Shown here one piece after another: positions 1 through 64,000 of a stretch of 64,000 nt of DNA (within the stretch, counting starts at the first letter, position 1; the number at the start of each line of letters is the position of its first letter). A program made the position numbers and the translations under genes. This DNA comes from Streptomyces sp. BA2 (GTDB taxonomy: Bacteria > Actinomycetota > Actinomycetes > Streptomycetales > Streptomycetaceae). The notes below the pieces were generated by a model, which did no database searches, was not told the DNA's origin, and saw only the letters and a program-made list of their open reading frames with translations. The DNA is taken from NCBI RefSeq assembly GCF_009769735.1, contig NZ_WSRO01000002.1:1488001-1552000 (forward strand), written 5' to 3'.

Positions 1-1945
1 GGAGTGCGAGGTCGTATCGGCCGGACAGTCGGGCATCGCCGTGCGCGGCGGCGCGCACCCCCGTCTTGAGCGCTGCCGCGTGCATCACGCGTCCGGAGCG
101 GGGCTGTCCGTGACCGGTGAGCACTCGGGGCTCGAGGCGATCGGCTGCGAGGTGTACGAGGTCAAGGGCTCGGGCGTGCAGATCACCGGCCGGGCCGTGG
201 CGCATCTGACGGACTGCGACGTGCACCGCACGACGTCGGACGGCGTCACGCTCGACACGGACGCCGTGCTCACGCTCGCCGACTGCCGCATCCACGACAT
301 CCCGGAGAACGCGATCGACCTGCGTTCCCGCTCGGTCCTGACCCTGACCCGTTCCACCGTGCGGCAGTTCGGGCGCAACGGCCTCTCGGTCTGGGACCCG
401 GGCACGCGCGTGGACGCCAACCAGTGCGAGATCCACGACAGCACGGGCGACTACCCCGCGGTGTGGGTCAGCGACGGCGCGACGGTCGTCCTGGAGTCCT
501 GCCGGGTGCACGACGTGCCGGACGCGCTGTTCGTCCTCGACCGCGGCTCGCGCGCCGACGTCGTCGACAGCGATCTCTCCCAGGTGCGCAACACGGCGGT
601 GTCCGTGAGCGACGGAGCGACGGCGCAGCTGGACGACTGCCGCATCCGCGAGGCGGCCACCGGCGCGTGGTTCCGCGACCACGGCAGCGGCGGCACCCTG
701 GCCAACTGCACGGTCGACGGCGTCCAGACGGGCGTCATCGTCACCAAGGGCGCGGACCCCACCATCGAGCGCTGCACGGTCACTTCCCCCGCGGAGGCGG
801 GCTTCTACGTCTCCGCGGGCGGCCGCGGCAACTTGCACGGCTGCCGGGTGACGGACAGCGGCGGCTACGGCTTCCACGTCATCGACGGCTGCCGTACGAC
901 GCTGAAGAAGTGCCGTACGGAGCGGTGCGCGCGCGGCGGCTTCGAGTTCGCGGAGGACGGCCCGCTCGTCGAGGACTGCACCAGCGACGAGAGCGGCGGG
1001 GTACGGACCGCGGCGGCCACCGCGCAGGAGGCCGCCCCGCAGACGGCCACGCAGACCGTGGGGCTGCTCGGCATGATCCCCGGTCAGCGCACGGACCAGG
1101 CGCCCGCGAAGAACACGGCCCCGGAGCCGCCGTCCCGCTCCTCGAAGGACGTGCTCGGTGAGCTCGACGCGCTGGTCGGCCTGGACAGCGTCAAGCGCGA
1201 GGTGCGCGCCCTCACCGACATGATCGAGGTGGGGCGGCGCAGGCAGCTCGCGGGGCTCAAGGCCGCGTCCGTGCGCCGCCATCTGGTGTTCACCGGCTCA
1301 CCCGGTACCGGCAAGACGACCGTGGCGCGGCTCTACGGCGAGATCCTGGCGTCGCTCGGCGTCCTGGAGAGCGGGCATCTGGTCGAGGTGTCGCGGGTCG
1401 ACCTGGTGGGCGAGCACATCGGGTCGACGGCGATCCGTACCCAGGAGGCGTTCGACCGGGCGCGTGGCGGTGTGCTGTTCATCGACGAGGCGTACGCCCT
1501 CTCGCCCGAGGACTCCGGGCGTGACTTCGGCCGGGAGGCCATCGACACGCTGGTGAAGCTGATGGAGGACCACCGCGAGGCGGTGGTGGTGATCGTCGCG
1601 GGCTACACCGCGGAGATGAAGCGCTTCCTGTCCGTCAACCCCGGTGTGGCGTCCCGCTTCTCACGGACCATCACCTTCGGCGACTACTCCCCCGAGGAGC
1701 TGCTGCGGATCGTCGAGCAGCAGGCCGACGATCACGAGTACCGCCTGGACACGGGGACGGGCGAGGCCCTCCTGAAGTACTTCACGGCGCTTCCGAAGGG
1801 CCCCGCGTTCGGCAACGGCCGTACCGCGCGCCAGACGTTCGAGGCGATGGTGGAGCGGCACGCGGGGCGTGTCGCCCAGTTCGATGAGCCGAGCACGGAC
1901 GACCTCACCCTGCTGTATCCGGAGGATCTGCCGGAGCTGCCGTGA
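1..1945 (+). CDS. Beta-helix repeat protein with C-terminal AAA+ ATPase (5' end missing)
   Basis: The reading frame is open from the first base, and the first codons already match the repeat, so the gene begins upstream; 647 residues are visible. About 330 residues form short repeats of the pattern C-x-V/I...G-V/I, as in right-handed parallel beta-helix (pectate-lyase-like) solenoids. A linker rich in Ala, Pro and Thr follows. The last 260 residues are a CbxX/CfxQ (SpoVK/EccA-like) AAA+ module with Walker A GSPGTGKT and Walker [11 protein letters not shown]. In this family the ATPase remodels protein assemblies, and the solenoid probably serves as a docking or carbohydrate/protein-binding arm. 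The EccA resemblance could suggest a link to type VII secretion, but no other secretion gene is in view. The 3' end overlaps the convergent hydrolase gene by 41 bp. Confidence 0.85.
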
Positions 1946-4256
1946 GCGTCGCCTCCGGCCGGGGCGTCGGCACGGCCGGCTTGAGCCGGGCGAGCAGCCG
2001 TGCGCGCTCCTCGGCGAAGGCGGGATCGGCTTGGTAGTCCCCGTGGCCCAGGATCGGTGCGGGCAGCGGGTGTTCCTCCGTGCGGCCGTAGACCAGGGGG
2101 TCCTTGAGGGCTTCGCGGTCGACCTGCGGTCCGTCGCCGTCGGGCTGGACCCGGACGGGCCCGCCGATGGGGTCGGTGGTGCGGTGGAGGTTGCGCCAGC
2201 AGTCGACCTCGCGGTGCAGCGAGCTGAGGGCGGCCGGGCCGAAGTGGGCAGGGAACCAGCGTCCGTAGAGGCGCTCAAGGGGCGAGCCGTACGTGAGGAG
2301 GCCGACCCTCTTGCGGACGGATGGCCACAGCTGCCAGGCGGCCGCGGCGGCCAGGACGCTGCCCTGCGAGTGGCCGGAGATGACGAGCCTGCCGCCCGTG
2401 GCGCGCGTCGCGCGGGTCCAGGTGTGCATGCGCCAGGTGAGGTCGGGGACGGCACGCTCGGCGTAGCAGGGCGGGGCGAAGGGGTGGGCGGCGCGCGGCC
2501 AGAAGGTGCCGACGTCCCACAGGATGCCGATGGTGCGGCGCGCGGAGGGGTCGCGGTAGGCGCGGCGGCCCCACGTCACGAACAGTATGAAGCCGAAGCC
2601 GATCAGCCAGGAGCCGAGCGCCTGCGAGGTCTCGGCCGCTCCTTCGAAGAAGAGAGGCAGCCCCTGCGCGGCCTCGCTCGGGACTTCCTCGCTCACCCAT
2701 GCGCCGACGAGCGCCCCCGCGCCGAGTAGCAGTGTCACCGCCGAGGTGATGCCGACGAGGAGCGGGGCCCGGTCGGTGAGTGCGGCACGCGCGCGCGTGC
2801 CCGCGATGCGGCGGCTGCGGGCCGCGTCCTTGGGCTCGCCCGGGTACTCGCCCGGGATGTTCGGCCGGTCGCGGCGTGCCCGTCGCAGGGTGCGGACGCC
2901 GAGCCAGCCGCAGAGTGCCGCGACGACCACGAGGAGGGGCGGGATGACGGACGCCTGCCAGGTCAGGAGCACGGGCGGACCGTCGATGGTGCCGCCGGAG
3001 CCTGGTGCCCCCGCGCCGTCGAGCCAGTCGGCTACGCGCTGGGCGCCGCCTCCGGACATCACACCGCCGAGCGCGCAGGCCAGCATCGCGACGGCGGGGC
3101 CGGCGAAGCCCCGCAGGGCGGTGCGCGGGTCGGGGGCCGTGCGGTAGAGGAGGCGGGCGACCACCGCGAGGGCGATGACCAGGAGCCCTTGGCCGAGGGC
3201 GATGGTTCCGAAGGTCGCGTTGCCCGGCAGCCTGCCCTGGGAGGTCCAGTCGGGGCGTGACCACCCGGCGTACAGGAGCGTCAGGACGAGCAGGGTGAGG
3301 GCTCCCAGGGGCAGGCTGCGGATCAGTTTCTCGTCGAGGTGCCGGTCGAGTTTGTTCTCGCTGCGGCCCCTGCGCCAGACCACCAGGACGACGATGCCCC
3401 CGCCCAGGACGAGCGTCACGTCGAGGATCCAGCCGAGGGCGTCGAGCAGCGCGGGCCCGCCGGCGCGCCGGTCGTGGCGCGCGGCCGATGTGCCGACCGC
3501 GGCGGCCACCGTGAGGAACCCGGCGGCCGTGTGCGCGGCGCGCAGGCGGGCCACCAGGCGGCGCCCGTACCAGAAGCCGGGCTTGCCGAGTGCGGTGCGT
3601 CCGGGCTCCTCCTCCGGGTCGGCCTGGTGGGGCAGCGGTGTCTGCGACTCGTACGCGCTCCAGGTGCGCTGGGACAGGTACCAGAGCAGCCCGGTGAGTG
3701 CGGCGGGCAGCAGGGCGGCGAACGCGAGGCGGCGTCCCGGCTGGCTCCACCAGCCGCCGTGTCCGGAGGCGTCGGTCGCCAGGAAGCCGAGCCAGGAGCG
3801 GTCGGCGGCGCACGCGGGCGTGCCGGCGCACTGCCAGGCCGTCAGGTCGATGGCGACCTCGCAGGCGGCGGCGACCAGCAGGACGGTGAGGCTGAGCCCG
3901 GTCAGGCGCACCAGGAGGCCGTACGTACGGACCGTCTTGCGCATGCGCCGCGACGTGGGGCGCATCCAGTGCGCGAGGTTGACCACCATGAACGGAAGCA
4001 GCAGGAGCCATAGGGCCCGCGAGCCGTTCCCGGAGGTCAGATTGCACCAGACGTACGCCTCAGGGACCGGTTTGCCGCGGTAGTCGTCCGGGCGCTTCTC
4101 GGCGTCGGCGTCCTCGGTGCGGCGGAACACGGCCGCCGTCTCGTCGCCGGAGATCCGGACGGTCCTGGGATCGCCCAGCATCTCCTCGGATGTGGTGCCC
4201 CCCACTCCATGGACGAGGAGTTCGAGAGCTGTCTCTTCTCTGTGGTCAGCTGCCAC
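1905..4256 (-). CDS. Membrane protein with alpha/beta-hydrolase (lipase-like) halves
   Basis: The protein has 783 residues. The GTG start at 4256 is chosen because GGGGGAAG lies just upstream; the frame stays open further upstream but overlaps the divergent DeoR gene. Near the N terminus the segment LLVHGVGG looks like the oxyanion strand-loop of a hydrolase. A long central region carries roughly eight to ten hydrophobic membrane segments. Late in the protein comes a nucleophile elbow, GHSQGS, with Ser at about residue 630, and then [12 protein letters not shown], whose His is a candidate catalytic residue. This suggests a lipase/esterase fold interrupted by or wrapped around a membrane domain. 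The substrate is unknown. It is convergent with the AAA+ gene, with a 41 bp tail overlap. Confidence 0.7.
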
Positions 4257-4481
4257 TGTTCGCTTCCCCCGATGTGCGCGTGTTCCCCCGAACGTGCGCG
4301 TGGTCAGGCCACAAGGATCTCCGCTCACGGCCCTGTCCACACCTCCCCTCACGTAATCTCCCCGTTCCGGGTGAACGCACGGCCTCGGGCAGTGGGCCGC
4401 CTGTCGGTGGCGCATGCGAGGATGAGGCAGCGCAATTGACAAGCGCGACGGGTGTGACGAGGCAGAAGGGCCGGGACGGAC

Positions 4482-5411
4482 GTGAGTGAGAATCAGAACC
4501 TCCTCGCGGAGCAGCGCCGCGCCTTGATCCTCGATGAGGTACGCCGTCGGGGCGGGGTCCGTGTCAATGAACTGACCCGCAAGCTGGGTGTGTCGGACAT
4601 GACGGTCCGCCGCGATCTCGACGCCCTCGCCCGCCAGGGCGTCCTGGAGAAGGTGCACGGCGGCGCCGTCCCGGTGGTCGAGGCGAGCACGCACGAGCCG
4701 GGGTTCGAGGCCAAGTCGGGCCTGGAGCTGAACGCCAAGGAGGACATCGCGCGCACCGCGGCCTCCCTGGTGGCGCCGGGCACGGCGATCGCGCTCTCGG
4801 GCGGCACGACGACGTACGCGCTCGCGCACCATCTCCTGGACGTGCCTGATCTGACGGTGGTGACGAACTCGGTGCGGGTCGCGGATGTCTTCCACTCCGC
4901 GCAGCGCACCTCGGGCCAGCGTCAGGGCGCGGCCACCGTCGTCCTCACGGGCGGTGTGCGCACTCCTTCGGACTCGCTGGTCGGCCCGGTCGCCGACCAG
5001 GCGATCGGCGCGCTGCACTTCGATGTGCTCTTCCTGGGCGTGCACGGCATATCGGCGGAGGCCGGTCTGTCCACACCGAACCTCGCGGAGGCGGAGACCA
5101 ACCGGCGTCTGGTGCAGTCGGCGCGGCGGGTCATCGTGGTCGCCGACCACACCAAGTGGGGCACGGTGGGCCTCAGTTCGTTCGCCACCCTGGAGCAGGT
5201 CGACACGCTGGTGACGGATGCGGGGCTGCCCGCGGAGGCACGGGTGGAGATCTCCGAGCATCTGCGGCGCCTGGTGGTCACGGGCGAGTCCGAGGAGCCG
5301 GGGACCGACGGGCAGGGCGAGCAAGGCGAGAGCGTCGGGCAGGGTGAGGGCGTCGGGCAGGGCGCGGGTGTCGGTCCGGCAGGGAACGCCGGGAGCACCG
5401 CAGACATCTGA
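4482..5411 (+). CDS. DeoR/GlpR-family transcriptional regulator
   Basis: The protein has 309 residues and starts at GTG. The N terminus is a DeoR winged helix (RRGGVRVNELTRKLGVSDMT, then RRDLDALARQG). It is followed by a DeoR sugar-phosphate sensor domain with ALSGGTTTYALA and the conserved GVHGIS and DHTKWG segments. Members usually repress sugar or nucleoside catabolism and respond to a phosphorylated sugar. The last 45 residues are an unusual low-complexity Gly/Gln/Glu tail encoded by short imperfect repeats, beyond the normal DeoR length of about 255. No obvious sugar operon adjoins it. A TTGACA hexamer at 4436-4441 could be a -35 box, but no convincing -10 follows. Confidence 0.9.
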   Translation: MSENQNLLAEQRRALILDEVRRRGGVRVNELTRKLGVSDMTVRRDLDALARQGVLEKVHGGAVPVVEASTHEPGFEAKSGLELNAKEDIARTAASLVAPGTAIALSGGTTTYALAHHLLDVPDLTVVTNSVRVADVFHSAQRTSGQRQGAATVVLTGGVRTPSDSLVGPVADQAIGALHFDVLFLGVHGISAEAGLSTPNLAEAETNRRLVQSARRVIVVADHTKWGTVGLSSFATLEQVDTLVTDAGLPAEARVEISEHLRRLVVTGESEEPGTDGQGEQGESVGQGEGVGQGAGVGPAGNAGSTADI

Positions 5412-5474
5412 CGGGCCGCCAGCTATGGTGACGGTGCCCGGTCAACGACCCGATTCCGCTGGGGGCTGAGTTCG

Positions 5475-5963
5475 ATGGCACGCCGACTGAGGCCCGTGGG
5501 GCTGGAGTTCGCCGAGTCCGCTCCGCTGCGCCTGGTCTTCGCACGTGAGGTGAGCGCGTCCCCCCAGACGGTGTACCGCGCGCTCGCCGACGACATGGCC
5601 GGCTGGCCCGAGTGGTTCACGGCGGTCACGCTGTGCCGGCCGACGGAGGGCGCGGACGGCGGCAAGGGCCGCGAGGTCCGCCTCAAGGGCGGCACGCGCT
5701 TCCAGGAGACGATCGTCGCGGCCGACGCGGCGGAGCGGTACGCCTACCGCATCGACGAGTCGAACGCCCCGGGCCTGCGTGCCCTGCTCGAGGAGTGGCG
5801 GCTCACCCCGTCCGGGACCGGCACCCGCGTGCAGTGGACGTTCGCCGCGGACGGCGCCGCCCCCTTCCGCCTCGCCCTGAAGCTCGGCAGGCCGGGCATG
5901 GGCCGCGCCTTCCGTGACGCCGTCACCGCCCTCGACCGGCGCTTGGCCGCGGCCAACGCCTGA
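5475..5963 (+). CDS. SRPBCC family (polyketide cyclase/START-like) protein
   Basis: The protein has 162 residues with the SRPBCC/START pattern: an N-terminal strand (REVSASPQTVYRALAD), then GWPEWF, then a C-terminal amphipathic helix (RDAVTALDRRLAAA). Such proteins have a deep hydrophobic pocket and bind lipids or polyketide-like ligands. It lies 63 bp downstream of the DeoR gene on the same strand and is convergent with the PLP-enzyme gene 24 bp away. The ligand cannot be read from the sequence. Confidence 0.85.
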   Translation: MARRLRPVGLEFAESAPLRLVFAREVSASPQTVYRALADDMAGWPEWFTAVTLCRPTEGADGGKGREVRLKGGTRFQETIVAADAAERYAYRIDESNAPGLRALLEEWRLTPSGTGTRVQWTFAADGAAPFRLALKLGRPGMGRAFRDAVTALDRRLAAANA

Positions 5964-5987
5964 GTCCCGTACTGCGGTTGAGGTCTA

Positions 5988-7118
5988 CTAGGTCCATGTG
6001 CCGTTCGCGAGCAGCGACTTGATCGCGGCCGCGTAGGGCGTGATGTCCAGACCCTGTTCGGCCAGCCACGCGTCCGAGTAGTACTTGTCCAGATAGCGGT
6101 CGCCCGGATCGCAGATGAGCGTGACGACACTGCCCGTGCGGCCCTCGGCCACCATCTCGGCGACGATCTTCAGGGAGCTCCACAGGCCGGTGCCGGTCGA
6201 GCCGCCCGCCTTGCGGCCGATCGCCTGCTCCAGGGCGCGCACGGCGGCGACGCTCGCCGCGTCCGGCACCTTCATCATGCGGTCGATCGCGCCGGGCACG
6301 AAGCTCGGCTCCATCCGCGGCCTGCCGATGCCCTCGATGCGGGATCCGCAGTCGCTGGTGGCATCCGGGTCGTGGTGGGTCCAGCCGTCGAAGAAACACG
6401 AGTTCTCGGGGTCGGCGACGCAGAGCCGGGTGTCGTGCTGCATGTAGTGGACGTAGCGGGCGATGGTCGCCGAGGTGCCGCCCGTGCCCGCCGTGGCGAC
6501 GATCCACGCGGGTTCCGGATAGCGCTCCAGCCTCATCTGCTGGTAGATCGACTCGGCGATGTTGTTGTTGCCCCGCCAGTCCGTCGCCCGTTCCGCGTAG
6601 GTGAACTGGTCCATGTAGTGCCCGCCGGTCTCGACGGCGAGGGCGGCCGACTCGGCGTACATCATGCGTGAGTCGTCCACGAAGTGGCACTGGCCGCCGT
6701 GGAATTCGATGAGTCGGCACTTCTCGGCGCTGGTGGTGCGGGGCATCACCGCGATGAAGGGCACCCCGATCAGCTTCGCGAAGTACGCCTCGGAGACGGC
6801 TGTCGAGCCACTGGAGGCCTCGATGACCGGTCGCCCTGGCCGGATCCAGCCGTTGCAGAGGCCGTAGAGGAAGAGCGAGCGGGCGAGGCGATGCTTGAGG
6901 CTGCCGGTCGGGTGGGTCGACTCGTCCTTGAGATACAGGTCGATGCCCCACTGTTCCGGCAGCGGGAAGCGCAGCAGATGCGTGTCGGCGGAACGGTTGG
7001 CATCGGCCTGCACTTTGCGTACGGCTTCTTTGAGCCAGGCCCGGTACTCCGCGTCGCTGCGGTCCACGTCGAGCGTGGTCATCGGCTCGTCGGCTTGATC
7101 CTGCTGTGTGGTGCTCAC
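5988..7118 (-). CDS. PLP-dependent cysteine synthase-family protein, Cds1-like
   Basis: The protein has 376 residues. The GTG start at 7118 is chosen because AAGGAG lies 7 nt upstream; seven more in-frame codons exist before it. It is a fold-type II PLP enzyme with the Schiff-base lysine motif [10 protein letters not shown], the phosphate-binding [13 protein letters not shown] and a Gly-rich [12 protein letters not shown] segment. Length and motifs resemble the mycobacterial L-cysteine desulfhydrase Cds1, which turns cysteine into sulfide, pyruvate and ammonia, better than CysK or CysM. The activity is inferred from family only. It is transcribed away from the small gene at 7425 across a 306 bp gap. 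Confidence 0.85.
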
Positions 7119-7424
7119 CGCGCGGCTCCTTGGCGTCAACCTGGCCGCGCTCGGAGCGGGCAGGACACCTCGATCATAGGCACCTTCCGCACGCTTCTCA
7201 CCTGCATAAACACACCTTTGAGCACCTCAAAGGCACACCTGGCGCAGCCAGTGGCGGCAAGGGCACGGCACACTGTGGAGGGGACGTCGTCCAGTTGTGA
7301 CCCCAGTTGTGACCACGTCTTCATACGCACTGGTGCTCGACGTCCAGTGCGTGCAGACTGCACCGCACGGGAAGGCGGTCCCGTACGGAACGACATACCG
7401 AAGCGCTCAAGGGGGCGGAACGTC
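7119..7424. other. 306 bp divergent intergenic region with a 12 bp tandem duplication
   Basis: No gene is supported here. The region separates the Cds1-like gene (leftward) from the small hypothetical gene (rightward), so it should hold both promoters. It contains an exact head-to-tail duplication of CCAGTTGTGACC at 7291-7302 and 7303-7314. It is less GC-rich than its surroundings near 7200-7230. I could not assign -35/-10 boxes with confidence. Confidence 0.5.
7291..7314. repeat. Perfect 12 bp tandem duplication
   Basis: CCAGTTGTGACC occurs twice, head to tail, with no mismatch, in the divergent promoter region between the PLP enzyme and the small hypothetical gene. It may be replication slippage or paired half-sites for a regulator. 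Confidence 0.9.
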
Positions 7425-7754
7425 ATGGCGGAGCCGGAGTTCACGGCCACAGGCGTGCGGATCGGACGACGGCTGCGCTCCCTCACCCGGGCGGGTCAAA
7501 TCCGCATCACCGACGGCAGGTTCGAGCTACTGACCAGTTACGGCAGTGAGATCGACAGCGCGCCGGTGCAGACCGTGCGGGCCGGCAAACCATGGTTCGC
7601 CGCCGACGACCGGGCCCTCGCCGAACTGAACGGCACGCGCTATCGGCTCACCCTCGCCGATCACGACCCGGCGCCCGGCAAAGCAGGGCCGCCCACGGTA
7701 CGCAAGTTCATCGACGCGGTGCGCAGGGCCAAAGGCCGCAGGGCGCCTGCCTGA
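7425..7754 (+). CDS. Small conserved hypothetical protein
   Basis: The protein has 109 residues and starts at ATG 7425 after a G-rich stretch. It is basic with no membrane segment or signal peptide. The sequence reads as a small beta-rich domain (IRITDGRFELLTSYGSEID, then VRAGKPWF) with a basic C-terminal helix (TVRKFIDAVRRAKGRRAPA). I do not recognise a named domain. Codon use is normal for the region, so it is probably real. A GC-rich hairpin follows the stop codon. Confidence 0.7.
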   Translation: MAEPEFTATGVRIGRRLRSLTRAGQIRITDGRFELLTSYGSEIDSAPVQTVRAGKPWFAADDRALAELNGTRYRLTLADHDPAPGKAGPPTVRKFIDAVRRAKGRRAPA

Positions 7755-7760
7755 GGAGCC

Positions 7761-7788
7761 CTCGCGCTCCCGGCCGGAGCGGTGCGAG
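7761..7788 (+). terminator. Possible terminator hairpin after the small hypothetical gene
   Basis: CTCGC-GCTCC pairs with GGAGC-(GGT)-GCGAG around a CGGCC loop, giving two five-pair blocks with a three-base bulge. It lies 7 nt after the stop codon. There is no U tract, as is usual in streptomycetes. Confidence 0.45.
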
Positions 7789-7957
7789 TTGCACGCCCGC
7801 ACCCCCTGAGTCACTCTGGTCTCACATCACTCTGGGTTCACCGGCGATGACGCTGCGAACCAGCCCGCCGGCCGCGAACAGCAGCCGGCAGACCCCGCGG
7901 CCGCTGCTGGATCCGATCGTCGTCTTCTTCCGGACCGCAATTCGGGGAGTCGCAGCC

Positions 7958-8497
7958 GTGATCAGCCAGCCAAGCAGGTATTGCACGGTAGAGCTTCAGG
8001 CCCTGCCGTCGCGGATCGGCCAGGTACGCAGAATCGTATCGGCGCAGTTGCGCTACTGGCGTCTCGATCCGCTGATAGACCAGGCCGCGCTCGGTGTGAC
8101 CGAGCTCCTGACCAACGTGCACCGGCACGCACAGCCGGACAAGGTGTGCACCGTGGAGATCGAGCTGCTGCTCGACCGTCTCACGGTCTCCGTGCACGAC
8201 CACGACCCCCGCCTTCCCGAGGTCCACGACGCCGAGGCGTCCGCGACCTGCGGCCGCGGGCTCGCCATGGTCGCCGCGGTCAGCGAGAGCTGGGGGGTGC
8301 GCCCCCACGGCGACACGGGCAAGGTCGTTTGGTTCACCCTTCCGGCCCCCGCCTCCGCCGCCGCACTGCCGTCCGCGTACCCGGCGTACGGCGCGGCCAC
8401 CACGGGTCCCTTCGCGGACCTGGCCCCCGGGCCGCAGTCCCTCGCCGACGGGCACGCGCCCGGACATGCTCCCGCCCGGTCGGCCGTTGTCGGCTGA
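7958..8497 (+). CDS. ATP-binding protein, anti-sigma-factor (RsbW-like) HATPase
   Basis: The protein has 179 residues. The GTG start at 7958 is preferred because GGGGAG lies just upstream; an in-frame ATG at 7847 would add 37 residues but has no ribosome site. It is a compact GHKL ATPase of the HATPase_c_2 type: an N-box-like ALGVTELLTNVHRHA, then VHDHDP and GRGLAMVAAVSESWG. Streptomycetes have many such orphan serine-kinase-like proteins, usually anti-sigma or anti-anti-sigma partners. No sigma factor is adjacent. The C-terminal tail is Ala/Pro-rich. The stop codon lies inside a strong hairpin. Confidence 0.85.
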   Translation: MISQPSRYCTVELQALPSRIGQVRRIVSAQLRYWRLDPLIDQAALGVTELLTNVHRHAQPDKVCTVEIELLLDRLTVSVHDHDPRLPEVHDAEASATCGRGLAMVAAVSESWGVRPHGDTGKVVWFTLPAPASAAALPSAYPAYGAATTGPFADLAPGPQSLADGHAPGHAPARSAVVG

Positions 8498-8505
8498 CCG
8501 GGCGG
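8472..8505. terminator. Hairpin overlapping the stop codon between convergent genes
   Basis: CCGCCCGGTC (8472-8481) is a perfect inverse complement of GACCGGGCGG (8496-8505), and a further GCCG/CGGC pairing sits inside. It spans the stop of the ATP-binding protein and lies 31 bp before the end of the convergent permease gene, so it may terminate transcripts from both sides. Confidence 0.55.
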
Positions 8506-8535
8506 TGACAGGCTCCGCGCAGCGGGCGTCCTACG

Positions 8536-11163
8536 TCACTCGGTGGCGATGGCACGCAGCACGTCCAGGCGTGCGGCCCGCCGTGCCGGACGCAGACCCG
8601 CGAGGGCTCCCGCCGTCAGGCCCACCAGGACGACCACCGCCAGTTGCACGGGTGGCACCGCGAACGCGAAAGCACTGTCGGTCGCGCCGTCCGAGGCCTT
8701 GACGAGCACCCAGCCGAGGAAGCCGCCGAGGGCCAGGCCGCCGGCCGTACCGAAGGCGGCGACGAGCACCGACTCCCAGCGGACCATGGCCCGCAGCTGC
8801 GCCCTGGTCTGGCCGACGGCACGCAACAGGCCCAGCTCACGGGTCCGTTCGTGGATGGCGAGGGTCAGCGTGTTGGCGATGCCGAGCAGGGCGATCAGTA
8901 CGGCGAGCGCGAGCAGGGCGTAGACCAGCGTGAGCATCATGTCGATGCCGCCCGCGGCCGACTGCGCGTACTCACCACGGGTCTGCACATCCGGATTTCC
9001 GTACTCCTGGGCGACTTTGGAGACCGCGGCCTTGCCATCGTCCGCGCTCACGCCGTCCTTGAAGCTGACGGAGACGAGGCTGTCAGCGTCCTGCATGCGG
9101 TGCGGCGCCCAGGCCTCGCGGGTGATGACGTAGTCCCCCGCGAGCTCCGACTGGCCGTACAGCGCACGGACGGTGAAGGTGGCCTTCTTGCCGTCGGCGA
9201 AGGCGAGCTCGGTCTTGGAGCCGACCTTCAGATCCTGCTTCTCGGCCTCCGCGCGGGTGATCGCGATGCCGTTGGTGCCGAGGCCGTCCAGGGACCCGTC
9301 GACCTTGCCGAGGTCGAAGGACTTGGCGAAGGGGCCGGGGTCGGTGACCGTCAGGGCACGCCCTTCCCCCTCGACCTCCGCGGCGCCCTTGCCGAGACCG
9401 ACCGCGGTCGCGACCTCCGGCCGCTCGGCCAGCACGGGGGCCAGCTTGGGGCTGAGTCCGCTGCCGCCCGCGCCGAAGCCGGGGGTGCTGATGGCGAGGT
9501 CGCCGGCGAAGGAGCGGTTCACCGTCTGGTCCATGGTCGCCTTCAGGGAGGCGCCGAAGACCGTGAAGAGCGAGACGACGGCGACGCCGATCATCAGGGC
9601 GCTCGCGGTGGCGGCGGTCCGCTTGGGGCTGCGCAGGGCGTTGCGCCGGGCGAGCCCGCCCGTGACACCGCGCATCCGGTCGAGGGGCCCGCCGAGAATA
9701 CGTACCGCTCGCGAGGAAGCGACAGGACCCAGCACCACGAACGCGACGAGCGCGAGGGCCGCCCCCGCCCCGGCCAGCCACACGGACGGGCTGACGAGAA
9801 CGCCGGTCAGCGAGAGACCGACGGCGGCGAGCGCGAGGAGCGCGCCTGCGACGGCGCGCGTCCGCGAGGCCCCGGAGTGGTCGACCGCGGTCTCGCGCAG
9901 CGCGGCCAGGGGTGCGGTACGCCCGGCGCGTACGGCGGGCAGCAGGGCGGAGCCCAGGCAGACCACGATGCCGACGGCGAGCGGCAGCAGCATCGACAGA
10001 CCGCTGATCACCAAGTCGCCCTCGGGGAAGGGGAATCCGATGGCCGGGAAGAGTGCCTGCAGCCCGGCAGCGATCCCGATGCCGCCCGCGAGGCCCGCGA
10101 CGGACGCGACCACGGCGACCGCGCTCGCCTCGATCAGGGTGGCCGCGGTGACCTGCCTGCGCGAGGCGCCGAGCGCGCGCAGGAGGGCGTTCTCGCGGGT
10201 GCGCTGGGCGACGACGATCGCGAAGGTGTTGTGGATGCTGAAGGTGGCGACGAGCAGAGCGACCCCGGAGAAGACCAGCAGGAAGCTGGTGAAGAGCGAC
10301 AGGAACTGCCCCGAGATGTTGTCGGTGTTCTCCGCCGTCGACGCCTCGCCGGTGATCGCCTCAACTCCCTTGGGCAGTACGGGACTCAGCGCGTCGACGA
10401 GTTCCTGCTCGCTCACGCCGGGTCCGGCCCGCACCTGGATGGTCGCGGCCTCGCCGGGCTTCGGCGTCAGGTACTTCTCGGCGTCGGCCTGCGTCATGCC
10501 GGTGAAGGTGGTCTGCGCCATGCCGTCCTCGCCACCGAAGGTCGCGAGGCCCACGATCGTCACCTGGACGGGGTCGGGGGTGCGCAGCGTGGTCGTGTCA
10601 CCGATCTTCAGATCGCCGGATTCGGCGGCACCTCGGTTGATGACGACCTCGCCTGACTTGGCGGGGGCGCGGCCCTCGGCCAACTGGTAGGCGTTCAGCT
10701 CCTTGTCGTCGATCCAGTTGCCGGCGAGGGTGGGCGGGCCTTCGCCGCCGATGGGCTCACGGTCCTTGCCGAGGAGCTGGCCCGCGCCCTGGATGCTGGG
10801 CGCGGCGGCGGCGACGCCGTCGGTCTGCTCGATCTTCTCGACGAGCGAGGTCTTGACGGGCTGCCGGGTGCCCTGGCTGTCGTCGGGGGTGGTGATCGTG
10901 TCGGCGCTGCGGACGACGGCGTCGGTGCCGCTCGTCGCGTTGCCGAACATCGTGTCGAAGCTGCCGCGCAGGGTGTCGCCCATGACGAGCGTGCCCGCCA
11001 GGAAGGCGACACCGAGCATGACCGCGAGGAACGTACCCGCGAAGCGCCGCTTGTGGCCGCGCAGCGAGGAAAGACTGATGCGCGCGGACGACCTGAGGGA
11101 ACCAATCTGGGAACTACCACTCAGGGAACTACCACTCTGGGAACTACCACTCTGGGAACTCAT
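8536..11163 (-). CDS. ABC transporter permease, FtsX/MacB type
   Basis: The protein has 875 residues and two FtsX permease modules. An N-terminal membrane helix (FAGTFLAVMLGVAFLAG) is followed by an extracytoplasmic region, then three membrane helices. A second copy of this plan follows, ending with the conserved INTLTLAIHERTRELGLLRA-like segment. The protein begins with a low-complexity leader of repeated Ser/Gly/Gln encoded by a 15 bp tandem repeat. Its ATG overlaps the stop of the ATPase gene by 4 bp (ATGA), so the two are translationally coupled. Such exporters move antimicrobial peptides, lipids or lipoproteins, or sense envelope stress. The substrate is unknown. Confidence 0.92.
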   Translation of the reverse strand: MSSQSGSSQSGSSLSGSSQIGSLRSSARISLSSLRGHKRRFAGTFLAVMLGVAFLAGTLVMGDTLRGSFDTMFGNATSGTDAVVRSADTITTPDDSQGTRQPVKTSLVEKIEQTDGVAAAAPSIQGAGQLLGKDREPIGGEGPPTLAGNWIDDKELNAYQLAEGRAPAKSGEVVINRGAAESGDLKIGDTTTLRTPDPVQVTIVGLATFGGEDGMAQTTFTGMTQADAEKYLTPKPGEAATIQVRAGPGVSEQELVDALSPVLPKGVEAITGEASTAENTDNISGQFLSLFTSFLLVFSGVALLVATFSIHNTFAIVVAQRTRENALLRALGASRRQVTAATLIEASAVAVVASVAGLAGGIGIAAGLQALFPAIGFPFPEGDLVISGLSMLLPLAVGIVVCLGSALLPAVRAGRTAPLAALRETAVDHSGASRTRAVAGALLALAAVGLSLTGVLVSPSVWLAGAGAALALVAFVVLGPVASSRAVRILGGPLDRMRGVTGGLARRNALRSPKRTAATASALMIGVAVVSLFTVFGASLKATMDQTVNRSFAGDLAISTPGFGAGGSGLSPKLAPVLAERPEVATAVGLGKGAAEVEGEGRALTVTDPGPFAKSFDLGKVDGSLDGLGTNGIAITRAEAEKQDLKVGSKTELAFADGKKATFTVRALYGQSELAGDYVITREAWAPHRMQDADSLVSVSFKDGVSADDGKAAVSKVAQEYGNPDVQTRGEYAQSAAGGIDMMLTLVYALLALAVLIALLGIANTLTLAIHERTRELGLLRAVGQTRAQLRAMVRWESVLVAAFGTAGGLALGGFLGWVLVKASDGATDSAFAFAVPPVQLAVVVLVGLTAGALAGLRPARRAARLDVLRAIATE
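11107..11160. repeat. 15 bp tandem repeat in the start of the permease gene
   Basis: CTGGGAACTACCACT is present in about 3.6 consecutive copies (second copy with two changes). On the coding strand it gives a repeated Ser-Gly-Ser-Ser-Gln block directly after the start codon. The unit is a multiple of three, so copy-number changes keep the frame. Confidence 0.9.
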
Positions 11164-11945
11164 GACGGTGCCCCCTTGGCATCGAAGGCCTTGAGCCGGT
11201 CGAGGACCTTGTCGGCGGTCGGGTCCGCCATCCGGTCGACGAGGCGGCCGTCGGCCAGGAAGACGACCTCGTCGGCGTGGGCCGCGGCCACCGGGTCGTG
11301 GGTGACCATGACTACGGTGCGGTCCATCTGCCGTACGGCGCGGCCGAGCAGGCGCAGGACCTCCTCGCCGGAGCGCGAGTCGAGGTTGCCGGTCGGCTCG
11401 TCGGCGAAGACGACGTCGGGCCGGCCAGCGAACGCCCTTGCCACGGCGACGCGTTGCTGCTGTCCGCCGGAGAGCTCGGCGGGCCGGTGGTGGAGCCGGT
11501 CACGCAGCCCCACCACGTCGATGAGGGCGTCGGTCCACTCGGCTGACGCCGCGTCACCGCGCTTGCCGGCGAGGTCCATCGGGAGCGTGATGTTCTCGGC
11601 GACGGTCAGCGTCGGCACCAGGTTGAAGGCCTGGAAGACGAAGCCGATGCGGTCGCGGCGCAGCAGCGTGAGACGGCGGTCGTCGAGCGCGCCAAGCTCG
11701 GTGTCGCCGATGTGGGCGGACCCCGAGGTGAGGGTGTCGAGGCCTGCGGCGCAGTGCATCAGCGTGGACTTGCCCGAGCCGGACGGACCCATGATCGCGG
11801 TGAAGCGTCCGGCGGGAAAGCCGACGCTCACCCCGTCCAGGGCCCGCACGGCGGTGTCGCCGCTGCCGTAGACCTTGACAGCCTCGGTGACGCGGGCGGC
11901 GTCGACGGTGTCGGTACCGCTTCGGTGTCCGGTCGCGGTGGTCAT
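11160..11945 (-). CDS. ABC transporter ATP-binding protein, LolD/MacB type
   Basis: The protein has 261 residues. The ATG at 11945 overlaps the stop of the SHOCT gene in an ATGA arrangement. It has a complete ABC ATPase: Walker A MGPSGSGKST, Q-loop VFQAFNL, signature LSGGQQQRV, Walker B VVFADEPTGNLDS and H-loop VMVTHD. The TGNLDS motif is typical of ATPases that pair with FtsX-like permeases, here the next gene. A short C-terminal extension follows the ATPase core. Confidence 0.95.
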   Translation of the reverse strand: MTTATGHRSGTDTVDAARVTEAVKVYGSGDTAVRALDGVSVGFPAGRFTAIMGPSGSGKSTLMHCAAGLDTLTSGSAHIGDTELGALDDRRLTLLRRDRIGFVFQAFNLVPTLTVAENITLPMDLAGKRGDAASAEWTDALIDVVGLRDRLHHRPAELSGGQQQRVAVARAFAGRPDVVFADEPTGNLDSRSGEEVLRLLGRAVRQMDRTVVMVTHDPVAAAHADEVVFLADGRLVDRMADPTADKVLDRLKAFDAKGAPS

Positions 11946-12241
11946 GCCGCACCGCCCTTGGACGTGCGCCCGAACTCCTCGTTCAGGACGGAAAGACGAC
12001 GCCAGTACTCGTCCTCGTCGATCTCGCCGGAGGCGAAGCGACGGCCGAGCACGGCGATGGGCGAGTTCTCGTCGATGCGTACGTTCCGCTCGGCGCCGCC
12101 CCGCTGCCACGGTGCGCGGCGGCCCCGCCACACGGTGCGGCGCAGGAGGGTGATGCCGCCGATCACGACGGCGGCCCAGATGAGCGGGAAGAACAGGATC
12201 CACGGGCCGGGCCCGCCGTCGAAGTGAGCCAGGGTGTTCAT
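11942..12241 (-). CDS. SHOCT-domain membrane-anchored small protein
   Basis: The protein has 99 residues. The ribosome site GAGGAG sits directly against an upstream ATG at 12250 but 9 nt from the ATG at 12241, so 12241 is the start. One membrane helix (WILFFPLIWAAVVIGGI) is followed by basic residues and a C-terminal SHOCT motif (ASGEIDEDEYWRRLSVL). SHOCT proteins often accompany envelope transporters. It is the first gene of the three-gene ABC operon. Confidence 0.85.
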   Translation of the reverse strand: MNTLAHFDGGPGPWILFFPLIWAAVVIGGITLLRRTVWRGRRAPWQRGGAERNVRIDENSPIAVLGRRFASGEIDEDEYWRRLSVLNEEFGRTSKGGAA

Positions 12242-12427
12242 GGTGTCCATCTCCTCGGAAGCTGTCTGTTCTGCGGGGTCTCGTGCGATGTCTCGAGACT
12301 CGCGCTCCGAGGGGGTCCGAGTCGTCGTACGGCCAGCGGCACCGCGCGTACCACTCCGGGAGTACGTGGGGGCCGCGGGGCTGCTCCCGCAGCGCGCACC
12401 GGCTGGCCTCCGCATCCCTGGACCGCT

Positions 12428-12445
12428 GTACCTACTAGTATGTAC
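12428..12445. promoter_or_regulatory. Palindromic TetR-type operator
   Basis: GTACCTACTAGTATGTAC: outer GTAC/GTAC and inner TACTAGTA are perfect, with one unmatched base between them on each side. It lies 10 bp before the TetR start codon, over its likely -10 (TAGTAT), in the 213 bp gap shared with the divergent SHOCT/ABC operon. Position and symmetry fit autoregulation by the TetR protein. Binding is inferred. Confidence 0.65.
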
Positions 12446-12454
12446 AGTGGCTTC

Positions 12455-13027
12455 ATGAGCACCCCGGAGCGCCTGATCGAGTCCACCCGCGAACTGCTGT
12501 GGGAGCGCGGCTACGTCGGCACGAGCCCCAAGGCCATCCAGCAGCACGCGGGCGCCGGGCAGGGCAGCATGTACCACCACTTCGCCGGGAAACCCGACCT
12601 GGCGCTCGCCGCGATCAGGCGTACGGCAGACGAGATGCGCGCCACGGCCGAGGGAGTACTGGGCGGCACCGGGTCGGCGTACGAACGCATCGAGGCGTAT
12701 CTGCTGCGGGAGCGTGACGTACTGCGCGGTTGTCCGGTCGGGCGGCTGACGATGGACCCGGACGTCATCGCGAGCGACGAGCTGCGCGCGCCCGTCACCG
12801 AGATGCTCGACTGGCTGCGGGACCGCATCGCCGGGATCGTCGAAGAGGGCCAGGAGCGGGGCGAGTTCGCGGCCACGCTCGACGCGCGGGCGATCGCAGC
12901 GACGGTCGTCGCGACGGTCCAGGGCGGCTATGTACTGGCCCGCGCATCGGGGTCACCCGCGGCTTTCGACACCGGCGTACGCGGCTTGCTCGCCCTGTTG
13001 TTCGCCGCCACCACCCCTTCTCCGTAA
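12455..13027 (+). CDS. TetR/AcrR-family regulator
   Basis: The protein has 190 residues, with an N-terminal TetR helix-turn-helix (ERGYVGTSPKAIQQHAGAGQ, then GSMYHHFAGKPDL) and a divergent all-helical ligand domain ending VQGGYVLARASG. There is no clear ribosome site and the likely -10 is close to the ATG, so the transcript may be nearly leaderless. An in-frame ATG at 12440 lies inside the operator and is less likely. It faces the SHOCT/ABC operon and leads the cupin-DUF4865-phosphotriesterase genes, so both sets are candidate targets. Confidence 0.9.
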   Translation: MSTPERLIESTRELLWERGYVGTSPKAIQQHAGAGQGSMYHHFAGKPDLALAAIRRTADEMRATAEGVLGGTGSAYERIEAYLLRERDVLRGCPVGRLTMDPDVIASDELRAPVTEMLDWLRDRIAGIVEEGQERGEFAATLDARAIAATVVATVQGGYVLARASGSPAAFDTGVRGLLALLFAATTPSP

Positions 13028-13042
13028 AGGACTTGAAGAGCA

Positions 13043-13441
13043 GTGCACATCACGCGCAACCGCCCCGAAAGTCAGGCGGGCCCCGCCGAGAACTTCACCG
13101 GCACGGTATGGCTGGACGAGATCGCCGCGCCCCCGTCCCCCTCCCGGCTACGGATGTTCAACGTCCGCTTCGCCCCCGGGGCGCACACCGCCTGGCACCG
13201 TCATCCGCACGGCCAGGTCCTGCACGTCATGGAGGGAGAGGGCCTGGTGCAGCGCGAGGGAGGTGAGGCGGAGACGATCCGCGCGGGCGACACCGTCTGG
13301 ATCGAGCCGGACGAATGGCACTGGCACGGCGCCGCGCCCCGCACCTTCATGACGCATCTGGCGGTCGTCGAGGCGACGGACGACGACACGACCACGCACT
13401 GGGCCGCCCATGTGGGCGCGGACGAGTACCCAGCGGCTTGA
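13043..13441 (+). CDS. Cupin-domain protein
   Basis: The protein has 132 residues and starts at GTG. It is a single cupin barrel with motif 1 TAWHRHPHGQVLHVMEGEG and motif 2 GDTVWIEPDEWHWHG, both rich in metal-binding His and Glu. Close relatives include carboxymuconolactone-decarboxylase-associated and mandelonitrile-lyase-like cupins. It lies 15 bp after the TetR gene and 19 bp before DUF4865, so it is in the same operon. Its reaction is unknown. Confidence 0.85.
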   Translation: MHITRNRPESQAGPAENFTGTVWLDEIAAPPSPSRLRMFNVRFAPGAHTAWHRHPHGQVLHVMEGEGLVQREGGEAETIRAGDTVWIEPDEWHWHGAAPRTFMTHLAVVEATDDDTTTHWAAHVGADEYPAA

Positions 13442-13460
13442 GCCCGAGGAGCGAAGCACC

Positions 13461-14060
13461 ATGCATGCGATGCAGTACGAGATCACGCTTCCGGCCGACT
13501 ACGACATGGGAATCATCCGCTACAGGGTCGCCACCAAAGGCCATCTGCTGGACAACTACCCGGGCCTCGGCGCCAAGGCGTACCTGATCCGCGAGCGCGG
13601 CGTCGACGACTCCCCCGTCAACCAGTACGCGCCGTTCTACCTCTGGAACACCCCCGAGGGCATGAACTCCTTCCTCTGGGGCCCCGGGTTCCAGGGCATC
13701 GTCGACGACTTCGGGCGACCGGAGGTGCAGCACTGGACGGGGATGGCGTTCGTGGAGGGGGTCGCCTCGGGTGCCGCCCCATCCACAAAGGTGGCGAAGG
13801 CGGCGATACGGTGCCGGAGGCGCATCCCGCCCGGCACCCCCGTCGGCGCGCTGGCGACCCAACTCGTCTACGAAGCCAAGCAGTTGGCGCGCCAGGACGG
13901 AGCGCTCTACGCTGCCGTGGCCATCGACCCGCGCACGTGGGAGGCACTGCACTTCTCCGTCTGGGATCACGCGTCGCCCAAGGGACAGGGTGACGTGTTC
14001 CAGGTGCTGCACCTGTCCGCCCCGGAGCGGCACACGCTCCCCAAGGGGCAGCAGTGGTGA
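13461..14060 (+). CDS. DUF4865 family protein
   Basis: The protein has 199 residues with GAGGAG 9 nt before the ATG. It matches the DUF4865 pattern as I recall it: an N-terminal MQYEITLPADYDMGIIRYRV, then GLGAKAYLIRERG, NQYAPFYLWN and a central WGPGFQGIV. The function of this family is not known; members commonly sit next to TetR or LysR regulators and small oxidoreductases or hydrolases. Its end overlaps the next start by 7 bp, indicating coupled translation. Confidence 0.8.
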   Translation: MHAMQYEITLPADYDMGIIRYRVATKGHLLDNYPGLGAKAYLIRERGVDDSPVNQYAPFYLWNTPEGMNSFLWGPGFQGIVDDFGRPEVQHWTGMAFVEGVASGAAPSTKVAKAAIRCRRRIPPGTPVGALATQLVYEAKQLARQDGALYAAVAIDPRTWEALHFSVWDHASPKGQGDVFQVLHLSAPERHTLPKGQQW

Positions 14061-15001
14061 GCGCGGTCCGCACGGTCCGCACGGTCCTCGGAGACATCGA
14101 TCCGGCGGACCTCGGGACCTGCGACGCCCACGACCACCTCTTCCTGACGAGCCCTCAACTCCCGGGCCACGAGCTGGACTCGCCTACATCGGCCACCCAG
14201 GAGCTCGCGGCCTTCCGGGATGCCGGAGGTGAGAGCCTGATCCAGTGGACCCCGCACGGGATGGGACGCCGCGCGGAGGACCTGCCGGAGCTTTCCCGGA
14301 CGTCGGACGTACGAATCGTCGCGGCAACAGGGCTCCACCAAGCGGCCCACTACACACCGGAGTTGCTGAGCCGCCTCCGCGCCGACGGACTCGCGGACCT
14401 CTTCGTACGGGAGGTGACCGAGGGCATCGCCGACACCGGCGTGCGGGCAGGGCTGATCAAGGTCGCGGGCGGATTCCACGGCCTGGACGCGCACGCCCGC
14501 TGGACGATGGAAGCGGCGGCCGAGGCCCACCACGCGACGGGGGCGCCCATCGCCGTCCACCTGGAGCTCGGCACAGGCGCATTGGACGTACTCGACTTGC
14601 TGTGCGGCGAGTTGAACGTACCGCCCGGCCGTCTCATCCTCGGTCACCTGAACCGCTCCCCCGACCTCGCGATCCACCACCAGGCGGCCGAAGCCGGCGC
14701 GTACCTCGCCTTCGACGGCCCTTCCCGCGCCAACCACGCCACCGACTGGCGCATGCCGGAAGCCGTCCAGGCCCTGGCCGAGGCAGGTTTCACGGAACAG
14801 CTCCTCCTGGGCGGCGACACGACGACGTCCGGTGCCCGCGCGGTGAACGGCGGCCCCGGTCTGCCGTATCTGCTGCGCAGGGTGCGACCACGGCTCGAAC
14901 TCGCCCTGGGGGGAGATGTGGTGGGGCGGATGCTCAAGGAAAATCCGGCGCGGGCGTTCGCGGTGGAGTGGGAAGCGGAGTGGGCGGTGGAGTGGGCATA
15001 G
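14054..15001 (+). CDS. Phosphotriesterase-family metal hydrolase
   Basis: The protein has 315 residues. GTG at 14054 or 14057 overlaps the DUF4865 end. The metal-binding pattern of the PTE/amidohydrolase fold is visible: CDAHDHLFL (HxH), the bridging lysine in GLIKVAGG, His in HLELGTG and HLNRSPD, and the late Asp in LLGGDTTTSGAR. Known members are lactonases, aryldialkylphosphatases and sugar-lactone or phosphosugar hydrolases. The C terminus ends in a short repeated Ala-Val-Glu-Trp element. It is the last gene of the TetR-led operon. Confidence 0.88.
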   Translation: MVSAVRTVRTVLGDIDPADLGTCDAHDHLFLTSPQLPGHELDSPTSATQELAAFRDAGGESLIQWTPHGMGRRAEDLPELSRTSDVRIVAATGLHQAAHYTPELLSRLRADGLADLFVREVTEGIADTGVRAGLIKVAGGFHGLDAHARWTMEAAAEAHHATGAPIAVHLELGTGALDVLDLLCGELNVPPGRLILGHLNRSPDLAIHHQAAEAGAYLAFDGPSRANHATDWRMPEAVQALAEAGFTEQLLLGGDTTTSGARAVNGGPGLPYLLRRVRPRLELALGGDVVGRMLKENPARAFAVEWEAEWAVEWA

Positions 15002-15013
15002 GGGCCCGGCCGC

Positions 15014-15841
15014 TCAGACGCTCGCGGTGTGGAAGCCCGCCGCCAAGTGCGCAAGGAGCCGCGCAGGCGCGTCGTCCTGGATCGTGTGGCCCGCTGCGTC
15101 CACCCAGGCCAGTTCGGCGTGGGGGATCCGCGTCCGCAGAAATTCGGCGAACTCCATTGGCAGCAGGCGGTCTTCGCGACCCCAGATGATGCGGGTCGGC
15201 ACGGTCACCTCGCGGAGGAGGGGCTCAAGCTCGTCCGTCTGGGACTGTGCGAACTGGCGGTACTGGCGGTAGAACGCCGCCTGGCCGTCCGGGCCGCGCC
15301 ACGGGTCGATGTACGCGTCCAGAACGCCGGGCCTGTAGCCGGTGTGAGTCGCGTGACGGAGGTGGCTGGCCACCAGCGCCTCGTGGGCGTAGTCGGGGAG
15401 TTGCTCGAAGACGTGGGCGTTCTCGCGGATGAGCTTGAAGTAGCCCGTCCCCCACGCACCGCCGCCGACCGCGTCCACCAGCGTGAGGTCCCCGTACTCC
15501 GCGCCCTCCAGGAGCAGCGCCCGCAGCGCCACCGCTCCGCCCACATCGTGCGCGACGACGCTGGGGCGGGACAGGCCCCAGTGCGCGAGCAGGCGGGCGA
15601 AGATCCTTCCCTGCGCCGCCAGACCGACGTCCTGGCCCTCCCGCTGCTCGGACTGCCCGAAGCCGAGCAGGTCCCAGACATAGACCTTGCGGGTCCGGGC
15701 GAGGGCGGGGGCGATCTCGCGCCAGATGTACGACGAGAACGGCGATCCGTGCAGGAGGACCACCGGGTCGCCCTCCCCGAACGACGCCCACCTCACGTAA
15801 CCGTCCGGCGTCCCGAACTTCTCCGCCAAGTGCCAAGTCAC
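15014..15841 (-). CDS. Alpha/beta hydrolase with Asp nucleophile (haloalkane dehalogenase/epoxide hydrolase type)
   Basis: The protein has 275 residues, starting at GTG with GGGAGG upstream. It shows LLHGSPFSSYIW (oxyanion HG), a nucleophile elbow VVAHDVGGAVAL with Asp rather than Ser, GREDRLLP and the catalytic His in DAAGHTIQDD. An Asp nucleophile is the mark of haloalkane dehalogenases, fluoroacetate dehalogenases and soluble epoxide hydrolases. The substrate is not determinable. It is divergent from the TetR gene at 15958, which is probably its regulator, and convergent with the phosphotriesterase gene. Confidence 0.88.
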   Translation of the reverse strand: MTWHLAEKFGTPDGYVRWASFGEGDPVVLLHGSPFSSYIWREIAPALARTRKVYVWDLLGFGQSEQREGQDVGLAAQGRIFARLLAHWGLSRPSVVAHDVGGAVALRALLLEGAEYGDLTLVDAVGGGAWGTGYFKLIRENAHVFEQLPDYAHEALVASHLRHATHTGYRPGVLDAYIDPWRGPDGQAAFYRQYRQFAQSQTDELEPLLREVTVPTRIIWGREDRLLPMEFAEFLRTRIPHAELAWVDAAGHTIQDDAPARLLAHLAAGFHTASV

Positions 15842-15856
15842 TGGATACCTCCCGCT

Positions 15857-15952
15857 GATTCGAATCCGGTGTTACCAGTAGATGTGATTAAGGGGTAACG
15901 AAGCAACTCCTATACGCGTATTGCACTGGCCGTTCCAAAACCTGTACGGTTT
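15857..15952. promoter_or_regulatory. Divergent control region with three short palindromes
   Basis: Between the hydrolase and TetR starts are three dyads: GATTCGAATC (15857-15866), ATACGCGTAT (15912-15921) and AAACC-TGTAC-GGTTT (15938-15952). The last overlaps a plausible weak -10 (TGTACG) preceded 16 bp upstream by TTGCAC, which would give a leaderless TetR transcript starting near 15955. These are candidate operators; which one the TetR binds is unknown. Confidence 0.5.
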
Positions 15953-15957
15953 CCGGC

Positions 15958-16554
15958 ATGGCCCGACCGAGAACCTTCGACGAGGAACGGGCCCTGGACG
16001 CGGCGATGCGCGCCTTCTGGGTGAACGGCTACGAGGCCACCTCGACCCAGGATCTGTGCGAAGCCACCGGCCTGGGCCGCAGCAGCATCTACAACACCTT
16101 CAGCAGCAAGCACGAACTGTTCCAGCGCGCCCTGGCCCGCTACATGGACTCCATGACGTCCGTCCAGGTCGAGATCCTGGAGGACGAGGAGCGGCCCCCG
16201 ATGGAGCGCCTCCGCGCCCTGTTCACCCGAGTCCTCGACTCCGAGTTCGAGTGCCGCGAGGACGGACACAGCATCGGCTGCCTGACCGTCAACACGACGG
16301 TGGAGCTCGCCGGGCGCGACCCCGAGGCCGCCGAGATGCTCGCCCGCGACCTGGCTGTGCGGCTCGCCGCCATCAGCGCCGTCATCCGCACAGGGCAGAG
16401 CGGGGGTGACATCACCTCCACTCGGGACGCGGGCGACCTGGCCCGCTTCCTGAACGCCGTCATCGGCGGCATGCGGATCGCGGCGCAGGGCGGCGCCGAT
16501 CGCGCGGCCCTGACGACCATCGCCGACACCGCCTTGGACACTCTGACGCGGTGA
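15958..16554 (+). CDS. TetR/AcrR-family regulator
   Basis: The protein has 198 residues. The N-terminal helix-turn-helix (FWVNGYEATSTQDLCEATGL, then GRSSIYNTFSSKHELF) and the C-terminal domain with HSIGCLTVNTTVELAGRDPE are typical of the TetR_C_16-like/AcrR group that controls exporters and oxidoreductases. No ribosome site precedes the ATG, in line with a leaderless transcript. The neighbours it may control are the divergent alpha/beta hydrolase and the downstream MFS exporter. Confidence 0.92.
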   Translation: MARPRTFDEERALDAAMRAFWVNGYEATSTQDLCEATGLGRSSIYNTFSSKHELFQRALARYMDSMTSVQVEILEDEERPPMERLRALFTRVLDSEFECREDGHSIGCLTVNTTVELAGRDPEAAEMLARDLAVRLAAISAVIRTGQSGGDITSTRDAGDLARFLNAVIGGMRIAAQGGADRAALTTIADTALDTLTR

Positions 16555-16757
16555 CACTCTGACGCACTGACGCGCCGAGCTCGCCGGCCTCGCCGGCCCG
16601 TTGGTCCGTACACCCCCGTCACGCCTGTCGCCCCACCACAGTCGGCAAGGCGATCACCCCTGCCCTCCCACTCCCCCCGGGCCCCGGCCTACGCCCCCCA
16701 TCCCCGCACGCCCGCGTTTTGTACCGACCAGTTCATAACTCATCGACAGGAGCCCCC

Positions 16758-18026
16758 ATGCCCCGCGCCGTCTATCTCCTGGCCCTCGGCATCTTCGCCA
16801 TGGTGACCAGCGAGTTCGTGGTCGCCGGCCTGATGCCGCAAATGGCCGACGGACTCGACGCCACGATCCCGGAGATCGGCTATTTGATCACCGCCTTCGC
16901 CGCAGCGATGGCGTTCGGCGGGCCGTTCCTCACGATCGCACTGCTGAAGATGCGTCAGAAGTCAGCTCTGATCGTCCTGTTCGGCGTTTTCCTCGCAGGC
17001 AACGTCCTCGCCGCCCTGGCCCCGGACTATCGCACCATGCTGGTGGCGCGCGTCATCACCGGCGTCGCGTCGCAGGCCTTCTTCGGCGTCTCCATCTCCA
17101 TGTGCACCCAGCTCACCCGCCCCGAAGTCCGGGGCAGGGCCATCGCGGTGGCCCTCAACGGCCTGATGCTCGGCACGCTTCTCGGACTGCCGATCTCCAC
17201 CGTCATCGGTGAACACCTGGGCTGGCGCGCCGCGTTCTGGGCCATCACCGGCCTGACCGTGATCGCCGCGCTCGCCACCCTCGCCGGGGTACCCCGCATG
17301 GAGCGCGCCGACGGCGACGACGGCGGAGGCGACCTGCGCCAGGAACTGGGCGCCTTCCGGAACCCCAGGCTCTGGCTCACGCTCACCACCAGCACCTTCG
17401 TCATCGGCGCCACATTCTCCGCCTTCAGCTACCTCAACCCGATCCTCACCGAGGTCACCGGCTTCTCCACCGGCACCGTCCCGCTGCTGCTCATCGCGTA
17501 CGGAGCGGCCACCGTCATCGGCAACACCGTCGTCGGCCGGTTCGCCGACAAGCACACCGTGCCGGTCCTGCTGACGGGCCTGCTGCTCAACCTTGCGTTC
17601 CTCGCCGGCTTCGCCGTCTTCGCCCAACTGAGCGTTGCCGCCGTGGTGTTGATGATGGGCATCGGCCTGGTCGGAGTCACCATGAACCCTGCCCTGGTCA
17701 CCCGCGTCCAGCGCACGGGCAACGCGAGGCCGCTGGTGAACACCGTCCACTCCTCGTTCATCACCCTCGGCATCATCATCGCGACGTCCGTGGGCGGACC
17801 CGCCATCGATACGTTCGGCCTGCGGGCGCCGCTCTGGATCGGCGCCGCCCTCGCCGCACTCGGCCTCGTCACGCTGCTGCCCGACCTGAAGCGGCTGCGT
17901 AACGGGCGATCCACGCCTGCCGGAACCACGCCTGCCCGAACCACGCCTGCGGCCACGGCAGTTGACCAGCAGAAGCCCGCGACGGAGACCACGGCGGAGA
18001 CCGCGAAGGAGTGCGCCCGCGTCTAG
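16758..18026 (+). CDS. MFS transporter, DHA1 family (Cmx/AraJ-like)
   Basis: The protein has 422 residues; AGGAG lies 5 nt before the ATG. It has twelve predicted membrane segments, beginning with AVYLLALGIFAMVTSEFVVAGLMP, the usual start of Cmx/CmrA chloramphenicol-type and arabinose-type exporters. The motif-A region between helices 2 and 3 is degenerate. The Pro/Thr-rich C-terminal tail is encoded by a 15 bp tandem repeat. It probably exports small toxic compounds or sugars. Its TAG stop shares the bases CTAG with the convergent ROK gene. Confidence 0.92.
   Translation: MPRAVYLLALGIFAMVTSEFVVAGLMPQMADGLDATIPEIGYLITAFAAAMAFGGPFLTIALLKMRQKSALIVLFGVFLAGNVLAALAPDYRTMLVARVITGVASQAFFGVSISMCTQLTRPEVRGRAIAVALNGLMLGTLLGLPISTVIGEHLGWRAAFWAITGLTVIAALATLAGVPRMERADGDDGGGDLRQELGAFRNPRLWLTLTTSTFVIGATFSAFSYLNPILTEVTGFSTGTVPLLLIAYGAATVIGNTVVGRFADKHTVPVLLTGLLLNLAFLAGFAVFAQLSVAAVVLMMGIGLVGVTMNPALVTRVQRTGNARPLVNTVHSSFITLGIIIATSVGGPAIDTFGLRAPLWIGAALAALGLVTLLPDLKRLRNGRSTPAGTTPARTTPAATAVDQQKPATETTAETAKECARV
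17911..17953. repeat. 15 bp tandem repeat in the MFS C-terminal tail
   Basis: CCACGCCTGCCGGAA is followed by a near-identical copy and a partial third. It encodes a Thr-Pro-Ala repeat in the cytoplasmic tail; the frame is preserved. Confidence 0.85.
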
Positions 18027-19255
18027 CCCAACGCCGCGAGGGGGTCGTCGAGCACTGGCTGCCAGGCCAGTTCGGCGGCCCCCACCAGGCTGTTGTGGTC
18101 CAGCGTGCAGGCAAGGATCGGTACGCCGCCGCTGCGTCCCCACAGGCTCCGGTCGGCCACGACGGCGCGCAACCGCTCGGGGTCCGCTTCGAGGAGCGCT
18201 CGGTGCAGGCCGCCCAGGATGATGCGGTCCGGGTTGAGGATGTTCACCAGGCCCGCGAGCCCCAGGCCGAGTCGGTCGATGAGTTCCTCGGCCGCCGCAC
18301 GCACCGCCGGATCTCCGCCCCCGTCCCGGAGCAGTTCGCGGGCCTGCAGCAACAGCCCTTCGGGGCCCGGCTCGCGGCCCGCCGCCGTGAGGAAGGCCAG
18401 CGGGTCCGTCTCGACGTCCAGGCAGCCCCGGCTGCCGCAGTGGCAGGGGCGGCCCTCCGGATTGACGGTGAGGTGGCCGACCTCCAGCGCGAGGCCCGAA
18501 CTGCCCGTGTGCAGACGCCCGTCGAGGACGAGCGCGCCGCCGACTCCCCGGTGCCCGGTCGCGACGCACAGCAGATCGCGGGCGCCGCGCCCGGCGCCGT
18601 GCCGGTGCTCGGCGAGCGCGGCGAGGTTCACGTCATTGGCGGCGAACGCCGGTCCGGCGATGCCCGCTTCCCGTACACAGTCGGCGAAGATCTGGCGGAC
18701 CTGTGAGCCCGCGGGCCACGCCAGGTGCAGCGGGTTGAGCGCGGTGCCCTCCGGTTCGGCGACGGCTGAGGGCACCGCGAGTCCTGCGCCCACGCACCGC
18801 CTGCCGGTCTCCCGCAGCAGTTGCGCGCCCGCGTCGATGACCGAGCCGAGCACCTGTGCCGGGTCGGCGTCGATCGTCTCGCAGCCGGGTGCGGTGGCGA
18901 CGATCCGTCCGCCGAGCCCGACGAGCGCGGCCCGGAAACCGTCGGAGTGCACCTGTGCGGCAAGCGCCACAGGGCCGTCCTCCGCGATTGAGAGCCCGTG
19001 CGAGGGGCGGCCCTGCGAACCCGCGGGCGCGCTCGGCCTCGCGTCGATCCTGATCAGGCCGAGCGCCTCCAGCTCGGCGGCGACGGCGCCCGCCGTGGCG
19101 CGGGTGACGCCGAGTTCGGCGGTGAGCACGGCACGGGTCGGGGCGCGCCCGGTGTGGACGAGCTCGAGGGCGGGCCCGAGCGCGCCGCGCCCTCGCTCCA
19201 GGCGCGTACGCGTGGACAGATCCCCCTCAACGCGGGGGGCAGCCTTGCCGTTCAT
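18023..19255 (-). CDS. ROK-family transcriptional regulator
   Basis: The protein has 410 residues. An N-terminal winged helix (PTRAVLTAELGVTRATAGAV) is followed by a ROK sugar-kinase-like domain. The ROK zinc motif is present (CHCGSRGCLDVET), as is a degenerate ATP-binding region (VGLGGRIVATAP). Such regulators sense sugars and commonly repress transport genes. The divergent MFS gene at 19491 is the most likely target. Confidence 0.92.
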   Translation of the reverse strand: MNGKAAPRVEGDLSTRTRLERGRGALGPALELVHTGRAPTRAVLTAELGVTRATAGAVAAELEALGLIRIDARPSAPAGSQGRPSHGLSIAEDGPVALAAQVHSDGFRAALVGLGGRIVATAPGCETIDADPAQVLGSVIDAGAQLLRETGRRCVGAGLAVPSAVAEPEGTALNPLHLAWPAGSQVRQIFADCVREAGIAGPAFAANDVNLAALAEHRHGAGRGARDLLCVATGHRGVGGALVLDGRLHTGSSGLALEVGHLTVNPEGRPCHCGSRGCLDVETDPLAFLTAAGREPGPEGLLLQARELLRDGGGDPAVRAAAEELIDRLGLGLAGLVNILNPDRIILGGLHRALLEADPERLRAVVADRSLWGRSGGVPILACTLDHNSLVGAAELAWQPVLDDPLAALG

Positions 19256-19454
19256 GAGGGCGAGTCTCCCATGATCCGTACGCCGCCTCGCCGTTCAGTC
19301 GTCATCCGCGCGTGCACCGTCCGTCCACTGCCCGTCCACTGTCCTTCCCCTGCACTTCCACTGCCACCTCATGAGAACCCTCCGCCCCACCCGTGCCCAC
19401 CGCCTCACCGATGGCCCTCCGCCCGCCGGTGACCGCCGCCTCACAGGAACTGTC

Positions 19455-19490
19455 TTGTACGCCACGGGGACGCACCTCTACTCTGACTTT
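19455..19490 (+). promoter_or_regulatory. Candidate promoter for a leaderless MFS transcript
   Basis: TTGTAC (19455-19460), an 18 bp spacer and TACTCT (19479-19484) place the transcription start about 7 bp downstream, at or next to the GTG at 19491. No ribosome-binding sequence lies between the -10 and the GTG, which fits a leaderless mRNA. Confidence 0.55.
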
Positions 19491-20681
19491 GTGCCGCTAC
19501 TAAACAAAACCACGTCCGCAGCGTCGCGGGCCACTCCCCCGGGCCTTGTCCGGCTCCGTGTCGCACTCACCGTCTTCTTCGCGCTCGACGGCTTCATCTT
19601 CGCCGGATGGGTCGTCCGCATCCCCGCCATCAAGGAACAGACCGGCGCATCGGCAAGCGACCTCGGGCTCGCGCTGCTCGGGGTCTCCGCCGGTGCCGTC
19701 ATCACGATGACGCTCACCGGACGGCTGTGCCGCCGCTTCGGCAGCCATCCGGTGACCGTGGCCTGCGGGGTCCTGATGCCGCTGAGCATCGCGCTGCCGC
19801 CGCTGACGCATTCGGCACTCGCGCTCGGGCTCGTGCTCCTGGTGTTCGGTGCCGCTTACGGCGGGATCAACGTGGCGATGAACAGCGCCGCCGTCGACCT
19901 CGTGGCCGCCCTGCGGCGTCCGATCATGCCCAGCTTCCACGCCGCCTTCAGCCTGGGCGGCATGGTCGGCGCCGGGCTCGGCGGCCTGATCGCAGGCTCC
20001 CTGTCCCCCACCCGCCACCTGCTCGGCCTCACCGTGATCGGCCTGATCGTCACCGCCCTCGCGGGACGCACCCTGCTGCGCCTCGAACCCCCGGCCCCGC
20101 CGAGCGACGTCCGCCGCGATGACAGCGCCCCGCGGCGCCTCGACACCCGTACCCGCGGCCTCGTGATTGTCTTCGGCCTCATCGCCCTCTGCACCGCCTT
20201 CGGCGAAGGAGCGCTCGCCGACTGGGGCGCCCTCCACCTCGAACAGGACCTCAACGCCCATCCCGGCATCGCCGCCGCGGGCTACTCCTGCTTCGCCCTC
20301 GCCATGACCATCGGCCGACTCAGCGGAACGACGCTGCTCGAACGCCTCGGCCAGACCCCCATACTCGTCGCCGGCGGCACCACCGCCGCCGCAGGCATGC
20401 TCCTCGGCGCACTCGCCCCCACCGTCTGGCTCGCCCTCATCGGCTTCGCCATCACCGGCCTCGGCCTCGCCAACATCTTCCCCGTCGCCGTCGAACGCGC
20501 CGGCGCCCACGCGGGACCCAGCGGCGTCGCCACCGCCTCCACCCTCGGCTACGGCGGCATGCTCCTGGGCCCGCCCGCCATCGGCTTCATGGCCGACTGG
20601 TTCACCCTCCCCATCGCCCTCACCAGCGTCGCCGTACTCGCGGGCCTCGCCGCCCTCATCGGCTACACCACCCGCCACTGA
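19491..20681 (+). CDS. MFS transporter (ROK-linked, sugar/fucose-permease-like)
   Basis: The protein has 396 residues. The GTG at 19491 starts MPLLNKTTSAASRATPPG and is followed by twelve hydrophobic segments, beginning LRVALTVFFALDGFIFAGWV. The motif GRLCRRFGSHPV follows helix 2. The divergent ROK gene suggests control by a sugar, while the sequence resembles YbjJ/FucP-type MFS proteins. An upstream in-frame ATG at 19371 would add 40 residues that look non-coding and overlie the promoter. Confidence 0.88.
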   Translation: MPLLNKTTSAASRATPPGLVRLRVALTVFFALDGFIFAGWVVRIPAIKEQTGASASDLGLALLGVSAGAVITMTLTGRLCRRFGSHPVTVACGVLMPLSIALPPLTHSALALGLVLLVFGAAYGGINVAMNSAAVDLVAALRRPIMPSFHAAFSLGGMVGAGLGGLIAGSLSPTRHLLGLTVIGLIVTALAGRTLLRLEPPAPPSDVRRDDSAPRRLDTRTRGLVIVFGLIALCTAFGEGALADWGALHLEQDLNAHPGIAAAGYSCFALAMTIGRLSGTTLLERLGQTPILVAGGTTAAAGMLLGALAPTVWLALIGFAITGLGLANIFPVAVERAGAHAGPSGVATASTLGYGGMLLGPPAIGFMADWFTLPIALTSVAVLAGLAALIGYTTRH

Positions 20682-20737
20682 CAGAGCACCCTCACCCGTG
20701 GTCCCCCGCTCTCACCCTCCGTGAGCGCCGCACCGCG

Positions 20738-21028
20738 TCACAGCAGCAGGACGAGCGCGTAGACAAGGAAGAACGCAGCGATCAGCACGGCGAGGCCGAG
20801 GATCACGGTCACTGGTCCCTTCGACCATCCCTTCGGCGGATTGTGCGTTTCTTCCGGCCCCGCCCCCGACATGCCGCTCTCGTCGGGTGGGGTCTCCCCC
20901 GGGGGCACGCCGCCGCCGGGTTGCGGTCCTGTGGCGTTGCCGGGGTAGGGGTCCGGGTCCGGGATGCGGGGGTCCGGGTCCGGGATGCGGGGGTCCGGGT
21001 TCGAGTCCGGCGGGTGCGAAGGAGTCAT
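20738..21028 (-). CDS. Small Pro/Asp-rich membrane protein, DUF6480-like
   Basis: The protein has 96 residues. The N-terminal half is Pro/Asp-rich with a seven-residue repeat (IPDPDPR). Then come GGGVPPGETPP and ETHNPPKGWSKGP, which match my recollection of the DUF6480 family, and one C-terminal membrane helix (VTVILGLAVLIAAFFLVYALVLLL region). The function is unknown. The start at 21028 is a choice; no strong ribosome site is visible. Confidence 0.75.
   Translation of the reverse strand: MTPSHPPDSNPDPRIPDPDPRIPDPDPYPGNATGPQPGGGVPPGETPPDESGMSGAGPEETHNPPKGWSKGPVTVILGLAVLIAAFFLVYALVLLL
20951..21001. repeat. 21 bp tandem repeat inside the DUF6480-like gene
   Basis: About 2.5 copies of a 21 bp unit (start GTCCGGGTCCGGGATGCG) encode the Pro-Asp-Pro-Arg-Ile heptads of the soluble segment. 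The first two copies are identical. Confidence 0.9.
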
Positions 21029-21096
21029 GTGATCCAAGTTCGCATGCCGTCCGAGCACTCACCTCTCCACCGCGACCGATACGGGGACCACGCGTG

Positions 21097-21140
21097 ATGG
21101 TTGGCCCGCGCCCTCAAGATGGTTGGCCCGCGCTCTCAAG
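21097..21140. repeat. 22 bp tandem duplication upstream of the SDR gene
   Basis: Two head-to-tail copies of a 22 bp unit (begins ATGGTTGGCCCGCG, ends CTCAAG) differ by one base. They lie about 78 bp before the SDR start, within its 5' region. Confidence 0.9.
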
Positions 21141-21217
21141 GAGACCCGGAAGCGTGCATGGCCGAACCTGGACTCAGGGCGCCAGACCGGCCGGGGCCCC
21201 GCACAGGAGGAGGTTCC

Positions 21218-22027
21218 ATGACCGACCGCACCGCCGCCACCGCCAGAGCGGCCGTCGTCACGGGCGCTGATTCCGGCATCGGCCGGGCGACGGCCGTCCG
21301 TCTCGCCGAGGCCGGGGTGGATGTAGGGATCACCTGGCACAGCGATCAGGAGGGCGCCGAGAGGACGGCCGAGGAGGTGCGCGGGCATGGACGGCGCGCG
21401 GCCGTCGCCCAAATGGACCTCTCCCGGCTGCCCGATGCGACACGGGTGGTCGACGAGCTCGCCGATCGGCTGGGCCGTATCGACATCCTGGTCAACAACG
21501 CCGGCACAGGCACCGCCACCCCTTTCCTCGATCTGAAGCACGAAGACGTCGTACGAGTTCTCGACGTCGACCTCGTCGGCCCCTTCCTGTGCGGCCAGCT
21601 CGCCGCGCGGCGGATGATCCAGCAGGGCGAAGGCGGTCGCATCGTCAACGTGACCTCGGTGCACGAGCACCAGCCCCGCGTGGGCGCGGCCCCCTACTGT
21701 GCCGCCAAGGGCGGGCTCGGGCTGCTGACCCAGGTGATGGCCCTGGAACTCGCGGAGCACGGCATCACCGTCAACGCCGTCGCCCCCGGCGAGATCGCCA
21801 CACCCATGACCGGGCAGGAGGACACGGACGTGCACGCCGAGAGCCGCCCCGGCATCCCGCTCGGCCGCCCGGGCGACGCCCGTGAGATCGCCGCCGTCAT
21901 CGCGTTCCTCGCAGGGTCCGACGCCTCGTACGTGACCGGCGCGTCCTGGGTCGCGGACGGCGGCATGGTGCGGATGGGGCCCCAGGCCGGTTCCCACCTC
22001 CGGAGCGACGAGTGGCGGCGGCCCTGA
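21218..22027 (+). CDS. SDR-family oxidoreductase
   Basis: The protein has 269 residues with AGGAGG before the ATG. It is a classical short-chain dehydrogenase: TGADSGIGRA cofactor loop, NNAG, Ser in VNVTSVHEHQ, YCAAK catalytic Tyr/Lys and a C-terminal GASWVADGGM typical of glucose 1-dehydrogenase or 3-oxoacyl reductase types. The substrate is unclear. It precedes the nucleotidyltransferase operon by about 150 bp. Confidence 0.92.
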   Translation: MTDRTAATARAAVVTGADSGIGRATAVRLAEAGVDVGITWHSDQEGAERTAEEVRGHGRRAAVAQMDLSRLPDATRVVDELADRLGRIDILVNNAGTGTATPFLDLKHEDVVRVLDVDLVGPFLCGQLAARRMIQQGEGGRIVNVTSVHEHQPRVGAAPYCAAKGGLGLLTQVMALELAEHGITVNAVAPGEIATPMTGQEDTDVHAESRPGIPLGRPGDAREIAAVIAFLAGSDASYVTGASWVADGGMVRMGPQAGSHLRSDEWRRP

Positions 22028-22175
22028 GACTCCGGTACGCCGCGGCGCCCCACAGCGAACTGGTCCGGGTCGAGTCCGGCCCGCCGGGTACCAGGAATGC
22101 CTGGATCAGAAATCGTCGGAGACGGCCGGCCCGCACGAGCGGTGCGGCAGCCGATGTCCGGAAACGGAGCAGCAG

Positions 22176-22877
22176 GTGACGCGGAACGCAGAAGACGCCA
22201 CCCCAGGCCACACCGCCGGCGACCGGCGGAAGCCGGTCACCGAGCTGCCTCCGGCGGGAGATCCCATCGGGGTGAGAACACAGCACGACTCCCCCGCGGA
22301 TGAACTCCCCCCTGACCTCCACCAGGCCATTCTCGAGGCGGCCAAGCAGGTCGGCGCCGTACTCAAGAGGGGCGGTCACGACTTCGCCCTCGCGGGCAGC
22401 GTCGCCGTACACGCGCACGGCGGGGCCGGGAACCTCCAGCACGACGCCGACTTCTGCATCAAGCCGGAGGACGCCGAAGCGGTCGCGGCCACCCTGGACG
22501 AGGCCGGCCTCACGGTGTACGCGCCGCCGGAGGACTGGCTGCTCAAGGCCAAGTGCCTGGGGCAGGACATCGACCTCATCTTCGAGCTGGCCCACCAGCC
22601 GGTGAACGCCGAGCTGCTGGGGCGGGCATCGGAGCTGCCGGTGGACTCGGTGCAGATGCCGGTCCTGGCGCCGACGGACCTGATGCGGGCCCTGCTCGCC
22701 GCCTTCTCCGAGCATCACTGCGACTTCGGCGCCGTCCTGCCGATCGCCCGGCTACTGCGCGAGAAGATCGACTGGGAGGCGGTCCGCCGTGACAGCGGGG
22801 ACGCGCCGATGCCGGCCGCTTTCCTCTATCTGCTGGAGCGCCTGCAGGTCATCGCACCGAAAGGAGGAGACCGATGA
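22176..22877 (+). CDS. Nucleotidyltransferase-fold protein
   Basis: The protein has 233 residues and starts at GTG. After an approximately 50-residue disordered N terminus it shows a minimal nucleotidyltransferase-like region: FALAGSVAVHAHGG, a DAD motif in LQHDADFCIKPEDAE and a third acidic strand in GQDIDLIFEL. The arrangement resembles substrate-binding or AbiEii-type nucleotidyltransferases of unknown target. The stop overlaps the next ATG by 4 bp. It is the first gene of a coupled trio. Confidence 0.75.
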   Translation: MTRNAEDATPGHTAGDRRKPVTELPPAGDPIGVRTQHDSPADELPPDLHQAILEAAKQVGAVLKRGGHDFALAGSVAVHAHGGAGNLQHDADFCIKPEDAEAVAATLDEAGLTVYAPPEDWLLKAKCLGQDIDLIFELAHQPVNAELLGRASELPVDSVQMPVLAPTDLMRALLAAFSEHHCDFGAVLPIARLLREKIDWEAVRRDSGDAPMPAAFLYLLERLQVIAPKGGDR

Positions 22878-23128
22878 ACGACCAGGCACATGCCGACTAT
22901 CGCATCGCCCATCTGAAGGAGCGGCTCGCCGCGGAGGAGCTGGGCGAACTGGGCATTCGCATCGAGAACCGTGGATCGTCCGTGATGGTCGCCGGGACCG
23001 TGCCCACCGCGCACTGCCGCGAGGAACTGCTGCGTACCGTGCACGAGGAGATGGCCGGCCTGACGGTCCACTTCGACATCGTGGTGGCCGATTCGTCCGC
23101 CCCCGACCACCCGGAGGAGCTCGCATGA
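22874..23128 (+). CDS. Small BON-like protein
   Basis: The protein has 84 residues. The pattern of alternating charged helix and short strands (HLKERLAAEELGELGIRIE, VMVAGTVPTAHCREELL) resembles a single BON domain, a small alpha/beta module that binds lipids or other ligands. It has no signal peptide. Both ends overlap their neighbours by 4 bp (ATGA), which means strict translational coupling with the nucleotidyltransferase and the phosphoesterase. Confidence 0.7.
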   Translation: MNDQAHADYRIAHLKERLAAEELGELGIRIENRGSSVMVAGTVPTAHCREELLRTVHEEMAGLTVHFDIVVADSSAPDHPEELA

Positions 23129-23901
23129 TCCGCGTCGCAGCCGTGGGGGACATCCATATGGGCCTCGACAGTCACGGCGTGCTCCGGCCCGCCTTCGAGA
23201 CCCTCCCGGACTGTGCGGACCTGCTGCTCCTCGCGGGGGACCTCACCCGCCACGGCACACCGGAGGAGGCGCGCGTCGTGGCGCAGGAGGTCACCGGGCT
23301 GCCGGTCCCCGTCGTCGCGGTGCTCGGCAACCACGACCACCACGACGAGCGGCCCGAGGAGGTCACAGCCATCCTGCGCGAGGCGGGCGTGCACGTGCTC
23401 GAAGGGGAGGGCACGGTCGTCGAGGTCGACGGCAGGCGGGTGGGCGTCGCGGGCACCAAGGGCTTCGGGGGCGGATTCGTCGGCCGGAGCGGCAGCGAGT
23501 TCGGCGAACCCCTGATGAAGGAGTTCATCCGGTACACCCGCCGCCACGCCGAGGGGCTACGAGTGTCGCTGCTCGATCTGGCGGAGCAGGACTGCGAGGT
23601 CCGGGTGGCGCTGACGCACTTCGCGCCCGTGCCGGACACCCTGGCGGGCGAACCCCTGGAGATCTACCCGTTCCTCGGCAGCTACCTCCTGGCCGAGGCG
23701 ATCGACGAGGCGGGCGCGGACCTGGCCGTCCACGGCCACGCACACGCGGGCACCGAACACGGCATGACCAGCGGCGGCGTACCGGTGCGCAACGTCGCCC
23801 AGCCGGTCATCCGCAAGGCGTTCAACGTGTACCACCTGCCGGGCCATGGACACTCGGCGGAGACAGCGCCCGCCGCGGCCTCTGCCGAACGGCTCGGATG
23901 A
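23125..23901 (+). CDS. Metallophosphoesterase
   Basis: The protein has 258 residues. It carries the calcineurin-like metal ligands in order: GDIHMG (DxH), LLLAGDLTRHG (GD), VVAVLGNHDHH (GNHD/E), ALTHFAPV (H) and VHGHAHAG (GHxH). It could act on nucleotides, cyclic nucleotides or phosphoproteins. The pairing with a nucleotidyltransferase-like gene in one coupled operon suggests that one protein adds and the other removes a nucleotidyl or phosphoryl group; this is inference. Confidence 0.88.
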   Translation: MIRVAAVGDIHMGLDSHGVLRPAFETLPDCADLLLLAGDLTRHGTPEEARVVAQEVTGLPVPVVAVLGNHDHHDERPEEVTAILREAGVHVLEGEGTVVEVDGRRVGVAGTKGFGGGFVGRSGSEFGEPLMKEFIRYTRRHAEGLRVSLLDLAEQDCEVRVALTHFAPVPDTLAGEPLEIYPFLGSYLLAEAIDEAGADLAVHGHAHAGTEHGMTSGGVPVRNVAQPVIRKAFNVYHLPGHGHSAETAPAAASAERLG

Positions 23902-23928
23902 GCGACAGGTCCGGATGAGCCACAGGTC
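23895..23928. repeat. 17 bp tandem duplication spanning a stop codon
   Basis: CGGATGAGCGACAGGTC and CGGATGAGCCACAGGTC lie head to tail with one mismatch. The first copy contains the TGA stop of the metallophosphoesterase gene. Confidence 0.85.
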
Positions 23929-23941
23929 AGGGCCCGCGATG

Positions 23942-23978
23942 GCGAAGGCCCGGGCCCCCGAGGGGTCCGGGCCTTCGC
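23942..23978. terminator. Strong bidirectional terminator-like hairpin
   Basis: GCGAAGGCCCGG (23942-23953) and CCGGGCCTTCGC (23967-23978) form a perfect 12 bp stem with a 13-base loop. It lies between the convergent metallophosphoesterase and SRPBCC genes and can serve both. No U tract is present. Confidence 0.8.
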
Positions 23979-23998
23979 TCGCCTTGTGAGGAGTCGGA

Positions 23999-24460
23999 CT
24001 AGACCTCGCCGCGCCAGGCGCCGGTCTCCACACCACCTCGCTGCTCGATGAACTGCTTGAACCGTCCCAGGTCACCGCTGACCTGTCGTTTGATGAAGCC
24101 GAGCTTGTCGCCGACCGTCTCGGCCAGGCCGTCGGGGTCGTAGTTCATCTGCAGCATGACCTTGGTGCGCGCGTCGTCCAGGCGGTGGAAGGTGACGACA
24201 CCGGCCTGCTTGGCCTGACCCTCCACCGTGGTCCATGCCACGCGCTCGTCCGGTATCTGCTCGGTGATGGCGGCGTCGAACTCCCGCTCCACACCGTCGA
24301 TCTTCGTCACCCAGTGGGTGAGTGTGTCAGTGCGCTGTTCGATCCGCTGCACGCCTTCCATGAACTCGGGGAACGCCTCGAACTGGGTCCACTGGTTGTA
24401 CGCCGAGCGGACCGGCACATTGACTTCGATGGACTGTTCGACTTGCGACACGGATGACAC
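23999..24460 (-). CDS. SRPBCC family (cyclase/dehydrase) protein
   Basis: The protein has 153 residues, starting at GTG. A second GTG three codons later has better spacing to GAAAG, so the true N terminus could be three residues shorter. The sequence EVNVPVRSAYNQWTQFEAFP, then FMEGV, is the common streptomycete cyclase/dehydrase form, with a C-terminal helix (LGRFKQFIEQRG). It probably binds a hydrophobic ligand. No pathway genes adjoin it. Confidence 0.88.
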   Translation of the reverse strand: MSSVSQVEQSIEVNVPVRSAYNQWTQFEAFPEFMEGVQRIEQRTDTLTHWVTKIDGVEREFDAAITEQIPDERVAWTTVEGQAKQAGVVTFHRLDDARTKVMLQMNYDPDGLAETVGDKLGFIKRQVSGDLGRFKQFIEQRGGVETGAWRGEV

Positions 24461-24915
24461 CTTTCTTCGTGTGCTCGCCCGGTCCCTTGTCCGCCCGGGC
24501 CGGGCGGCGGAGCACTTTCTCCCCAGCGAGTGCCCAGTGCGTCCGCTGCCACTCCTGCCTTGTCCGGCGGCTCGCGGTCGAATTCAGGGGTCCGATCAGG
24601 AATAGGCGGGCATTTTCCGGTAATACTCGGACCCTTGTTTGTGAGCCCGCCCATAGGGGCCACGTCACACGCTATTGGCGGTAGTAGACGGTATTAAGCC
24701 TTTGCAGGCCCTGGAATCGCCTCGAAGGCGCCCGCGGAAATGACTTCTGCGTAGTCGGGTAGTACGTCACATCCTTGCGTCCCTTTCCCGTCACCGCTAA
24801 CCATGGTCGACATCGCGGGGCCGGAAGTCGGACAGCGCGAAGAGATCGCCAGACATCGCCATTCGACCGCACCGGCCCCCGCGCCACGTCCCCCACGGAA
24901 AAGGTTCACTCCCGT
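24461..24915. other. 455 bp intergenic region upstream of the transglycosylase
   Basis: No coding region is supported. It separates the SRPBCC gene (leftward) from the transglycosylase (rightward) and holds both promoters. It is clearly richer in A and T than neighbouring genes around 24600-24760. Its length leaves room for a long 5' leader on the transglycosylase transcript. A short stretch at 24788-24802 (CCCGTCACCGCTAACC) faintly resembles one strand of the ydaO c-di-AMP riboswitch, but the core is missing. Confidence 0.5.
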
Positions 24916-25416
24916 ATGCCCACGCGCATCAGCACCACCCGCACCGCCCGTATCCGTTCGTTCTCCGTCGCCGGTATCGCCACCGCTGGTGCCGCTGCCG
25001 CCGCCCTCACGCTGGTCCCCTCGCAGGCCCACGCCGCCGAGCCGACCGCGGCGAGCAAGCAGGTCTCCCAGGCCGCCGCGGCCGACAAGAAGTACCCCGA
25101 CAACCTCGACGGCTGGATCAAGGAGTCCCTGGACATCATGAAATCCAAGGGCATCCCCGGCTCCTACGAGGGTCTGCACCGCAACATCATGCGCGAGTCC
25201 GCCGGTGACCCCAACGCCCAGAACGGCTGGGACGTGAACGCGCAGAACGGCACCCCTTCCAAGGGGCTCCTCCAGGTGATTCAGCCGACCTTCGACGCCT
25301 ACCACGTCAAGGGCACGCCGAATAACCTCACCGACCCCGTCGCCAACATCACCGCGGCCGCCAACTACGCCGCCGACAAGTACGGCTCGATCGACAACGT
25401 CGACTCCGCCTACTGA
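24916..25416 (+). CDS. Secreted lytic transglycosylase-like (SLT) protein
   Basis: The protein has 166 residues. A signal peptide of about 41 residues ends at AHA-AE (arginine-rich start, then AGIATAGAAAAALTLVPSQAHA). The mature protein is a lysozyme-like SLT domain: the catalytic Glu in NIMRESAGDPNAQN, the GLLQVIQPTFDAYH motif and a C-terminal ITAAANYAADKYGSID. It should cleave peptidoglycan outside the cell. AAAAGG lies 12 nt before the ATG, a somewhat long spacing. Confidence 0.9.
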   Translation: MPTRISTTRTARIRSFSVAGIATAGAAAAALTLVPSQAHAAEPTAASKQVSQAAAADKKYPDNLDGWIKESLDIMKSKGIPGSYEGLHRNIMRESAGDPNAQNGWDVNAQNGTPSKGLLQVIQPTFDAYHVKGTPNNLTDPVANITAAANYAADKYGSIDNVDSAY

Positions 25417-25439
25417 GTCGGTTCGAGGTATTACGCCGG

Positions 25440-25913
25440 TCAGCCCGCGGCGCCCGCTCTGATGGCTTCGCGGATGCGGAAATAGGTGCCGCAGCGGCAG
25501 ATGTTGCGGATTCCGTCGAGGTCGGCGTCGGTGATGTCGCGGCCTTCGGCGGCGACACGGCGGACCAGCGCCACGGCGGCCATGATCTGGCCGGGCTGGC
25601 AGTAGCCGCACTGGACGACGTCGTGATCGAGCCACGCCTGCTGCATCGGGTGCAGATCCTTGCCGACCGTGGCCGGGAGCCCTTCGATGGTGGTCACTTC
25701 GTCGGTGGGATCGAGGTCCTTGACCGGGATCGCGCAGGGGTTGACCGCTTCGCCGTTGAGGTGGCTGGTGCAGGCCTTGCATACGTTGATGCCGCAGCCG
25801 TACTTCGGCCCGGTGATGCCGAGGATGTCGCGCAGCACCCACAGCAGGCGTACGTCGTCGGCGACGCTGACGGTGACCTGCTCGCCGTTGACGCGGAATG
25901 TGTGCTCAGGCAC
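25440..25913 (-). CDS. 2Fe-2S subunit of a molybdenum hydroxylase (OxiAB-like)
   Basis: The protein has 157 residues, starting at GTG with GGAG six bases upstream. The plant-type [2Fe-2S] motif (GCGINVCKACTSHLNG) is followed by the second cluster motifs CGYCQPGQ and CRCGTY, as in small subunits of xanthine dehydrogenase-family enzymes. It begins 15 bp after the large subunit. There is no FAD subunit, as in isoquinoline 1-oxidoreductase-type enzymes. In Streptomyces sp. K30 a similar two-subunit enzyme (oxiAB) sits next to lcp and oxidises the aldehydes made from rubber. Confidence 0.92.
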   Translation of the reverse strand: MPEHTFRVNGEQVTVSVADDVRLLWVLRDILGITGPKYGCGINVCKACTSHLNGEAVNPCAIPVKDLDPTDEVTTIEGLPATVGKDLHPMQQAWLDHDVVQCGYCQPGQIMAAVALVRRVAAEGRDITDADLDGIRNICRCGTYFRIREAIRAGAAG

Positions 25914-25928
25914 GGAGTCTCCAAGCTC

Positions 25929-28217
25929 TCAGCGGCTGTGGTCAAGACCGTCGGTCGGGGACGGAGGGATCGGCGGGACCGTGGGCTTGGGGGTGAAGGA
26001 GAGCTTTCCGTGGTTGATCGGGAAGCTGGTGGGCATCGTGCCGGTCGCGCGACCGTACGCACAGGCGACCGCTGCCATCGACGCGGCGACGCCCAACTCC
26101 CCCGCACCGCCTGGCCGTTCGGACGTACTCGGCATGACGATGATCTGGAGCTCGGGCGGAGTGTTCCACTGCCGGGTGTAGAAGTAGTTGTCCCAGCTGG
26201 CTTCGAGGAAGTACCCGTCACGCAGGTGCAGACTGGAGGTCAGGGCCAGCGCGATGCCGTCCATGACTCCCCCCATCATCTGTGCTTCCAGGCCGCGGGG
26301 GTTGACGGCGAGACCGACGTCCACCACGAAGACGACCTTGGTGACGCGTGGCCCGCTCACACCGTCACGGATGGGCCGGTCGACGGTCTCGGGCCGGCAG
26401 TCGATCTCCACGAGGGCGGCGCTGGCCGCCTTGTACTCGGCGTGGAAGGCGATGCCCTGCGCGGTGTCGGCCGGCATCGGCCGCCCCCAGCCGCCTGCCT
26501 CGGCGGCCTTCTTCAGGACCGCACGGGAGCGCTCGTCCCGCAGGAAATCGTGCCGGAAGCGGTAGGGGTCCTTGTCCATCTTCGCGGCCAGCCGGTCGAC
26601 GATGAGTTCCCGGGCACACGTGACGTCGGGTGAGTAGACGTTGCGCATGCTGCCGGTGTTGAAGCCCTTGTCGGTCTCGCTGAGCAGGCGGCTGTTGACG
26701 CCGAAGTCGTACGACATCGTCTGGCTGAGCTGGAAGAACGTCTCGGAGAAGCCGATGTCGCCGACCGGCAGCCGCGCGGCCATGGCGGTGATGATCTCGC
26801 CGAGCCCGTGGCCGAGATCCGTGGAGACACTGGTGTGCCGCTGCTTGTAGCTCAGCACGGTGTCGCCCGCGTAGGCGACGCGTATTCGCGAGGTGGCCAT
26901 CGGGTGGGTGCGGCCCTGCCGGGAGTCGTCGGCGCGGTGCCACATGAGCTTCACGGGCTTGCCGGTCTTCCGGGAGGCCTCGGCGGCTTCCAGGGCCGCG
27001 TCGAAGAACAGCTTGCGGCCGAAGGACCCACCGCCTTCGGTGACGTGCACCGTGACCTTGCCGGGAGGCAGCCCGAGCCTGGCGGCGATGGCCTGCTTGG
27101 CGACGATCGGCGATTTCAGCGACGCCCAGATCTCGGCGCGGTCCGAACGCACGTCGGCGATCGCACAGTTGGGCTCCAGAGCGCTGTTGCCGCGGAAGTA
27201 GAAGGTGAACTTCCCTTCGACGGTCGGAGTCGGCGGCCGCAGTCCGAGCGGCAGCTCCGCCGCCTCCAACTCCTTGAGCACGGTCTCGTCGGACTTCCCT
27301 TCGGCGCTGCCCGGTCTCCAGGCCACGCGCAGTGCTCGTACGGCGTCGATGCACTGGCCGAAGGTCTCGGCGCGCACCGCGACACCGGTGGAGATCACCA
27401 CGGCATCGGTGACACCCGCCATGGCGCGGACCTCGGCGAGGTTGGCGACCGAGCCGACCTTGCCGTTGATGGTCGGCGGGCGGCACACCATCGTCGGCTT
27501 CGCGTCCGGGACGTCGAGGTCCATCGCGAACTTCTTGCGTCCGGTCACCGCCGCCAGGGCGTCGATCCTGTTGTGGGGTTTGCCGATGACGGTGAAGTCC
27601 TCGCGCGCCGTGAGCTCGACGGGCACTTTCCTGGTCCGGGTGCTCGCGGCCTTCTCGGCGAGCGCGCCGATGCCGACGCTGTTGCCGGAGCGGTCGGTGA
27701 TCACCCCGGCCTCCAGCGTCAAGTCGGCTTCCTCAGCGTCCAGTTGGACGGCGGCAGCCTCCAGCAGACGCCGTCGGGCGATGGCCGCGGCGACCCGGAT
27801 CGGGGTGTAGGTCGCGATGGTCGTGTTCGATCCGCCGGTGAGCTGGTTGAACACCAGCTCCGGGCGGGCGTCGGCCAGCGTGACGCGCACCCGTTCCAGC
27901 GGCACGGACAGTTCCTCGGCGATGAGCATGGCCGTCGACGTGGTGATGCCCTGCCCGACCTCGGCCCGCGGCAGGGCGAACGACACCGTGCCGTCCTGGT
28001 GGACCTCGACCGTGATGAGACCCGAGGTCGGCAGCGCCGCCGCGGTCATCATGTCGTTCAGGTCGAACAGTTCCGTGACGTCCGGCGACGGGATTCCCGC
28101 GTCCGCGGCGGAGGCGGCGTCGGCCGCCGGGGCGGGGCCGAGTTCGGCCGCGGTCACCAGGGTCGGAGCCGCGAGGACGTATCCGAGGAACCGCCGCCGC
28201 CCGAGTGCCTCAGTCAT
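25929..28217 (-). CDS. Molybdopterin-binding aldehyde oxidase large subunit, Tat-exported
   Basis: The protein has 762 residues. A Tat signal is present at the N terminus (RRRFLGYVLAAPTLVTAA). The body is a xanthine dehydrogenase-family molybdopterin subunit with EVGQGITT, GGSFGRK and the active-site Glu in GGAGELGVAAS. It pairs with the downstream 2Fe-2S subunit, likely exported as a folded complex. Given the adjoining Lcp oxygenases, the likely role is oxidation of oligo-isoprenoid aldehydes to acids. It is separated from lcp by 4 bp. Confidence 0.93.
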   Translation of the reverse strand: MTEALGRRRFLGYVLAAPTLVTAAELGPAPAADAASAADAGIPSPDVTELFDLNDMMTAAALPTSGLITVEVHQDGTVSFALPRAEVGQGITTSTAMLIAEELSVPLERVRVTLADARPELVFNQLTGGSNTTIATYTPIRVAAAIARRRLLEAAAVQLDAEEADLTLEAGVITDRSGNSVGIGALAEKAASTRTRKVPVELTAREDFTVIGKPHNRIDALAAVTGRKKFAMDLDVPDAKPTMVCRPPTINGKVGSVANLAEVRAMAGVTDAVVISTGVAVRAETFGQCIDAVRALRVAWRPGSAEGKSDETVLKELEAAELPLGLRPPTPTVEGKFTFYFRGNSALEPNCAIADVRSDRAEIWASLKSPIVAKQAIAARLGLPPGKVTVHVTEGGGSFGRKLFFDAALEAAEASRKTGKPVKLMWHRADDSRQGRTHPMATSRIRVAYAGDTVLSYKQRHTSVSTDLGHGLGEIITAMAARLPVGDIGFSETFFQLSQTMSYDFGVNSRLLSETDKGFNTGSMRNVYSPDVTCARELIVDRLAAKMDKDPYRFRHDFLRDERSRAVLKKAAEAGGWGRPMPADTAQGIAFHAEYKAASAALVEIDCRPETVDRPIRDGVSGPRVTKVVFVVDVGLAVNPRGLEAQMMGGVMDGIALALTSSLHLRDGYFLEASWDNYFYTRQWNTPPELQIIVMPSTSERPGGAGELGVAASMAAVACAYGRATGTMPTSFPINHGKLSFTPKPTVPPIPPSPTDGLDHSR

Positions 28218-28221
28218 CGCG

Positions 28222-29454
28222 TCAACGTCCCGCTCGCTCAGGGCGGTTGACGACCGGGATATCGATCTTCGTCTCCTTGCCCTTGGTGAGGTAGAACAGG
28301 ATGTACTGCCGGGCGGCCTCGTCGATGGCCCAGGCGACCTCGGGCACCAGCGGCCGGGGAATCAGGCCCTCGCGGAACTTCACCAGGGCCGGCCACGCGA
28401 TCTTCATCGCGGGGCCCCAGACCGGCTCACGCGGGATCTCGTCCCAGTCGGCCACCTCGTCACCGACCAGGTAGCGTGCGAGCGCGTTGCACAGCGGTCT
28501 GCTGATGCTGCCGGGGCTGGTCTGCTCGGCGAGCTGGCCGAGCAGGATGTCGGTCAGCTCGACGCCTTCGCGGGTCGGCCCCATGGCGGGCGGCAGGATC
28601 TGGTCCGACTGGGCGTCGGCCGCGTCCCAAGTGGCGGGAATGTATTCGTCCTTGATGCCGAGCATGTGCGCTGTCACCTGCCAGACGTGCAGATACGCCG
28701 CGGACTCCGCCCCGGTGATCGGGACCTTCCAGTCGCGCATCTTACGCATGGCGAAGGTCGGCAGGGTATGCCAGGTGACCAACATGTCGTTCTGGCTGAT
28801 CGGAATGTCGTCGCCCCAGTGGGGAGACTGCTGGAGCAGGTGCCGAACCGCCGCGTGCACCAGGCGGGTCTTGACCGCGTTGACGATGCAATTGCCGTCG
28901 GGGCGGTACGCGTTGAGGGCTCCGACGGCGAATCCCAGGATGCTGGTCTTGGCGACGCGGTCCTCCATGTCGGCGCCGCCCTTGGAGTAGTAGACCGCGC
29001 GCGCCTCCTTGGGTATGGCGGTGCTGAGCATGCCGCCGCCCACTCCATTGAGCAGGTTGAGGTACAGCCCCCGGGTCTTGTTGAACTCGGCCGCGGTCTC
29101 CAGCTTGCCCTTGTCCGCCCACGACGGCAGCTGCCGCGCCTTCTCCATGAACGCCCGCAGATCCTGTGGCAGACCGTGCGGCAGCGGCTGGTCGTTCCGG
29201 TTCCAGTCCCAGAGCAGACGGTTGACCTCGGGCACGGCCCCCCGGTCGAGCAGTGAGGCGAGCAGCGGGTCGGCCTCCTCGTCCCACACCCACCGCGGAT
29301 CGCTGCCGGCGCCGGTGCCCGCCACCGAACCACTGGGCGCCCAGGTCCAGTTCATCGGGACGCGCCCCTGTGCCGGGGTCGCCGCGCCCAGCGCTCCGAG
29401 CGCCCCCAAGGCCCCACCCGAGGCCAGCATTCTGCGCCTGCTGAGCTCTGCCAT
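28222..29454 (-). CDS. lcp: Latex clearing protein (rubber oxygenase), copy 1
   Basis: The protein has 410 residues. The ATG at 29454 is chosen because GGAGGAG lies about 9 nt upstream; the GTG at 29463 sits directly against it. A Tat signal (SRRRMLASGGALG) leads an MpaB/DUF2236 oxygenase. Relative to LcpK30 the haem and active-site residues are present at identical spacing: Glu148 (here 150), Arg164 (166), Lys167 (169), Thr168 (170), His198 (200) and Arg202 (204). These enzymes cleave poly(cis-1,4-isoprene) outside the cell into keto-aldehyde oligomers. It is the second lcp gene of a tandem pair, followed by the aldehyde oxidase. Confidence 0.93.
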   Translation of the reverse strand: MAELSRRRMLASGGALGALGALGAATPAQGRVPMNWTWAPSGSVAGTGAGSDPRWVWDEEADPLLASLLDRGAVPEVNRLLWDWNRNDQPLPHGLPQDLRAFMEKARQLPSWADKGKLETAAEFNKTRGLYLNLLNGVGGGMLSTAIPKEARAVYYSKGGADMEDRVAKTSILGFAVGALNAYRPDGNCIVNAVKTRLVHAAVRHLLQQSPHWGDDIPISQNDMLVTWHTLPTFAMRKMRDWKVPITGAESAAYLHVWQVTAHMLGIKDEYIPATWDAADAQSDQILPPAMGPTREGVELTDILLGQLAEQTSPGSISRPLCNALARYLVGDEVADWDEIPREPVWGPAMKIAWPALVKFREGLIPRPLVPEVAWAIDEAARQYILFYLTKGKETKIDIPVVNRPERAGR

Positions 29455-29468
29455 GTCCTGCACTCCTC

Positions 29469-29500
29469 CTTGAGTTGTGTCCCTCTTGAGTTGTGTCCCT
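29469..29500. repeat. 16 bp tandem duplication between the two lcp genes
   Basis: CTTGAGTTGTGTCCCT occurs twice with no mismatch in the 48 bp gap between the lcp genes, upstream of the copy-1 ribosome site. Confidence 0.95.
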
Positions 29501-29502
29501 GC

Positions 29503-30726
29503 TCAGGACGGGCGGTTGGCCTGCGGGATCTCGATGCTGATCGGCCGCGCTTCGGAGAGGAAGAGCAGGGCCGCCTTGCGCAGGAACTCGTCGAAGGTCC
29601 AGTAGGCCTTCGGTGCGTGCGGCAGGGGCAGCAGACCTTCGCGTACGGCGATGAAGGGGCCCCAGGCCGTCTTGAGCAGCGAGTCCCAGATCAACTCTCT
29701 GGGGATCTCCAGCCATTCGGCGATCCGGTCGCCGAGAATGAAGCGTGTGAAGGCGCCGAGTGCGTGCTTGCTGACGATGCCGCCGTCGACTTCGGAGCCG
29801 AGGTTGAGCAGGATGTCGGCCAGCTTGATGCCCTCGGGTGTCGGCGCGAGGACCGGGTCGAGGACCTGCTCGGCCTGGGAGTTGGCCTCGTCCCACGAGG
29901 CGGGGATGTACTCGTTCTTGATGCCGAGCAGGTGCGCGCCCAGCTGCCAGGAGTGCAGGAAGGCCGCGGACTCGGCGGCGGGGATCGGCACCTTCCAGGC
30001 GGTGAGCTTCTGCATGACCGTCGTGGGCAGGCTGTGCCACGTGACCATCATGTCCCGCTGGCTGATGGGGATTTCCTCGTCGGCGACGTCAGCCCAATGC
30101 GGGGACTGCGGCAGCAAGTGGCGCACGGCCGCGTGCACGAGCCGGGTCTTGACGCAGGTCACGATCATTTCGCCGTCGGGCTGATAGGCGTTGCGGGACC
30201 CGATGTCGTACCCGAGTTTGGCGGTCTTGGAGATGCGGTCCTTCATGTCCGCGCCGCCCTTGGAGTAGTAGACCGCGCGCGCCTCCTTGGGGATGACCGT
30301 GCTCATCATGCCGCTGGCCAGGCCGTACAGCACGCCGAGGTACAGTCCGCGTTTCTCGTTGAACTCGACCGCGGTGGCCAGCTTGCCCTTGTCGGCCCAC
30401 GACGGCAGCTGACGCGCCTTCTCCATGAAGTCCCGCAGGTCCGCGGGCAGTCCGGCCGGCAGCGGCTGGCCGTTCTTGGTCCAGGTGCGTAACAGCTCGT
30501 TGACCTTGGGGACATCGCCCCGGTCGAGCAGTGAGGCGACCAGCGGGTCGGCCTCCTCGTCCCACACCCACCGCGGGTCCTCGCCCGCACCGGCGCCCGC
30601 CACCGAGCCCCTGGGGGACCACGTCCACGGTGCGCGCGCCTGCGCGGGTGCCGCGGCGCCAAGAGCGCCGAGCGCGCCCAGCGTTCCGCCCGCCATCAAT
30701 ACGTTGCGCCTGCTGAGTCGGTCCAT
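29503..30726 (-). CDS. lcp: Latex clearing protein (rubber oxygenase), copy 2
   Basis: The protein has 407 residues, the same length I recall for LcpK30, with GGAGGAG upstream of the ATG. A Tat signal (SRRNVLMAGGTLG) precedes the DUF2236 domain. Glu148, Arg164, Lys167, Thr168, His198 and Arg202 fall at exactly the LcpK30 numbers. It closely resembles copy 1, so the pair arose by tandem duplication. Leu79 is encoded by TTA (30490-30492 on the reverse strand), so full expression should need the bldA tRNA. It is first in the lcp-lcp-aldehyde oxidase operon and divergent from a TetR gene. Confidence 0.94.
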   Translation of the reverse strand: MDRLSRRNVLMAGGTLGALGALGAAAPAQARAPWTWSPRGSVAGAGAGEDPRWVWDEEADPLVASLLDRGDVPKVNELLRTWTKNGQPLPAGLPADLRDFMEKARQLPSWADKGKLATAVEFNEKRGLYLGVLYGLASGMMSTVIPKEARAVYYSKGGADMKDRISKTAKLGYDIGSRNAYQPDGEMIVTCVKTRLVHAAVRHLLPQSPHWADVADEEIPISQRDMMVTWHSLPTTVMQKLTAWKVPIPAAESAAFLHSWQLGAHLLGIKNEYIPASWDEANSQAEQVLDPVLAPTPEGIKLADILLNLGSEVDGGIVSKHALGAFTRFILGDRIAEWLEIPRELIWDSLLKTAWGPFIAVREGLLPLPHAPKAYWTFDEFLRKAALLFLSEARPISIEIPQANRPS

Positions 30727-30789
30727 TGCTCCGAACTCCTCCTAGAGCCCTGACGTCGCCGGCCTGGTACTGTGAAACATATTGAGTAT

Positions 30790-30803
30790 CTGTGTATCCA
30801 CAG
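30790..30803. promoter_or_regulatory. Inverted repeat in the lcp/TetR divergent region
   Basis: CTGTG-TATC-CACAG is a perfect 5 bp dyad in the short AT-rich gap (30727-30820) between lcp and the divergent TetR gene. It is a candidate operator for that regulator. Confidence 0.4.
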
Positions 30804-30820
30804 AGGAGCACAGTCGAACC

Positions 30821-31570
30821 ATGAACGCCAGAGGCCGCACAGAATCAGGCGAGGCCCTCATGAACCCCACGGTCCCCCGGTCGCTGCTTGAGCTCGCCTT
30901 CACCGAGGCCGTCGAAGGCATCGAGGGCCTTGAAGCCGTCGAGGGCCGTGGAGGCGCCGAAGGCCTCACCCCGGACGACGAGGTCACCACGCGCCTGCTC
31001 GACGCCGCCTACGAGCAGTTCTGCCGCATGGGCATCAAGCGCTCCACCATGGCGGACGTGGCACGCCTCGCCGGGCTCTCCCGGATCACGGTCTACCGCC
31101 GGTTCGCTTCCAAGGAGGCGCTGGTCGAACAGGTCGTACGGCGTGAGTTCCGCCGGTACTTCGACCAGTTCATCGTCGAGATCAAGGACGCCGGGTCCGT
31201 CGCCGACCGGGTCGTCCTGGGATTCGTGAGCTCGTTGCGCGCCATCCGCTCCCACCCGCTCATCGGCGGCTTGCTGGCCGTGGAACCGGACGCCGTCGTG
31301 CCGTCGATGACCAGTGACGGGGGCCGGACGCTGGCCGTTGTCCGGCAGTTCGTCGCGGGCAGGCTTCGCCAGGAGCAGCGCGCGGGGAACGTGTCCGGCG
31401 AGGTGGACGTGGACCTCGTGGCGGAGATGATGGTCCGGGTCTCCACATCCTTCCTGGTCGTCCCGAGCCAGCTCATCGACCTGGACGACGAGGATCAACT
31501 GCGGGCGCTGGCACGGCAGTTCCTGGTCCCGATGCTCTCACCGCCGGTCCAGGCACCTGACCATCCGTGA
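30821..31570 (+). CDS. TetR-family regulator, likely of the lcp operon
   Basis: The protein has 249 residues from ATG 30821; ATG 30860 is an alternative that removes 13 residues. An acidic N-terminal extension with repeated Glu-Gly blocks precedes the helix-turn-helix (MGIKRSTMADVARLAGLSRI, then TVYRRFASKEALVE). The C-terminal domain ends with a segment like SFLVVPSQLIDLDDEDQLRA. TetR proteins next to lcp have been described in Gordonia and Streptomyces, so repression of lcp is a reasonable inference. Confidence 0.88.
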   Translation: MNARGRTESGEALMNPTVPRSLLELAFTEAVEGIEGLEAVEGRGGAEGLTPDDEVTTRLLDAAYEQFCRMGIKRSTMADVARLAGLSRITVYRRFASKEALVEQVVRREFRRYFDQFIVEIKDAGSVADRVVLGFVSSLRAIRSHPLIGGLLAVEPDAVVPSMTSDGGRTLAVVRQFVAGRLRQEQRAGNVSGEVDVDLVAEMMVRVSTSFLVVPSQLIDLDDEDQLRALARQFLVPMLSPPVQAPDHP

Positions 31571-31603
31571 CGTGAGCGGTCCGTCTTCAGCGCGTGCTCG
31601 GCG

Positions 31604-31647
31604 GTCTGCCTCAGCCAAGAAGTCAGTCTGCCTCAGCCAAGAAATCG
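31604..31647. repeat. 22 bp tandem duplication spanning the UDG stop codon
   Basis: GTCTGCCTCAGCCAAGAA recurs at 31604 and 31626 (period 22 bp). The second copy contains the last codons and TGA of the uracil-DNA glycosylase gene, so the duplication copied the gene's 3' end without changing the protein. Confidence 0.9.
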
Positions 31648-32319
31648 GGCAGCCACCCGCAGGTCCGACACGAGCCCCCCGTACGCCTCTTCTCTGTCCT
31701 TCGCCCTGAGTACCGCCGAAGGGTGCACGGTGGCGAGGAGCCGGCGGTGGCCGTCGCCCTCCTCCTCGTCGACAGCCAGGGGCAGGTCCCGGCCCGACGC
31801 CAGGGAGAGCAGAGCGCCCCGCGACTCGGTCACCTTGAAGGAATTGCCCAGCAAGGACTTGCCCGCGGTCGCTCCGAGCGCGATGAGAAGTTCCGGATTC
31901 ACCCGTCTCACCTCGGCGGCGAGCCAGGGGCGACAGGCGGTGAGCTCCCGGAGGTTGGGCGCCTTGTGAATGCGACGCTTGCGGCCCTCGGTGACGGGCG
32001 CGAACTTGAAGTGCTTGACGGCGTTGGTGAAGTAGGCCTGCTCCTCATCGATGCCGGCCTCGCCGAGTGCCTTACGGAGCAGATGCCCGGCCGGGCCCAC
32101 GAAGGGCTCACCGGCCTTGTCCTCCTGGTCCCCGGGCTGCTCTCCGACGAGCATGAGGCGCGCGCGGGCGCGACCGGCACCGAACACGGTCTGGGTGGCG
32201 TCCTCGTACAGGGAACAGCCGCGGCAATCGGCGGCGGCGCGACGCAGGGCCGGGATCCCGCCGCGTGCGGGCACGTAGGGAAGCGCCCCGCCGGAAGCCA
32301 CGTCGCGCGAGCCAGGCAT
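31633..32319 (-). CDS. udgX: UdgX-type uracil-DNA glycosylase
   Basis: The protein has 228 residues, with AGGAGG just before the ATG. It has the 4Fe-4S cysteines of family 4-like UDGs (CRGCSLYEDA region), motif A GEQPGDQED and motif B HPSAVLR. It also has the UdgX hallmark loop KRRIHK. In Mycobacterium smegmatis UdgX the His of KRRIH attacks the sugar and leaves the enzyme covalently bound to the uracil site in DNA. The UdgX call rests on these motifs. Confidence 0.88.
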   Translation of the reverse strand: MPGSRDVASGGALPYVPARGGIPALRRAAADCRGCSLYEDATQTVFGAGRARARLMLVGEQPGDQEDKAGEPFVGPAGHLLRKALGEAGIDEEQAYFTNAVKHFKFAPVTEGRKRRIHKAPNLRELTACRPWLAAEVRRVNPELLIALGATAGKSLLGNSFKVTESRGALLSLASGRDLPLAVDEEEGDGHRRLLATVHPSAVLRAKDREEAYGGLVSDLRVAARFLG

Positions 32320-32436
32320 AGCGCCTCCTGGAGAACGTCCTGCGTCAACGGTGCCCCAGGGCGCTAGGCCCCGCAATCCGTTCCTGGTCAGGACGGGCGT
32401 CGGCAGCCGCGACGTCCACGGCCGGTACGGCGGCGG

Positions 32437-33090
32437 TCAGACGGGGCCGTTCTCGTCGAGGTTGCCGACGAGGGCGTCGAGCTGGGCGGCGAGGTCGGGG
32501 CGGGTGCGCTCCACGTACGGACGGGCCGCGTTCAGTGGCTCGATCAGGGCCGCGGGGTCGTCGTCGGCGAGAGCCGCGTCGAGATGGCCGACCGGGACCC
32601 GGGCTTTCGGCGGAAGTCCGCTGAGAGCCGTGACCTGGCCGGCGAGGCGGCGCAGGGCGGCGGCATTGGTCCGGGCCCAGGCGGTGCGGGTGCGGTCGGC
32701 GGCACGGCGCTGACGGGTGGCTTGTACGCGCTGCTCGCCGGTGCTTCCGGTCGGCCCGGGGCGCTGGCGCAGGTAGCGGCGTTCGGCGGCCTGGCGGCTG
32801 GCGACCCCCAGAGGCTGGGCGAGATCGGCCCAACTGGCTCCCGCGTGGCGGGCGGTCTCGATCAGGCCGGCTTCCCACGCGGCGAGCTGTTCACGGACCT
32901 CGCGCAGCAACAGCAGCGAGGCCAGGGCCTGCTCCGGGTCGGTGTCGCCGGCGGGTGACGCGTCCGCGCCCTCCCGCCCGGCGACCCGCATGGCGTCGCG
33001 GATGGCCTCCAGGGCCGAGGCCGCGGCCGGGAAGGACGCCGGATTCCGGCCTTGGGCGTGGGGTGGGTTCGGCGGGCCGGTTGCTGCCAT
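32437..33090 (-). CDS. rheA: RheA-like HSP18 transcriptional regulator
   Basis: The protein has 217 residues. ATG 33090 is chosen because GAGGGAGG precedes it at good spacing; longer starts (33114, 33123, 33153) would place the operators inside the gene. A helix-turn-helix-like segment is visible (GASWADLAQPLGVASRQAAE, then RRYLR), followed by an Arg-rich linker and a helical C terminus. It is divergent from hsp18, as rheA is in S. albus, where RheA is a thermosensing repressor. Two copies of the RheA operator lie just upstream. Confidence 0.8.
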   Translation of the reverse strand: MAATGPPNPPHAQGRNPASFPAAASALEAIRDAMRVAGREGADASPAGDTDPEQALASLLLLREVREQLAAWEAGLIETARHAGASWADLAQPLGVASRQAAERRYLRQRPGPTGSTGEQRVQATRQRRAADRTRTAWARTNAAALRRLAGQVTALSGLPPKARVPVGHLDAALADDDPAALIEPLNAARPYVERTRPDLAAQLDALVGNLDENGPV

Positions 33091-33117
33091 GAGGGCCTCC
33101 CTCGTCGATGCCATCGC

Positions 33118-33136
33118 TGTCATCACTTGGATGACA
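33118..33136. promoter_or_regulatory. RheA operator O1
   Basis: TGTCATC-ACTTG-GATGACA is an exact match to the published S. albus RheA site as I recall it (TGTCATC-N5-GATGACA). It lies between the rheA start (33090) and the hsp18 promoter. Confidence 0.8.
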
Positions 33137-33142
33137 TCTTGC

Positions 33143-33171
33143 TTGTCATCCATTGGACGACATGCTACAAC
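33143..33171 (+). promoter_or_regulatory. hsp18 promoter
   Basis: TTGTCA (33143-33148), a 17 bp spacer and TACAAC (33166-33171) give a good vegetative promoter with a start near 33178 and an untranslated leader of about 50 bases. The -35 and spacer overlap operator O2, so bound RheA would block RNA polymerase. Confidence 0.65.
33144..33162. promoter_or_regulatory. RheA operator O2
   Basis: TGTCATC-CATTG-GACGACA differs from the consensus by one base in the right arm. Its centre is 26 bp from the centre of O1. It overlaps the hsp18 -35 region. Confidence 0.7.
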
Positions 33172-33229
33172 GGGGAGCAGGTGAAGCGCATTGGCAGGTA
33201 CTGCCCGAACCTTCAGGAGGTGTTTCGCG

Positions 33230-33661
33230 ATGTTGATGCGCACCGATCCCTTCCGCGAACTCGACCGCCTCGCCCAGCAGCTGGTCGGCCCCGGCACGTG
33301 GTCACGGCCGTCCGCGATGGCCATGGACGCCTACCGCGAAGGCGATGAGTACGTGGTGGCCTTCGATCTGCCCGGCGTCACCGCCGAGGCGATCGACATC
33401 GACGTAGAACGGAACATGCTGACCGTCAAGGCCGAGCGCCGGCCGGTCACCAAGTCCGAGAGCGTCCAGATGGAACTGTCCGAGCGGCCCCTTGGCGTGT
33501 TCTCCCGCCAGATCGTGCTGGCCGACGCGCTGGACACCGAGCGCATCCAGGCGGACTACGACGCGGGAGTACTGACCCTGCGCATCCCGATCGCCGAGCG
33601 TGCCAAGCCCCGCAAGATCTCCATCGGGAACGAAGCGTCCCGCCAGCAAATCAGCGGCTGA
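33230..33661 (+). CDS. hsp18: Hsp20/alpha-crystallin small heat-shock protein (HSP18)
   Basis: The protein has 143 residues; AGGAGG lies 8 nt before the ATG. The alpha-crystallin domain runs from [21 protein letters not shown] to the conserved [13 protein letters not shown] form ([13 protein letters not shown]) and is followed by a short C-terminal tail. It is an ATP-independent chaperone that holds unfolded proteins during heat shock. Control by the divergent RheA-like gene is strongly suggested by the two operators. Confidence 0.95.
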
Positions 33662-33680
33662 TCCTGAGCCGCGGACGAGT

Positions 33681-33735
33681 GGTGCGGAGGACGGGCCGAC
33701 CTCCCCCCTTGCCTCCGTCCTCCGTCCTCCGCACC
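33681..33735 (+). terminator. Terminator hairpin after hsp18
   Basis: GGTGCGGAGGACGG (33681-33694) pairs perfectly with CCGTCCTCCGCACC (33722-33735), a 14 bp stem with a 27-base loop, starting 20 bp after the hsp18 stop. Confidence 0.75.
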
Positions 33736-33776
33736 CGGCCCGACACCCCTGCGACGAGAAAGGCGCGCACTCAGCC

Positions 33777-34220
33777 ATGTCAGCGATGTCCGAACGGCCT
33801 GAACCCACCCGGCCCCACCCCGCGATGACCTTCCGGCAGATGCTGGAGAAGGTTCGCCTCGAAGGCGCCTACCCCACACGGGAGCGGGCCGAGCAAGCCG
33901 TCCAGCTGGTCCTCGGCGGTCTGGGCAGACAGCTGACCGGGGACGAACGCGTCGAACTGGCCGCCCGCCTGCCCTTCGAGGCCGCGCGCGTCCTCACCGC
34001 CCAGATCCCCGCCACCCAGCCCCTCACCGGCTGGGGCTTCGTCAAGGATCTCGCCACCCGAGCCGGCGCGAGCCCCGCCACCACACGCTGGGACACCGGC
34101 GCTGTCCTGGCCGCCGTCGCCGTGCTTGCGGGCCCCGATCTCCTGACGCGCATCCTGGCCCAACTCCCCTCCGGCTACGCCCTCCTGTTCGGCCGAGCCG
34201 AACTGATCCAGGCGGCGTAG
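33777..34220 (+). CDS. DUF2267 domain protein
   Basis: The protein has 147 residues. It shows the DUF2267 pattern (TFRQMLEKVRLEGAYPTRERAEQAVQ, LGGLGRQLTGDERVELAARL split by a short turn, then a second helical half). Such proteins are helical and of unknown function, often near stress genes as here behind hsp18. Only a weak AAAGG lies upstream, so the start is uncertain. Confidence 0.85.
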   Translation: MSAMSERPEPTRPHPAMTFRQMLEKVRLEGAYPTRERAEQAVQLVLGGLGRQLTGDERVELAARLPFEAARVLTAQIPATQPLTGWGFVKDLATRAGASPATTRWDTGAVLAAVAVLAGPDLLTRILAQLPSGYALLFGRAELIQAA

Positions 34221-34407
34221 GCCGCGCAAGGCACCGCACGGGGCTAAGGGGGATCTTCACGCGCACGTACCCGGTTCGGCGTCCGGCAAGCGGCGAACCT
34301 CTCGAACGCCTGCGAGGGTGAGCAGGAATGAGAACGGGCGGGCCGGGTACCGGAAAGCCGCCGCATTCGACGCGGACTGCCGCGTCCACCGAGGGCTGGA
34401 GAGCCGA

Positions 34408-34863
34408 ATGGCCGTACGACACCGATTGATCAAGCGGTCCGTGGCCGACGTCTGGTCGGTCCTCGCGGACGGGTCGCGCTACGGCGACTGGGTGGTCGGC
34501 ACGTCCCGTTCGGAGCCCGGGGAAGGCCGCTGGCCCGAGGTCGGCTCCAGCATCACGTACACGGTGCGTGTGGGGTGGCGGACCCTGTCGGGGACCACGA
34601 CCGTCCGGCGGTGCGAGGAGCCCGGCATTCTGGAGCTCGAGGCCGACAGCGGCTGGCTCGGCGCCGCGCGGATCGCCGTCGACGTACGGCCCTGGGGCGA
34701 GTACGCCCTGGTCATCGTCGACGAACACCCGCTGGACGGACCCGGCGGGGCGCTCCACAACGCGGCCGTGGACGCACTGATCCAACTGCGGCACCGCGCC
34801 ATGCTCGCCCGCCTTGCGGACGTCGTGGAGAAGTCTTCGCAGCGTGCGTACGAGTCGGCCTGA
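34408..34863 (+). CDS. SRPBCC family protein
   Basis: The protein has 151 residues, with GGAGAG 5 nt before the ATG. The sequence RHRLIKRSVADVWSVLADGS, then RYGDWVVG, then EPGEGRWPEVGS is the SRPBCC fold. It is the first of a three-gene set with the FAD oxidoreductase 65 bp downstream and the convergent SDR; this trio suggests shared metabolism of a hydrophobic substrate. Confidence 0.88.
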   Translation: MAVRHRLIKRSVADVWSVLADGSRYGDWVVGTSRSEPGEGRWPEVGSSITYTVRVGWRTLSGTTTVRRCEEPGILELEADSGWLGAARIAVDVRPWGEYALVIVDEHPLDGPGGALHNAAVDALIQLRHRAMLARLADVVEKSSQRAYESA

Positions 34864-34928
34864 GAGCCGGTCGAGCGGGTTGCCGGAGTGGCCGCTCGAC
34901 CAGCTCGCGCGAACGTCAGGAGTCAGGG

Positions 34929-36506
34929 ATGCCGGACGCGGTGGTCATCGGCGCGGGGCCCAACGGTCTCGTCGCGGCGAACCTGCTCGCCGACGCCGGA
35001 TGGAGTGTGGAGGTTCTCGAGGAACAGGAGGAGCCGGGCGGTGCGGTCCGCAGCGACCGCGGGGTTCATCCCGACTACGTGAACGACCTCTTCAGCGCCT
35101 TCTATCCGCTGGCCGCGGCCTCCCCGGTCCTCGCTGACCTGCAGCTCCAGCAGGAGGGCCTCAGCTGGAGCCACGCTCCCCGCGTCCTGGCGCACCCCCT
35201 GCCGGACGGCCGGTGCGCGGTCCTCGCCCGCGGGGCCGCGGACACGGCGGCGGGCCTTGACGCCTTCGCGGCGGGCGACGGGGCCGCCTGGCTCAGCCTC
35301 TGCGCCACCTGGAACCGGGTGGGCCCCGACATCCTCGGGGCTCTCTTCACCCCCTTCCCGCCCGTACGGTCCGGGATCCGCCTCGCCGCCAAGCTCCGGG
35401 GCGCCGGCGGTGTGCGGATGGCCCGGACCCTGGCGCTGCCGGTCCGGCGCCTCGGCGAGGAGGAGTTCCGCGGCGAGGGCGGCCGGCTGCTGCTCGCGGG
35501 CAACGCGCTGCACGCGGACCTCGGCCCGGAAGCGGCCGGCAGCGGAGGCTTCGGCTGGCTGATGTCCATGCTCGGCCAGACGTACGGCTTCCCCGTCCCG
35601 GTCGGCGGGGCGGGCGCGCTCACGTCGGCCCTGGTGCAGCGGCTCGAACGGTACGGAGGCGTGGTCCGGTGCAAAGAGCGCGTGACTGAGGTCGTCGTAC
35701 GCTCCGGGCGCGCTGTCGGTGTGCGCACCGCCGGCGGCGAGAGCGTGCCGGCGTCCCGTGCGGTGCTCGCCGACGTTTCCGCACCGGCGCTGTTCGGCGG
35801 CCTGGTCGACGCACGGCACCTGCCGGCGCGGCTCCTCGGGGATCTGCGCCGGTTCCATTGGGACTTCGCGACCTTCAAGATCGACTGGGCGCTGAGCGGC
35901 CCGGTGCCGTGGACGGCGCGGGATGCGGCCACGGCGGGGACGGTCCATCTGGCCGACGGCGTCGACGGCCTCACCCGGTTCGCGGCACAGATCGCGATGG
36001 GGCAGGTGCCCGACCGTCCCTTCCTGCTCTTTGGGCAGATGACCACCGCCGACGCCTCACGCTCACCGGCGGGCACCGAATCGGCCTGGGCCTACACGCA
36101 TGTCCCGCAGCGGATCAAGGGCGACGCGGGTGACGACAGCCTGACCGGCTCCTGGGACCGGCGGGAACAGGAAGCGATGGCGGACCGCATGGAGAACGAG
36201 GTGGAACGCTGGGCGCCGGGATTCCGCTCCCGCATCAGGTCCCGGCGTCTCCTCGCCCCGAACACCCTCCAGGCCATGGACGCCAACCTGCACGGGGGCG
36301 CGATCAACGGCGGCACGGCCTCCGCCCACCAGCAGCTGGTGTTCCGCCCCACCCCGGGCACGGGCCGCCCGGAGACCCCGGTCAAGGGCCTCTACCTCGC
36401 GTCGGCCGCCGCTCACCCCGGTGGCGGCGTCCACGGTGCTCCCGGAGCCAACGCCGCCCGCGCCGCGCTGCGGGGCCGGACCGCCCGGCGTTTTCGACGG
36501 GGCTGA
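34929..36506 (+). CDS. FAD-dependent oxidoreductase, phytoene desaturase-like
   Basis: The protein has 525 residues, with AGGAG 6 nt before the ATG. The N-terminal dinucleotide fold is VIGAGPNGLVAANLLADAG and the C-terminal FAD-binding segment is LYLASAAAHPGGGVHGAPGA, as in phytoene-desaturase/CrtI-like and related amine-oxidase-type flavoproteins. No carotenoid synthase is adjacent, so the substrate is open. It ends 2 bp from the convergent SDR gene. Confidence 0.9.
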   Translation: MPDAVVIGAGPNGLVAANLLADAGWSVEVLEEQEEPGGAVRSDRGVHPDYVNDLFSAFYPLAAASPVLADLQLQQEGLSWSHAPRVLAHPLPDGRCAVLARGAADTAAGLDAFAAGDGAAWLSLCATWNRVGPDILGALFTPFPPVRSGIRLAAKLRGAGGVRMARTLALPVRRLGEEEFRGEGGRLLLAGNALHADLGPEAAGSGGFGWLMSMLGQTYGFPVPVGGAGALTSALVQRLERYGGVVRCKERVTEVVVRSGRAVGVRTAGGESVPASRAVLADVSAPALFGGLVDARHLPARLLGDLRRFHWDFATFKIDWALSGPVPWTARDAATAGTVHLADGVDGLTRFAAQIAMGQVPDRPFLLFGQMTTADASRSPAGTESAWAYTHVPQRIKGDAGDDSLTGSWDRREQEAMADRMENEVERWAPGFRSRIRSRRLLAPNTLQAMDANLHGGAINGGTASAHQQLVFRPTPGTGRPETPVKGLYLASAAAHPGGGVHGAPGANAARAALRGRTARRFRRG

Positions 36507-36508
36507 CC

Positions 36509-37381
36509 TCAGCGGGGCCTCGTCGAGGTCCCCGCGGCACGCCCGCCGGGCCCGAGCAGGCCCGTGGACGTGAACTCCGAGCGCGTCAGCTCCTGGCGTG
36601 CGTACCTGCTGACCAGGGGCGGCAGACCGGCCCGCACCACTTGCAGGGCCCGCAGCCAGCCCGGCACGTACACGGTGGCCGCCCGCTGTTCGATGGCGTC
36701 CACCAGACAGCGGGCCACGTGGTCCGGGGCATGGACCTTGCGGGCCGCCGGAGGCATGTGCGCACGCAGTTCGCGCAGCACGGCGTGCTGGTCGGCGCCG
36801 CGGACCATGCCCGTGTCGGTCCAGCCCAGATAGGCGGCGCCCACTCTGACGCCCCGCGGGGCGAGTTCCGCGCGCAAAGAGTGGCTGAAGGACTCCACGG
36901 CCGCTTTGGAGGCGCAGTAGGCGCTCATCAGCGGTGCGGCGCCGATGGAGGCAAGCGAGGCGATCTGCAGGAAGTAGCCGCGGGTATGGAGCAGTTGGGG
37001 CAGGAAGACCCGCGCGGTGTTGGCGCTGCCCACGACATTGACGTCGATGACGCGTCGCCAGACGGCGGGATCCGAGTCGACGAACGGCCCGCCCTCGGCG
37101 ACCCCCGCATTGGCGACGACGACCGATGCGGGGCCCTGACGTTCGCGTACCTCGTCGGCCACGCGCGCCATCCCCTCGGCGTCGGTGACATCCACGTGCC
37201 AGTGCCGCGACGGCGTAGGAAGCTCATGGGCGACACGGGCGAGTGACTCCTCCTCCAGGCCGAGCAGTGCCACCGCGGCTCCCCGGGCGGCGAGCTCTCT
37301 GGCGACGGCCTCGCCCACACCGCGTGCGGCGCCGGTCACGACAGCTGTGCGACCGCGCAGGACGTGCTTCCGGTCGGTCAC
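36509..37381 (-). CDS. SDR-family oxidoreductase
   Basis: The protein has 290 residues. The GTG at 37381 is preceded by GGAGGAG at ideal spacing. It has TGAARGVGEAVA, NAGVAEGG, the catalytic SLAS...YCASK and an extended hydrophobic C terminus (VYVPGWLRALQVVRAGLPPL), as in membrane-associated SDRs acting on lipids or sterols. It is convergent with the FAD oxidoreductase. Confidence 0.9.
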   Translation of the reverse strand: MTDRKHVLRGRTAVVTGAARGVGEAVARELAARGAAVALLGLEEESLARVAHELPTPSRHWHVDVTDAEGMARVADEVRERQGPASVVVANAGVAEGGPFVDSDPAVWRRVIDVNVVGSANTARVFLPQLLHTRGYFLQIASLASIGAAPLMSAYCASKAAVESFSHSLRAELAPRGVRVGAAYLGWTDTGMVRGADQHAVLRELRAHMPPAARKVHAPDHVARCLVDAIEQRAATVYVPGWLRALQVVRAGLPPLVSRYARQELTRSEFTSTGLLGPGGRAAGTSTRPR

Positions 37382-37796
37382 GAGAACTCCTCCGGGTGGG
37401 ACAGCGGCGACGGGCGATCCACCCGCCAGGACGCACAGGGTCATGGTGGCAGGCGGCGTCGATGGCCGCATACCAGGCGGCGGAGGGCCCAAACACCGGG
37501 TGCGTGCGGCGCACGTCACAGCGCCGGGTGGCGTCCGGCGTCCTCTCGTGGGCACACTGAACCTGAGGTCAGGAAGCGGCCGCGCCCAAAAGCCCTGCTT
37601 CCATGGAGCGAGTGTTGTTCTTCCTCGACCGCCATCCACACGAAACGCGCCTCGCGTAATTCCGCCTGCCGTGACGCGTGAGGTGGCGCGTGCACGCGCG
37701 CGCAGGATGGGGCCGAAGTCCCCCTGTGCCACGGCCTGTTGAGACTCCTGTCGAGGGAGCCCACCACTGCTCGTCGAGAGCGAAGGAGACCCTGCC
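37382..37796. other. 415 bp intergenic region between SDR and DUF5133
   Basis: The region lies between divergent genes. Several short frames are open but none has a ribosome site and convincing codon use, so I support no gene. The only clear signal is AAGGAG at its right end, the ribosome site of the DUF5133 gene. Confidence 0.5.
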
Positions 37797-38024
37797 GTGC
37801 TGATGGCCGACCCGAGGATACTGCGCGACCTGCTGGAGCAGTACGAGGCCCTGAGTGCGCTGCATACGAGGAACGGCGCCCTTGAGGCCCGCCAAAGGCT
37901 CGAGGACATCGCATACACCCTCTGCGTCACCACCGGCACCCGTGAGGTGGAGGCGGCGCTCGCGGCCGCCCGAGCGCGCCTGGCCATGGCTGACGGTGAG
38001 CCGGAGGCCCCGCAGCCCGTGTGA
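37797..38024 (+). CDS. DUF5133 small protein
   Basis: The protein has 75 residues, with AAGGAG 8 nt before the GTG; an ATG two codons later is possible. The sequence MLMADPRILRDLLEQYEAL, then RRLEDIAYTLC-like and TGTREVEAALAAARARL, matches DUF5133, a small helical family of streptomycetes. Its role is unknown; homologues are often next to regulators or oxidoreductases. Confidence 0.85.
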   Translation: MLMADPRILRDLLEQYEALSALHTRNGALEARQRLEDIAYTLCVTTGTREVEAALAAARARLAMADGEPEAPQPV

Positions 38025-38051
38025 GGGCATGGGGGCCGCCGGGGCCGGGTT

Positions 38052-38465
38052 TCAGGGTGCCGAGAGGAGAGCTGCGACCAGCTCGTCCAGGCCCAGCGCC
38101 GCGCTCTCCTCGGCGACGGGCAGCAGAGCGTACGTCTCTCGGACGAACGCCTCGACCTGCTCCCGCTCAAGTTCCCCCCGGACGCGTCCGCCTGGGGACG
38201 TGAGAGTCACCAGCACCCGGTGAGGCCCGTTCGGCCGGATCACGACATCGCCTTCGCCCGTTCGCGCCCGGAGCCCCGCGGCCAGCAGATCCCTGGAGAA
38301 CACCCAGGTCGTCGGGGCCCTTTCCGCCGCGGGCGGCGGAAAGGTGAGGGTGACGGACAGCGGGTCCTTGGTGGTGTACGTGAGGCTCAACTCGGCTTCG
38401 ATCACGAGGTCGAGGGCGTCCACGCACAGGTGGGACGCGATGGGGCAGGTGAGGCTGGAGTCCAT
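38052..38465 (-). CDS. SsgA-like protein (SALP), sporulation/cell-division regulator family
   Basis: The protein has 137 residues, the usual SsgA/SsgB length. It shows the SALP pattern LSLTYTTKDPLSVTLTFP, WVFSRDLLAAGL and EGDVVIRP...LVTLTSPGGRV. In Streptomyces, SsgA and SsgB bring FtsZ to sporulation septa, and paralogues act in other steps of spore-wall maturation. I cannot tell which paralogue this is. The start is uncertain because no strong ribosome site precedes it. Confidence 0.9.
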   Translation of the reverse strand: MDSSLTCPIASHLCVDALDLVIEAELSLTYTTKDPLSVTLTFPPPAAERAPTTWVFSRDLLAAGLRARTGEGDVVIRPNGPHRVLVTLTSPGGRVRGELEREQVEAFVRETYALLPVAEESAALGLDELVAALLSAP

Positions 38466-38816
38466 GGGAAACGGGGTTCCCGGCAGACGCCCATGCATGC
38501 AGGGCAACAGCGCGTCTTCGTCGAGGCCCCCGTCGGCCGTGGCCGATAGGTGGCTCCAGCATCAAACCTTGAGCACAAATTACACACAACCCCTCTACAT
38601 ACTCATTCCCATGGTCTAAGTTGACCGTGCTTCAGCTGTTCAGGCACAAAGCGACCAGCAATGATCTTTTTCAAGTGGCGCTGACACAGCAGGAGTTGTC
38701 ATACGCGGGAGGCCGGGGGGCCTCCCGAGGGGGAGGAACAGCGCGGCGGGGGGCGGGGGCTTCCCGAGAACAGTGTTGGGCGAGCACGTCGAACCACTGG
38801 CGACCTGGGGGGTCCC
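38466..38816. other. 351 bp promoter region of the exopolysaccharide locus
   Basis: The gap separates the SsgA-like gene (leftward) from the first exopolysaccharide gene (rightward). A stretch at about 38560-38625 is strikingly A/T-rich for this genome. A perfect hairpin GGGAGGCC-GGGG-GGCCTCCC lies at 38707-38726. A TTGACC hexamer occurs at 38621 but without a convincing -10. No gene is supported. Confidence 0.55.
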
Positions 38817-40295
38817 GTGCAACAGGGGGAATTAGTCAGCCCGTTACCGTCGGAGCGCGGGCGTCTGGCGAGCGGGGCGATCAGGCGGCCCGCGATCGAC
38901 TGGGAGCAGCGGTACCGCCGTACCGTGATCGTCAGCGATACCGCGGCCACCGCCGTCGTGGTGGCGGCGATCGGCAGCTTCTTCGGGGCCAGGGACGCGG
39001 CCAACTGGCACGAGAAGTGGGGAATTCTCGCCTTCGGCACCGAGCTGCTCGTGCTGGGAGCGCTTGCGATGAGCAGGGCGTGGGCTCCGCCCACGCTCGG
39101 CCAGGGCGCCGAGGAATTCCGCCGGCTCGGACGCTCACTGTTCACCGCGGCCGTCGTACTCGCGCTGGGAGGCATCGCCCTCACCTCGCGCAACATCAAG
39201 CTCTGGATCTTCGTCGCGATCCCGGCGATCGCGCTCATCACCATGACCGAGCGGTACCTGCTGCGCCTCTGGCTGCACAAACAGCGGAAGGAAGGGCAGT
39301 GTCTGCGCCCGGTGCTCGCCGCCGGGAGCCCGGCCACCGTACGCGATCTGATCGCCCGGACCCGCAAGTTCCCGCACCTCGGCTGGCGGGTGGAGGCGGT
39401 GTGCACGCCGGACGGTCTCGGGATCGACGGTGACCAACTGGACGGAGTGCCGGTCGTCGGCAGGCTGACGGACGTCGCGGGCCACGTCCGCCGCGACGGC
39501 TACCGTGTCGTCGCGGTCACATCGGACCCTGACTGGTCACCGGACGGCCTGCAGCGGCTCGCCTGGAACCTCGAAGGCAGCGATGCCGAGATGGTCGTGG
39601 CGCCCGTGCTCATGGAGGTGGCGGGACCGCGGCTGCACGTCGACGCGGTGCTCGGGATCCCGCTGCTCCGGGTCAGTATGCCGACCTTCTCCGGGGGCCG
39701 CCGGGTGGTCAAAGGGGTCGTCGACCGGTTGGGCGCGGCGGTCCTGCTGCTGCTGTTCGCGCCGCTGATGATGCTCGTCGGGCTGCTCGTGCTCATGGAC
39801 AGCCGGGGCGGGGCGCTGTACCGCCAGCGAAGAGTCGGCAAGGACGGCCGCGAGTTCACCATCTTCAAGTTCCGCACCATGGTCGTCGGGGCCGACGCGG
39901 CACGTGACGCGCTGGCCGACCGCAACGAGGGCGCGGGCCTGCTGTTCAAGCTCCGCCGGGATCCGCGGGTGACCCGGGTGGGAACGGTGTTGCGCCGGTA
40001 CTCGCTCGACGAACTCCCGCAGCTATTCAACGTACTCATCGGGTCGATGTCGCTCGTCGGCCCGCGGCCTCCGCTGCCGGAGGAGTCCGCGGCGTACGGC
40101 CCGGACATCCGGCGGCGGCTCCTGGTCAAGCCCGGCCTCACCGGGCTGTGGCAGATCAGCGGGCGCAGCGACCTGCCGTGGGAGGAGGCGATCCGGCTCG
40201 ACCTGCGGTACGTGGAGGACTGGTCGCTCGCCCTGGACACAGTGATCTTGTGGAAGACGCTGCGTGCGGTGCTCCACGGGCAGGGGGCCTACTGA
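38817..40295 (+). CDS. Priming polyprenyl-phosphate sugar transferase (WcaJ/CpsE type)
   Basis: The protein has 492 residues and starts at GTG. Four to five N-terminal membrane helices and a CoA-binding-like domain precede a further helix and the catalytic bacterial sugar-transferase domain (FTIFKFRTMVVGAD, RRYSLDELPQLFNVL, MSLVGPRPPLP, KPGLTGLWQISGRSDL). It puts the first sugar phosphate on undecaprenyl phosphate. Codons 6 (38832-38834) and 10 (38844-38846) are both TTA, the rare leucine codon read only by the bldA tRNA. Confidence 0.95.
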   Translation: MQQGELVSPLPSERGRLASGAIRRPAIDWEQRYRRTVIVSDTAATAVVVAAIGSFFGARDAANWHEKWGILAFGTELLVLGALAMSRAWAPPTLGQGAEEFRRLGRSLFTAAVVLALGGIALTSRNIKLWIFVAIPAIALITMTERYLLRLWLHKQRKEGQCLRPVLAAGSPATVRDLIARTRKFPHLGWRVEAVCTPDGLGIDGDQLDGVPVVGRLTDVAGHVRRDGYRVVAVTSDPDWSPDGLQRLAWNLEGSDAEMVVAPVLMEVAGPRLHVDAVLGIPLLRVSMPTFSGGRRVVKGVVDRLGAAVLLLLFAPLMMLVGLLVLMDSRGGALYRQRRVGKDGREFTIFKFRTMVVGADAARDALADRNEGAGLLFKLRRDPRVTRVGTVLRRYSLDELPQLFNVLIGSMSLVGPRPPLPEESAAYGPDIRRRLLVKPGLTGLWQISGRSDLPWEEAIRLDLRYVEDWSLALDTVILWKTLRAVLHGQGAY

Positions 40296-40377
40296 TGCGC
40301 GGGGGGCTGCGGCCCAACTGTCCGGCCGACGCACGGAAGGCAGGCCGCAAGGGCGTGCCTGGGGGGAGGAACGGGTT

Positions 40378-41709
40378 GTGAGAGTCAGTGTCTTAGGGCT
40401 CGGCTACGTGGGCTGTGTGTCGGCCGCGTGCCTGGCCGGGATGGGTCACGAGGTCATCGGGGTCGACGTGAACCAGGTGAAGGTCGACCTGGTCAACGAC
40501 GGCAAGGCCCCGGTGGTCGAGGAGCGGATCGGCGAGCTCGTCGCCGAGGCCGTGCGGACCGGAGCATTGCGTGCCACCGGCGACGTCCGCGAGGCGGTCA
40601 TGAACAGCGACGTGTCGCTGATCTGCGTGGGCACGCCGTCGGAGCCCAACGGCAGCCTGTGCACCACGTACTTGGAGCGGGTCACCGAGCAGATCGGCGC
40701 CGCGCTCGCCGAGAGGGCCGAGGGGGCCGGGCAAGGGGGCCGGCACACCGTCGTGTTCCGCAGCACCATGCTTCCGGGCACCTGTCTGAACCTGCTGGTA
40801 CCGATCCTGGAGAAGAGCGCCGGTACGGCAGGGGTGGACTTCGGGGTCGCGGTCAGCCCGGAGTTCCTGCGCGAGGGCACGAGCGTGCAGGACTTCTTCG
40901 ATCCGCCCAAGACCGTCATCGGCGAGCTCGACCCGGCGAGCGGCGACGTGGTGGCGGCGCTGTACGACGGCCTGCCCGGCGAGGTGTTCCGCGTGCCGGT
41001 CCCGACGGCCGAGGCGATCAAGTACGCGGACAACGCGTTCCACGGCCTCAAGATCGGCTTCGCGAACGAGCTGGGCGCGGTGTGCCAGGCGCTCGGGGTG
41101 GACTCGCACCAGGTGATGGACGTGTTCCTGGCCGACCGCAAGCTGAACATCAGCCCCGCCTATCTGCGGCCCGGCTTCGCCTTCGGTGGCTCCTGCCTGC
41201 CCAAGGACCTGCGCAGCCTGGTCCACGCGGCGCGCCGGGCCGACGTCTCGGTGCCCATCCTCTCCCACGTACTGCCCTCCAACTCCGACCATCTGCAACG
41301 CGCGGTGGACCTGGTCGAGCGCACCGGCAAGCGCCGGGCGGGCCTGTTCGGTCTCTCCTTCAAACCCGGTACCGACGACCTCCGCGAGAGCCCGCTCGTC
41401 GAGCTGGCGGAGAGACTCTTCGGCAAGGGCTACGACCTGAAGATCTACGACGCCAACGTGAGCCTGTCCCGGCTGCTCGGCGCGAACCGCGAGTACATCG
41501 AGACCCGGCTGCCGCACCTCGCGCAGCTCCTCGCGAACTCCGTCGAGGAGGTGCTCGAGCACGCCGAGGTGTGCCTGGTCGGAACCAGGGACCCGGACGT
41601 GCTCTCGGCGCTGCCCCATGGCGAGGGTCCGGTGATCGTCGACCTCATCCACCTACCCGACGCGGAGGCGCGCCGGACCGAACCGGGGTACATAGGCCTT
41701 GCTTGGTAA
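40378..41709 (+). CDS. Nucleotide-sugar 6-dehydrogenase, GDP-mannose dehydrogenase (AlgD)-like
   Basis: The protein has 443 residues. GTG 40378 follows GGAGGA. The N-terminal NAD fold is VSVLGLGYVGCVSAACLA; then come VSPEFLREG, the middle-domain Lys in EAIKYADNAFH and the catalytic Cys273 in FGGSCLPKDL. Spacing and segments such as GLSFKPGTDDLRESPLVELAE look closer to AlgD than to UDP-glucose dehydrogenases. It oxidises the C6 hydroxyl twice to make an NDP-uronic acid, probably GDP-mannuronate. Codon 6 (40393-40395) is TTA. Confidence 0.88.
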   Translation: MRVSVLGLGYVGCVSAACLAGMGHEVIGVDVNQVKVDLVNDGKAPVVEERIGELVAEAVRTGALRATGDVREAVMNSDVSLICVGTPSEPNGSLCTTYLERVTEQIGAALAERAEGAGQGGRHTVVFRSTMLPGTCLNLLVPILEKSAGTAGVDFGVAVSPEFLREGTSVQDFFDPPKTVIGELDPASGDVVAALYDGLPGEVFRVPVPTAEAIKYADNAFHGLKIGFANELGAVCQALGVDSHQVMDVFLADRKLNISPAYLRPGFAFGGSCLPKDLRSLVHAARRADVSVPILSHVLPSNSDHLQRAVDLVERTGKRRAGLFGLSFKPGTDDLRESPLVELAERLFGKGYDLKIYDANVSLSRLLGANREYIETRLPHLAQLLANSVEEVLEHAEVCLVGTRDPDVLSALPHGEGPVIVDLIHLPDAEARRTEPGYIGLAW

Positions 41710-41755
41710 CACATCGTCTGGTGACACATCGCTTGGTGGCACATCGTCTGGTGGC
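41699..41755. repeat. 15 bp tandem repeat at the start of the first glycosyltransferase gene
   Basis: Units of ACATCGTCTGGTGGC type are present in three full copies (41711, 41726, 41741), with a related half unit before them. They encode a Thr-Ser-Ser-Gly-Gly leader and overlap the stop codon of the preceding gene. Confidence 0.88.
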
Positions 41756-43009
41756 ACAACCGGCGGCGACCGGCGAAACCGGCGCGCGCTGATCCTGGTG
41801 GAGAACCTGTCCGTGCCGTTCGACCGGCGGGTGTGGCAGGAGTGCGCGACGCTGCGCGACGCGGGCTGGGAGGTCCACGTCATCTGTCCCCGGGGGGAGA
41901 AGCGGGACACGGAGTCGGAGGCGGTGATCGACGGGGTGCGGATCCACCGCTACCCGTTGCGCGCGGCCACCGGAGGCCCTGCCGGCTATCTGCGGGAGTA
42001 CGGATCGGCGCTGTGGCACACGGTCCGCCTTGCCCGGAAGGTCGGCCCGGTCGACGTGGTCCACGCCTGCAATCCGCCCGACCTGCTGTTCCTGCCCGCG
42101 CTGTGGATGAAGCGGCGCGGCGCGCGGTTCGTCTTCGACCAGCACGACCTGGTGCCCGAGCTGTACCTCTCCCGGTTCGACCGCGGCAAGGACCAGCTCT
42201 ACCGCGCGGTGTGCGCCCTTGAACGGCTGACCTACAAGGCATCGGACGTCGTGCTCGCCACGAACGAGAGCTACCGGGACGTCGCGGTGCGCCGTGGCGG
42301 CCGCCGCCCCGAGGACGTCTTCGTGGTGCGCAGCGCGCCCGACACCGACCGGTTCCAACCGGTGCCGCCCGAGCAGGAGTTGAAGCGCGGCAAGCCCCAT
42401 CTGCTGTGCTACCTCGGGGTCATGGGCCCGCAGGACGGCGTCGACTACGCCTTGCGGGCCCTCGCGAAGCTGCGTGACGAGCTCGGACGTACCGACTGGC
42501 ACGCGGTGTTCGTCGGCGGCGGCGACACCTTCGACGCGATGGTGGAGCTGTCCCGGCGGCTCGGCCTGGCGGAGCAGGTGCAGTTCACCGGGCGCGTTCC
42601 GGACGCCGACCTGGTGCGCTATCTGTCCTCCGCTGACGTGTGCCTCTCCCCCGACCCGCGCAATCCGCTCAACGACGTGTCGACCATGAACAAGGTCCTT
42701 GAGTACATGGTGATGGGCCGGCCGATCGTCTCGTTCGACCTCCGGGAGGCGAGAGTCTCCGCCGGTGACGCCGCCCTCTACGCGCCCGCCAACGACGAGG
42801 CCGAGTTCGCCAAGCTCATCGCGCTGCTCCTGGACGATCCGGAGCAGCGGGCCCGGATGGGCGAGATCGGCCAGGAGCGGATCAACGGGCAGCTTTCCTG
42901 GCGGAACTCGCAGGCGTCGCTGCTCGCCGCCTACGCCGCGGCCTGCCGCGAGCACACTCCGGTGTCCACGGATGGCTCGGCCCGGACAGTGCGGAGGCCA
43001 CGCCGTTGA
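41699..43009 (+). CDS. Glycosyltransferase family 4
   Basis: The protein has 436 residues. The TTG at 41699 overlaps the end of the dehydrogenase gene; no ATG or GTG occurs in frame before the first beta strand (RALILVENLSVPFDRRVW), so TTG is the likely start. The N-terminal leader is a Thr/Ser/Gly repeat. It is a GT-B enzyme with a FVFDQHDLVPELY acceptor region and a donor-side motif late in the protein (STMNKVLEYMVMGRPIVSFD). It uses an unknown NDP-sugar on the lipid-linked intermediate at the inner membrane face. Confidence 0.9.
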   Translation: MLGNTSSGDTSLGGTSSGGTTGGDRRNRRALILVENLSVPFDRRVWQECATLRDAGWEVHVICPRGEKRDTESEAVIDGVRIHRYPLRAATGGPAGYLREYGSALWHTVRLARKVGPVDVVHACNPPDLLFLPALWMKRRGARFVFDQHDLVPELYLSRFDRGKDQLYRAVCALERLTYKASDVVLATNESYRDVAVRRGGRRPEDVFVVRSAPDTDRFQPVPPEQELKRGKPHLLCYLGVMGPQDGVDYALRALAKLRDELGRTDWHAVFVGGGDTFDAMVELSRRLGLAEQVQFTGRVPDADLVRYLSSADVCLSPDPRNPLNDVSTMNKVLEYMVMGRPIVSFDLREARVSAGDAALYAPANDEAEFAKLIALLLDDPEQRARMGEIGQERINGQLSWRNSQASLLAAYAAACREHTPVSTDGSARTVRRPRR

Positions 43010-44373
43010 GCGATGACACGATACGTCTGGTCACGATCGGGCGGATCTTCCGTCGGCGCCGGCGGCTTCTCGCCGTCGTCGCCGTGCTGGGCGCGCTCGT
43101 CGGCTACGGCGCCTCTTTGGTGTTCCCGCCGAGTTACACGACGTCGGCTTCGGTGCTCCTGCCGGGACAGTGGGAGGAGCGCGAGCTGCTGACCCAGGCG
43201 GAGATCGCGACCAGTTCGGAGGTGGTCGACCGCGCGGCCGCCACGCTCAGCTGGTCCGGCGTCAGCGGCACCGAACTGCGGGATCAGGTGAGCGCCGAGG
43301 CCGCCGACGGGAACATCATCAAGATCTCGGGTACGGCCGAGACGCCGGGCCGCGCGCAGCGGCTCTCCGACCAAGTCGCCAAGGAATTCGTCACCTTCGC
43401 CGCACGGCTCGCAGGCGACACCACCGACCCCGAAGAGGCGACGGGGCCCGAGGCGCTGCGGGAGAAGGTGGTGCAGACCAACCGCCGCATCACCGACCTC
43501 GCCAATGCGGCCGATCCGGGGCAGACCGTGGAGAGCGTGCAGGTCCGCACCGAGCTCGAGAAGTTGCGCACCGCGCTGGCGGAGGCCATGAAGAAGCTGG
43601 ACCAGGCCGACCCGGCGACCGACAAGGCCAGCATGGTCGTCATGGGGTCGGCCGCCCGGCCGACCGGCGAGGCACCGCCGACCAGGACGCAGCTCATCGT
43701 GGCAGGGGCACTGCTGTTCTTCCTGCTCACGGTCATCGGCCATCTCGCCGCGGCACGGACGAATCGCCGGCTGCGCACCGAACCGGAGATCGCCGCGGCC
43801 CTGGGCTCCACGCTCATCGGCACCGTCGACGTACTTGATGAACGGCCCGCTCACGGGCCAAAGGACCGTGGCACGCGCGCCCGGATCCGCCGGCTCCTCG
43901 GCGTCGACACGCGGTGGGACGTTCCGGCCCCGCAGGCGTCCGGCGACGAGGCCGGCAGGCGGATCCGCTACCGGCGGGTGTGCGCTCGCCTCAGGAATCA
44001 ACTGCCGTCCCCCCGGCGGCTGCTGGTCGTCGTACCGGAGAGCGACGAGATCGCCCGCCGGGCCGCCGGGCAGCTGGCCACCGAGGCCGCGAGCGACCCG
44101 CTGCTGCGGGTGGCGGAAGTCTCGGCGGAGCGGCCGATGGTGCCCGACCGCGACACCGAGTCCGGTGCCCTGGTCGTGCTCAGCGCGGGCAGCTGGACCG
44201 CGGCGGAGCTCACCGGCATCGCGGAGGCTTGTGCGGACGCGGGGCACGAGATCGCCGGCATCGTCGTCGCCGGAACGGTCCTGGCCCGCCCGACGCGCAC
44301 CGCCGGCCGTCCCGCGCAACACGCCGCACCGGCGCTCGCGGGCGGCGACGACGCGAGGGGAGGTTCAGCGTGA
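43006..44373 (+). CDS. Wzz-like polysaccharide co-polymerase, copy 1
   Basis: The protein has 455 residues, with a TTG start inside a TTGA overlap and GGAGG upstream. A short basic N terminus precedes helix 1 (LLAVVAVLGALVGYGASLVF). A periplasmic-side coiled domain follows, then helix 2 (LIVAGALLFFLLTVIGHLAA). The C-terminal cytosolic region has a Rossmann-like pattern (RRLLVVVPESDEIARRAA) but no Walker A lysine and no tyrosine cluster. It should set polymer length, but it is not an active BY-kinase. Confidence 0.85.
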   Translation: MSDDTIRLVTIGRIFRRRRRLLAVVAVLGALVGYGASLVFPPSYTTSASVLLPGQWEERELLTQAEIATSSEVVDRAAATLSWSGVSGTELRDQVSAEAADGNIIKISGTAETPGRAQRLSDQVAKEFVTFAARLAGDTTDPEEATGPEALREKVVQTNRRITDLANAADPGQTVESVQVRTELEKLRTALAEAMKKLDQADPATDKASMVVMGSAARPTGEAPPTRTQLIVAGALLFFLLTVIGHLAAARTNRRLRTEPEIAAALGSTLIGTVDVLDERPAHGPKDRGTRARIRRLLGVDTRWDVPAPQASGDEAGRRIRYRRVCARLRNQLPSPRRLLVVVPESDEIARRAAGQLATEAASDPLLRVAEVSAERPMVPDRDTESGALVVLSAGSWTAAELTGIAEACADAGHEIAGIVVAGTVLARPTRTAGRPAQHAAPALAGGDDARGGSA

Positions 44374-45896
44374 CGACGAGCGAGACTTCGGAGTCGTCGA
44401 CGACCACTCCGCTCTTCGACCTGCAGGCGCTGGTGGCTGCGGTGCGCAGGCGCAGGCGCCTCTGGTGCTCCCTGGCGCTCCTCGGGCTGCTGGTCGGCGC
44501 GGCGGTGGCGGTCCTGCTGCCGCCGCCACCGTCCGCCGTGACCAAGGTGCTTGTCACGCACGAGGAGGACCAGCCGAACGACACCGGGACGCTGATCCGC
44601 ACCGACGTCGAACTCCTCGGGACGACGCGGATCGCCGGCAAGGCCCTGCAGTCCCTCAAGTCCCCGGAGAAACCGGAGGACTTCATGCGGGACTACCGCG
44701 GCACCGGCCTGACCAACAACCTGCTGCAGATCGATGTGACGGGTGACAGCGACGCGGATGCGGTGGCCCGGGCCAAGGCCCTGGCCGACGCGTTCGTCGA
44801 TGACCATGTGAGGCGGATGCGGGAGACCGCGAAAGCCAAGTCCAAGGCCCTGATCGACCAGCGTGACCGCATGCGGGACGAACTCGCCGAGGTCAACAAG
44901 GAGATCGGGGACCGATCGCCGGAGAGCGACCCGAAGTCGTCGGCGAGCGTCGAGTCGCTCTTCGCACGCCGGGCCGAGCTCAACTCGCGGATCGCCGATT
45001 TCGACCAGCGCGCGGCGGAGGCGCGCACCGGCACGCCCCAGATCGTCGCCGGCACGCAGATCGTGGACGCGCCTCGCGCGGTGCGGCACTCCCTGCCCAA
45101 GGCCGCTGTGACCAACGCCGCGATCGGGCTGCTCCTCGGGCTCGTCCTCGGACTCGCGGTGGCCGCGGTCGGCGCCGTGGTGGCGGGCCGACCCGTGCTG
45201 CGCCGGGAGATCGCGGCGCACCTGGGCGCCTCGGTCATCGCGGAGCTGCGCCCTGTGCCCCGTTGGCGGGCCGGGCCGTGGCGGCGGCGACGGAGCCGGG
45301 CGGCACGCGAACGGCTCACCACGACCCTGGCCCGCACCGTGCGCGGCTGCGCGGAACCGGTGTCGCTGCTCGAACTGGGCTGTGCGCGCGGCACGAGCGT
45401 GATCGCCCTGGACGTCGCCAGGGCGCTGGCGGCGGAAGGGCCGGTGGTCATCGTCGACGGTCTGCCAGGACCGCAGCTCGCCGACAGCCGCCGGAAGCCG
45501 GGCGACCCGGCCGTGGTCAGCGGCGAGCGTGCCGCGGCCGTGGAGCGCCGGGAGCGCCGGCTCGGCGTCGGCTCGGTCGCGCCCGGCACGGCGTGGACCG
45601 ACCTCCAGTACCTCGGAGGACAGACCGTGCTCGTCGTGCGTGCCGGGCACGGCAGCGCCGGCTGGCTGCACACCGTGGCGCGGCAGCTCGCGGACCAGCG
45701 CATTCCGGTGATCGGTGTGGTGCTGATCGACCCCGATCCGCGTGACCGGACCGACGGCACGCTGTGGGACGGGCTGCACATCGCGCTGCGGGGTCACAGC
45801 GAGCGCTTCGCCCGGCAGAACGAGATGGGCCAGCTGCGGACGGAACGGCCGTCACGGGCCGTACGAGTCCCGGACACCGACCAGGAGGCGCGCTAA
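44370..45896 (+). CDS. Wzz-like polysaccharide co-polymerase, copy 2
   Basis: The protein has 508 residues, starting at GTG with GGGGAGG upstream and a 4 bp overlap. It has the same plan as copy 1: helix 1 (CSLALLGLLVGAAVAVLL), an external helical domain with EVNKEIGDRSPE, helix 2 (GLLLGLVLGLAVAAVGAVVA), then a cytosolic P-loop-like domain. The Walker A position reads GCARGTSVIAL, lacking the invariant GK. It is probably a catalytically dead BY-kinase relative that forms a hetero-complex with copy 1. Confidence 0.85.
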   Translation: MTTSETSESSTTTPLFDLQALVAAVRRRRRLWCSLALLGLLVGAAVAVLLPPPPSAVTKVLVTHEEDQPNDTGTLIRTDVELLGTTRIAGKALQSLKSPEKPEDFMRDYRGTGLTNNLLQIDVTGDSDADAVARAKALADAFVDDHVRRMRETAKAKSKALIDQRDRMRDELAEVNKEIGDRSPESDPKSSASVESLFARRAELNSRIADFDQRAAEARTGTPQIVAGTQIVDAPRAVRHSLPKAAVTNAAIGLLLGLVLGLAVAAVGAVVAGRPVLRREIAAHLGASVIAELRPVPRWRAGPWRRRRSRAARERLTTTLARTVRGCAEPVSLLELGCARGTSVIALDVARALAAEGPVVIVDGLPGPQLADSRRKPGDPAVVSGERAAAVERRERRLGVGSVAPGTAWTDLQYLGGQTVLVVRAGHGSAGWLHTVARQLADQRIPVIGVVLIDPDPRDRTDGTLWDGLHIALRGHSERFARQNEMGQLRTERPSRAVRVPDTDQEAR

Positions 45897-45899
45897 GAA

Positions 45900-47828
45900 G
45901 TGTGTGGCATCGCAGGTACCTATCGATGGCCGGACGGGAAGGCCGTGACCGACCGGCTCACCGACACCCTCGCCCACCGCGGTCCGGACGGGGCGGGCCG
46001 GTACGGCCACCGTGCCGGTGACGGCGAAGTGCACCTCGGGCACCGCCGGTTGGCCATCATCGACCTGTCCGAGACCGGCGCCCAGCCGATGGTCTCGGAC
46101 GGCCTCTCTCTCACGTACAACGGCGAGCTCTACAACGCGCCCGAACTGCGGGCCGAGTTGACGGCCGCCGGGGTGCGCTTTCGCGGTACGTCCGACACCG
46201 AGGTGCTCCTCGAGGCCTGGCGGCGCTGGGGCACGGACTGCCTGCCCCGGTTGCGCGGCATGTTCGCGTTCGGGATCTTCGACGAGCGGACCGGTGAACT
46301 GGTGCTCGCCCGCGACCAGTTGGGCATCAAGCCGCTGTTCCTGCTCCGGCGCGGCGAGGGCCTGGTGTTCGCCTCCGAGCTCAAGGCGCTCGCCGCCGTG
46401 ACCGGCGGGTCGCTGCAGGTGGACCACGGGGCGCTGGTGGCCTCGCTCCTGTACTACTGGGTGCCGGACTCGCGGTGCGCGTTCCGTGAGGCGGAGAAGC
46501 TGCCGCCGGGGAGCTGGCTCAGGTGCCGGCCCGACGGCCGGGTGGAGCGCGGCCGGTACTGGAACCTGAAGGACGTCGCCGCCGAGGGCCAGGAGCGGGC
46601 GCGCAGCGGCGAGCAGCCGGACTTGGCCGCCATCGTCGAGGAATCGACCCGGCAGCACATGCTCTCCGACGTACCCGTTGCGACCTTCCTCTCCGGCGGA
46701 CTCGACTCCAGCTGGCTGACCGCGCTCGCGGCCCGCCACCAACCCGGGATCTCCGCCTACACGATCGGGTTCCGCGCCGAGGACGCCAAGTTCGAGGCGA
46801 TGCCGGACGACCTGCGCTACGCCCGGCAAGTGGCCGAGCGGTTCGGCGTCGATCTGCACGAGATCGAGATCGCCCCGAACGTCCTCGACATGCTGCCGAA
46901 GATGACGTACCACCTGGACGAGCCGATCGGCGACCCCGCCGCGATCAACACGTTCCTGATCTGCGAGGCCGCCCGGGAGGCCGGGGTCAAGGTGATGCTC
47001 TCGGGGATGGGTGCCGACGAGCTGTTCGCCGGATACCGCAAGCACCTGGCCAACCTGCTCGCACTGCGCTACCAGCGCGTCCCGCGGCCCCTGCGGCGCG
47101 GCCTGTCAAGGGCCGTGGACCGGCTGCCGGTCGCCACGGCCCGCCGGGGGTACCGGTCGGTGCGCTTCGCGAAGCGGTTCCTGTCCTTCGCCGATCTGCC
47201 GGAGGAGACCGCGTTCCGGCGCAGCTACACCATGTACGACCAGGACGAGCTGCTCGCCCTGGTCAACCCGGACTTGGCCGGGACGGTCGACGACGTGCTG
47301 ACCGAGCACGCGGACATCTACGAGGACAACGACCTGGACGACTTCGTCAACCGCATGTGCCTGGGCGACGCCCGGATGTTCCTGCCGGGCCTGAACCTCG
47401 CGTACACGGACCGGTCGAGCATGGCCGCGTCGACGGAGGTGCGCGTGCCGTACGTGGACGTCGAGGTGGTCAAGGCGGCGTTCGCCGTGCCCGGCGATCG
47501 CAAGATCGCCGGACGGCAGGGCAAGGCCGCCCTCAAGGAGGCGGCCACTTCGGTCCTGCCCCGGGAGATCGTGTACCGGCCCAAGGGCCTGTTCAGCGCC
47601 CCGCTGCGCGCCTGGATGAGCCGGGACCTGGCGCCGCTGGTACGCGAGGTGGTGAACGACGGCGTGCTCGTCAACTCCGGGATCCTGCGCCGCGACGCGC
47701 TGGCCCGGATGGTCGCCGAGGACGCCGCGGGGCACCGGGACTTCTCCAAGCATCTGTGGCATGTGCTGACCCTCGAGTACTGGTATCGCGGCGCGACCTC
47801 TGGCTCCGGCCAGAGCCGGGCGGCTTGA
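45900..47828 (+). CDS. asnB: Asparagine synthase-type amidotransferase (AsnB family)
   Basis: The protein has 642 residues. GTG gives Met followed by Cys2, the N-terminal nucleophile (CGIAG), then LAHRGPDGAG and YNGELYN of the glutaminase domain. The synthetase domain carries the PP-loop FLSGGLDSSWL and SGMGADELFAGY. In polysaccharide loci these enzymes transfer ammonia to a uronic acid carboxylate (as proposed for WbpS in Pseudomonas O-antigen). With the AlgD-like dehydrogenase two genes away, a uronamide is a fair inference. Confidence 0.92.
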   Translation: MCGIAGTYRWPDGKAVTDRLTDTLAHRGPDGAGRYGHRAGDGEVHLGHRRLAIIDLSETGAQPMVSDGLSLTYNGELYNAPELRAELTAAGVRFRGTSDTEVLLEAWRRWGTDCLPRLRGMFAFGIFDERTGELVLARDQLGIKPLFLLRRGEGLVFASELKALAAVTGGSLQVDHGALVASLLYYWVPDSRCAFREAEKLPPGSWLRCRPDGRVERGRYWNLKDVAAEGQERARSGEQPDLAAIVEESTRQHMLSDVPVATFLSGGLDSSWLTALAARHQPGISAYTIGFRAEDAKFEAMPDDLRYARQVAERFGVDLHEIEIAPNVLDMLPKMTYHLDEPIGDPAAINTFLICEAAREAGVKVMLSGMGADELFAGYRKHLANLLALRYQRVPRPLRRGLSRAVDRLPVATARRGYRSVRFAKRFLSFADLPEETAFRRSYTMYDQDELLALVNPDLAGTVDDVLTEHADIYEDNDLDDFVNRMCLGDARMFLPGLNLAYTDRSSMAASTEVRVPYVDVEVVKAAFAVPGDRKIAGRQGKAALKEAATSVLPREIVYRPKGLFSAPLRAWMSRDLAPLVREVVNDGVLVNSGILRRDALARMVAEDAAGHRDFSKHLWHVLTLEYWYRGATSGSGQSRAA

Positions 47829-47853
47829 CGGAGTGGAAACAAGAGGAGCTCGG

Positions 47854-50052
47854 GTGAAACAGGTTGTGCAGAACTACAAGAGCGGCGAACTGGCGCTGCT
47901 CGACGTGCCGGTGCCGGGGTGCAAGCCGGGCGGTGTGCTTGTCCGGAGCGCCTACTCGCTGATATCCACCGGAACCGAGCTCATGAAGGTCTCCGAAGCC
48001 GGCATGTCGATGGTGGGCAAGGCCCGCTCCCGGCCGGACCAGGTCGCCAAGGTCATGCAGAGCGTGGCCACCAACGGGGTGCCCGCCACGTACCGCAAGG
48101 TGATGGGCAAGCTGGACTCCTACACGCCGCTCGGCTACTCGCTGTGCGGGGTGGTCGAGCAGGTCGGCGCCGGGATCGACGACGTGAAGGTCGGCGACGT
48201 CGTGGCCTGCGCCGGCAACGAGCACGCGCTGCACGCCGAGCTGAACTGGGTGCCGAAGAACCTCTACGTCCCGGTGCCGGACGGCCTCGCGCCACGGCAC
48301 GCGGCCTTCGGCACCGTCGGCTCGATCGCGATGCAGGGCGTCCGCCAAGGTGAGCCGCAGCTCGGCGAAGTGGCCCTTGTCATCGGCCTCGGCCTGATCG
48401 GGCAGCTGGTGGTGCAGCTCCTCACCGCCTCGGGAGTCCGCGTCGTCGGGGCCGACCCCGACGCGGCGCGCTGCGAGCTCGCCGAACGCCTGGGCGCGGT
48501 GGCCTGCGGTGATCCGGCGTCCACGGCCGTGGAGACCGCCGTCGCCGAGCTCACGGACGGCCACGGCGTGGATCAGGTGTACCTGGCCGCAGGCGGCGGC
48601 AGCAACCAGCCCGTCGAGCTGGCCGCCCGGCTCTGCCGGGACCGCGGCCGGGTCGTCGACATCGGCAAGTGCCGCCTGGACCTGCCGTGGAACGCGTACT
48701 ACGAGAAGGAGCTCGACGTCCGGTTCTCCCGCAGCTACGGCCCCGGGCGCTACGACCCGGCGTACGAACTGGAGGGGCGCGACTACCCGATCGGCTATGT
48801 GCGCTGGACGGAGCGCCGCAACCTGGCGTGCTTCCTCGATCTCCTGGCCCGCGACCGCGTCGACGTGGAGCCCTTGATCTCCCACATCGCCGACTTCGAT
48901 GACGCCGTCGAGACGTACCAGCGCCTGAAGGACGGCGACTTGAAGGCCGTGGCCGTGCTGTTCCGGTACCCCGAGCACGCGGGGGAAGCCGGGCACACGG
49001 AGGCCCCGCAGGTGGCCGTGCCCGCGGTGGCTGTGTCCACCAGAAACATGAAGCGGGGTCCGGCTCGGGCCGCCAAGGCGCCCGTACGGCTCGCGTTCGT
49101 CGGCGCGGGAAACTACGCGACGTCGATGCTGCTGCCGCACCTGGCACAGCGCGACAGCGTCGAGTTGTCGACAGTCGTCACCACGACGGCGCTGTCGGCG
49201 GCCAACGCGCAGCGGAAGTTCGGTTTCGCCGACGCGACCACCGATCTCGACGCCGTGCTCGGCGACAAGTCCATCGACGCGGTGTTCGTGGTCACCCGGC
49301 ACAGCTCGCACGCCGAACTGACCCGCAGGGCACTCCTCGCGGGCAAGGCGGTGTTCGTGGAGAAGCCCCTGGCCCTCACCGAGGACGACCTGGCCGGCGT
49401 GCTCGCGGCGGTGGAGGAGTCCGGCAACGACCGGCTGCAAGTGGGCTTCAACCGCCGGTTCGCGCCGCTGCTCCAGGAGGCCAGGAAGCGGTTCGGCACC
49501 CGGAGCGGCCCTGCGAACCTCCGCTACCTGGTCAACGCGGGCCGCCTGCAGCACGGCAGCTGGTACCTCCAACAGGGCACCGAGGGCTCGCGGTTCGCCG
49601 GCGAGGGCGGGCACTTCATCGACACGGCGAGCTGGCTGCTCGACGCCGACCCGGAATCGGTGTACGCGGTCGCCACGTCCGGCAACGAAGACCTCCAGGT
49701 CGTGCTGCGCTACCCGGACGGATCCACTGCCACCATCAGCTATGTCACCACCGGCCCGGCCGGCTTTCCCAAGGAGACCCTCGACCTGGTCGCGGACGGC
49801 CGTGCGCTGCGGCTCGACGACTTCGTGCGTGCCTCTGTCTACGACGGCCGCGGCAAGCGGTGGGTCAGTTCACGGCTGCCCAAGGCCCGGGACAAGGGCC
49901 AGAACGCCGAGCTGGCCGCGTTCATCAAGGCCGTGCGGAGCGGAGGGCCGATGCCGGTGCCGCTGGAGTCGCTCGTCGCCACCACGGCGGCCACCCTCGC
50001 CGTGCAGACCGGCCTGGCCGGCGGCGTGCCGGTGACGCTGGCGAGGGCGTGA
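47854..50052 (+). CDS. Fused two-domain oxidoreductase (MDR dehydrogenase + Gfo/Idh/MocA)
   Basis: The protein has 732 residues, starting at GTG after GAGGAG. Residues 1-375 are a medium-chain dehydrogenase (YSLISTGTEL, then a nucleotide-binding VIGLGLIGQLVVQLL). Residues 405-732 are a Gfo/Idh/MocA oxidoreductase (LAFVGAGNYATSMLLPHL, then FVEKPLALTEDDL with its EKP motif). The fusion recurs in bacterial exopolysaccharide loci beside heparinase-type genes, as here. It probably oxidises and reduces successive positions of a nucleotide sugar. Exact chemistry is not known. Confidence 0.9.
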   Translation: MKQVVQNYKSGELALLDVPVPGCKPGGVLVRSAYSLISTGTELMKVSEAGMSMVGKARSRPDQVAKVMQSVATNGVPATYRKVMGKLDSYTPLGYSLCGVVEQVGAGIDDVKVGDVVACAGNEHALHAELNWVPKNLYVPVPDGLAPRHAAFGTVGSIAMQGVRQGEPQLGEVALVIGLGLIGQLVVQLLTASGVRVVGADPDAARCELAERLGAVACGDPASTAVETAVAELTDGHGVDQVYLAAGGGSNQPVELAARLCRDRGRVVDIGKCRLDLPWNAYYEKELDVRFSRSYGPGRYDPAYELEGRDYPIGYVRWTERRNLACFLDLLARDRVDVEPLISHIADFDDAVETYQRLKDGDLKAVAVLFRYPEHAGEAGHTEAPQVAVPAVAVSTRNMKRGPARAAKAPVRLAFVGAGNYATSMLLPHLAQRDSVELSTVVTTTALSAANAQRKFGFADATTDLDAVLGDKSIDAVFVVTRHSSHAELTRRALLAGKAVFVEKPLALTEDDLAGVLAAVEESGNDRLQVGFNRRFAPLLQEARKRFGTRSGPANLRYLVNAGRLQHGSWYLQQGTEGSRFAGEGGHFIDTASWLLDADPESVYAVATSGNEDLQVVLRYPDGSTATISYVTTGPAGFPKETLDLVADGRALRLDDFVRASVYDGRGKRWVSSRLPKARDKGQNAELAAFIKAVRSGGPMPVPLESLVATTAATLAVQTGLAGGVPVTLARA

Positions 50053-52031
50053 TGACCATGAGCGCCGTCTGGTACCTGCGGCGGCTGTCCCGGATGGGAC
50101 CGCGGGAGGTCGGCGGCCGGCTGGGCGACGCGCTGCGCAGGCGGCAATGGCGGTCGGCGCGGCCGGAGTGTCCGAGCGTGACCGGCGCCCGGTTCACCGC
50201 GGTACTGCCCGCAGGGACGATCGCCGCGGTGCCACCGGACGCCGCGAAACGTCTCGTCGCCGAAGCGGACCGGCTGATGGCCGGGCACGCCGAGTACTTC
50301 GGCGTCGACCGCGACGACCTGGCCGACCCGGACTGGTGGTACGACCCGAAGACCGGGCGCCGGGCTCCGTGGGGCTACGCCTTCGACGTGCCGTACCGCA
50401 ACGAGGAAGCGGTCGGCGACATCAAGCAGATCTGGGAGCTGTCCCGGCACCAGTACCTCACCGTGCTCGCCGCTGCCTACGCGATCACCGGGAACGAGCG
50501 GTACGCCGAACGCGTGGCCGAGCACCTGCGGTTGTGGTGGGCGGCCAACCCGCCGCTGCGCGGGGTGCACTGGATCAGCGGCATCGAGCTGGGGATCCGG
50601 CTGCTTTCCTGGGTATGGGTACGGCGGCTGCTCGACGGCTGGCAGGGCGCGGCCGGCCTCTTCGAGGGCAACCCGGTGGCGCTGAACCAGATCTGGCACC
50701 ACCAGCGCTGGCTTGCCGCCTTCCCCAGCCGGGGCTCTTCGGCGAACAACCACGTCATCGCCGAGGCCGCCGGGCAGTTCGCCGCGGCCTGCGCCTTCGG
50801 GTGGTTCCCCTCGTCGGCGCGTTGGCGAGCCGGCGCCCTGCGGTCGCTCGACCGGCAGCTGCGCGGCAACACCTTCGACTCCGGGCTCAACCGCGAGTTG
50901 GCCACCGAGTATCACGGACTCGTCCTTGAGCTCGGCCTGGCCGCGGTGGCCGAGGCGGACGCCGCCCGCGTGCCGGTTCCCGCGTCGGTCCGCCTCGTGC
51001 TGCTGCGCATGACCGACGCGCTCGCGGCCGTCGTGGACAGTCACCTGCGGCCCCCGCGTCAGGGGGACGCGGACGACGGGCACGGTCTGATCGTGGACGG
51101 CGCGGGCACCGACCGCTGGGCCTCGCTCCTGTCCACCGGGGACGCCGTGTTCGGCCGGCTCGCCTGGTGGCCGGCGGTGACCGGAACCGACGTGCGCACC
51201 CCGCTCCTTGCCGCGCTCATCCAGCCGTACGCGAAAAGTGCGTCCGCACCGGCCGTGACCCGCCCGGCAAGCAGGCCAGGCCACTTCGCCGACGCGGGCA
51301 TGACCATCCTGCGCGATCCGGCGGAGGAGATCTGGTGCCGCTGCGACGGCGGGCCGCACGGCTTCCTGTCCATCGCCGCGCACGCCCACGCGGACGCGCT
51401 GTCCGTGGAGGTCCGGCACGACGGGGTCGACGTGCTCGCCGACCCGGGGACGTTCTGCTACCACGGGCAGCCCGCGTGGCGGCAGTACTTCCGGTCGACC
51501 CTCGGCCACAACACCCTGCAGCTGGACGGCGGTGACCAGTCGGTCTCCGGCGGCCCGTTCCTGTGGACCCGGCATGCCCGCAGCCGCGTCCTGGTCGCGG
51601 ACGCATCCGGCGCCTCCCACGGGGGCACGGCCCGCTGGTGCGCCGAGCACGACGGTTACCAGCGCTCCGTGCACCGCCGCCGGGTGGAGCTGACCGCCGC
51701 GAGCCAGGAGCTGCGGGTGGTCGACGAGGTGCGCGGCCCGCACCGGACCGTGCGCCTGGCGTTCCACCTCGGCCCGGCGATCGCCGCGGACCTGGTGGGG
51801 AACTGGGCGCTGCTCACCTGGACCCGGGACGGCGAGGAGCGCTCCGCGGTGCTCGACCTGCCAGGGCAGCTGTCCTGGCAGGCGCACCGCGGCGAGACCG
51901 AGCCACCGCTGGGCTGGTACTCCGCGGGCTTCGGACGCAAGGAACCCGCCACCACGCTGGTCGGCACCGGCTTCGCCGACGGCACGGCGCTGTCGGGGGA
52001 GCTCACCACCGTGCTCAAGTTCCGTGGCTAG
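50052..52031 (+). CDS. Heparinase II/III (alginate-lyase family) protein
   Basis: The protein has 659 residues; its ATG shares one base with the preceding stop (TGATG). The N-terminal half is an (alpha/alpha) toroid with the SSANNHVIAEAAGQFAA and NRELATEYHGLVLE segments that hold the family's conserved Asn, His and Tyr. The C-terminal half is the heparinase_II_III beta-sandwich (FLSIAAHAHADALSVEV, LADPGTFCYHG, FRSTLGHNTLQLDG). No signal peptide is seen. It is likely a uronate-linkage lyase that edits or trims the polymer. Confidence 0.9.
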   Translation: MTMSAVWYLRRLSRMGPREVGGRLGDALRRRQWRSARPECPSVTGARFTAVLPAGTIAAVPPDAAKRLVAEADRLMAGHAEYFGVDRDDLADPDWWYDPKTGRRAPWGYAFDVPYRNEEAVGDIKQIWELSRHQYLTVLAAAYAITGNERYAERVAEHLRLWWAANPPLRGVHWISGIELGIRLLSWVWVRRLLDGWQGAAGLFEGNPVALNQIWHHQRWLAAFPSRGSSANNHVIAEAAGQFAAACAFGWFPSSARWRAGALRSLDRQLRGNTFDSGLNRELATEYHGLVLELGLAAVAEADAARVPVPASVRLVLLRMTDALAAVVDSHLRPPRQGDADDGHGLIVDGAGTDRWASLLSTGDAVFGRLAWWPAVTGTDVRTPLLAALIQPYAKSASAPAVTRPASRPGHFADAGMTILRDPAEEIWCRCDGGPHGFLSIAAHAHADALSVEVRHDGVDVLADPGTFCYHGQPAWRQYFRSTLGHNTLQLDGGDQSVSGGPFLWTRHARSRVLVADASGASHGGTARWCAEHDGYQRSVHRRRVELTAASQELRVVDEVRGPHRTVRLAFHLGPAIAADLVGNWALLTWTRDGEERSAVLDLPGQLSWQAHRGETEPPLGWYSAGFGRKEPATTLVGTGFADGTALSGELTTVLKFRG

Positions 52032-52044
52032 GAGAGGAGGACAC

Positions 52045-53583
52045 GTGGGGATCAAGTGGCGGCGCCTGACGTTGCCGGCGGCACCGCTGGCGCTGGCCCT
52101 GCTCGCGGCGACCGGCTGTACGAGCACGCCGGACGCCCAGGCGAAGCCGACCGGTGCGCCGTCGGCCTCCGGCGCGCCTTCCACCTCCGTGGCCCGCGTG
52201 TGCGCCAAACCCGCGCCCGGCCCCGCGAAGGCGCCCAAGGGGGCGGTGACGGTCGATCCCGCCGTGGTCGGTGACCTGGCCGCGAAGACCAAGAGCAGCC
52301 CCCCGAACACCACGTTCTGGCTCCGACCGGGCAAGCACAGGCTCGATCCGGACCGCTACGCCCAGGTCATCCCCAAGAAGGGGAACCGCTACCTCGGCGC
52401 GCCGGGCGCGGTGTTCGACGGCCGGAAGACCAACCAGTACGCGTTCGGCGGCAGCGCCCGCGACGTCACCATCCGCCACCTGACCGTGCAGCGTTTCGTG
52501 GCGCCGCCGGACGAGGGCGTGGTCAACCACGACTCGGCCGACGGATGGGTGATCGAGCACGCGACGATCCAGAACAACTCCGGTGCCGGGCTGATGGCCG
52601 GTGCCCGCCAGCGGGTCCGCGCCAGCTGCCTGCGCGACAACGGTCAGTACGGCATGAACGCGTACAAGGCCGGGGGCCGTATCACCGGCCTGGTGGTCGA
52701 GGGCAACGAGATCGTGGGCAACAACACCGACGACTGGGAGCGGAAGCGGGAGGGCTGCGGCTGCACCGGAGGCATCAAGTTCTGGGCGGTCAACGGCGCC
52801 GACGTGCGCGGCAATTGGGTGCACGACAACCGCGGAACCGGGCTGTGGGCGGACACCAACAACAACGACTTCCGCATCGAGAACAACGTGCTCGAGGCCA
52901 ACGACGGTGCCGCGCTGATCTACGAGACCAGCTACAACGCGGTCATCCGGAAGAACACGGTCAGGAAGAACAACTGGGTCGAGGGCCGCAGGTACGCCGA
53001 CCGCGGCGACAACTTCCCGTTCGCGACCATCTACCTGTCCGAGTCCGGTGGCGAACCACGGGTCCGGGCTCGCACCGACAAGATCGAGATCGACCGGAAC
53101 CTCCTGGAGAACAACTGGTCCGGGATCACCCTGTGGGAGAACGCCGACCGGTTCTGCAACAGCCCGGCCAACACCTCGTCCGGTGACTGCACGTTGCTGG
53201 TGAAGAACACCGACCGCTGCGCGAAGCCGGCGATCGCGAAGGCACCGCTCTACGCCGACTGCCGGTGGAAGACCCAGCGGGTGGACATCCACCACAACCG
53301 CTTCGTGCTCGACCCGTCCGTCGTCAAGTGCGCGGCGAAGTGCGGCCGGATGGCGGTCCTCGCCAACTACGGCACCTATCCGGACTGGTCGCCGTACAAG
53401 GGCGAGCGCGTGTCCGAGGCGATCACCGGGAAGCAGAACAACCGCTGGCACGACAACGTCTATCGCGGGCCATGGAGCTTCATCGCCCACGACCCGAGCG
53501 GACAGCTCGACTTCGGGCAGTGGCAGGGCACGCCGTACCGGCAGGACGCGGGCAGCACCTTCCGCGCGCGGGTCGGTGGTTGA
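52045..53583 (+). CDS. Right-handed beta-helix lipoprotein
   Basis: The protein has 512 residues, starting at GTG with GGAGAGGAGG upstream. A lipoprotein-type signal ends at Cys25 (LALALLAATGC). The mature protein is a NosD/pectate-lyase-like parallel beta-helix with repeated Asn ladders (WVHDNRGTGLWADTNNND, IENNVLEANDGAAL). Such folds include polysaccharide lyases and C5-epimerases like AlgG. With an AlgD-like dehydrogenase and heparinase in the same operon, a polymer epimerase or lyase role is plausible but unproven. Confidence 0.85.
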   Translation: MGIKWRRLTLPAAPLALALLAATGCTSTPDAQAKPTGAPSASGAPSTSVARVCAKPAPGPAKAPKGAVTVDPAVVGDLAAKTKSSPPNTTFWLRPGKHRLDPDRYAQVIPKKGNRYLGAPGAVFDGRKTNQYAFGGSARDVTIRHLTVQRFVAPPDEGVVNHDSADGWVIEHATIQNNSGAGLMAGARQRVRASCLRDNGQYGMNAYKAGGRITGLVVEGNEIVGNNTDDWERKREGCGCTGGIKFWAVNGADVRGNWVHDNRGTGLWADTNNNDFRIENNVLEANDGAALIYETSYNAVIRKNTVRKNNWVEGRRYADRGDNFPFATIYLSESGGEPRVRARTDKIEIDRNLLENNWSGITLWENADRFCNSPANTSSGDCTLLVKNTDRCAKPAIAKAPLYADCRWKTQRVDIHHNRFVLDPSVVKCAAKCGRMAVLANYGTYPDWSPYKGERVSEAITGKQNNRWHDNVYRGPWSFIAHDPSGQLDFGQWQGTPYRQDAGSTFRARVGG

Positions 53584-53584
53584 G

Positions 53585-54886
53585 ATGAGCCTGGACCACA
53601 CGAAGCACGCGGACCACACGGAGCACGCGGACCACACGCCGAAGATCACGGACCGCACGCCGAAGGTCATCGGGACGGTCTGGGGGCTGCTGATCCTCAA
53701 CACTCTCGGCTCCGCCGGGGCGCAGACCATCGTCCCGCTGCCCCGCTCCCTCATCCAGATGGTCACCATGGGCGCGCTGGTCGCCGCGTTCGCGCTGGCG
53801 CTCGCGGTCAATCTCCGGCTGCGCATCCGAGCCAGCGCCTTCGTGTTCCTGCTCACCCTGCTGCTCGTGCCGAGCGTGATCGCGAGCGCGGACCTGGAGT
53901 CCGGGCTCGGCGCGCTGTTCCGCTGCGCCCGGCTCGCTCTCTTCGTCGGCACGCTGTGGCTGCTCGGCCGCTGGTGGGACGGCAGCCTGACGTTCGTCAG
54001 GCACCACATCCGGATGTACTTCGCGGTGCTCGGGTCGGTGGCCGCAGGCCTGGTCATCTCACCGGGCGCGGCCATGCCCGAGCTCTACGGCGGGCGCCTT
54101 GTCGGCGCGTTGTGGCCGCTCACCCCACCGCAGATCGGTCAGTACGCCGCGGTGATCATCGGGCTCACCGTGCTGCTCGTACTGGGCCGCAGGACCGACA
54201 GGGCAAGCGCGGCGGTGGTCATCGTGCCGTCGCTCGTCCTGCTCGTGCTGACCCATACCCGTACGGCCACGCTCGGCCTGTTCGTCGGCCTTGCGCTGGC
54301 GATCGGCTCACTCATACTGACCAGCGCCGCCGCCCGGCGGTTCTTCACCTGGGCGGTGCTGTGCGCCGCGGTGGCCGCGGTGGGGTTCAGCTCCGCGCTG
54401 CAGGTCTGGTTCCTGCGCGGACAGGACGAGGAGAACCTCAGCAGTCTCACCGGTCGGGCCAAGGTCTGGGACGCCCTGCTCGCCGCGCCCCGCACCACCG
54501 CGGAGAAGGTGTTCGGCACGGGCCTGGGCGACAAGTCGTTCGGCGGGCTTCCGATCGACAACAGCTGGCTTGCCGTTTACCACGAACAGGGCCTGATCGG
54601 CATCGCGTTGGTGGCGACGGTCATCATCGTGCTCGCCGGCGTCGCGTTGCTGCGGCCGCCGTCCCTGTCGAGGGCCTGCGCGATCTTCCTGATCAGCTAC
54701 TGCGCGATCGCGTCGTACACCGAGGCCGGTCTCGGCGACGCCTCGCCCTATCTGCTGCATCTGGCCCTGGCCGCCTCGCTCCTCGCGGCGCCTGCGGCGG
54801 CCTCGCACCTGCCGGCGCCCGCGGTCCCGCGACGACGTGCCCCGCGACGTGTGCCGCGATGGGCCCGGAATACGGAGGTGAGTTGA
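53585..54886 (+). CDS. O-antigen ligase/polymerase (Wzy-like) membrane protein
   Basis: The protein has 433 residues from ATG 53585. About ten to twelve membrane segments follow a His/Asp/Thr-rich leader encoded by an 18 bp repeat. The pattern of a long external loop with a conserved DNSWLAVYHEQGLIG segment and HTRTATLGLFVGL is typical of the Wzy_C/O-antigen ligase group. It should polymerise lipid-linked repeat units outside the membrane. Confidence 0.88.
   Translation: MSLDHTKHADHTEHADHTPKITDRTPKVIGTVWGLLILNTLGSAGAQTIVPLPRSLIQMVTMGALVAAFALALAVNLRLRIRASAFVFLLTLLLVPSVIASADLESGLGALFRCARLALFVGTLWLLGRWWDGSLTFVRHHIRMYFAVLGSVAAGLVISPGAAMPELYGGRLVGALWPLTPPQIGQYAAVIIGLTVLLVLGRRTDRASAAVVIVPSLVLLVLTHTRTATLGLFVGLALAIGSLILTSAAARRFFTWAVLCAAVAAVGFSSALQVWFLRGQDEENLSSLTGRAKVWDALLAAPRTTAEKVFGTGLGDKSFGGLPIDNSWLAVYHEQGLIGIALVATVIIVLAGVALLRPPSLSRACAIFLISYCAIASYTEAGLGDASPYLLHLALAASLLAAPAAASHLPAPAVPRRRAPRRVPRWARNTEVS
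53593..53638. repeat. 18 bp tandem repeat at the start of the wzy-like gene
   Basis: GGACCACACGAAGCACGC is followed by one copy with one mismatch and a partial third. It encodes the His-Thr-Lys/Glu-His-Ala-Asp leader; the frame is preserved. Confidence 0.88.
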
Positions 54887-54888
54887 GC

Positions 54889-56100
54889 ATGCACGTCCTC
54901 GTGGTGCACAACCGCTACGCCTCGGCGCAGCCGAGCGGCGAGAACAAGGTCGTCGACCAGGAGGTGGAGCTGCTGCGCGCGGCCGGCCACCGGGTCGAGG
55001 TGTTCGAGCGGCGCAGCGACGACATCGCCGCCCGGTCCCTGCCCGCCAAGGCCGCGGTGGCGCTCCTCGTGCCGTGGAACCCGGCGGTCCGCAAGGAGCT
55101 CGCCGCCCGGCTCCGCGCCGAGCGGCCGGACGTGGTGCACGTCCACAACGTCTTCCCGCTCCTCTCCCCCGCGGTGCTTGCCGCCTGCGCCGACGCCGGT
55201 GTGCCCGCCGTCGCCACGCTGCACAACTACACCCAGGTCTGCCCGCCCGGCACGCTGCAGCGGGACGGCCGGCCGTGCACCGAGTGCGTCGGGGCTGCGG
55301 CGCCGCTGCCCGCCGTCCGGCACGGCTGCTACCGGAACTCCCGGCTCGCGACGGTGCCGCTCGCGGTCAGCCTTCTCGTCAACCGGCGCCGGTGGTGGTC
55401 CGGGGTGGAGCGGTTCTTCTGCATCTCCGCGGCGCAGCGCGACGTCCTGGTGCGGTCCGGCATGCCGGCCGAACGCCTGGTGGTGAAGCACAACTTCGTG
55501 CCCGAACCGGACACCCGCCGTGAAGGCGCCGGTGAGCATCTGCTCTATCTCGGCCGGCTCGCGGAGGCCAAGGGCGTGCGGCTGCTCATGGCCGCGTGGG
55601 ACGAGATAGCCGCCGACGGCGGTGTGGGCGTGCCGCTCGTGATCGCCGGCACGGGGCCGCTCGAGCAAGAGGTGACCGCCTGGGCCGCGGGCCGGGACGA
55701 CGTGCGCTACGTCGGTCTGTACGACGCGGCGGAGTGCCGCAAGGCCATCGCGCGCTCGGTCGCGGTGGTGGCTCCCTCGACGTGGCTTGAGGCGTTCGGC
55801 CTGGTGGTCGTGGAGGCGATGGCGGCCGGGGTTCCGACCGTCGCCGCCGGTCACGGCGCCTTCGTCGAACTCGTCGAGGACGGCGTGACCGGGCTGCTTC
55901 ACCGGCCGGGCGAGGCAGCCTCGCTCGCGGAGCGCATACGCCGGATCGCGGCCGAGCAGGCCCGCAACCAGGAGATGGGCCGGGCGGCCCGGCGCCGTTA
56001 CGAGCAGGGCTTCAGCCCGGCCGTCGGCCTTGAGCGCCTGGTGGAGGGGTACCGCACCGCGATCGCGGGTCGGACGGAATTATGGGGGGACAGTAGATGA
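54889..56100 (+). CDS. Glycosyltransferase family 4
   Basis: The protein has 403 residues, with GGAGGTGA 8 nt upstream of the ATG. The N-terminal VLVVHNRYASAQPSGENKVV and the donor motif ASTWLEAFGLVVVEAMAAG-like segment (PSTWLEAFGLVVVEAMA) define a GT-B retaining enzyme. VHVHNVFPLLSP is the usual acceptor-side loop. The fifth codon from the stop is TTA (56080-56082), a further bldA codon in this operon. It overlaps the next gene by 4 bp. Confidence 0.92.
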   Translation: MHVLVVHNRYASAQPSGENKVVDQEVELLRAAGHRVEVFERRSDDIAARSLPAKAAVALLVPWNPAVRKELAARLRAERPDVVHVHNVFPLLSPAVLAACADAGVPAVATLHNYTQVCPPGTLQRDGRPCTECVGAAAPLPAVRHGCYRNSRLATVPLAVSLLVNRRRWWSGVERFFCISAAQRDVLVRSGMPAERLVVKHNFVPEPDTRREGAGEHLLYLGRLAEAKGVRLLMAAWDEIAADGGVGVPLVIAGTGPLEQEVTAWAAGRDDVRYVGLYDAAECRKAIARSVAVVAPSTWLEAFGLVVVEAMAAGVPTVAAGHGAFVELVEDGVTGLLHRPGEAASLAERIRRIAAEQARNQEMGRAARRRYEQGFSPAVGLERLVEGYRTAIAGRTELWGDSR

Positions 56101-57341
56101 CACGATGCCGACTCTGCGGCTCGGAATCGATGGCGAGCGTCGTCGACCTCGGGGCGACGCCGCCATGTGAGAGCTTTCTCGCCGCGGACCAACTGGACCG
56201 GGCGGAGCCCGCGTACCCGCTGCACCTGCGGGTCTGCACGGACTGCTGGCTCGCGCAGATACCGCCGCTGATCACGCCGGAGGAGACGTTCAGCGAGTAC
56301 GCGTACTTCTCCTCCTTCTCGACCTCCTGGGTGGAGCACGCGCGTACGTTCGTCGCCGACGCCGTAGAGCGGGTGGGTCTCGGACCCTCGGAAAAAGAAG
56401 CCTTCGTGGTCGAGGTCGCGAGCAACGACGGATACCTGCTACGGCACGTGGTGGACCGGGGGATCCGCTGCCTCGGCATCGAGCCGTCGGTGAACGTCGG
56501 TGCCGCGGCGCGGGACGCGGGTGTGCCCACGCTCACGGAGTTCCTGAGCCCGGACACCGGCTCGGCCGTCCGCGCCGAGCACGGCCCGGCGGACCTGGTC
56601 GTGGCCAACAACGTGTACGCGCACATCCCCGACGTCGTCGGGTTCACCCAGGGGCTGCGCGCCCTGGTGGCCGACGACGGCTGGGTCTCCATCGAGGTGC
56701 AGCACCTGCTGACCCTGATCGAGGAGAACCAGTACGACACGATCTACCACGAGCACTTCCAGTACTACACGGTGGCGTCCGCGATCCGCGCTCTGGCCGG
56801 CGGCGGACTCACGCTCGTGGACGTCGAGTTGCTGCCCACGCACGGCGGCTCCATCAGGCTGTGGGCCCGGCCCACCGAGATGGCCGGTGAGCCGGCACAG
56901 CGGGTGGCCGACGTGCTGGCCCGGGAGAAGGCCGCCGGGCTGCAGGAGCTGTCCGGGTACACCGAGTTCTCCGCCCGGGTGGCCAAGGTGCGCCGGGAGC
57001 TCCTCAAGTTCCTCATCACAGCGGCCGAGCGCGGCGAGACGGTCGTCGGCTACGGCGCCCCGGGCAAGGGCAACACCCTGCTCAACCACTGCGGCATCCG
57101 GCCCGACCTGCTCCCGTACACGGTCGACCGGAACCCCTACAAGCACGGCAGGTTCACCCCGGGCACCCGCATCCCGATCCTGCCGCCCGAGCAGATAGCC
57201 GCCGACAGGCCGGACTACGTCCTCGTCCTGCCGTGGAACCTGCGGGACGAGCTGGTCGAGCAGCTGTCCTTCGTGCACGACTGGGGCGGCCGCCTTGTCT
57301 TTCCCATCCCGGAACTGAGCATTGTCGAGGGCACATCATGA
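56097..57341 (+). CDS. NDP-sugar C-methyltransferase (TylC3/EvaC-like)
   Basis: The protein has 414 residues. An N-terminal zinc-binding segment (CRLCGSESM, later CTDCWLAQ) precedes a SAM-binding methyltransferase (VVEVASNDGYLL) with the active-site YHEHFQYYT. A C-terminal domain follows (VVGYGAPGKGNTLLN). This three-part layout is that of NDP-hexose 3-C-methyltransferases, which make branched deoxysugars. It is the first gene of a coupled five-gene cassette. Confidence 0.88.
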   Translation: MTRCRLCGSESMASVVDLGATPPCESFLAADQLDRAEPAYPLHLRVCTDCWLAQIPPLITPEETFSEYAYFSSFSTSWVEHARTFVADAVERVGLGPSEKEAFVVEVASNDGYLLRHVVDRGIRCLGIEPSVNVGAAARDAGVPTLTEFLSPDTGSAVRAEHGPADLVVANNVYAHIPDVVGFTQGLRALVADDGWVSIEVQHLLTLIEENQYDTIYHEHFQYYTVASAIRALAGGGLTLVDVELLPTHGGSIRLWARPTEMAGEPAQRVADVLAREKAAGLQELSGYTEFSARVAKVRRELLKFLITAAERGETVVGYGAPGKGNTLLNHCGIRPDLLPYTVDRNPYKHGRFTPGTRIPILPPEQIAADRPDYVLVLPWNLRDELVEQLSFVHDWGGRLVFPIPELSIVEGTS

Positions 57342-58135
57342 AGGTCGTACTGTTCTGCGGCGGTTACGGGATGCGGATGCGCAGCGGCGCCGCTGACGAT
57401 GTGCCCAAGCCGATGGCGATGGTCGGCCCGCGGCCGCTGATCTGGCACGTCATGCGCTACTACGCGCACTTCGGGCACACGGAGTTCATCCTGTGCCTCG
57501 GCTACGGGGCCCACCACATCAAGAACTTCTTCCTCAACTACGAGGAGACGACGTCCAACGACTTCGTGCTGCGGGGCGGGCGGACCGAGCTGCTCTCCAC
57601 CGACATCTCCGACTGGACGATCACGTTCGCGCAGACCGGCATCGAGTCACCGATCGGGGAGCGGCTGCGCCGGGTGCGGCACCACCTGGACGGCGACGAG
57701 ATGTTCCTCGCCAACTACGCCGACGTGCTCACCGACGCCCCGCTGCCGGAGATGATCGAGAAGTTCGCCCGGCGCGACGCGGGTGCGTCGATGATGGTGG
57801 TGCCGCCGCAGTCCTCGTTCCACTGCGTGGACCTGGGCGAGGACGGCCTGGTGGGGGGCATCACCCCGGTCAGCGAACTGCCGATGTGGGAGAACGGCGG
57901 CTACTTCGTGCTCCGCCAGGAGGTCTTCGACCACATCCCGGAGAACGGGGATCTGGTCGCCGACGGATGCGCCCAACTGGCCAAGCAGGGCCGCCTCGTG
58001 GCGCACCAGCACCGCGGCTTCTGGAAGCCGACCGACACCGTCAAGGAGCGGGCAGCGCTCGACGAGGCGCACGCGCGGGGCGACCGCCCGTGGGCTGTGT
58101 GGGAGCGGGACCGCGCCGCGGTGGGGTCCGCGTGA
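57338..58135 (+). CDS. Glucose-1-phosphate cytidylyltransferase-like enzyme (RfbF family)
   Basis: The protein has 265 residues and starts in an ATGA overlap. The nucleotide-binding loop LFCGGYGMRMR and PKPMAMVGPRPLIWHVM, then LGYGAHHIKNFF, match RfbF. It would make CDP-glucose from CTP and glucose 1-phosphate. No CDP-glucose 4,6-dehydratase is visible in the window, so the next step is unclear. Confidence 0.9.
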   Translation: MKVVLFCGGYGMRMRSGAADDVPKPMAMVGPRPLIWHVMRYYAHFGHTEFILCLGYGAHHIKNFFLNYEETTSNDFVLRGGRTELLSTDISDWTITFAQTGIESPIGERLRRVRHHLDGDEMFLANYADVLTDAPLPEMIEKFARRDAGASMMVVPPQSSFHCVDLGEDGLVGGITPVSELPMWENGGYFVLRQEVFDHIPENGDLVADGCAQLAKQGRLVAHQHRGFWKPTDTVKERAALDEAHARGDRPWAVWERDRAAVGSA

Positions 58136-58794
58136 TCGGGCTCGGGGCCGGGCCCCTGAACCGGATCGTCGCGGTCGGCGCGCACTGCGACGACATCGCC
58201 ATCGGCGCCGGCGGCACGCTCCTCATGCTGTGCCTCGCGCGGCCGGGTATCCGCGTCGACGCGCTCGTGCTCTCCGGCGGTGGCAGCGAGCGTGAGCAGG
58301 AGGAGCGGGCCGCGCTCGAAGCCTTCTGCCCGGGCGCCGACCTGCGCCTGACCGTGCTCAAGCTGCCGGACGGCCGGATGCCCGTGCACTGGGACGAGGC
58401 CAAGGCCGCGGTCGAGGAGCTGCGCGGGCAGACCGAGCCGGATCTGATCCTGGCCCCGCGCACGGACGACGCGCACCAGGACCACCGCGGCCTGGCGCGG
58501 CTCATACCCACCGCGTTCCGCGATCACCTCGTGCTCGGCTACGAGATCGTCAAGTGGGACGGCGATCTCGGCCGCCCGTCGGCGTACCAGCCGCTGGCGC
58601 CGGAGATCGCCGAGCGGAAGGTGCGGCTGCTGCAGGAGCACTACCCCTCGCAGCGGCACCGCCCTTGGTACGACCGGGAGGCCTTCCTCGGTCTCGCGCG
58701 GATCCGCGGCATCGAATGCCACGCGCGCTACGCCGAGGCGTTCGCCGCCACGAAACTCACGCTCAATCTCGGCACTTTCGATCTGGGGGAATGA
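58132..58794 (+). CDS. PIG-L family N-deacetylase
   Basis: The protein has 220 residues, with a GTG start in a 4 bp overlap. The LmbE/PIG-L zinc motif AHCDDIAIGAGGTLL (AHxDD) and the later zinc-binding TDDAHQDHRGL are intact. The enzyme should remove an acetyl group from an N-acetyl sugar, either free, nucleotide-linked or in the polymer. Coupled on both sides with nucleotide-sugar genes. Confidence 0.9.
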   Translation: MIGLGAGPLNRIVAVGAHCDDIAIGAGGTLLMLCLARPGIRVDALVLSGGGSEREQEERAALEAFCPGADLRLTVLKLPDGRMPVHWDEAKAAVEELRGQTEPDLILAPRTDDAHQDHRGLARLIPTAFRDHLVLGYEIVKWDGDLGRPSAYQPLAPEIAERKVRLLQEHYPSQRHRPWYDREAFLGLARIRGIECHARYAEAFAATKLTLNLGTFDLGE

Positions 58795-58797
58795 ACC

Positions 58798-59823
58798 TTG
58801 CGCGTACTGCTCACCGGACACCAGGGGTACCTGGGCACCGTGATGGCCCCGGTCCTCGCGGCCGCCGGACACGAAGTCGTCGGTCTTGACGCCGGCCTGT
58901 TCGCCGACTGCGTGCTCGGCCCGCCGCCCGCGGACCCGTCCGGACACCAGGTGGACCTGCGCGACGTCACGGCCGAACACATGGCCGGGGTGGACGCCGT
59001 GATCCACCTGGCCGCGCTGTCCAACGACCCGCTGGGATCGCTTGCGCCGGAGCTCACCTACGACATCAACCACCATGCGTCCGTACGCCTTGCCCGGCTC
59101 GCCCGCGAGGCCGGAGTGCGGCGCTTCCTGTACGCGTCGACCTGCTCGGTGTACGGCGCCGCGGGCGGTGGCGACCTGGTGACCGAGGACGCCCCGCTGC
59201 GCCCGGTGACGCCGTACGCGGAGTCCAAGGTGCGGGTGGAGGACGACCTGCACGCGCTGGCCGACGGCGACTTCAGCCCGGTGTTCATGCGCAACGCCAC
59301 CGCCTTCGGCTTCTCACCCCGGCTGCGCGCCGACATCGTGCTGAACAACCTGGTGGGCCACGCGCTGTTGTCCGGCGAGGTGTTGGTGCTCTCCGACGGC
59401 ACCCCCTGGCGCCCACTGGTACACGCGGCCGACATCGCACGGGCCTTCGCTGCCGCGCTGACCGCGCCCCAAGAAGCGGTGCACGACCGGGCGTTCAACA
59501 TCGGCAGCGAGATCAACAACGTCACGGTGGCCGAGATCGCCGAGCAGGTCGCCGCGGCGGTGTCCGGCTCGAAGGTGGTGATCACCGGCGAGACCGGCGC
59601 CGACCCGCGCTCGTACCGGGTGGACTTCTCCCGGTTCCGCGCCGCGATTCCCGGCTTCGACTGCGAGTGGACGGTCAAGCAAGGCGCGCTCGAACTCGCC
59701 GACGCCTACCGACAGTTCGGCCTGACCCGCGAGGACTTCGAGCGACGCTTCACCCGCCTCGCCGTGCTGCGCGCGGCGTCCGAGTCCGGCACGGTCGACG
59801 ACACCCTGCGGTGGCGCCGATGA
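58798..59823 (+). CDS. NAD-dependent epimerase/dehydratase (extended SDR)
   Basis: The protein has 341 residues, starting at TTG 3 bp after the PIG-L gene, with GGGGAA upstream. It has the extended-SDR cofactor loop TGHQGYLGTV, the catalytic SVYGAA...YAESK (Tyr and Lys) and a sugar-binding RPLVHAADIARA segment. It may be an epimerase, dehydratase or reductase of the nucleotide sugar made by this cassette. The order of steps cannot be read from sequence. Confidence 0.88.
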   Translation: MRVLLTGHQGYLGTVMAPVLAAAGHEVVGLDAGLFADCVLGPPPADPSGHQVDLRDVTAEHMAGVDAVIHLAALSNDPLGSLAPELTYDINHHASVRLARLAREAGVRRFLYASTCSVYGAAGGGDLVTEDAPLRPVTPYAESKVRVEDDLHALADGDFSPVFMRNATAFGFSPRLRADIVLNNLVGHALLSGEVLVLSDGTPWRPLVHAADIARAFAAALTAPQEAVHDRAFNIGSEINNVTVAEIAEQVAAAVSGSKVVITGETGADPRSYRVDFSRFRAAIPGFDCEWTVKQGALELADAYRQFGLTREDFERRFTRLAVLRAASESGTVDDTLRWRR

Positions 59824-61109
59824 CCGCACGTGTGACAAGAAGCGCCGGCGAGCAGATGCACGCGCTGGTGGAGCGGCTCTACCCGATCTGCCGGAGCATC
59901 ACCGGCGACGGTGTGCGCGCCACTCTGGAGATCGTCGGCGAGTACGTCCCGTTGCAGGTGCACGAGGTGCCGACCGGGACGCAGGTGCTCGACTGGACGG
60001 TGCCGCAGGAGTGGAACATCCGGGACGCGTACGTCGCCGACGCCGCGGGCAACCGCGTCGTCGACTTCGCCGCGTCCAGCCTGCACGTGCTCGGCTACAG
60101 CGTGCCGGTGTCGAAGACCCTGCCGCTGTCCGAGCTGCGTGAACACCTGCACACGCTGCCGGACCACCCGAGTTGGGTGCCGTACCGCACCAGCTACTAC
60201 AAACCGGAATGGGGGTTCTGCCTGGCCCAGGAGACCTTGGACGCGCTGCCGGACGGCGACTACGAGGTGCGTGTCGACTCCACGCTCGCCGATGGCCACC
60301 TCACCTACGCCGAGCACGTGGTCCCCGGGCAGGTCCCCGACGAGGTGATCGTCTCCTGTCACGTCTGCCACCCGTCGCTTGCCAACGACAACCTGGCGGG
60401 CATCGCGGTGGCGACGTTCCTGGCCCGGGCGCTGGCGGAGACGACGCCGTACTACACCTACCGGTTCATCTTCGCGCCCGGCACCATCGGGGCGATCACC
60501 TGGCTTGCCCGCAACCAGGAGCGGATCGAGCAGGTCAAGCACGGCCTTGTCCTTGCCTGCGCGGGCGACTCGGGCCAACTGACGTACAAGCAGAGCAAGC
60601 GCGGCGACGCGGAGATCGACCGGGTGATGCGGCACGTCCTTGCAGCGTCCGAACGCCCGCACCACGTCACGGAGTTCACTCCGTACGGCTACGACGAGCG
60701 GCAGTACTGCTCCCCCGGGTTCGATCTCGGCGTGGGCTCGCTCAGCAGGACCCCGTACGCCGGCTACCCCGAGTACCACACCTCGGCGGACAACCCGGAC
60801 TTCGTCTCCCCGGAGGCGATGGCGGACACCCTCGCGGTCTGCCGCGAGGCGTTCGCCGTCCTTGACCGCAACCGGCGGTACGTCAACCTCAGCCCTTACG
60901 GCGAACCCCAGCTGGGACGGCGCGGGCTGTACGACGCGCTCGGGGGCCGCAGCGACACCAAGCAGGCCCAGATGGCCATGCTCTGGGTGCTCAACCTGTC
61001 CGACGGCGAGCACGGTCTGCTGGACGTCGCCGAGCGGTCCGGGCTGCCGTTCGGCGCCGTCGCCGCCGCGGCCGACGCCCTGCACGGCGCAGGGCTGATC
61101 AAGGCATGA
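59820..61109 (+). CDS. DUF4910 aminopeptidase-like protein
   Basis: The protein has 429 residues, ATG start in an ATGA overlap. An N-terminal region (YPICRSITGDGVRATLE) is followed by an M28-type zinc-peptidase-like core (IVSCHVCHPSLANDNLAGI, which includes likely metal-binding His and Asp) and a C-terminal winged-helix-like domain (GLLDVAERSGLPFGAVA). This is the DUF4910/DUF2172/HTH_47 arrangement. Homologues occur in LPS and exopolysaccharide loci, but their substrate is unknown. Confidence 0.85.
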   Translation: MTARVTRSAGEQMHALVERLYPICRSITGDGVRATLEIVGEYVPLQVHEVPTGTQVLDWTVPQEWNIRDAYVADAAGNRVVDFAASSLHVLGYSVPVSKTLPLSELREHLHTLPDHPSWVPYRTSYYKPEWGFCLAQETLDALPDGDYEVRVDSTLADGHLTYAEHVVPGQVPDEVIVSCHVCHPSLANDNLAGIAVATFLARALAETTPYYTYRFIFAPGTIGAITWLARNQERIEQVKHGLVLACAGDSGQLTYKQSKRGDAEIDRVMRHVLAASERPHHVTEFTPYGYDERQYCSPGFDLGVGSLSRTPYAGYPEYHTSADNPDFVSPEAMADTLAVCREAFAVLDRNRRYVNLSPYGEPQLGRRGLYDALGGRSDTKQAQMAMLWVLNLSDGEHGLLDVAERSGLPFGAVAAAADALHGAGLIKA

Positions 61110-62389
61110 CCCAGATGACCACCGAGGGGGAGAAGCGGACCGCCAGACGGGCCATGGCCGGCCGGCTGTCCTGGGGGCTCGCCGACCAGGCGGCCTCCAG
61201 CATGACCAACTTCGCGGTGGGGATCTATGTGGCCCGCTCGCTGGGGGTGACCGCGTTCGGCGTGTTCAGCCTCGCCTGGCTGACCTACGGCGTGGTGCTC
61301 AACGTCGCCCGCGGCCTTGCGACCGATCCGCTCGTGGTGCGCTTCAGCGGTGTGCCGGACGCGCCCTGGCGCGCTGCGGTGGCCCGGTCGTCGGGCACCG
61401 CGCTCGGCGTCGGCGCCGCCATCGGCGCGGCCTGCCTGGTGGCCGGTCTCGCGGTCGGCGGCCGCGTGGGGCCCGCGTTCGCGTGCCTCGGCGTCGTGCT
61501 GCCGGGGCTGCTGCTCCAGGACGCCTGGCGGTACGCGTTCTTCTCCGCGGGCGCAGGGCGCAAGGCGTTCGTCAACGACCTCGTCTGGGGCGTCGCGCTC
61601 GTCCCGGCGATGGTCGTGGCGGCACACGTGGGCAGCGTGGCGGCCTTCGTGCTCGCCTGGGGCGCGTCCGCCACGGTGGCCGCGGGGTACGGCTGCCTCC
61701 AGTCGGGCATCCGGCCCCGGGTGACCCGAGCGCGCGGGTGGCTTCGCGAACACCGCGACCTCGGCTACCGGTACCTGGTCGAGAACGTCAGCCTCAGCGG
61801 CGCGAGCCAGCTGCGGGCCTACGGGCTCGGCGCGATCGTCGGGGTCGGCGCGGTGGGTGCGATCCGGGGCGCCGAGCTCCTGCTCGGACCGTTCCTCGCC
61901 GTGCTGATGGGCCTGTCGCTGGTCACCGTCGCGGAAGCGGCCCGGGTGCTGCGGCGGGCCCCGCACCGGCTCGGCAGGTTCTGCCTCCTGCTCGGCGGCG
62001 GGCAGGCCGCCGCCGCCCTGCTCTGGGGCGCGGCACTGCTGCTTGTGCCGGACCGGGCCGGCGAGCTCGTGCTCGGCGATGTCTGGAGCTCCGCGTCGGA
62101 GCTCATCGTGCCGGCCGCGCTCGGCGTCGCGGGCTCGGGACTCGGCACGGGCGCCGCGGCCGGCCTGCGCGCGCTCGCCGCGGCCCGGCGCAGCCTGCGC
62201 TGCCAGCTCATCGCCTCCACCTTCTACGTCAGCGGCGGGCTCGGCGGGGCGGCCGTGGCCGGCACGGTCGGCTCGGCCTGGGGCGTCGCCGCCGCGACCG
62301 TCTGCGGCTCGGCCGTGTGGTGGCTGCAGCTGCGGTCCGCCCTGCGCGAGCGCCACCGCGATTCCATCCCCGAAGTGAGGACGTCATGA
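61106..62389 (+). CDS. Wzx-like oligosaccharide flippase
   Basis: The protein has 427 residues and about twelve to fourteen membrane segments with short loops, starting in an ATGA overlap. The N-terminal segment GLADQAASSMTNFAVGIYVA and AFGVFSLAWLTYGV match the polysaccharide-transporter (PST/MOP) family. It should flip the finished lipid-linked repeat across the membrane before Wzy joins it. Confidence 0.85.
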   Translation: MTQMTTEGEKRTARRAMAGRLSWGLADQAASSMTNFAVGIYVARSLGVTAFGVFSLAWLTYGVVLNVARGLATDPLVVRFSGVPDAPWRAAVARSSGTALGVGAAIGAACLVAGLAVGGRVGPAFACLGVVLPGLLLQDAWRYAFFSAGAGRKAFVNDLVWGVALVPAMVVAAHVGSVAAFVLAWGASATVAAGYGCLQSGIRPRVTRARGWLREHRDLGYRYLVENVSLSGASQLRAYGLGAIVGVGAVGAIRGAELLLGPFLAVLMGLSLVTVAEAARVLRRAPHRLGRFCLLLGGGQAAAALLWGAALLLVPDRAGELVLGDVWSSASELIVPAALGVAGSGLGTGAAAGLRALAAARRSLRCQLIASTFYVSGGLGGAAVAGTVGSAWGVAAATVCGSAVWWLQLRSALRERHRDSIPEVRTS

Positions 62390-63333
62390 CCGCCCAACCC
62401 CGGCTGAGCATCGGCCTGCCCGTCTACAACGGCGAGGAGTACCTCGCCGAGGCGCTCGACGCCCTGCTCGGCCAGACCTACGAGGACTTCGAGCTGGTCA
62501 TCTCGGACAACGCCTCGACCGACGGAACCCAGGACATCTGCCGCACGTACGCAGCGCGGGACTCACGCATCCGGTACATCCGGCTGCCCCGGAACATCGG
62601 CGCCGCGCCGAACCACAACTACGTGTTCACCGAGTGCCGCGGCGAACTGTTCAAGTGGGCGTCGCACGACGACCTGTACGCGCGGGAACTGCTGCGGCGC
62701 TGCGTGGACGCCCTCGACGAGCGGCCGGACGTGGTCCTCGCGCACTCCGGCCAGGCGGTCATCGACGGCGACGGACAGGTGAAGGTCCCGTACACGTACG
62801 GGCTCGCCACCGATGCGCCGCGCGCGCCGGAGCGCTTTCGCAGCCTGCTGTTCGAGCCCGGTGGCGACGACTTCTACGGGGTGATGCGGGCCGACGTGCT
62901 GCGCCGGGTGAAGCCGCACGACAGCTACCACCACGCGGACCGCACCTTCGTCGCCGAGATCACCCTGCACGGGCCCTTCCACCAGGTGCCGGAGCTGCTG
63001 TACTTCCGCCGCGACCACCCCACCCGCGCCGAGCGGGCGAACCCCTCCAAGCGCTCCCGGTGCGTCAACCTGGACCCGCGCCGGGCGGGCCCGCTGCACC
63101 CGACGCCCCGGCTGCTCGCCGAGTACGTCTGGGGCTTCGTCGCGGCGGTCCGGCGGGCGCCGTTGTCGGCGGCCGACCGGCGCGCCTGCTACCGCCACCT
63201 CGCCTCGTGGATGACCAGCCGGGTCCGGCCCGGCGCGGGCGAACGGGTCGAGGACCGCGCCCCGGTCGACCCGGCCCTGCTCACTGTCTCCGTCGACGCC
63301 CTCGTCGCGGGCCGCGAGGGGAGGCAGGGGTGA
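62386..63333 (+). CDS. Glycosyltransferase family 2
   Basis: The protein has 315 residues, ATGA overlap with the flippase gene. It is a GT-A enzyme with the N-terminal LSIGLPVYNGEEYLAEALDA, the SDNASTDGTQD nucleotide-binding region, an acidic metal-binding SHDD and a C-terminal YFRRDHPT. It should add one sugar to the repeat unit; donor and acceptor are unknown. Confidence 0.92.
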   Translation: MTAQPRLSIGLPVYNGEEYLAEALDALLGQTYEDFELVISDNASTDGTQDICRTYAARDSRIRYIRLPRNIGAAPNHNYVFTECRGELFKWASHDDLYARELLRRCVDALDERPDVVLAHSGQAVIDGDGQVKVPYTYGLATDAPRAPERFRSLLFEPGGDDFYGVMRADVLRRVKPHDSYHHADRTFVAEITLHGPFHQVPELLYFRRDHPTRAERANPSKRSRCVNLDPRRAGPLHPTPRLLAEYVWGFVAAVRRAPLSAADRRACYRHLASWMTSRVRPGAGERVEDRAPVDPALLTVSVDALVAGREGRQG

Positions 63334-64000
63334 CCGCGGCCCGCGTCGGGGTGTTCGGCCTGCTCGGCTCCGGCAACCTCGGCAACGACGGGTCGCTCGA
63401 GGCCGTGCTCGGCTACCTCCGCGCCGAGCACCCGGAGGCGGTCGTGGACGCGCTGTGCGGCGGTCCCGAGGTCGTCGAGGCCCGGTACGGGATCCCCGCG
63501 ACGCGGCTGCACTGGTACCGCGGGGAGTACCGGACCGCGTCACGTGCGGGCGCGATCGCGGGGAAGGGCCTGGGCAAACTCGTCGACGCCGTCCGTACCG
63601 CGGCCTGGGTGCGCCGGCACGACGTGGTGATCGTGCCGGGCATGGGCGTCCTGGAGGCCACGCTGCCGCTGCGGCCGTGGGGCTTCCCGTACTCGCTGTT
63701 CCTGCTCTGCGCGAGCGGCAAGCTGCTTCGCACCCAGGTCGCCCTGGTCGGCGTCGGCGCCGCCGAGATCGGCAACCGTCCGACCCGGGCCCTGGTGCGC
63801 TGGTCGGCACGCCTCGCCGCGTACCGCTCGTACCGGGACGCCCAATCCCGCGACGCGATGCGGGCGATGGGCGTGGACACCGCGCGCGACGAGGTCTACC
63901 CGGACCTCGCCTTCGCCCTGCCGACGCCGCCGCCAGGACCGACCGGCCAGGTCTGCGTAGGCGTCATGGACTTCCACGGGGGCGACGACGACCGCGCGAG
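63330..64000 (+). CDS. Polysaccharide pyruvyl transferase (3' end missing)
   Basis: GTG at 63330 overlaps the preceding TGA by 4 bp and the frame stays open to the window end, showing about 223 residues. The N-terminal GVFGLLGSGNLGNDGSLEA and the later DVVIVPGMGVLE, RTQVALVGVGAAEIGN match the polysaccharide pyruvyl transferase family (CsaB/WcaK-like). These enzymes add pyruvate ketals, giving negative charge to a polysaccharide. The rest lies beyond the right edge. Confidence 0.85.
   Translation, partial: MTAARVGVFGLLGSGNLGNDGSLEAVLGYLRAEHPEAVVDALCGGPEVVEARYGIPATRLHWYRGEYRTASRAGAIAGKGLGKLVDAVRTAAWVRRHDVVIVPGMGVLEATLPLRPWGFPYSLFLLCASGKLLRTQVALVGVGAAEIGNRPTRALVRWSARLAAYRSYRDAQSRDAMRAMGVDTARDEVYPDLAFALPTPPPGPTGQVCVGVMDFHGGDDDRA

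Follow-up and report, generated by a model that had tools for sequence, protein, structure and literature searches.

UUA codons are thought to be well translated by streptomycetes only late in development. A polysaccharide operon of Streptomyces sp. BA2 carries four of them, three within the first ten codons of its first two genes, and the pattern across its orthologues makes testable the long-standing question of whether UUAs in nonregulatory genes are adaptive checkpoints or passengers. A first-pass annotation of the sequence had predicted that the whole polymer is a developmentally timed product. Reading of UUA by the bldA tRNA is described as a developmental checkpoint (PMC4255298).

TTA Codons and Genes of the Operon

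The window is a stretch of 64,000 nt in which all TTA triplets were enumerated and the genes translated (Table 1). The five in-frame TTA codons of the first-pass annotation were borne out for the open reading frames listed and translated, among them the two near the start of the transferase (codons 6 and 10) and the one in the dehydrogenase (codon 6). The TTA of the glycosyltransferase that begins at 54889 is present, but it had been placed fifth from the end and is slightly farther in, with five codons after it. A tRNA-Leu(UAA) gene was found in the same genome, in support of the first-pass interpretation.

Mechanical ORF finding puts the start of the dehydrogenase at 40264; we adopted 40378, the place indicated both by the Rossmann motif VRVSVLGLGYVG and by where the orthologues start. 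For the transferase, 106 genomes were measured, and in 99 of them the GTG and the conserved W-E-Q-R codons are in the same frame, a multiple of 3 apart. Of these 99 distances, 98 are 81–102 nt and 90 are exactly 84 nt; those of the remaining genomes look like mis-hits of the pattern. The length of the stretch 5' of the GTG, by contrast, shows no fixed phase and takes all three, and 69 of 111 genomes have no alternative in-frame ATG, GTG, or TTG at codons 2–28. On these grounds, transferase codons 6 and 10 are very probably translated.

The gene content points to a putative Wzx/Wzy-type polysaccharide operon. The priming transferase and the two Wzz proteins are clear, the Wzy candidate scores below its cut-off, and the candidate flippase has no family match. 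In the profile search, the next-best models for the dehydrogenase are UDP-glucose dehydrogenases, which score below their own cut-offs.

Table 1. Features of the polysaccharide operon, its leader, and related TTA codons (window positions unless a contig is given)
Feature	Coordinates	Strand	Basis or remark
TTA, codon 79 of MPAB/Lcp-like protein, outside operon	30490-30492	-	in-frame
Conserved leader, short in this genome	38577..38816	+	directly precedes transferase
Promoter-like block TGGTCTAAGTTGACC	38612-38626	+	within leader
Leader hairpin 1	38706..38727	+	9-bp GC stem, GGGG loop
Leader hairpin 2	38747..38766	+	8-bp stem, GGGG loop
Most conserved 3' leader block	38770..38816	+	ends in G-rich ribosome-binding region
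Priming polyprenyl-phosphate sugar transferase (SCO0381 position)	38817..40295	+	492 aa, GTG start; TIGR03025 EPS_sugtrans above cut-off, PF02397
TTA, transferase codon 6	38832-38834	+	in-frame from GTG 38817
TTA, transferase codon 10	38844-38846	+	in-frame from GTG 38817
Nucleotide-sugar (UDP-glucose type) dehydrogenase (SCO0382 position)	40378..41709	+	443 aa; TIGR03026 above cut-off; PF03721/00984/03720
TTA, dehydrogenase codon 6	40393-40395	+	in-frame from GTG 40378
TTG, dehydrogenase codon 64	40567-40569	+	TTA at same codon in 40/111 orthologues
GT4 glycosyltransferase (SCO0383 position)	41699..43009	+	PF13692/PF00534; TTA in S. coelicolor (PMC2000904), none here
Wzz-type chain-length protein 1	43006..44373	+	PF02706
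Wzz-type chain-length protein 2	44370..45896	+	PF02706 (from 44385); start by gene caller
Asparagine-synthase-like amidotransferase	45900..47828	+	PF00733, TIGR01536
Bi-domain oxidoreductase (ADH + Gfo/Idh/MocA)	47833..50052	+	family matches
Heparinase II/III-like protein	50043..52031	+	PF07940, PF16889
Beta-helix protein	52024..53583	+	PF13229; SCO0389 "lipoprotein" position (label in PMC3610822)
Wzy/O-antigen ligase-like membrane protein	53576..54886	+	PF04932, below cut-off
GT4 glycosyltransferase with TTA 56080-56082 (codon 398 of 403)	54889..56100	+	family assignment
Operon remainder: C-methyltransferase, nucleotidyltransferase, PIG-L deacetylase, epimerase, DUF4910 peptidase-like, last protein	56097..62389	+	order compatible with SCO0392-0397
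Last operon protein, putative flippase	from 61106	+	position and look only
tRNA-Leu(UAA) gene	G000:C2:4045843-4045927; L010:5844-5928		same genome

Excess over the Genome Background

The TTA count was set against the genome background, as the first-pass annotation had proposed, using 30 stretches of the same genome. Twelve of these were picked around tRNA genes in TTA-poor regions, and the other 18 were also counted apart. The 30 stretches hold 11 TTA codons in 155,693 codons, located in 9 of 464 called genes. The 17-gene operon shows an excess: 4 TTA codons are seen versus 0.56 expected (P = 0.0025), or 0.73 expected from the 18 stretches alone (P = 0.007). The probability of three TTAs within the first ten codons is 2e-4 with the 30 stretches and 9e-4 with the 18; when these start-proximal codons are counted as two genes, the values are 0.006 and 0.015. 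The crude gene caller used for the background recovered two of the five TTAs of the window because it set the starts of the first two genes too far downstream.

TTA Codons across Orthologous Operons

The orthologue set consisted of the 111 Streptomyces genomes having the transferase, and 935 codon columns of the first two genes were compared. At least one TTA is found in these two genes in 65 genomes, versus about 6% expected at the rate of Streptomyces sp. BA2; 46 genomes have none, 14 have one, 37 have two, 12 have three, and one each has four and five. TTA occurs in more than 5 of the 111 genomes only at transferase codons 6 (42 genomes), 420 (17), and 10 (7) and at dehydrogenase codon 64 (40). 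The other codons at transferase codon 6 include TTG (17), CTA (16), ATA (15), and CTG (2), and CTC is absent among the nine commonest; dehydrogenase codon 64 is CTG in 47 genomes and CTA in 3.

Looking for the same codons in related strains had been proposed in the first-pass annotation, and three of the four TTAs of this operon proved sporadic. At transferase codon 10, 92 of 111 genomes have TTT, dehydrogenase codon 6 is TTA in 5 and TTC in 95, and no TTA was read in the gene corresponding to the 54889 glycosyltransferase in 40 orthologous operons. The first-pass annotation had named CTG or CTC at these positions as evidence against its proposal; the orthologues at transferase codon 10 and dehydrogenase codon 6 mostly have phenylalanine codons instead. 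What does hold is that TTA recurs, with a tendency for several to occur in one operon.

The TTAs at transferase codon 6 and dehydrogenase codon 64 co-occur (Fisher P = 1.4e-5, 111 genomes). This co-occurrence exceeds what phylogeny gives, being reached by 0 of 2000 simulations of independent evolution, and a likelihood-ratio test from one rough optimization gave P = 7e-4. The TTA at transferase codon 420 does not track codon 6 (1531 of 2000 simulations). The downstream genes were compared in 20 operons with at least two TTAs in the first two genes and 20 TTA-free ones, the groups being picked by TTA content. With gene ends extrapolated, 11 of 20 TTA-rich operons have a downstream TTA versus 2 of 20 TTA-free ones (2 of 2000 simulations), a count that ran past the limits of the alignment; a strict recount restricted to aligned parts gives a weaker effect, with 9 of 20 versus 2 of 20 (P = 0.03; 18 of 2000 simulations). 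For named loci the figures are 16 of 42 versus 0 of 28, and 11 of 42 versus 0 of 28 in the strict form (P = 0.002).

Regions about 100 kb away, ten per group, give no sign of a genome-wide TTA rate as the cause of this pattern, holding 2 TTAs in 51,454 codons versus 2 in 50,332. There is a weak trend in the upstream flanks, with 9 TTAs in 73,989 codons for TTA-rich operons versus 0 in 38,548 for TTA-free ones (30 and 18 loci). Once the remote regions are added, the P value of this trend is 0.09, so a regional effect may contribute. The UUAs of this structural operon tend to be jointly present or absent across the 111 genomes with their positions shifting, and the downstream genes follow more weakly. 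This set pattern supports an operon-level bldA checkpoint.

Loss of bldA in the TTA-free genomes was not seen. With BLAST, scored at the level of the whole gene, the tRNA gene was matched in 289 of 295 genomes and in 45 of the 46 genomes that are TTA-free in the first two genes, the sole exception being G168. Because 46 of 111 operons are TTA-free there though 45 of the 46 genomes match the tRNA gene, bldA timing is not a fixed property of the polymer. The predicted developmental timing of the whole polymer is partly supported, in that the S. coelicolor counterpart is bldA-dependent and has late transcripts.

A Conserved Leader

The transferase is preceded by a conserved, locus-specific leader with GC hairpins that spans 207–500 nt from the promoter-like block. 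The leader of Streptomyces sp. BA2 is the shortest of 60 measured, about 180 nt below the median, and its hairpin units differ from the first search pattern, which found no match in it. Three leaders searched against Rfam gave no match at E up to 1, and a scan of the window leader for sigma-70 promoters and terminators found none. Covariation was not significant in shuffle tests. Among 78 of 97 selected sequences, 4 pairs changed on both sides versus 3.4 after shuffling (220 of 500 shuffles reach 4), and 90.1% of cells were paired versus 89.5% (4 of 500 reach this value); the unit-wise count was 20 versus a shuffle mean of 10.6 and a maximum of 20 (1000 shuffles).

Expression of several genes of the cluster is raised when dasR is mutated (PMC4398421). 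In four leaders, no dre site of the form A(G/C)TGGTCTAGACCA(G/C)T was found at five or fewer mismatches to one site form, and only TGGTCTAGA is shared; membership in the DasR regulon by way of this site is thus not supported for these four. No paper on the leader surfaced in the literature listings.

Proposed Mechanism and Alternatives

The explanation that we favor, and consider fairly probable, is that this polysaccharide operon, the counterpart of SCO0381-0401, lies behind a bldA checkpoint. At low levels of the tRNA that decodes it, UUA would make ribosomes stall, and with this codon at positions 6 and 10 in the first gene and at position 6 in the second, translation would stop just past initiation. 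Less priming enzyme and less of the enzyme for the uronic acid precursor would be made, and polarity and message decay would lower the rest of the operon. The position of the UUAs would be flexible, and their presence seemingly set largely operon-wide. Stalling, polarity, and timing are what we infer for Streptomyces sp. BA2 from its codons, start site, tRNA gene, gene order, and the recurrence and co-occurrence of TTA, by analogy with the bldA-dependent proteins, late transcription, and proposed polarity in the S. coelicolor literature.

It is possible, if short of probable, that the TTAs at transferase codons 6 and 10 are kept for an AT-rich start, which would keep the ribosome-binding region open or form some other nucleotide element, and not for the bldA tRNA. 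Whichever residue it encodes, codon 6 is rich in A/T, codon 10 is predominantly TTT, and conservation is strong in the block just 5' of the start and around it. These codons lie in a nucleotide-constrained stretch, and AT-richness near the start may therefore matter by itself. Selection of this kind leaves unexplained, however, dehydrogenase codon 64, which is far from the start, and its co-occurrence with codon 6.

A more tentative proposal joins the checkpoint to the leader as two stacked post-initiation locks. UUA codons would be gained and purged largely as an operon-wide set, and an operon-specific leader of tandem GC hairpins would control elongation or ribosome access, tuned by changes in hairpin number and leader length.

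We find it rather unlikely that bldA acts only indirectly through AdpA, itself UUA-bearing, with the UUAs of the operon mattering little. When adpA is mutated in S. lividans, several cluster genes do fall to about 0.5–0.6 (PMC4021200), but no exact AdpA consensus site occurs in four leaders (only the exact consensus was scored), and the TTA-set pattern across operons also argues against this route, as does the absence of the last two SCO0381-0401 gene products in the S. coelicolor bldA mutant, ascribed by its authors to possible polarity (PMC2000904).

It is quite improbable that the TTAs are leftovers of chance in a GC-rich genome. Three of the four are sporadic, and taking the window by itself, the finding that four of its five TTAs fall inside the operon does not reach significance (P = 0.10), but the excess over background and the hot codon columns speak against chance, as do 27 and 24 parsimony steps on the gene tree with no drift to CTG at codon 6. 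It is most improbable that codon 6 is kept as nTA-G to form the TAG stop of an overlapping, translationally coupled upstream frame (20 codons from GTG 38773, VLGEHVEPLATWGVPCNRGN), a coupling that is not supported, since this frame, although found in the window and in many orthologues, has no constant phase with respect to the transferase, all three occurring in 100 genomes measured, and TAG is no commoner in the stop-serving phase (32 of 51) than in the others (24 of 40 and 9 of 9).

Comparison with Known Systems

JUMPstart/ops and EAR are leader elements of polysaccharide operons. The operon described here resembles those systems in that a long conserved untranslated leader precedes it; it differs in that three leaders are without an Rfam match. 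With adpA and other TTA-bearing developmental genes the operon would share the UUA/bldA tRNA checkpoint (PMC4255298). Every streptomycete covered in the same source has a TTA in adpA, whereas the first two genes here are TTA-free in 46 of 111 genomes. The ste (Ebosin) exopolysaccharide cluster of Streptomyces sp. 139 is said to resemble SCO0381-0401 (PMC4398421).

For SCO0381-0397, all 12 informative labels agree in order with the genes of Streptomyces sp. BA2, the other five being "hypothetical"; this is a comparison of labels, not sequences (PMC3610822). Both clusters carry TTA, in SCO0383 and SCO0399 in S. coelicolor (PMC2000904) and in the SCO0381, SCO0382, and SCO0391 positions here. Orthologues with TTA are tabulated for SCO0381 in 6 of 12 genomes, SCO0382 in 5 of 9, and SCO0383 in 2 of 10 (PMC4255298, table 2). 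In the S. coelicolor bldA mutant, four of five detected SCO0381-0401 proteins are down twofold or more (PMC2000904), and the transcripts rise about 1.7–16-fold in the second mycelium (PMC3610822). The core idea is already known, as a bldA-dependent cluster has been published and the genome of Streptomyces sp. BA2 is a new member; the conserved leader is the newer observation beside this known bldA dependence.

TTA Codons in the Operon

The presence of TTA, the rare leucine codon read by the bldA tRNA, in the polysaccharide operon was confirmed. Listing the TTA triplets of the window and matching them to genes gave five in-frame codons. Four of these are located, as the first-pass annotation had claimed, in the exopolysaccharide genes, and the fifth is in an unrelated gene, the only one of the window outside the operon to contain a TTA.

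Features of the operon start and genes with in-frame TTA codons (window positions)
Feature	Position	Strand	In-frame TTA
Priming transferase gene	from 38817		codons 6 and 10
Dehydrogenase gene	from 40378		codon 6
Second GT4 gene	from 54889		codon 398/403
MPAB/rubber-oxygenase-like protein (PF09995)	29503-30726	minus	one
Conserved leader specific to the operon, tandem GC hairpins	38577-38816
Promoter-like block	38612-38626
Transferase start, crude codon-usage gene caller	38925

When the TTA content was counted against the genome background, as had been suggested with the original claim, the operon was found to hold an excess. The background of 30 stretches of 20 kb from the BA2 genome contained 11 TTA codons, spread over 9 of 464 called genes, and the operon carries 4 TTA codons versus 0.56 expected (P 0.0025). 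Twelve of the stretches, selected for their proximity to tRNA genes, have few TTA codons (2 TTA in 186 genes); using the remaining 18 (9 TTA in 278 genes), the expectation is 0.73 (P 0.007). Taken alone, the share of the window's TTA codons inside the operon is not significant (P 0.10). Of the 11 background TTA codons, 3 are at positions 1-10 of called genes, and a bias of streptomycete TTA codons toward gene starts has already been published (PMC4255298).

TTA Sites in Orthologues

Two samples were used: 80 named loci, which are the best 80 of 260 relatives from a single scan, and a less selective set of 295 Streptomyces genomes, 111 of which (BA2 included) contain the transferase at E < 1e-150. 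Among the 111, TTA was found at transferase codons 6, 10, and 420 in 42, 7, and 17 genomes, respectively, and at dehydrogenase codons 6 and 64 in 5 and 40; all remaining columns of these two genes have TTA in 5 genomes or fewer. A search for the same codons in related strains had been suggested as a check, and the transferase codon 6 site is shared. The other three TTA codons of the BA2 operon are sporadic among orthologues, the second GT4 gene having no TTA in any of the 40 operons read. BA2 has TTG at dehydrogenase codon 64. Transferase codon 420 is a third hot TTA column, where the other genomes have TTG (15), CTA (10), or CTG (69), and none has CTC.

The start assigned by the gene caller would place TTA codons 6 and 10 both outside the transferase. 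The GTG at 38817 is favored because it is in phase with the conserved W-E-Q-R codons (spacing divisible by three) in 99 of the 106 genomes measured (81-102 nt in 98), unlike the stretch upstream of the GTG, whose phase varies freely, and because 69 of the 111 genomes lack any other in-frame start at codons 2-28. Two features are not accounted for by bldA alone: across the 111 genomes, transferase codon 6 is A/T-rich irrespective of the residue encoded, and codon 10 is mostly TTT. The first codons are probably also under a constraint at the nucleotide level. An overlapping leader reading frame was tested as the explanation of codon 6 and dropped.

Distribution of TTA Codons across the Operon

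Transferase codon 6 and dehydrogenase codon 64 are both TTA in 26 genomes and neither is in 55, with a single TTA in 16 and 14, respectively. This co-occurrence was matched by none of 2000 simulations of independent evolution. Both sites nevertheless change frequently on the gene tree, where TTA at codons 6 and 64 requires 27 and 24 parsimony steps, respectively, versus 33.9 and 32.9 after shuffling.

The downstream genes were compared using 20 kb from each of 40 operons. Twenty had at least two TTA codons in the first two genes and 20 had none there; they were random draws from 50 and 43 operons, respectively, with enough contig. Thirteen genes were included, the last of which, the epimerase, was found in 21 of the 40 operons. 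With gene ends extrapolated, a downstream TTA was present in 11/20 TTA-rich versus 2/20 TTA-free operons, and in 9/20 versus 2/20 using the aligned parts only; these differences were reached in 2 and 18 of 2000 simulations, respectively. For the named loci (best 80 of 260 relatives), the corresponding values were 16/42 versus 0/28 (11/42 versus 0/28 by the strict count), and 3/9 by the strict count for those with a single TTA. The two groups showed no TTA difference in remote regions (ten per group) and a weak one in the upstream flanks.

Codon 420 of the transferase tracks dehydrogenase codon 64 (12/2000 simulations) but not codon 6 (1531/2000), which does not fit a simple TTA set, and the gene tree could be blurred by recombination. 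The pattern is most simply read as a bldA lock on the operon that some lineages keep and others have dropped, with the tRNA gene retained in the latter.

The Conserved Leader

Four reference leaders were compared with the other 64 aligned. The identity is approximately 55-89% in most 50-nt blocks out to about 400-500 nt before the transferase start; farther out than about 550 nt, it does not exceed 38%. The leader begins with the promoter-like block, which was found in 60 of 65 leaders at a distance of 207-500 nt from the start (median of about 388), and ends at the ribosome-binding region in a block of high conservation. The BA2 leader is the shortest of 60. The promoter-like block of orthologues has TGGTCTAGA in common with the DasR site, of which this is part of the left half; the full site had no match in the four leaders scanned. 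A 137-nt leader piece was found in 96 of the 295 genomes, 95 of which are among the 111 with the transferase; the single exception is a marginal 24-nt hit. The 461-nt leader of Streptantibioticus rubrisoli has matches, mostly partial, in 15 of 101 family genomes (5 of 17 genera), and the one full-length identical match is probably its own source.

The 20-nt GC hairpin units (217 with up to five mismatches) occur in 102 of the 111 genomes at 1-5 per genome, often with a spacing of 34-41 nt. In the 12 genomes searched, the hairpin pattern has 11 exact copies, all of them at the operon locus and in 6 of these genomes; BA2 has no exact copy, with a one-mismatch copy at the operon and another elsewhere. 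Many relatives, L083, L131, and L154 among them, have another hairpin farther upstream, of the GGGCCTTGGGTGC-GGGGA-GCACCC type, at a distance of about 190-330 nt from the transferase; this hairpin was not found in the window. Of the 80 named draft contigs (L021-L100; best 80 of 260 relatives), 15 end about 28-128 nt short of the transferase start. These breaks suggest a difficulty in sequencing or assembling the leader, and might be caused by the strong GC hairpins. Rfam gave no match to the leader. Covariation was not above that of shuffles, in a comparison to which the low-complexity G/C arms lend little power, and an RNA function of the leader is therefore a proposal only.

Comparison with the Streptomyces coelicolor Cluster

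Family searches identified the 17 gene products, in order, as the priming transferase, a nucleotide-sugar dehydrogenase, a GT4 glycosyltransferase, two Wzz proteins, an amidotransferase, a bi-domain oxidoreductase, a heparinase-like protein, a beta-helix protein, a Wzy-like protein (below cut-off), a second GT4, a C-methyltransferase, a nucleotidyltransferase (weak), a PIG-L protein, an epimerase, a DUF4910 protein, and a last protein with no family hit. The second product, initially described as AlgD-like, is indeed a dehydrogenase, better termed UDP-glucose-type from its nearest models, with no specific model at cut-off.

The proposal that the operon is timed by bldA is partly supported here, and most of it had already been published for the S. 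coelicolor counterpart. The labels of SCO0381-0397 (PMC3610822) follow the same order as the BA2 operon, with 12 informative labels in agreement and five "hypothetical". SCO0381-0401 has been reported to depend on bldA, to contain two genes with TTA, and to show suspected polarity (PMC2000904), and a table of genes often bearing TTA includes the first three of the cluster (PMC4255298). The main idea of the first-pass annotation has therefore been published for the corresponding locus. To the published cluster, the present analysis adds the site-by-site comparison of TTA codons, their behavior as a set, and the leader.
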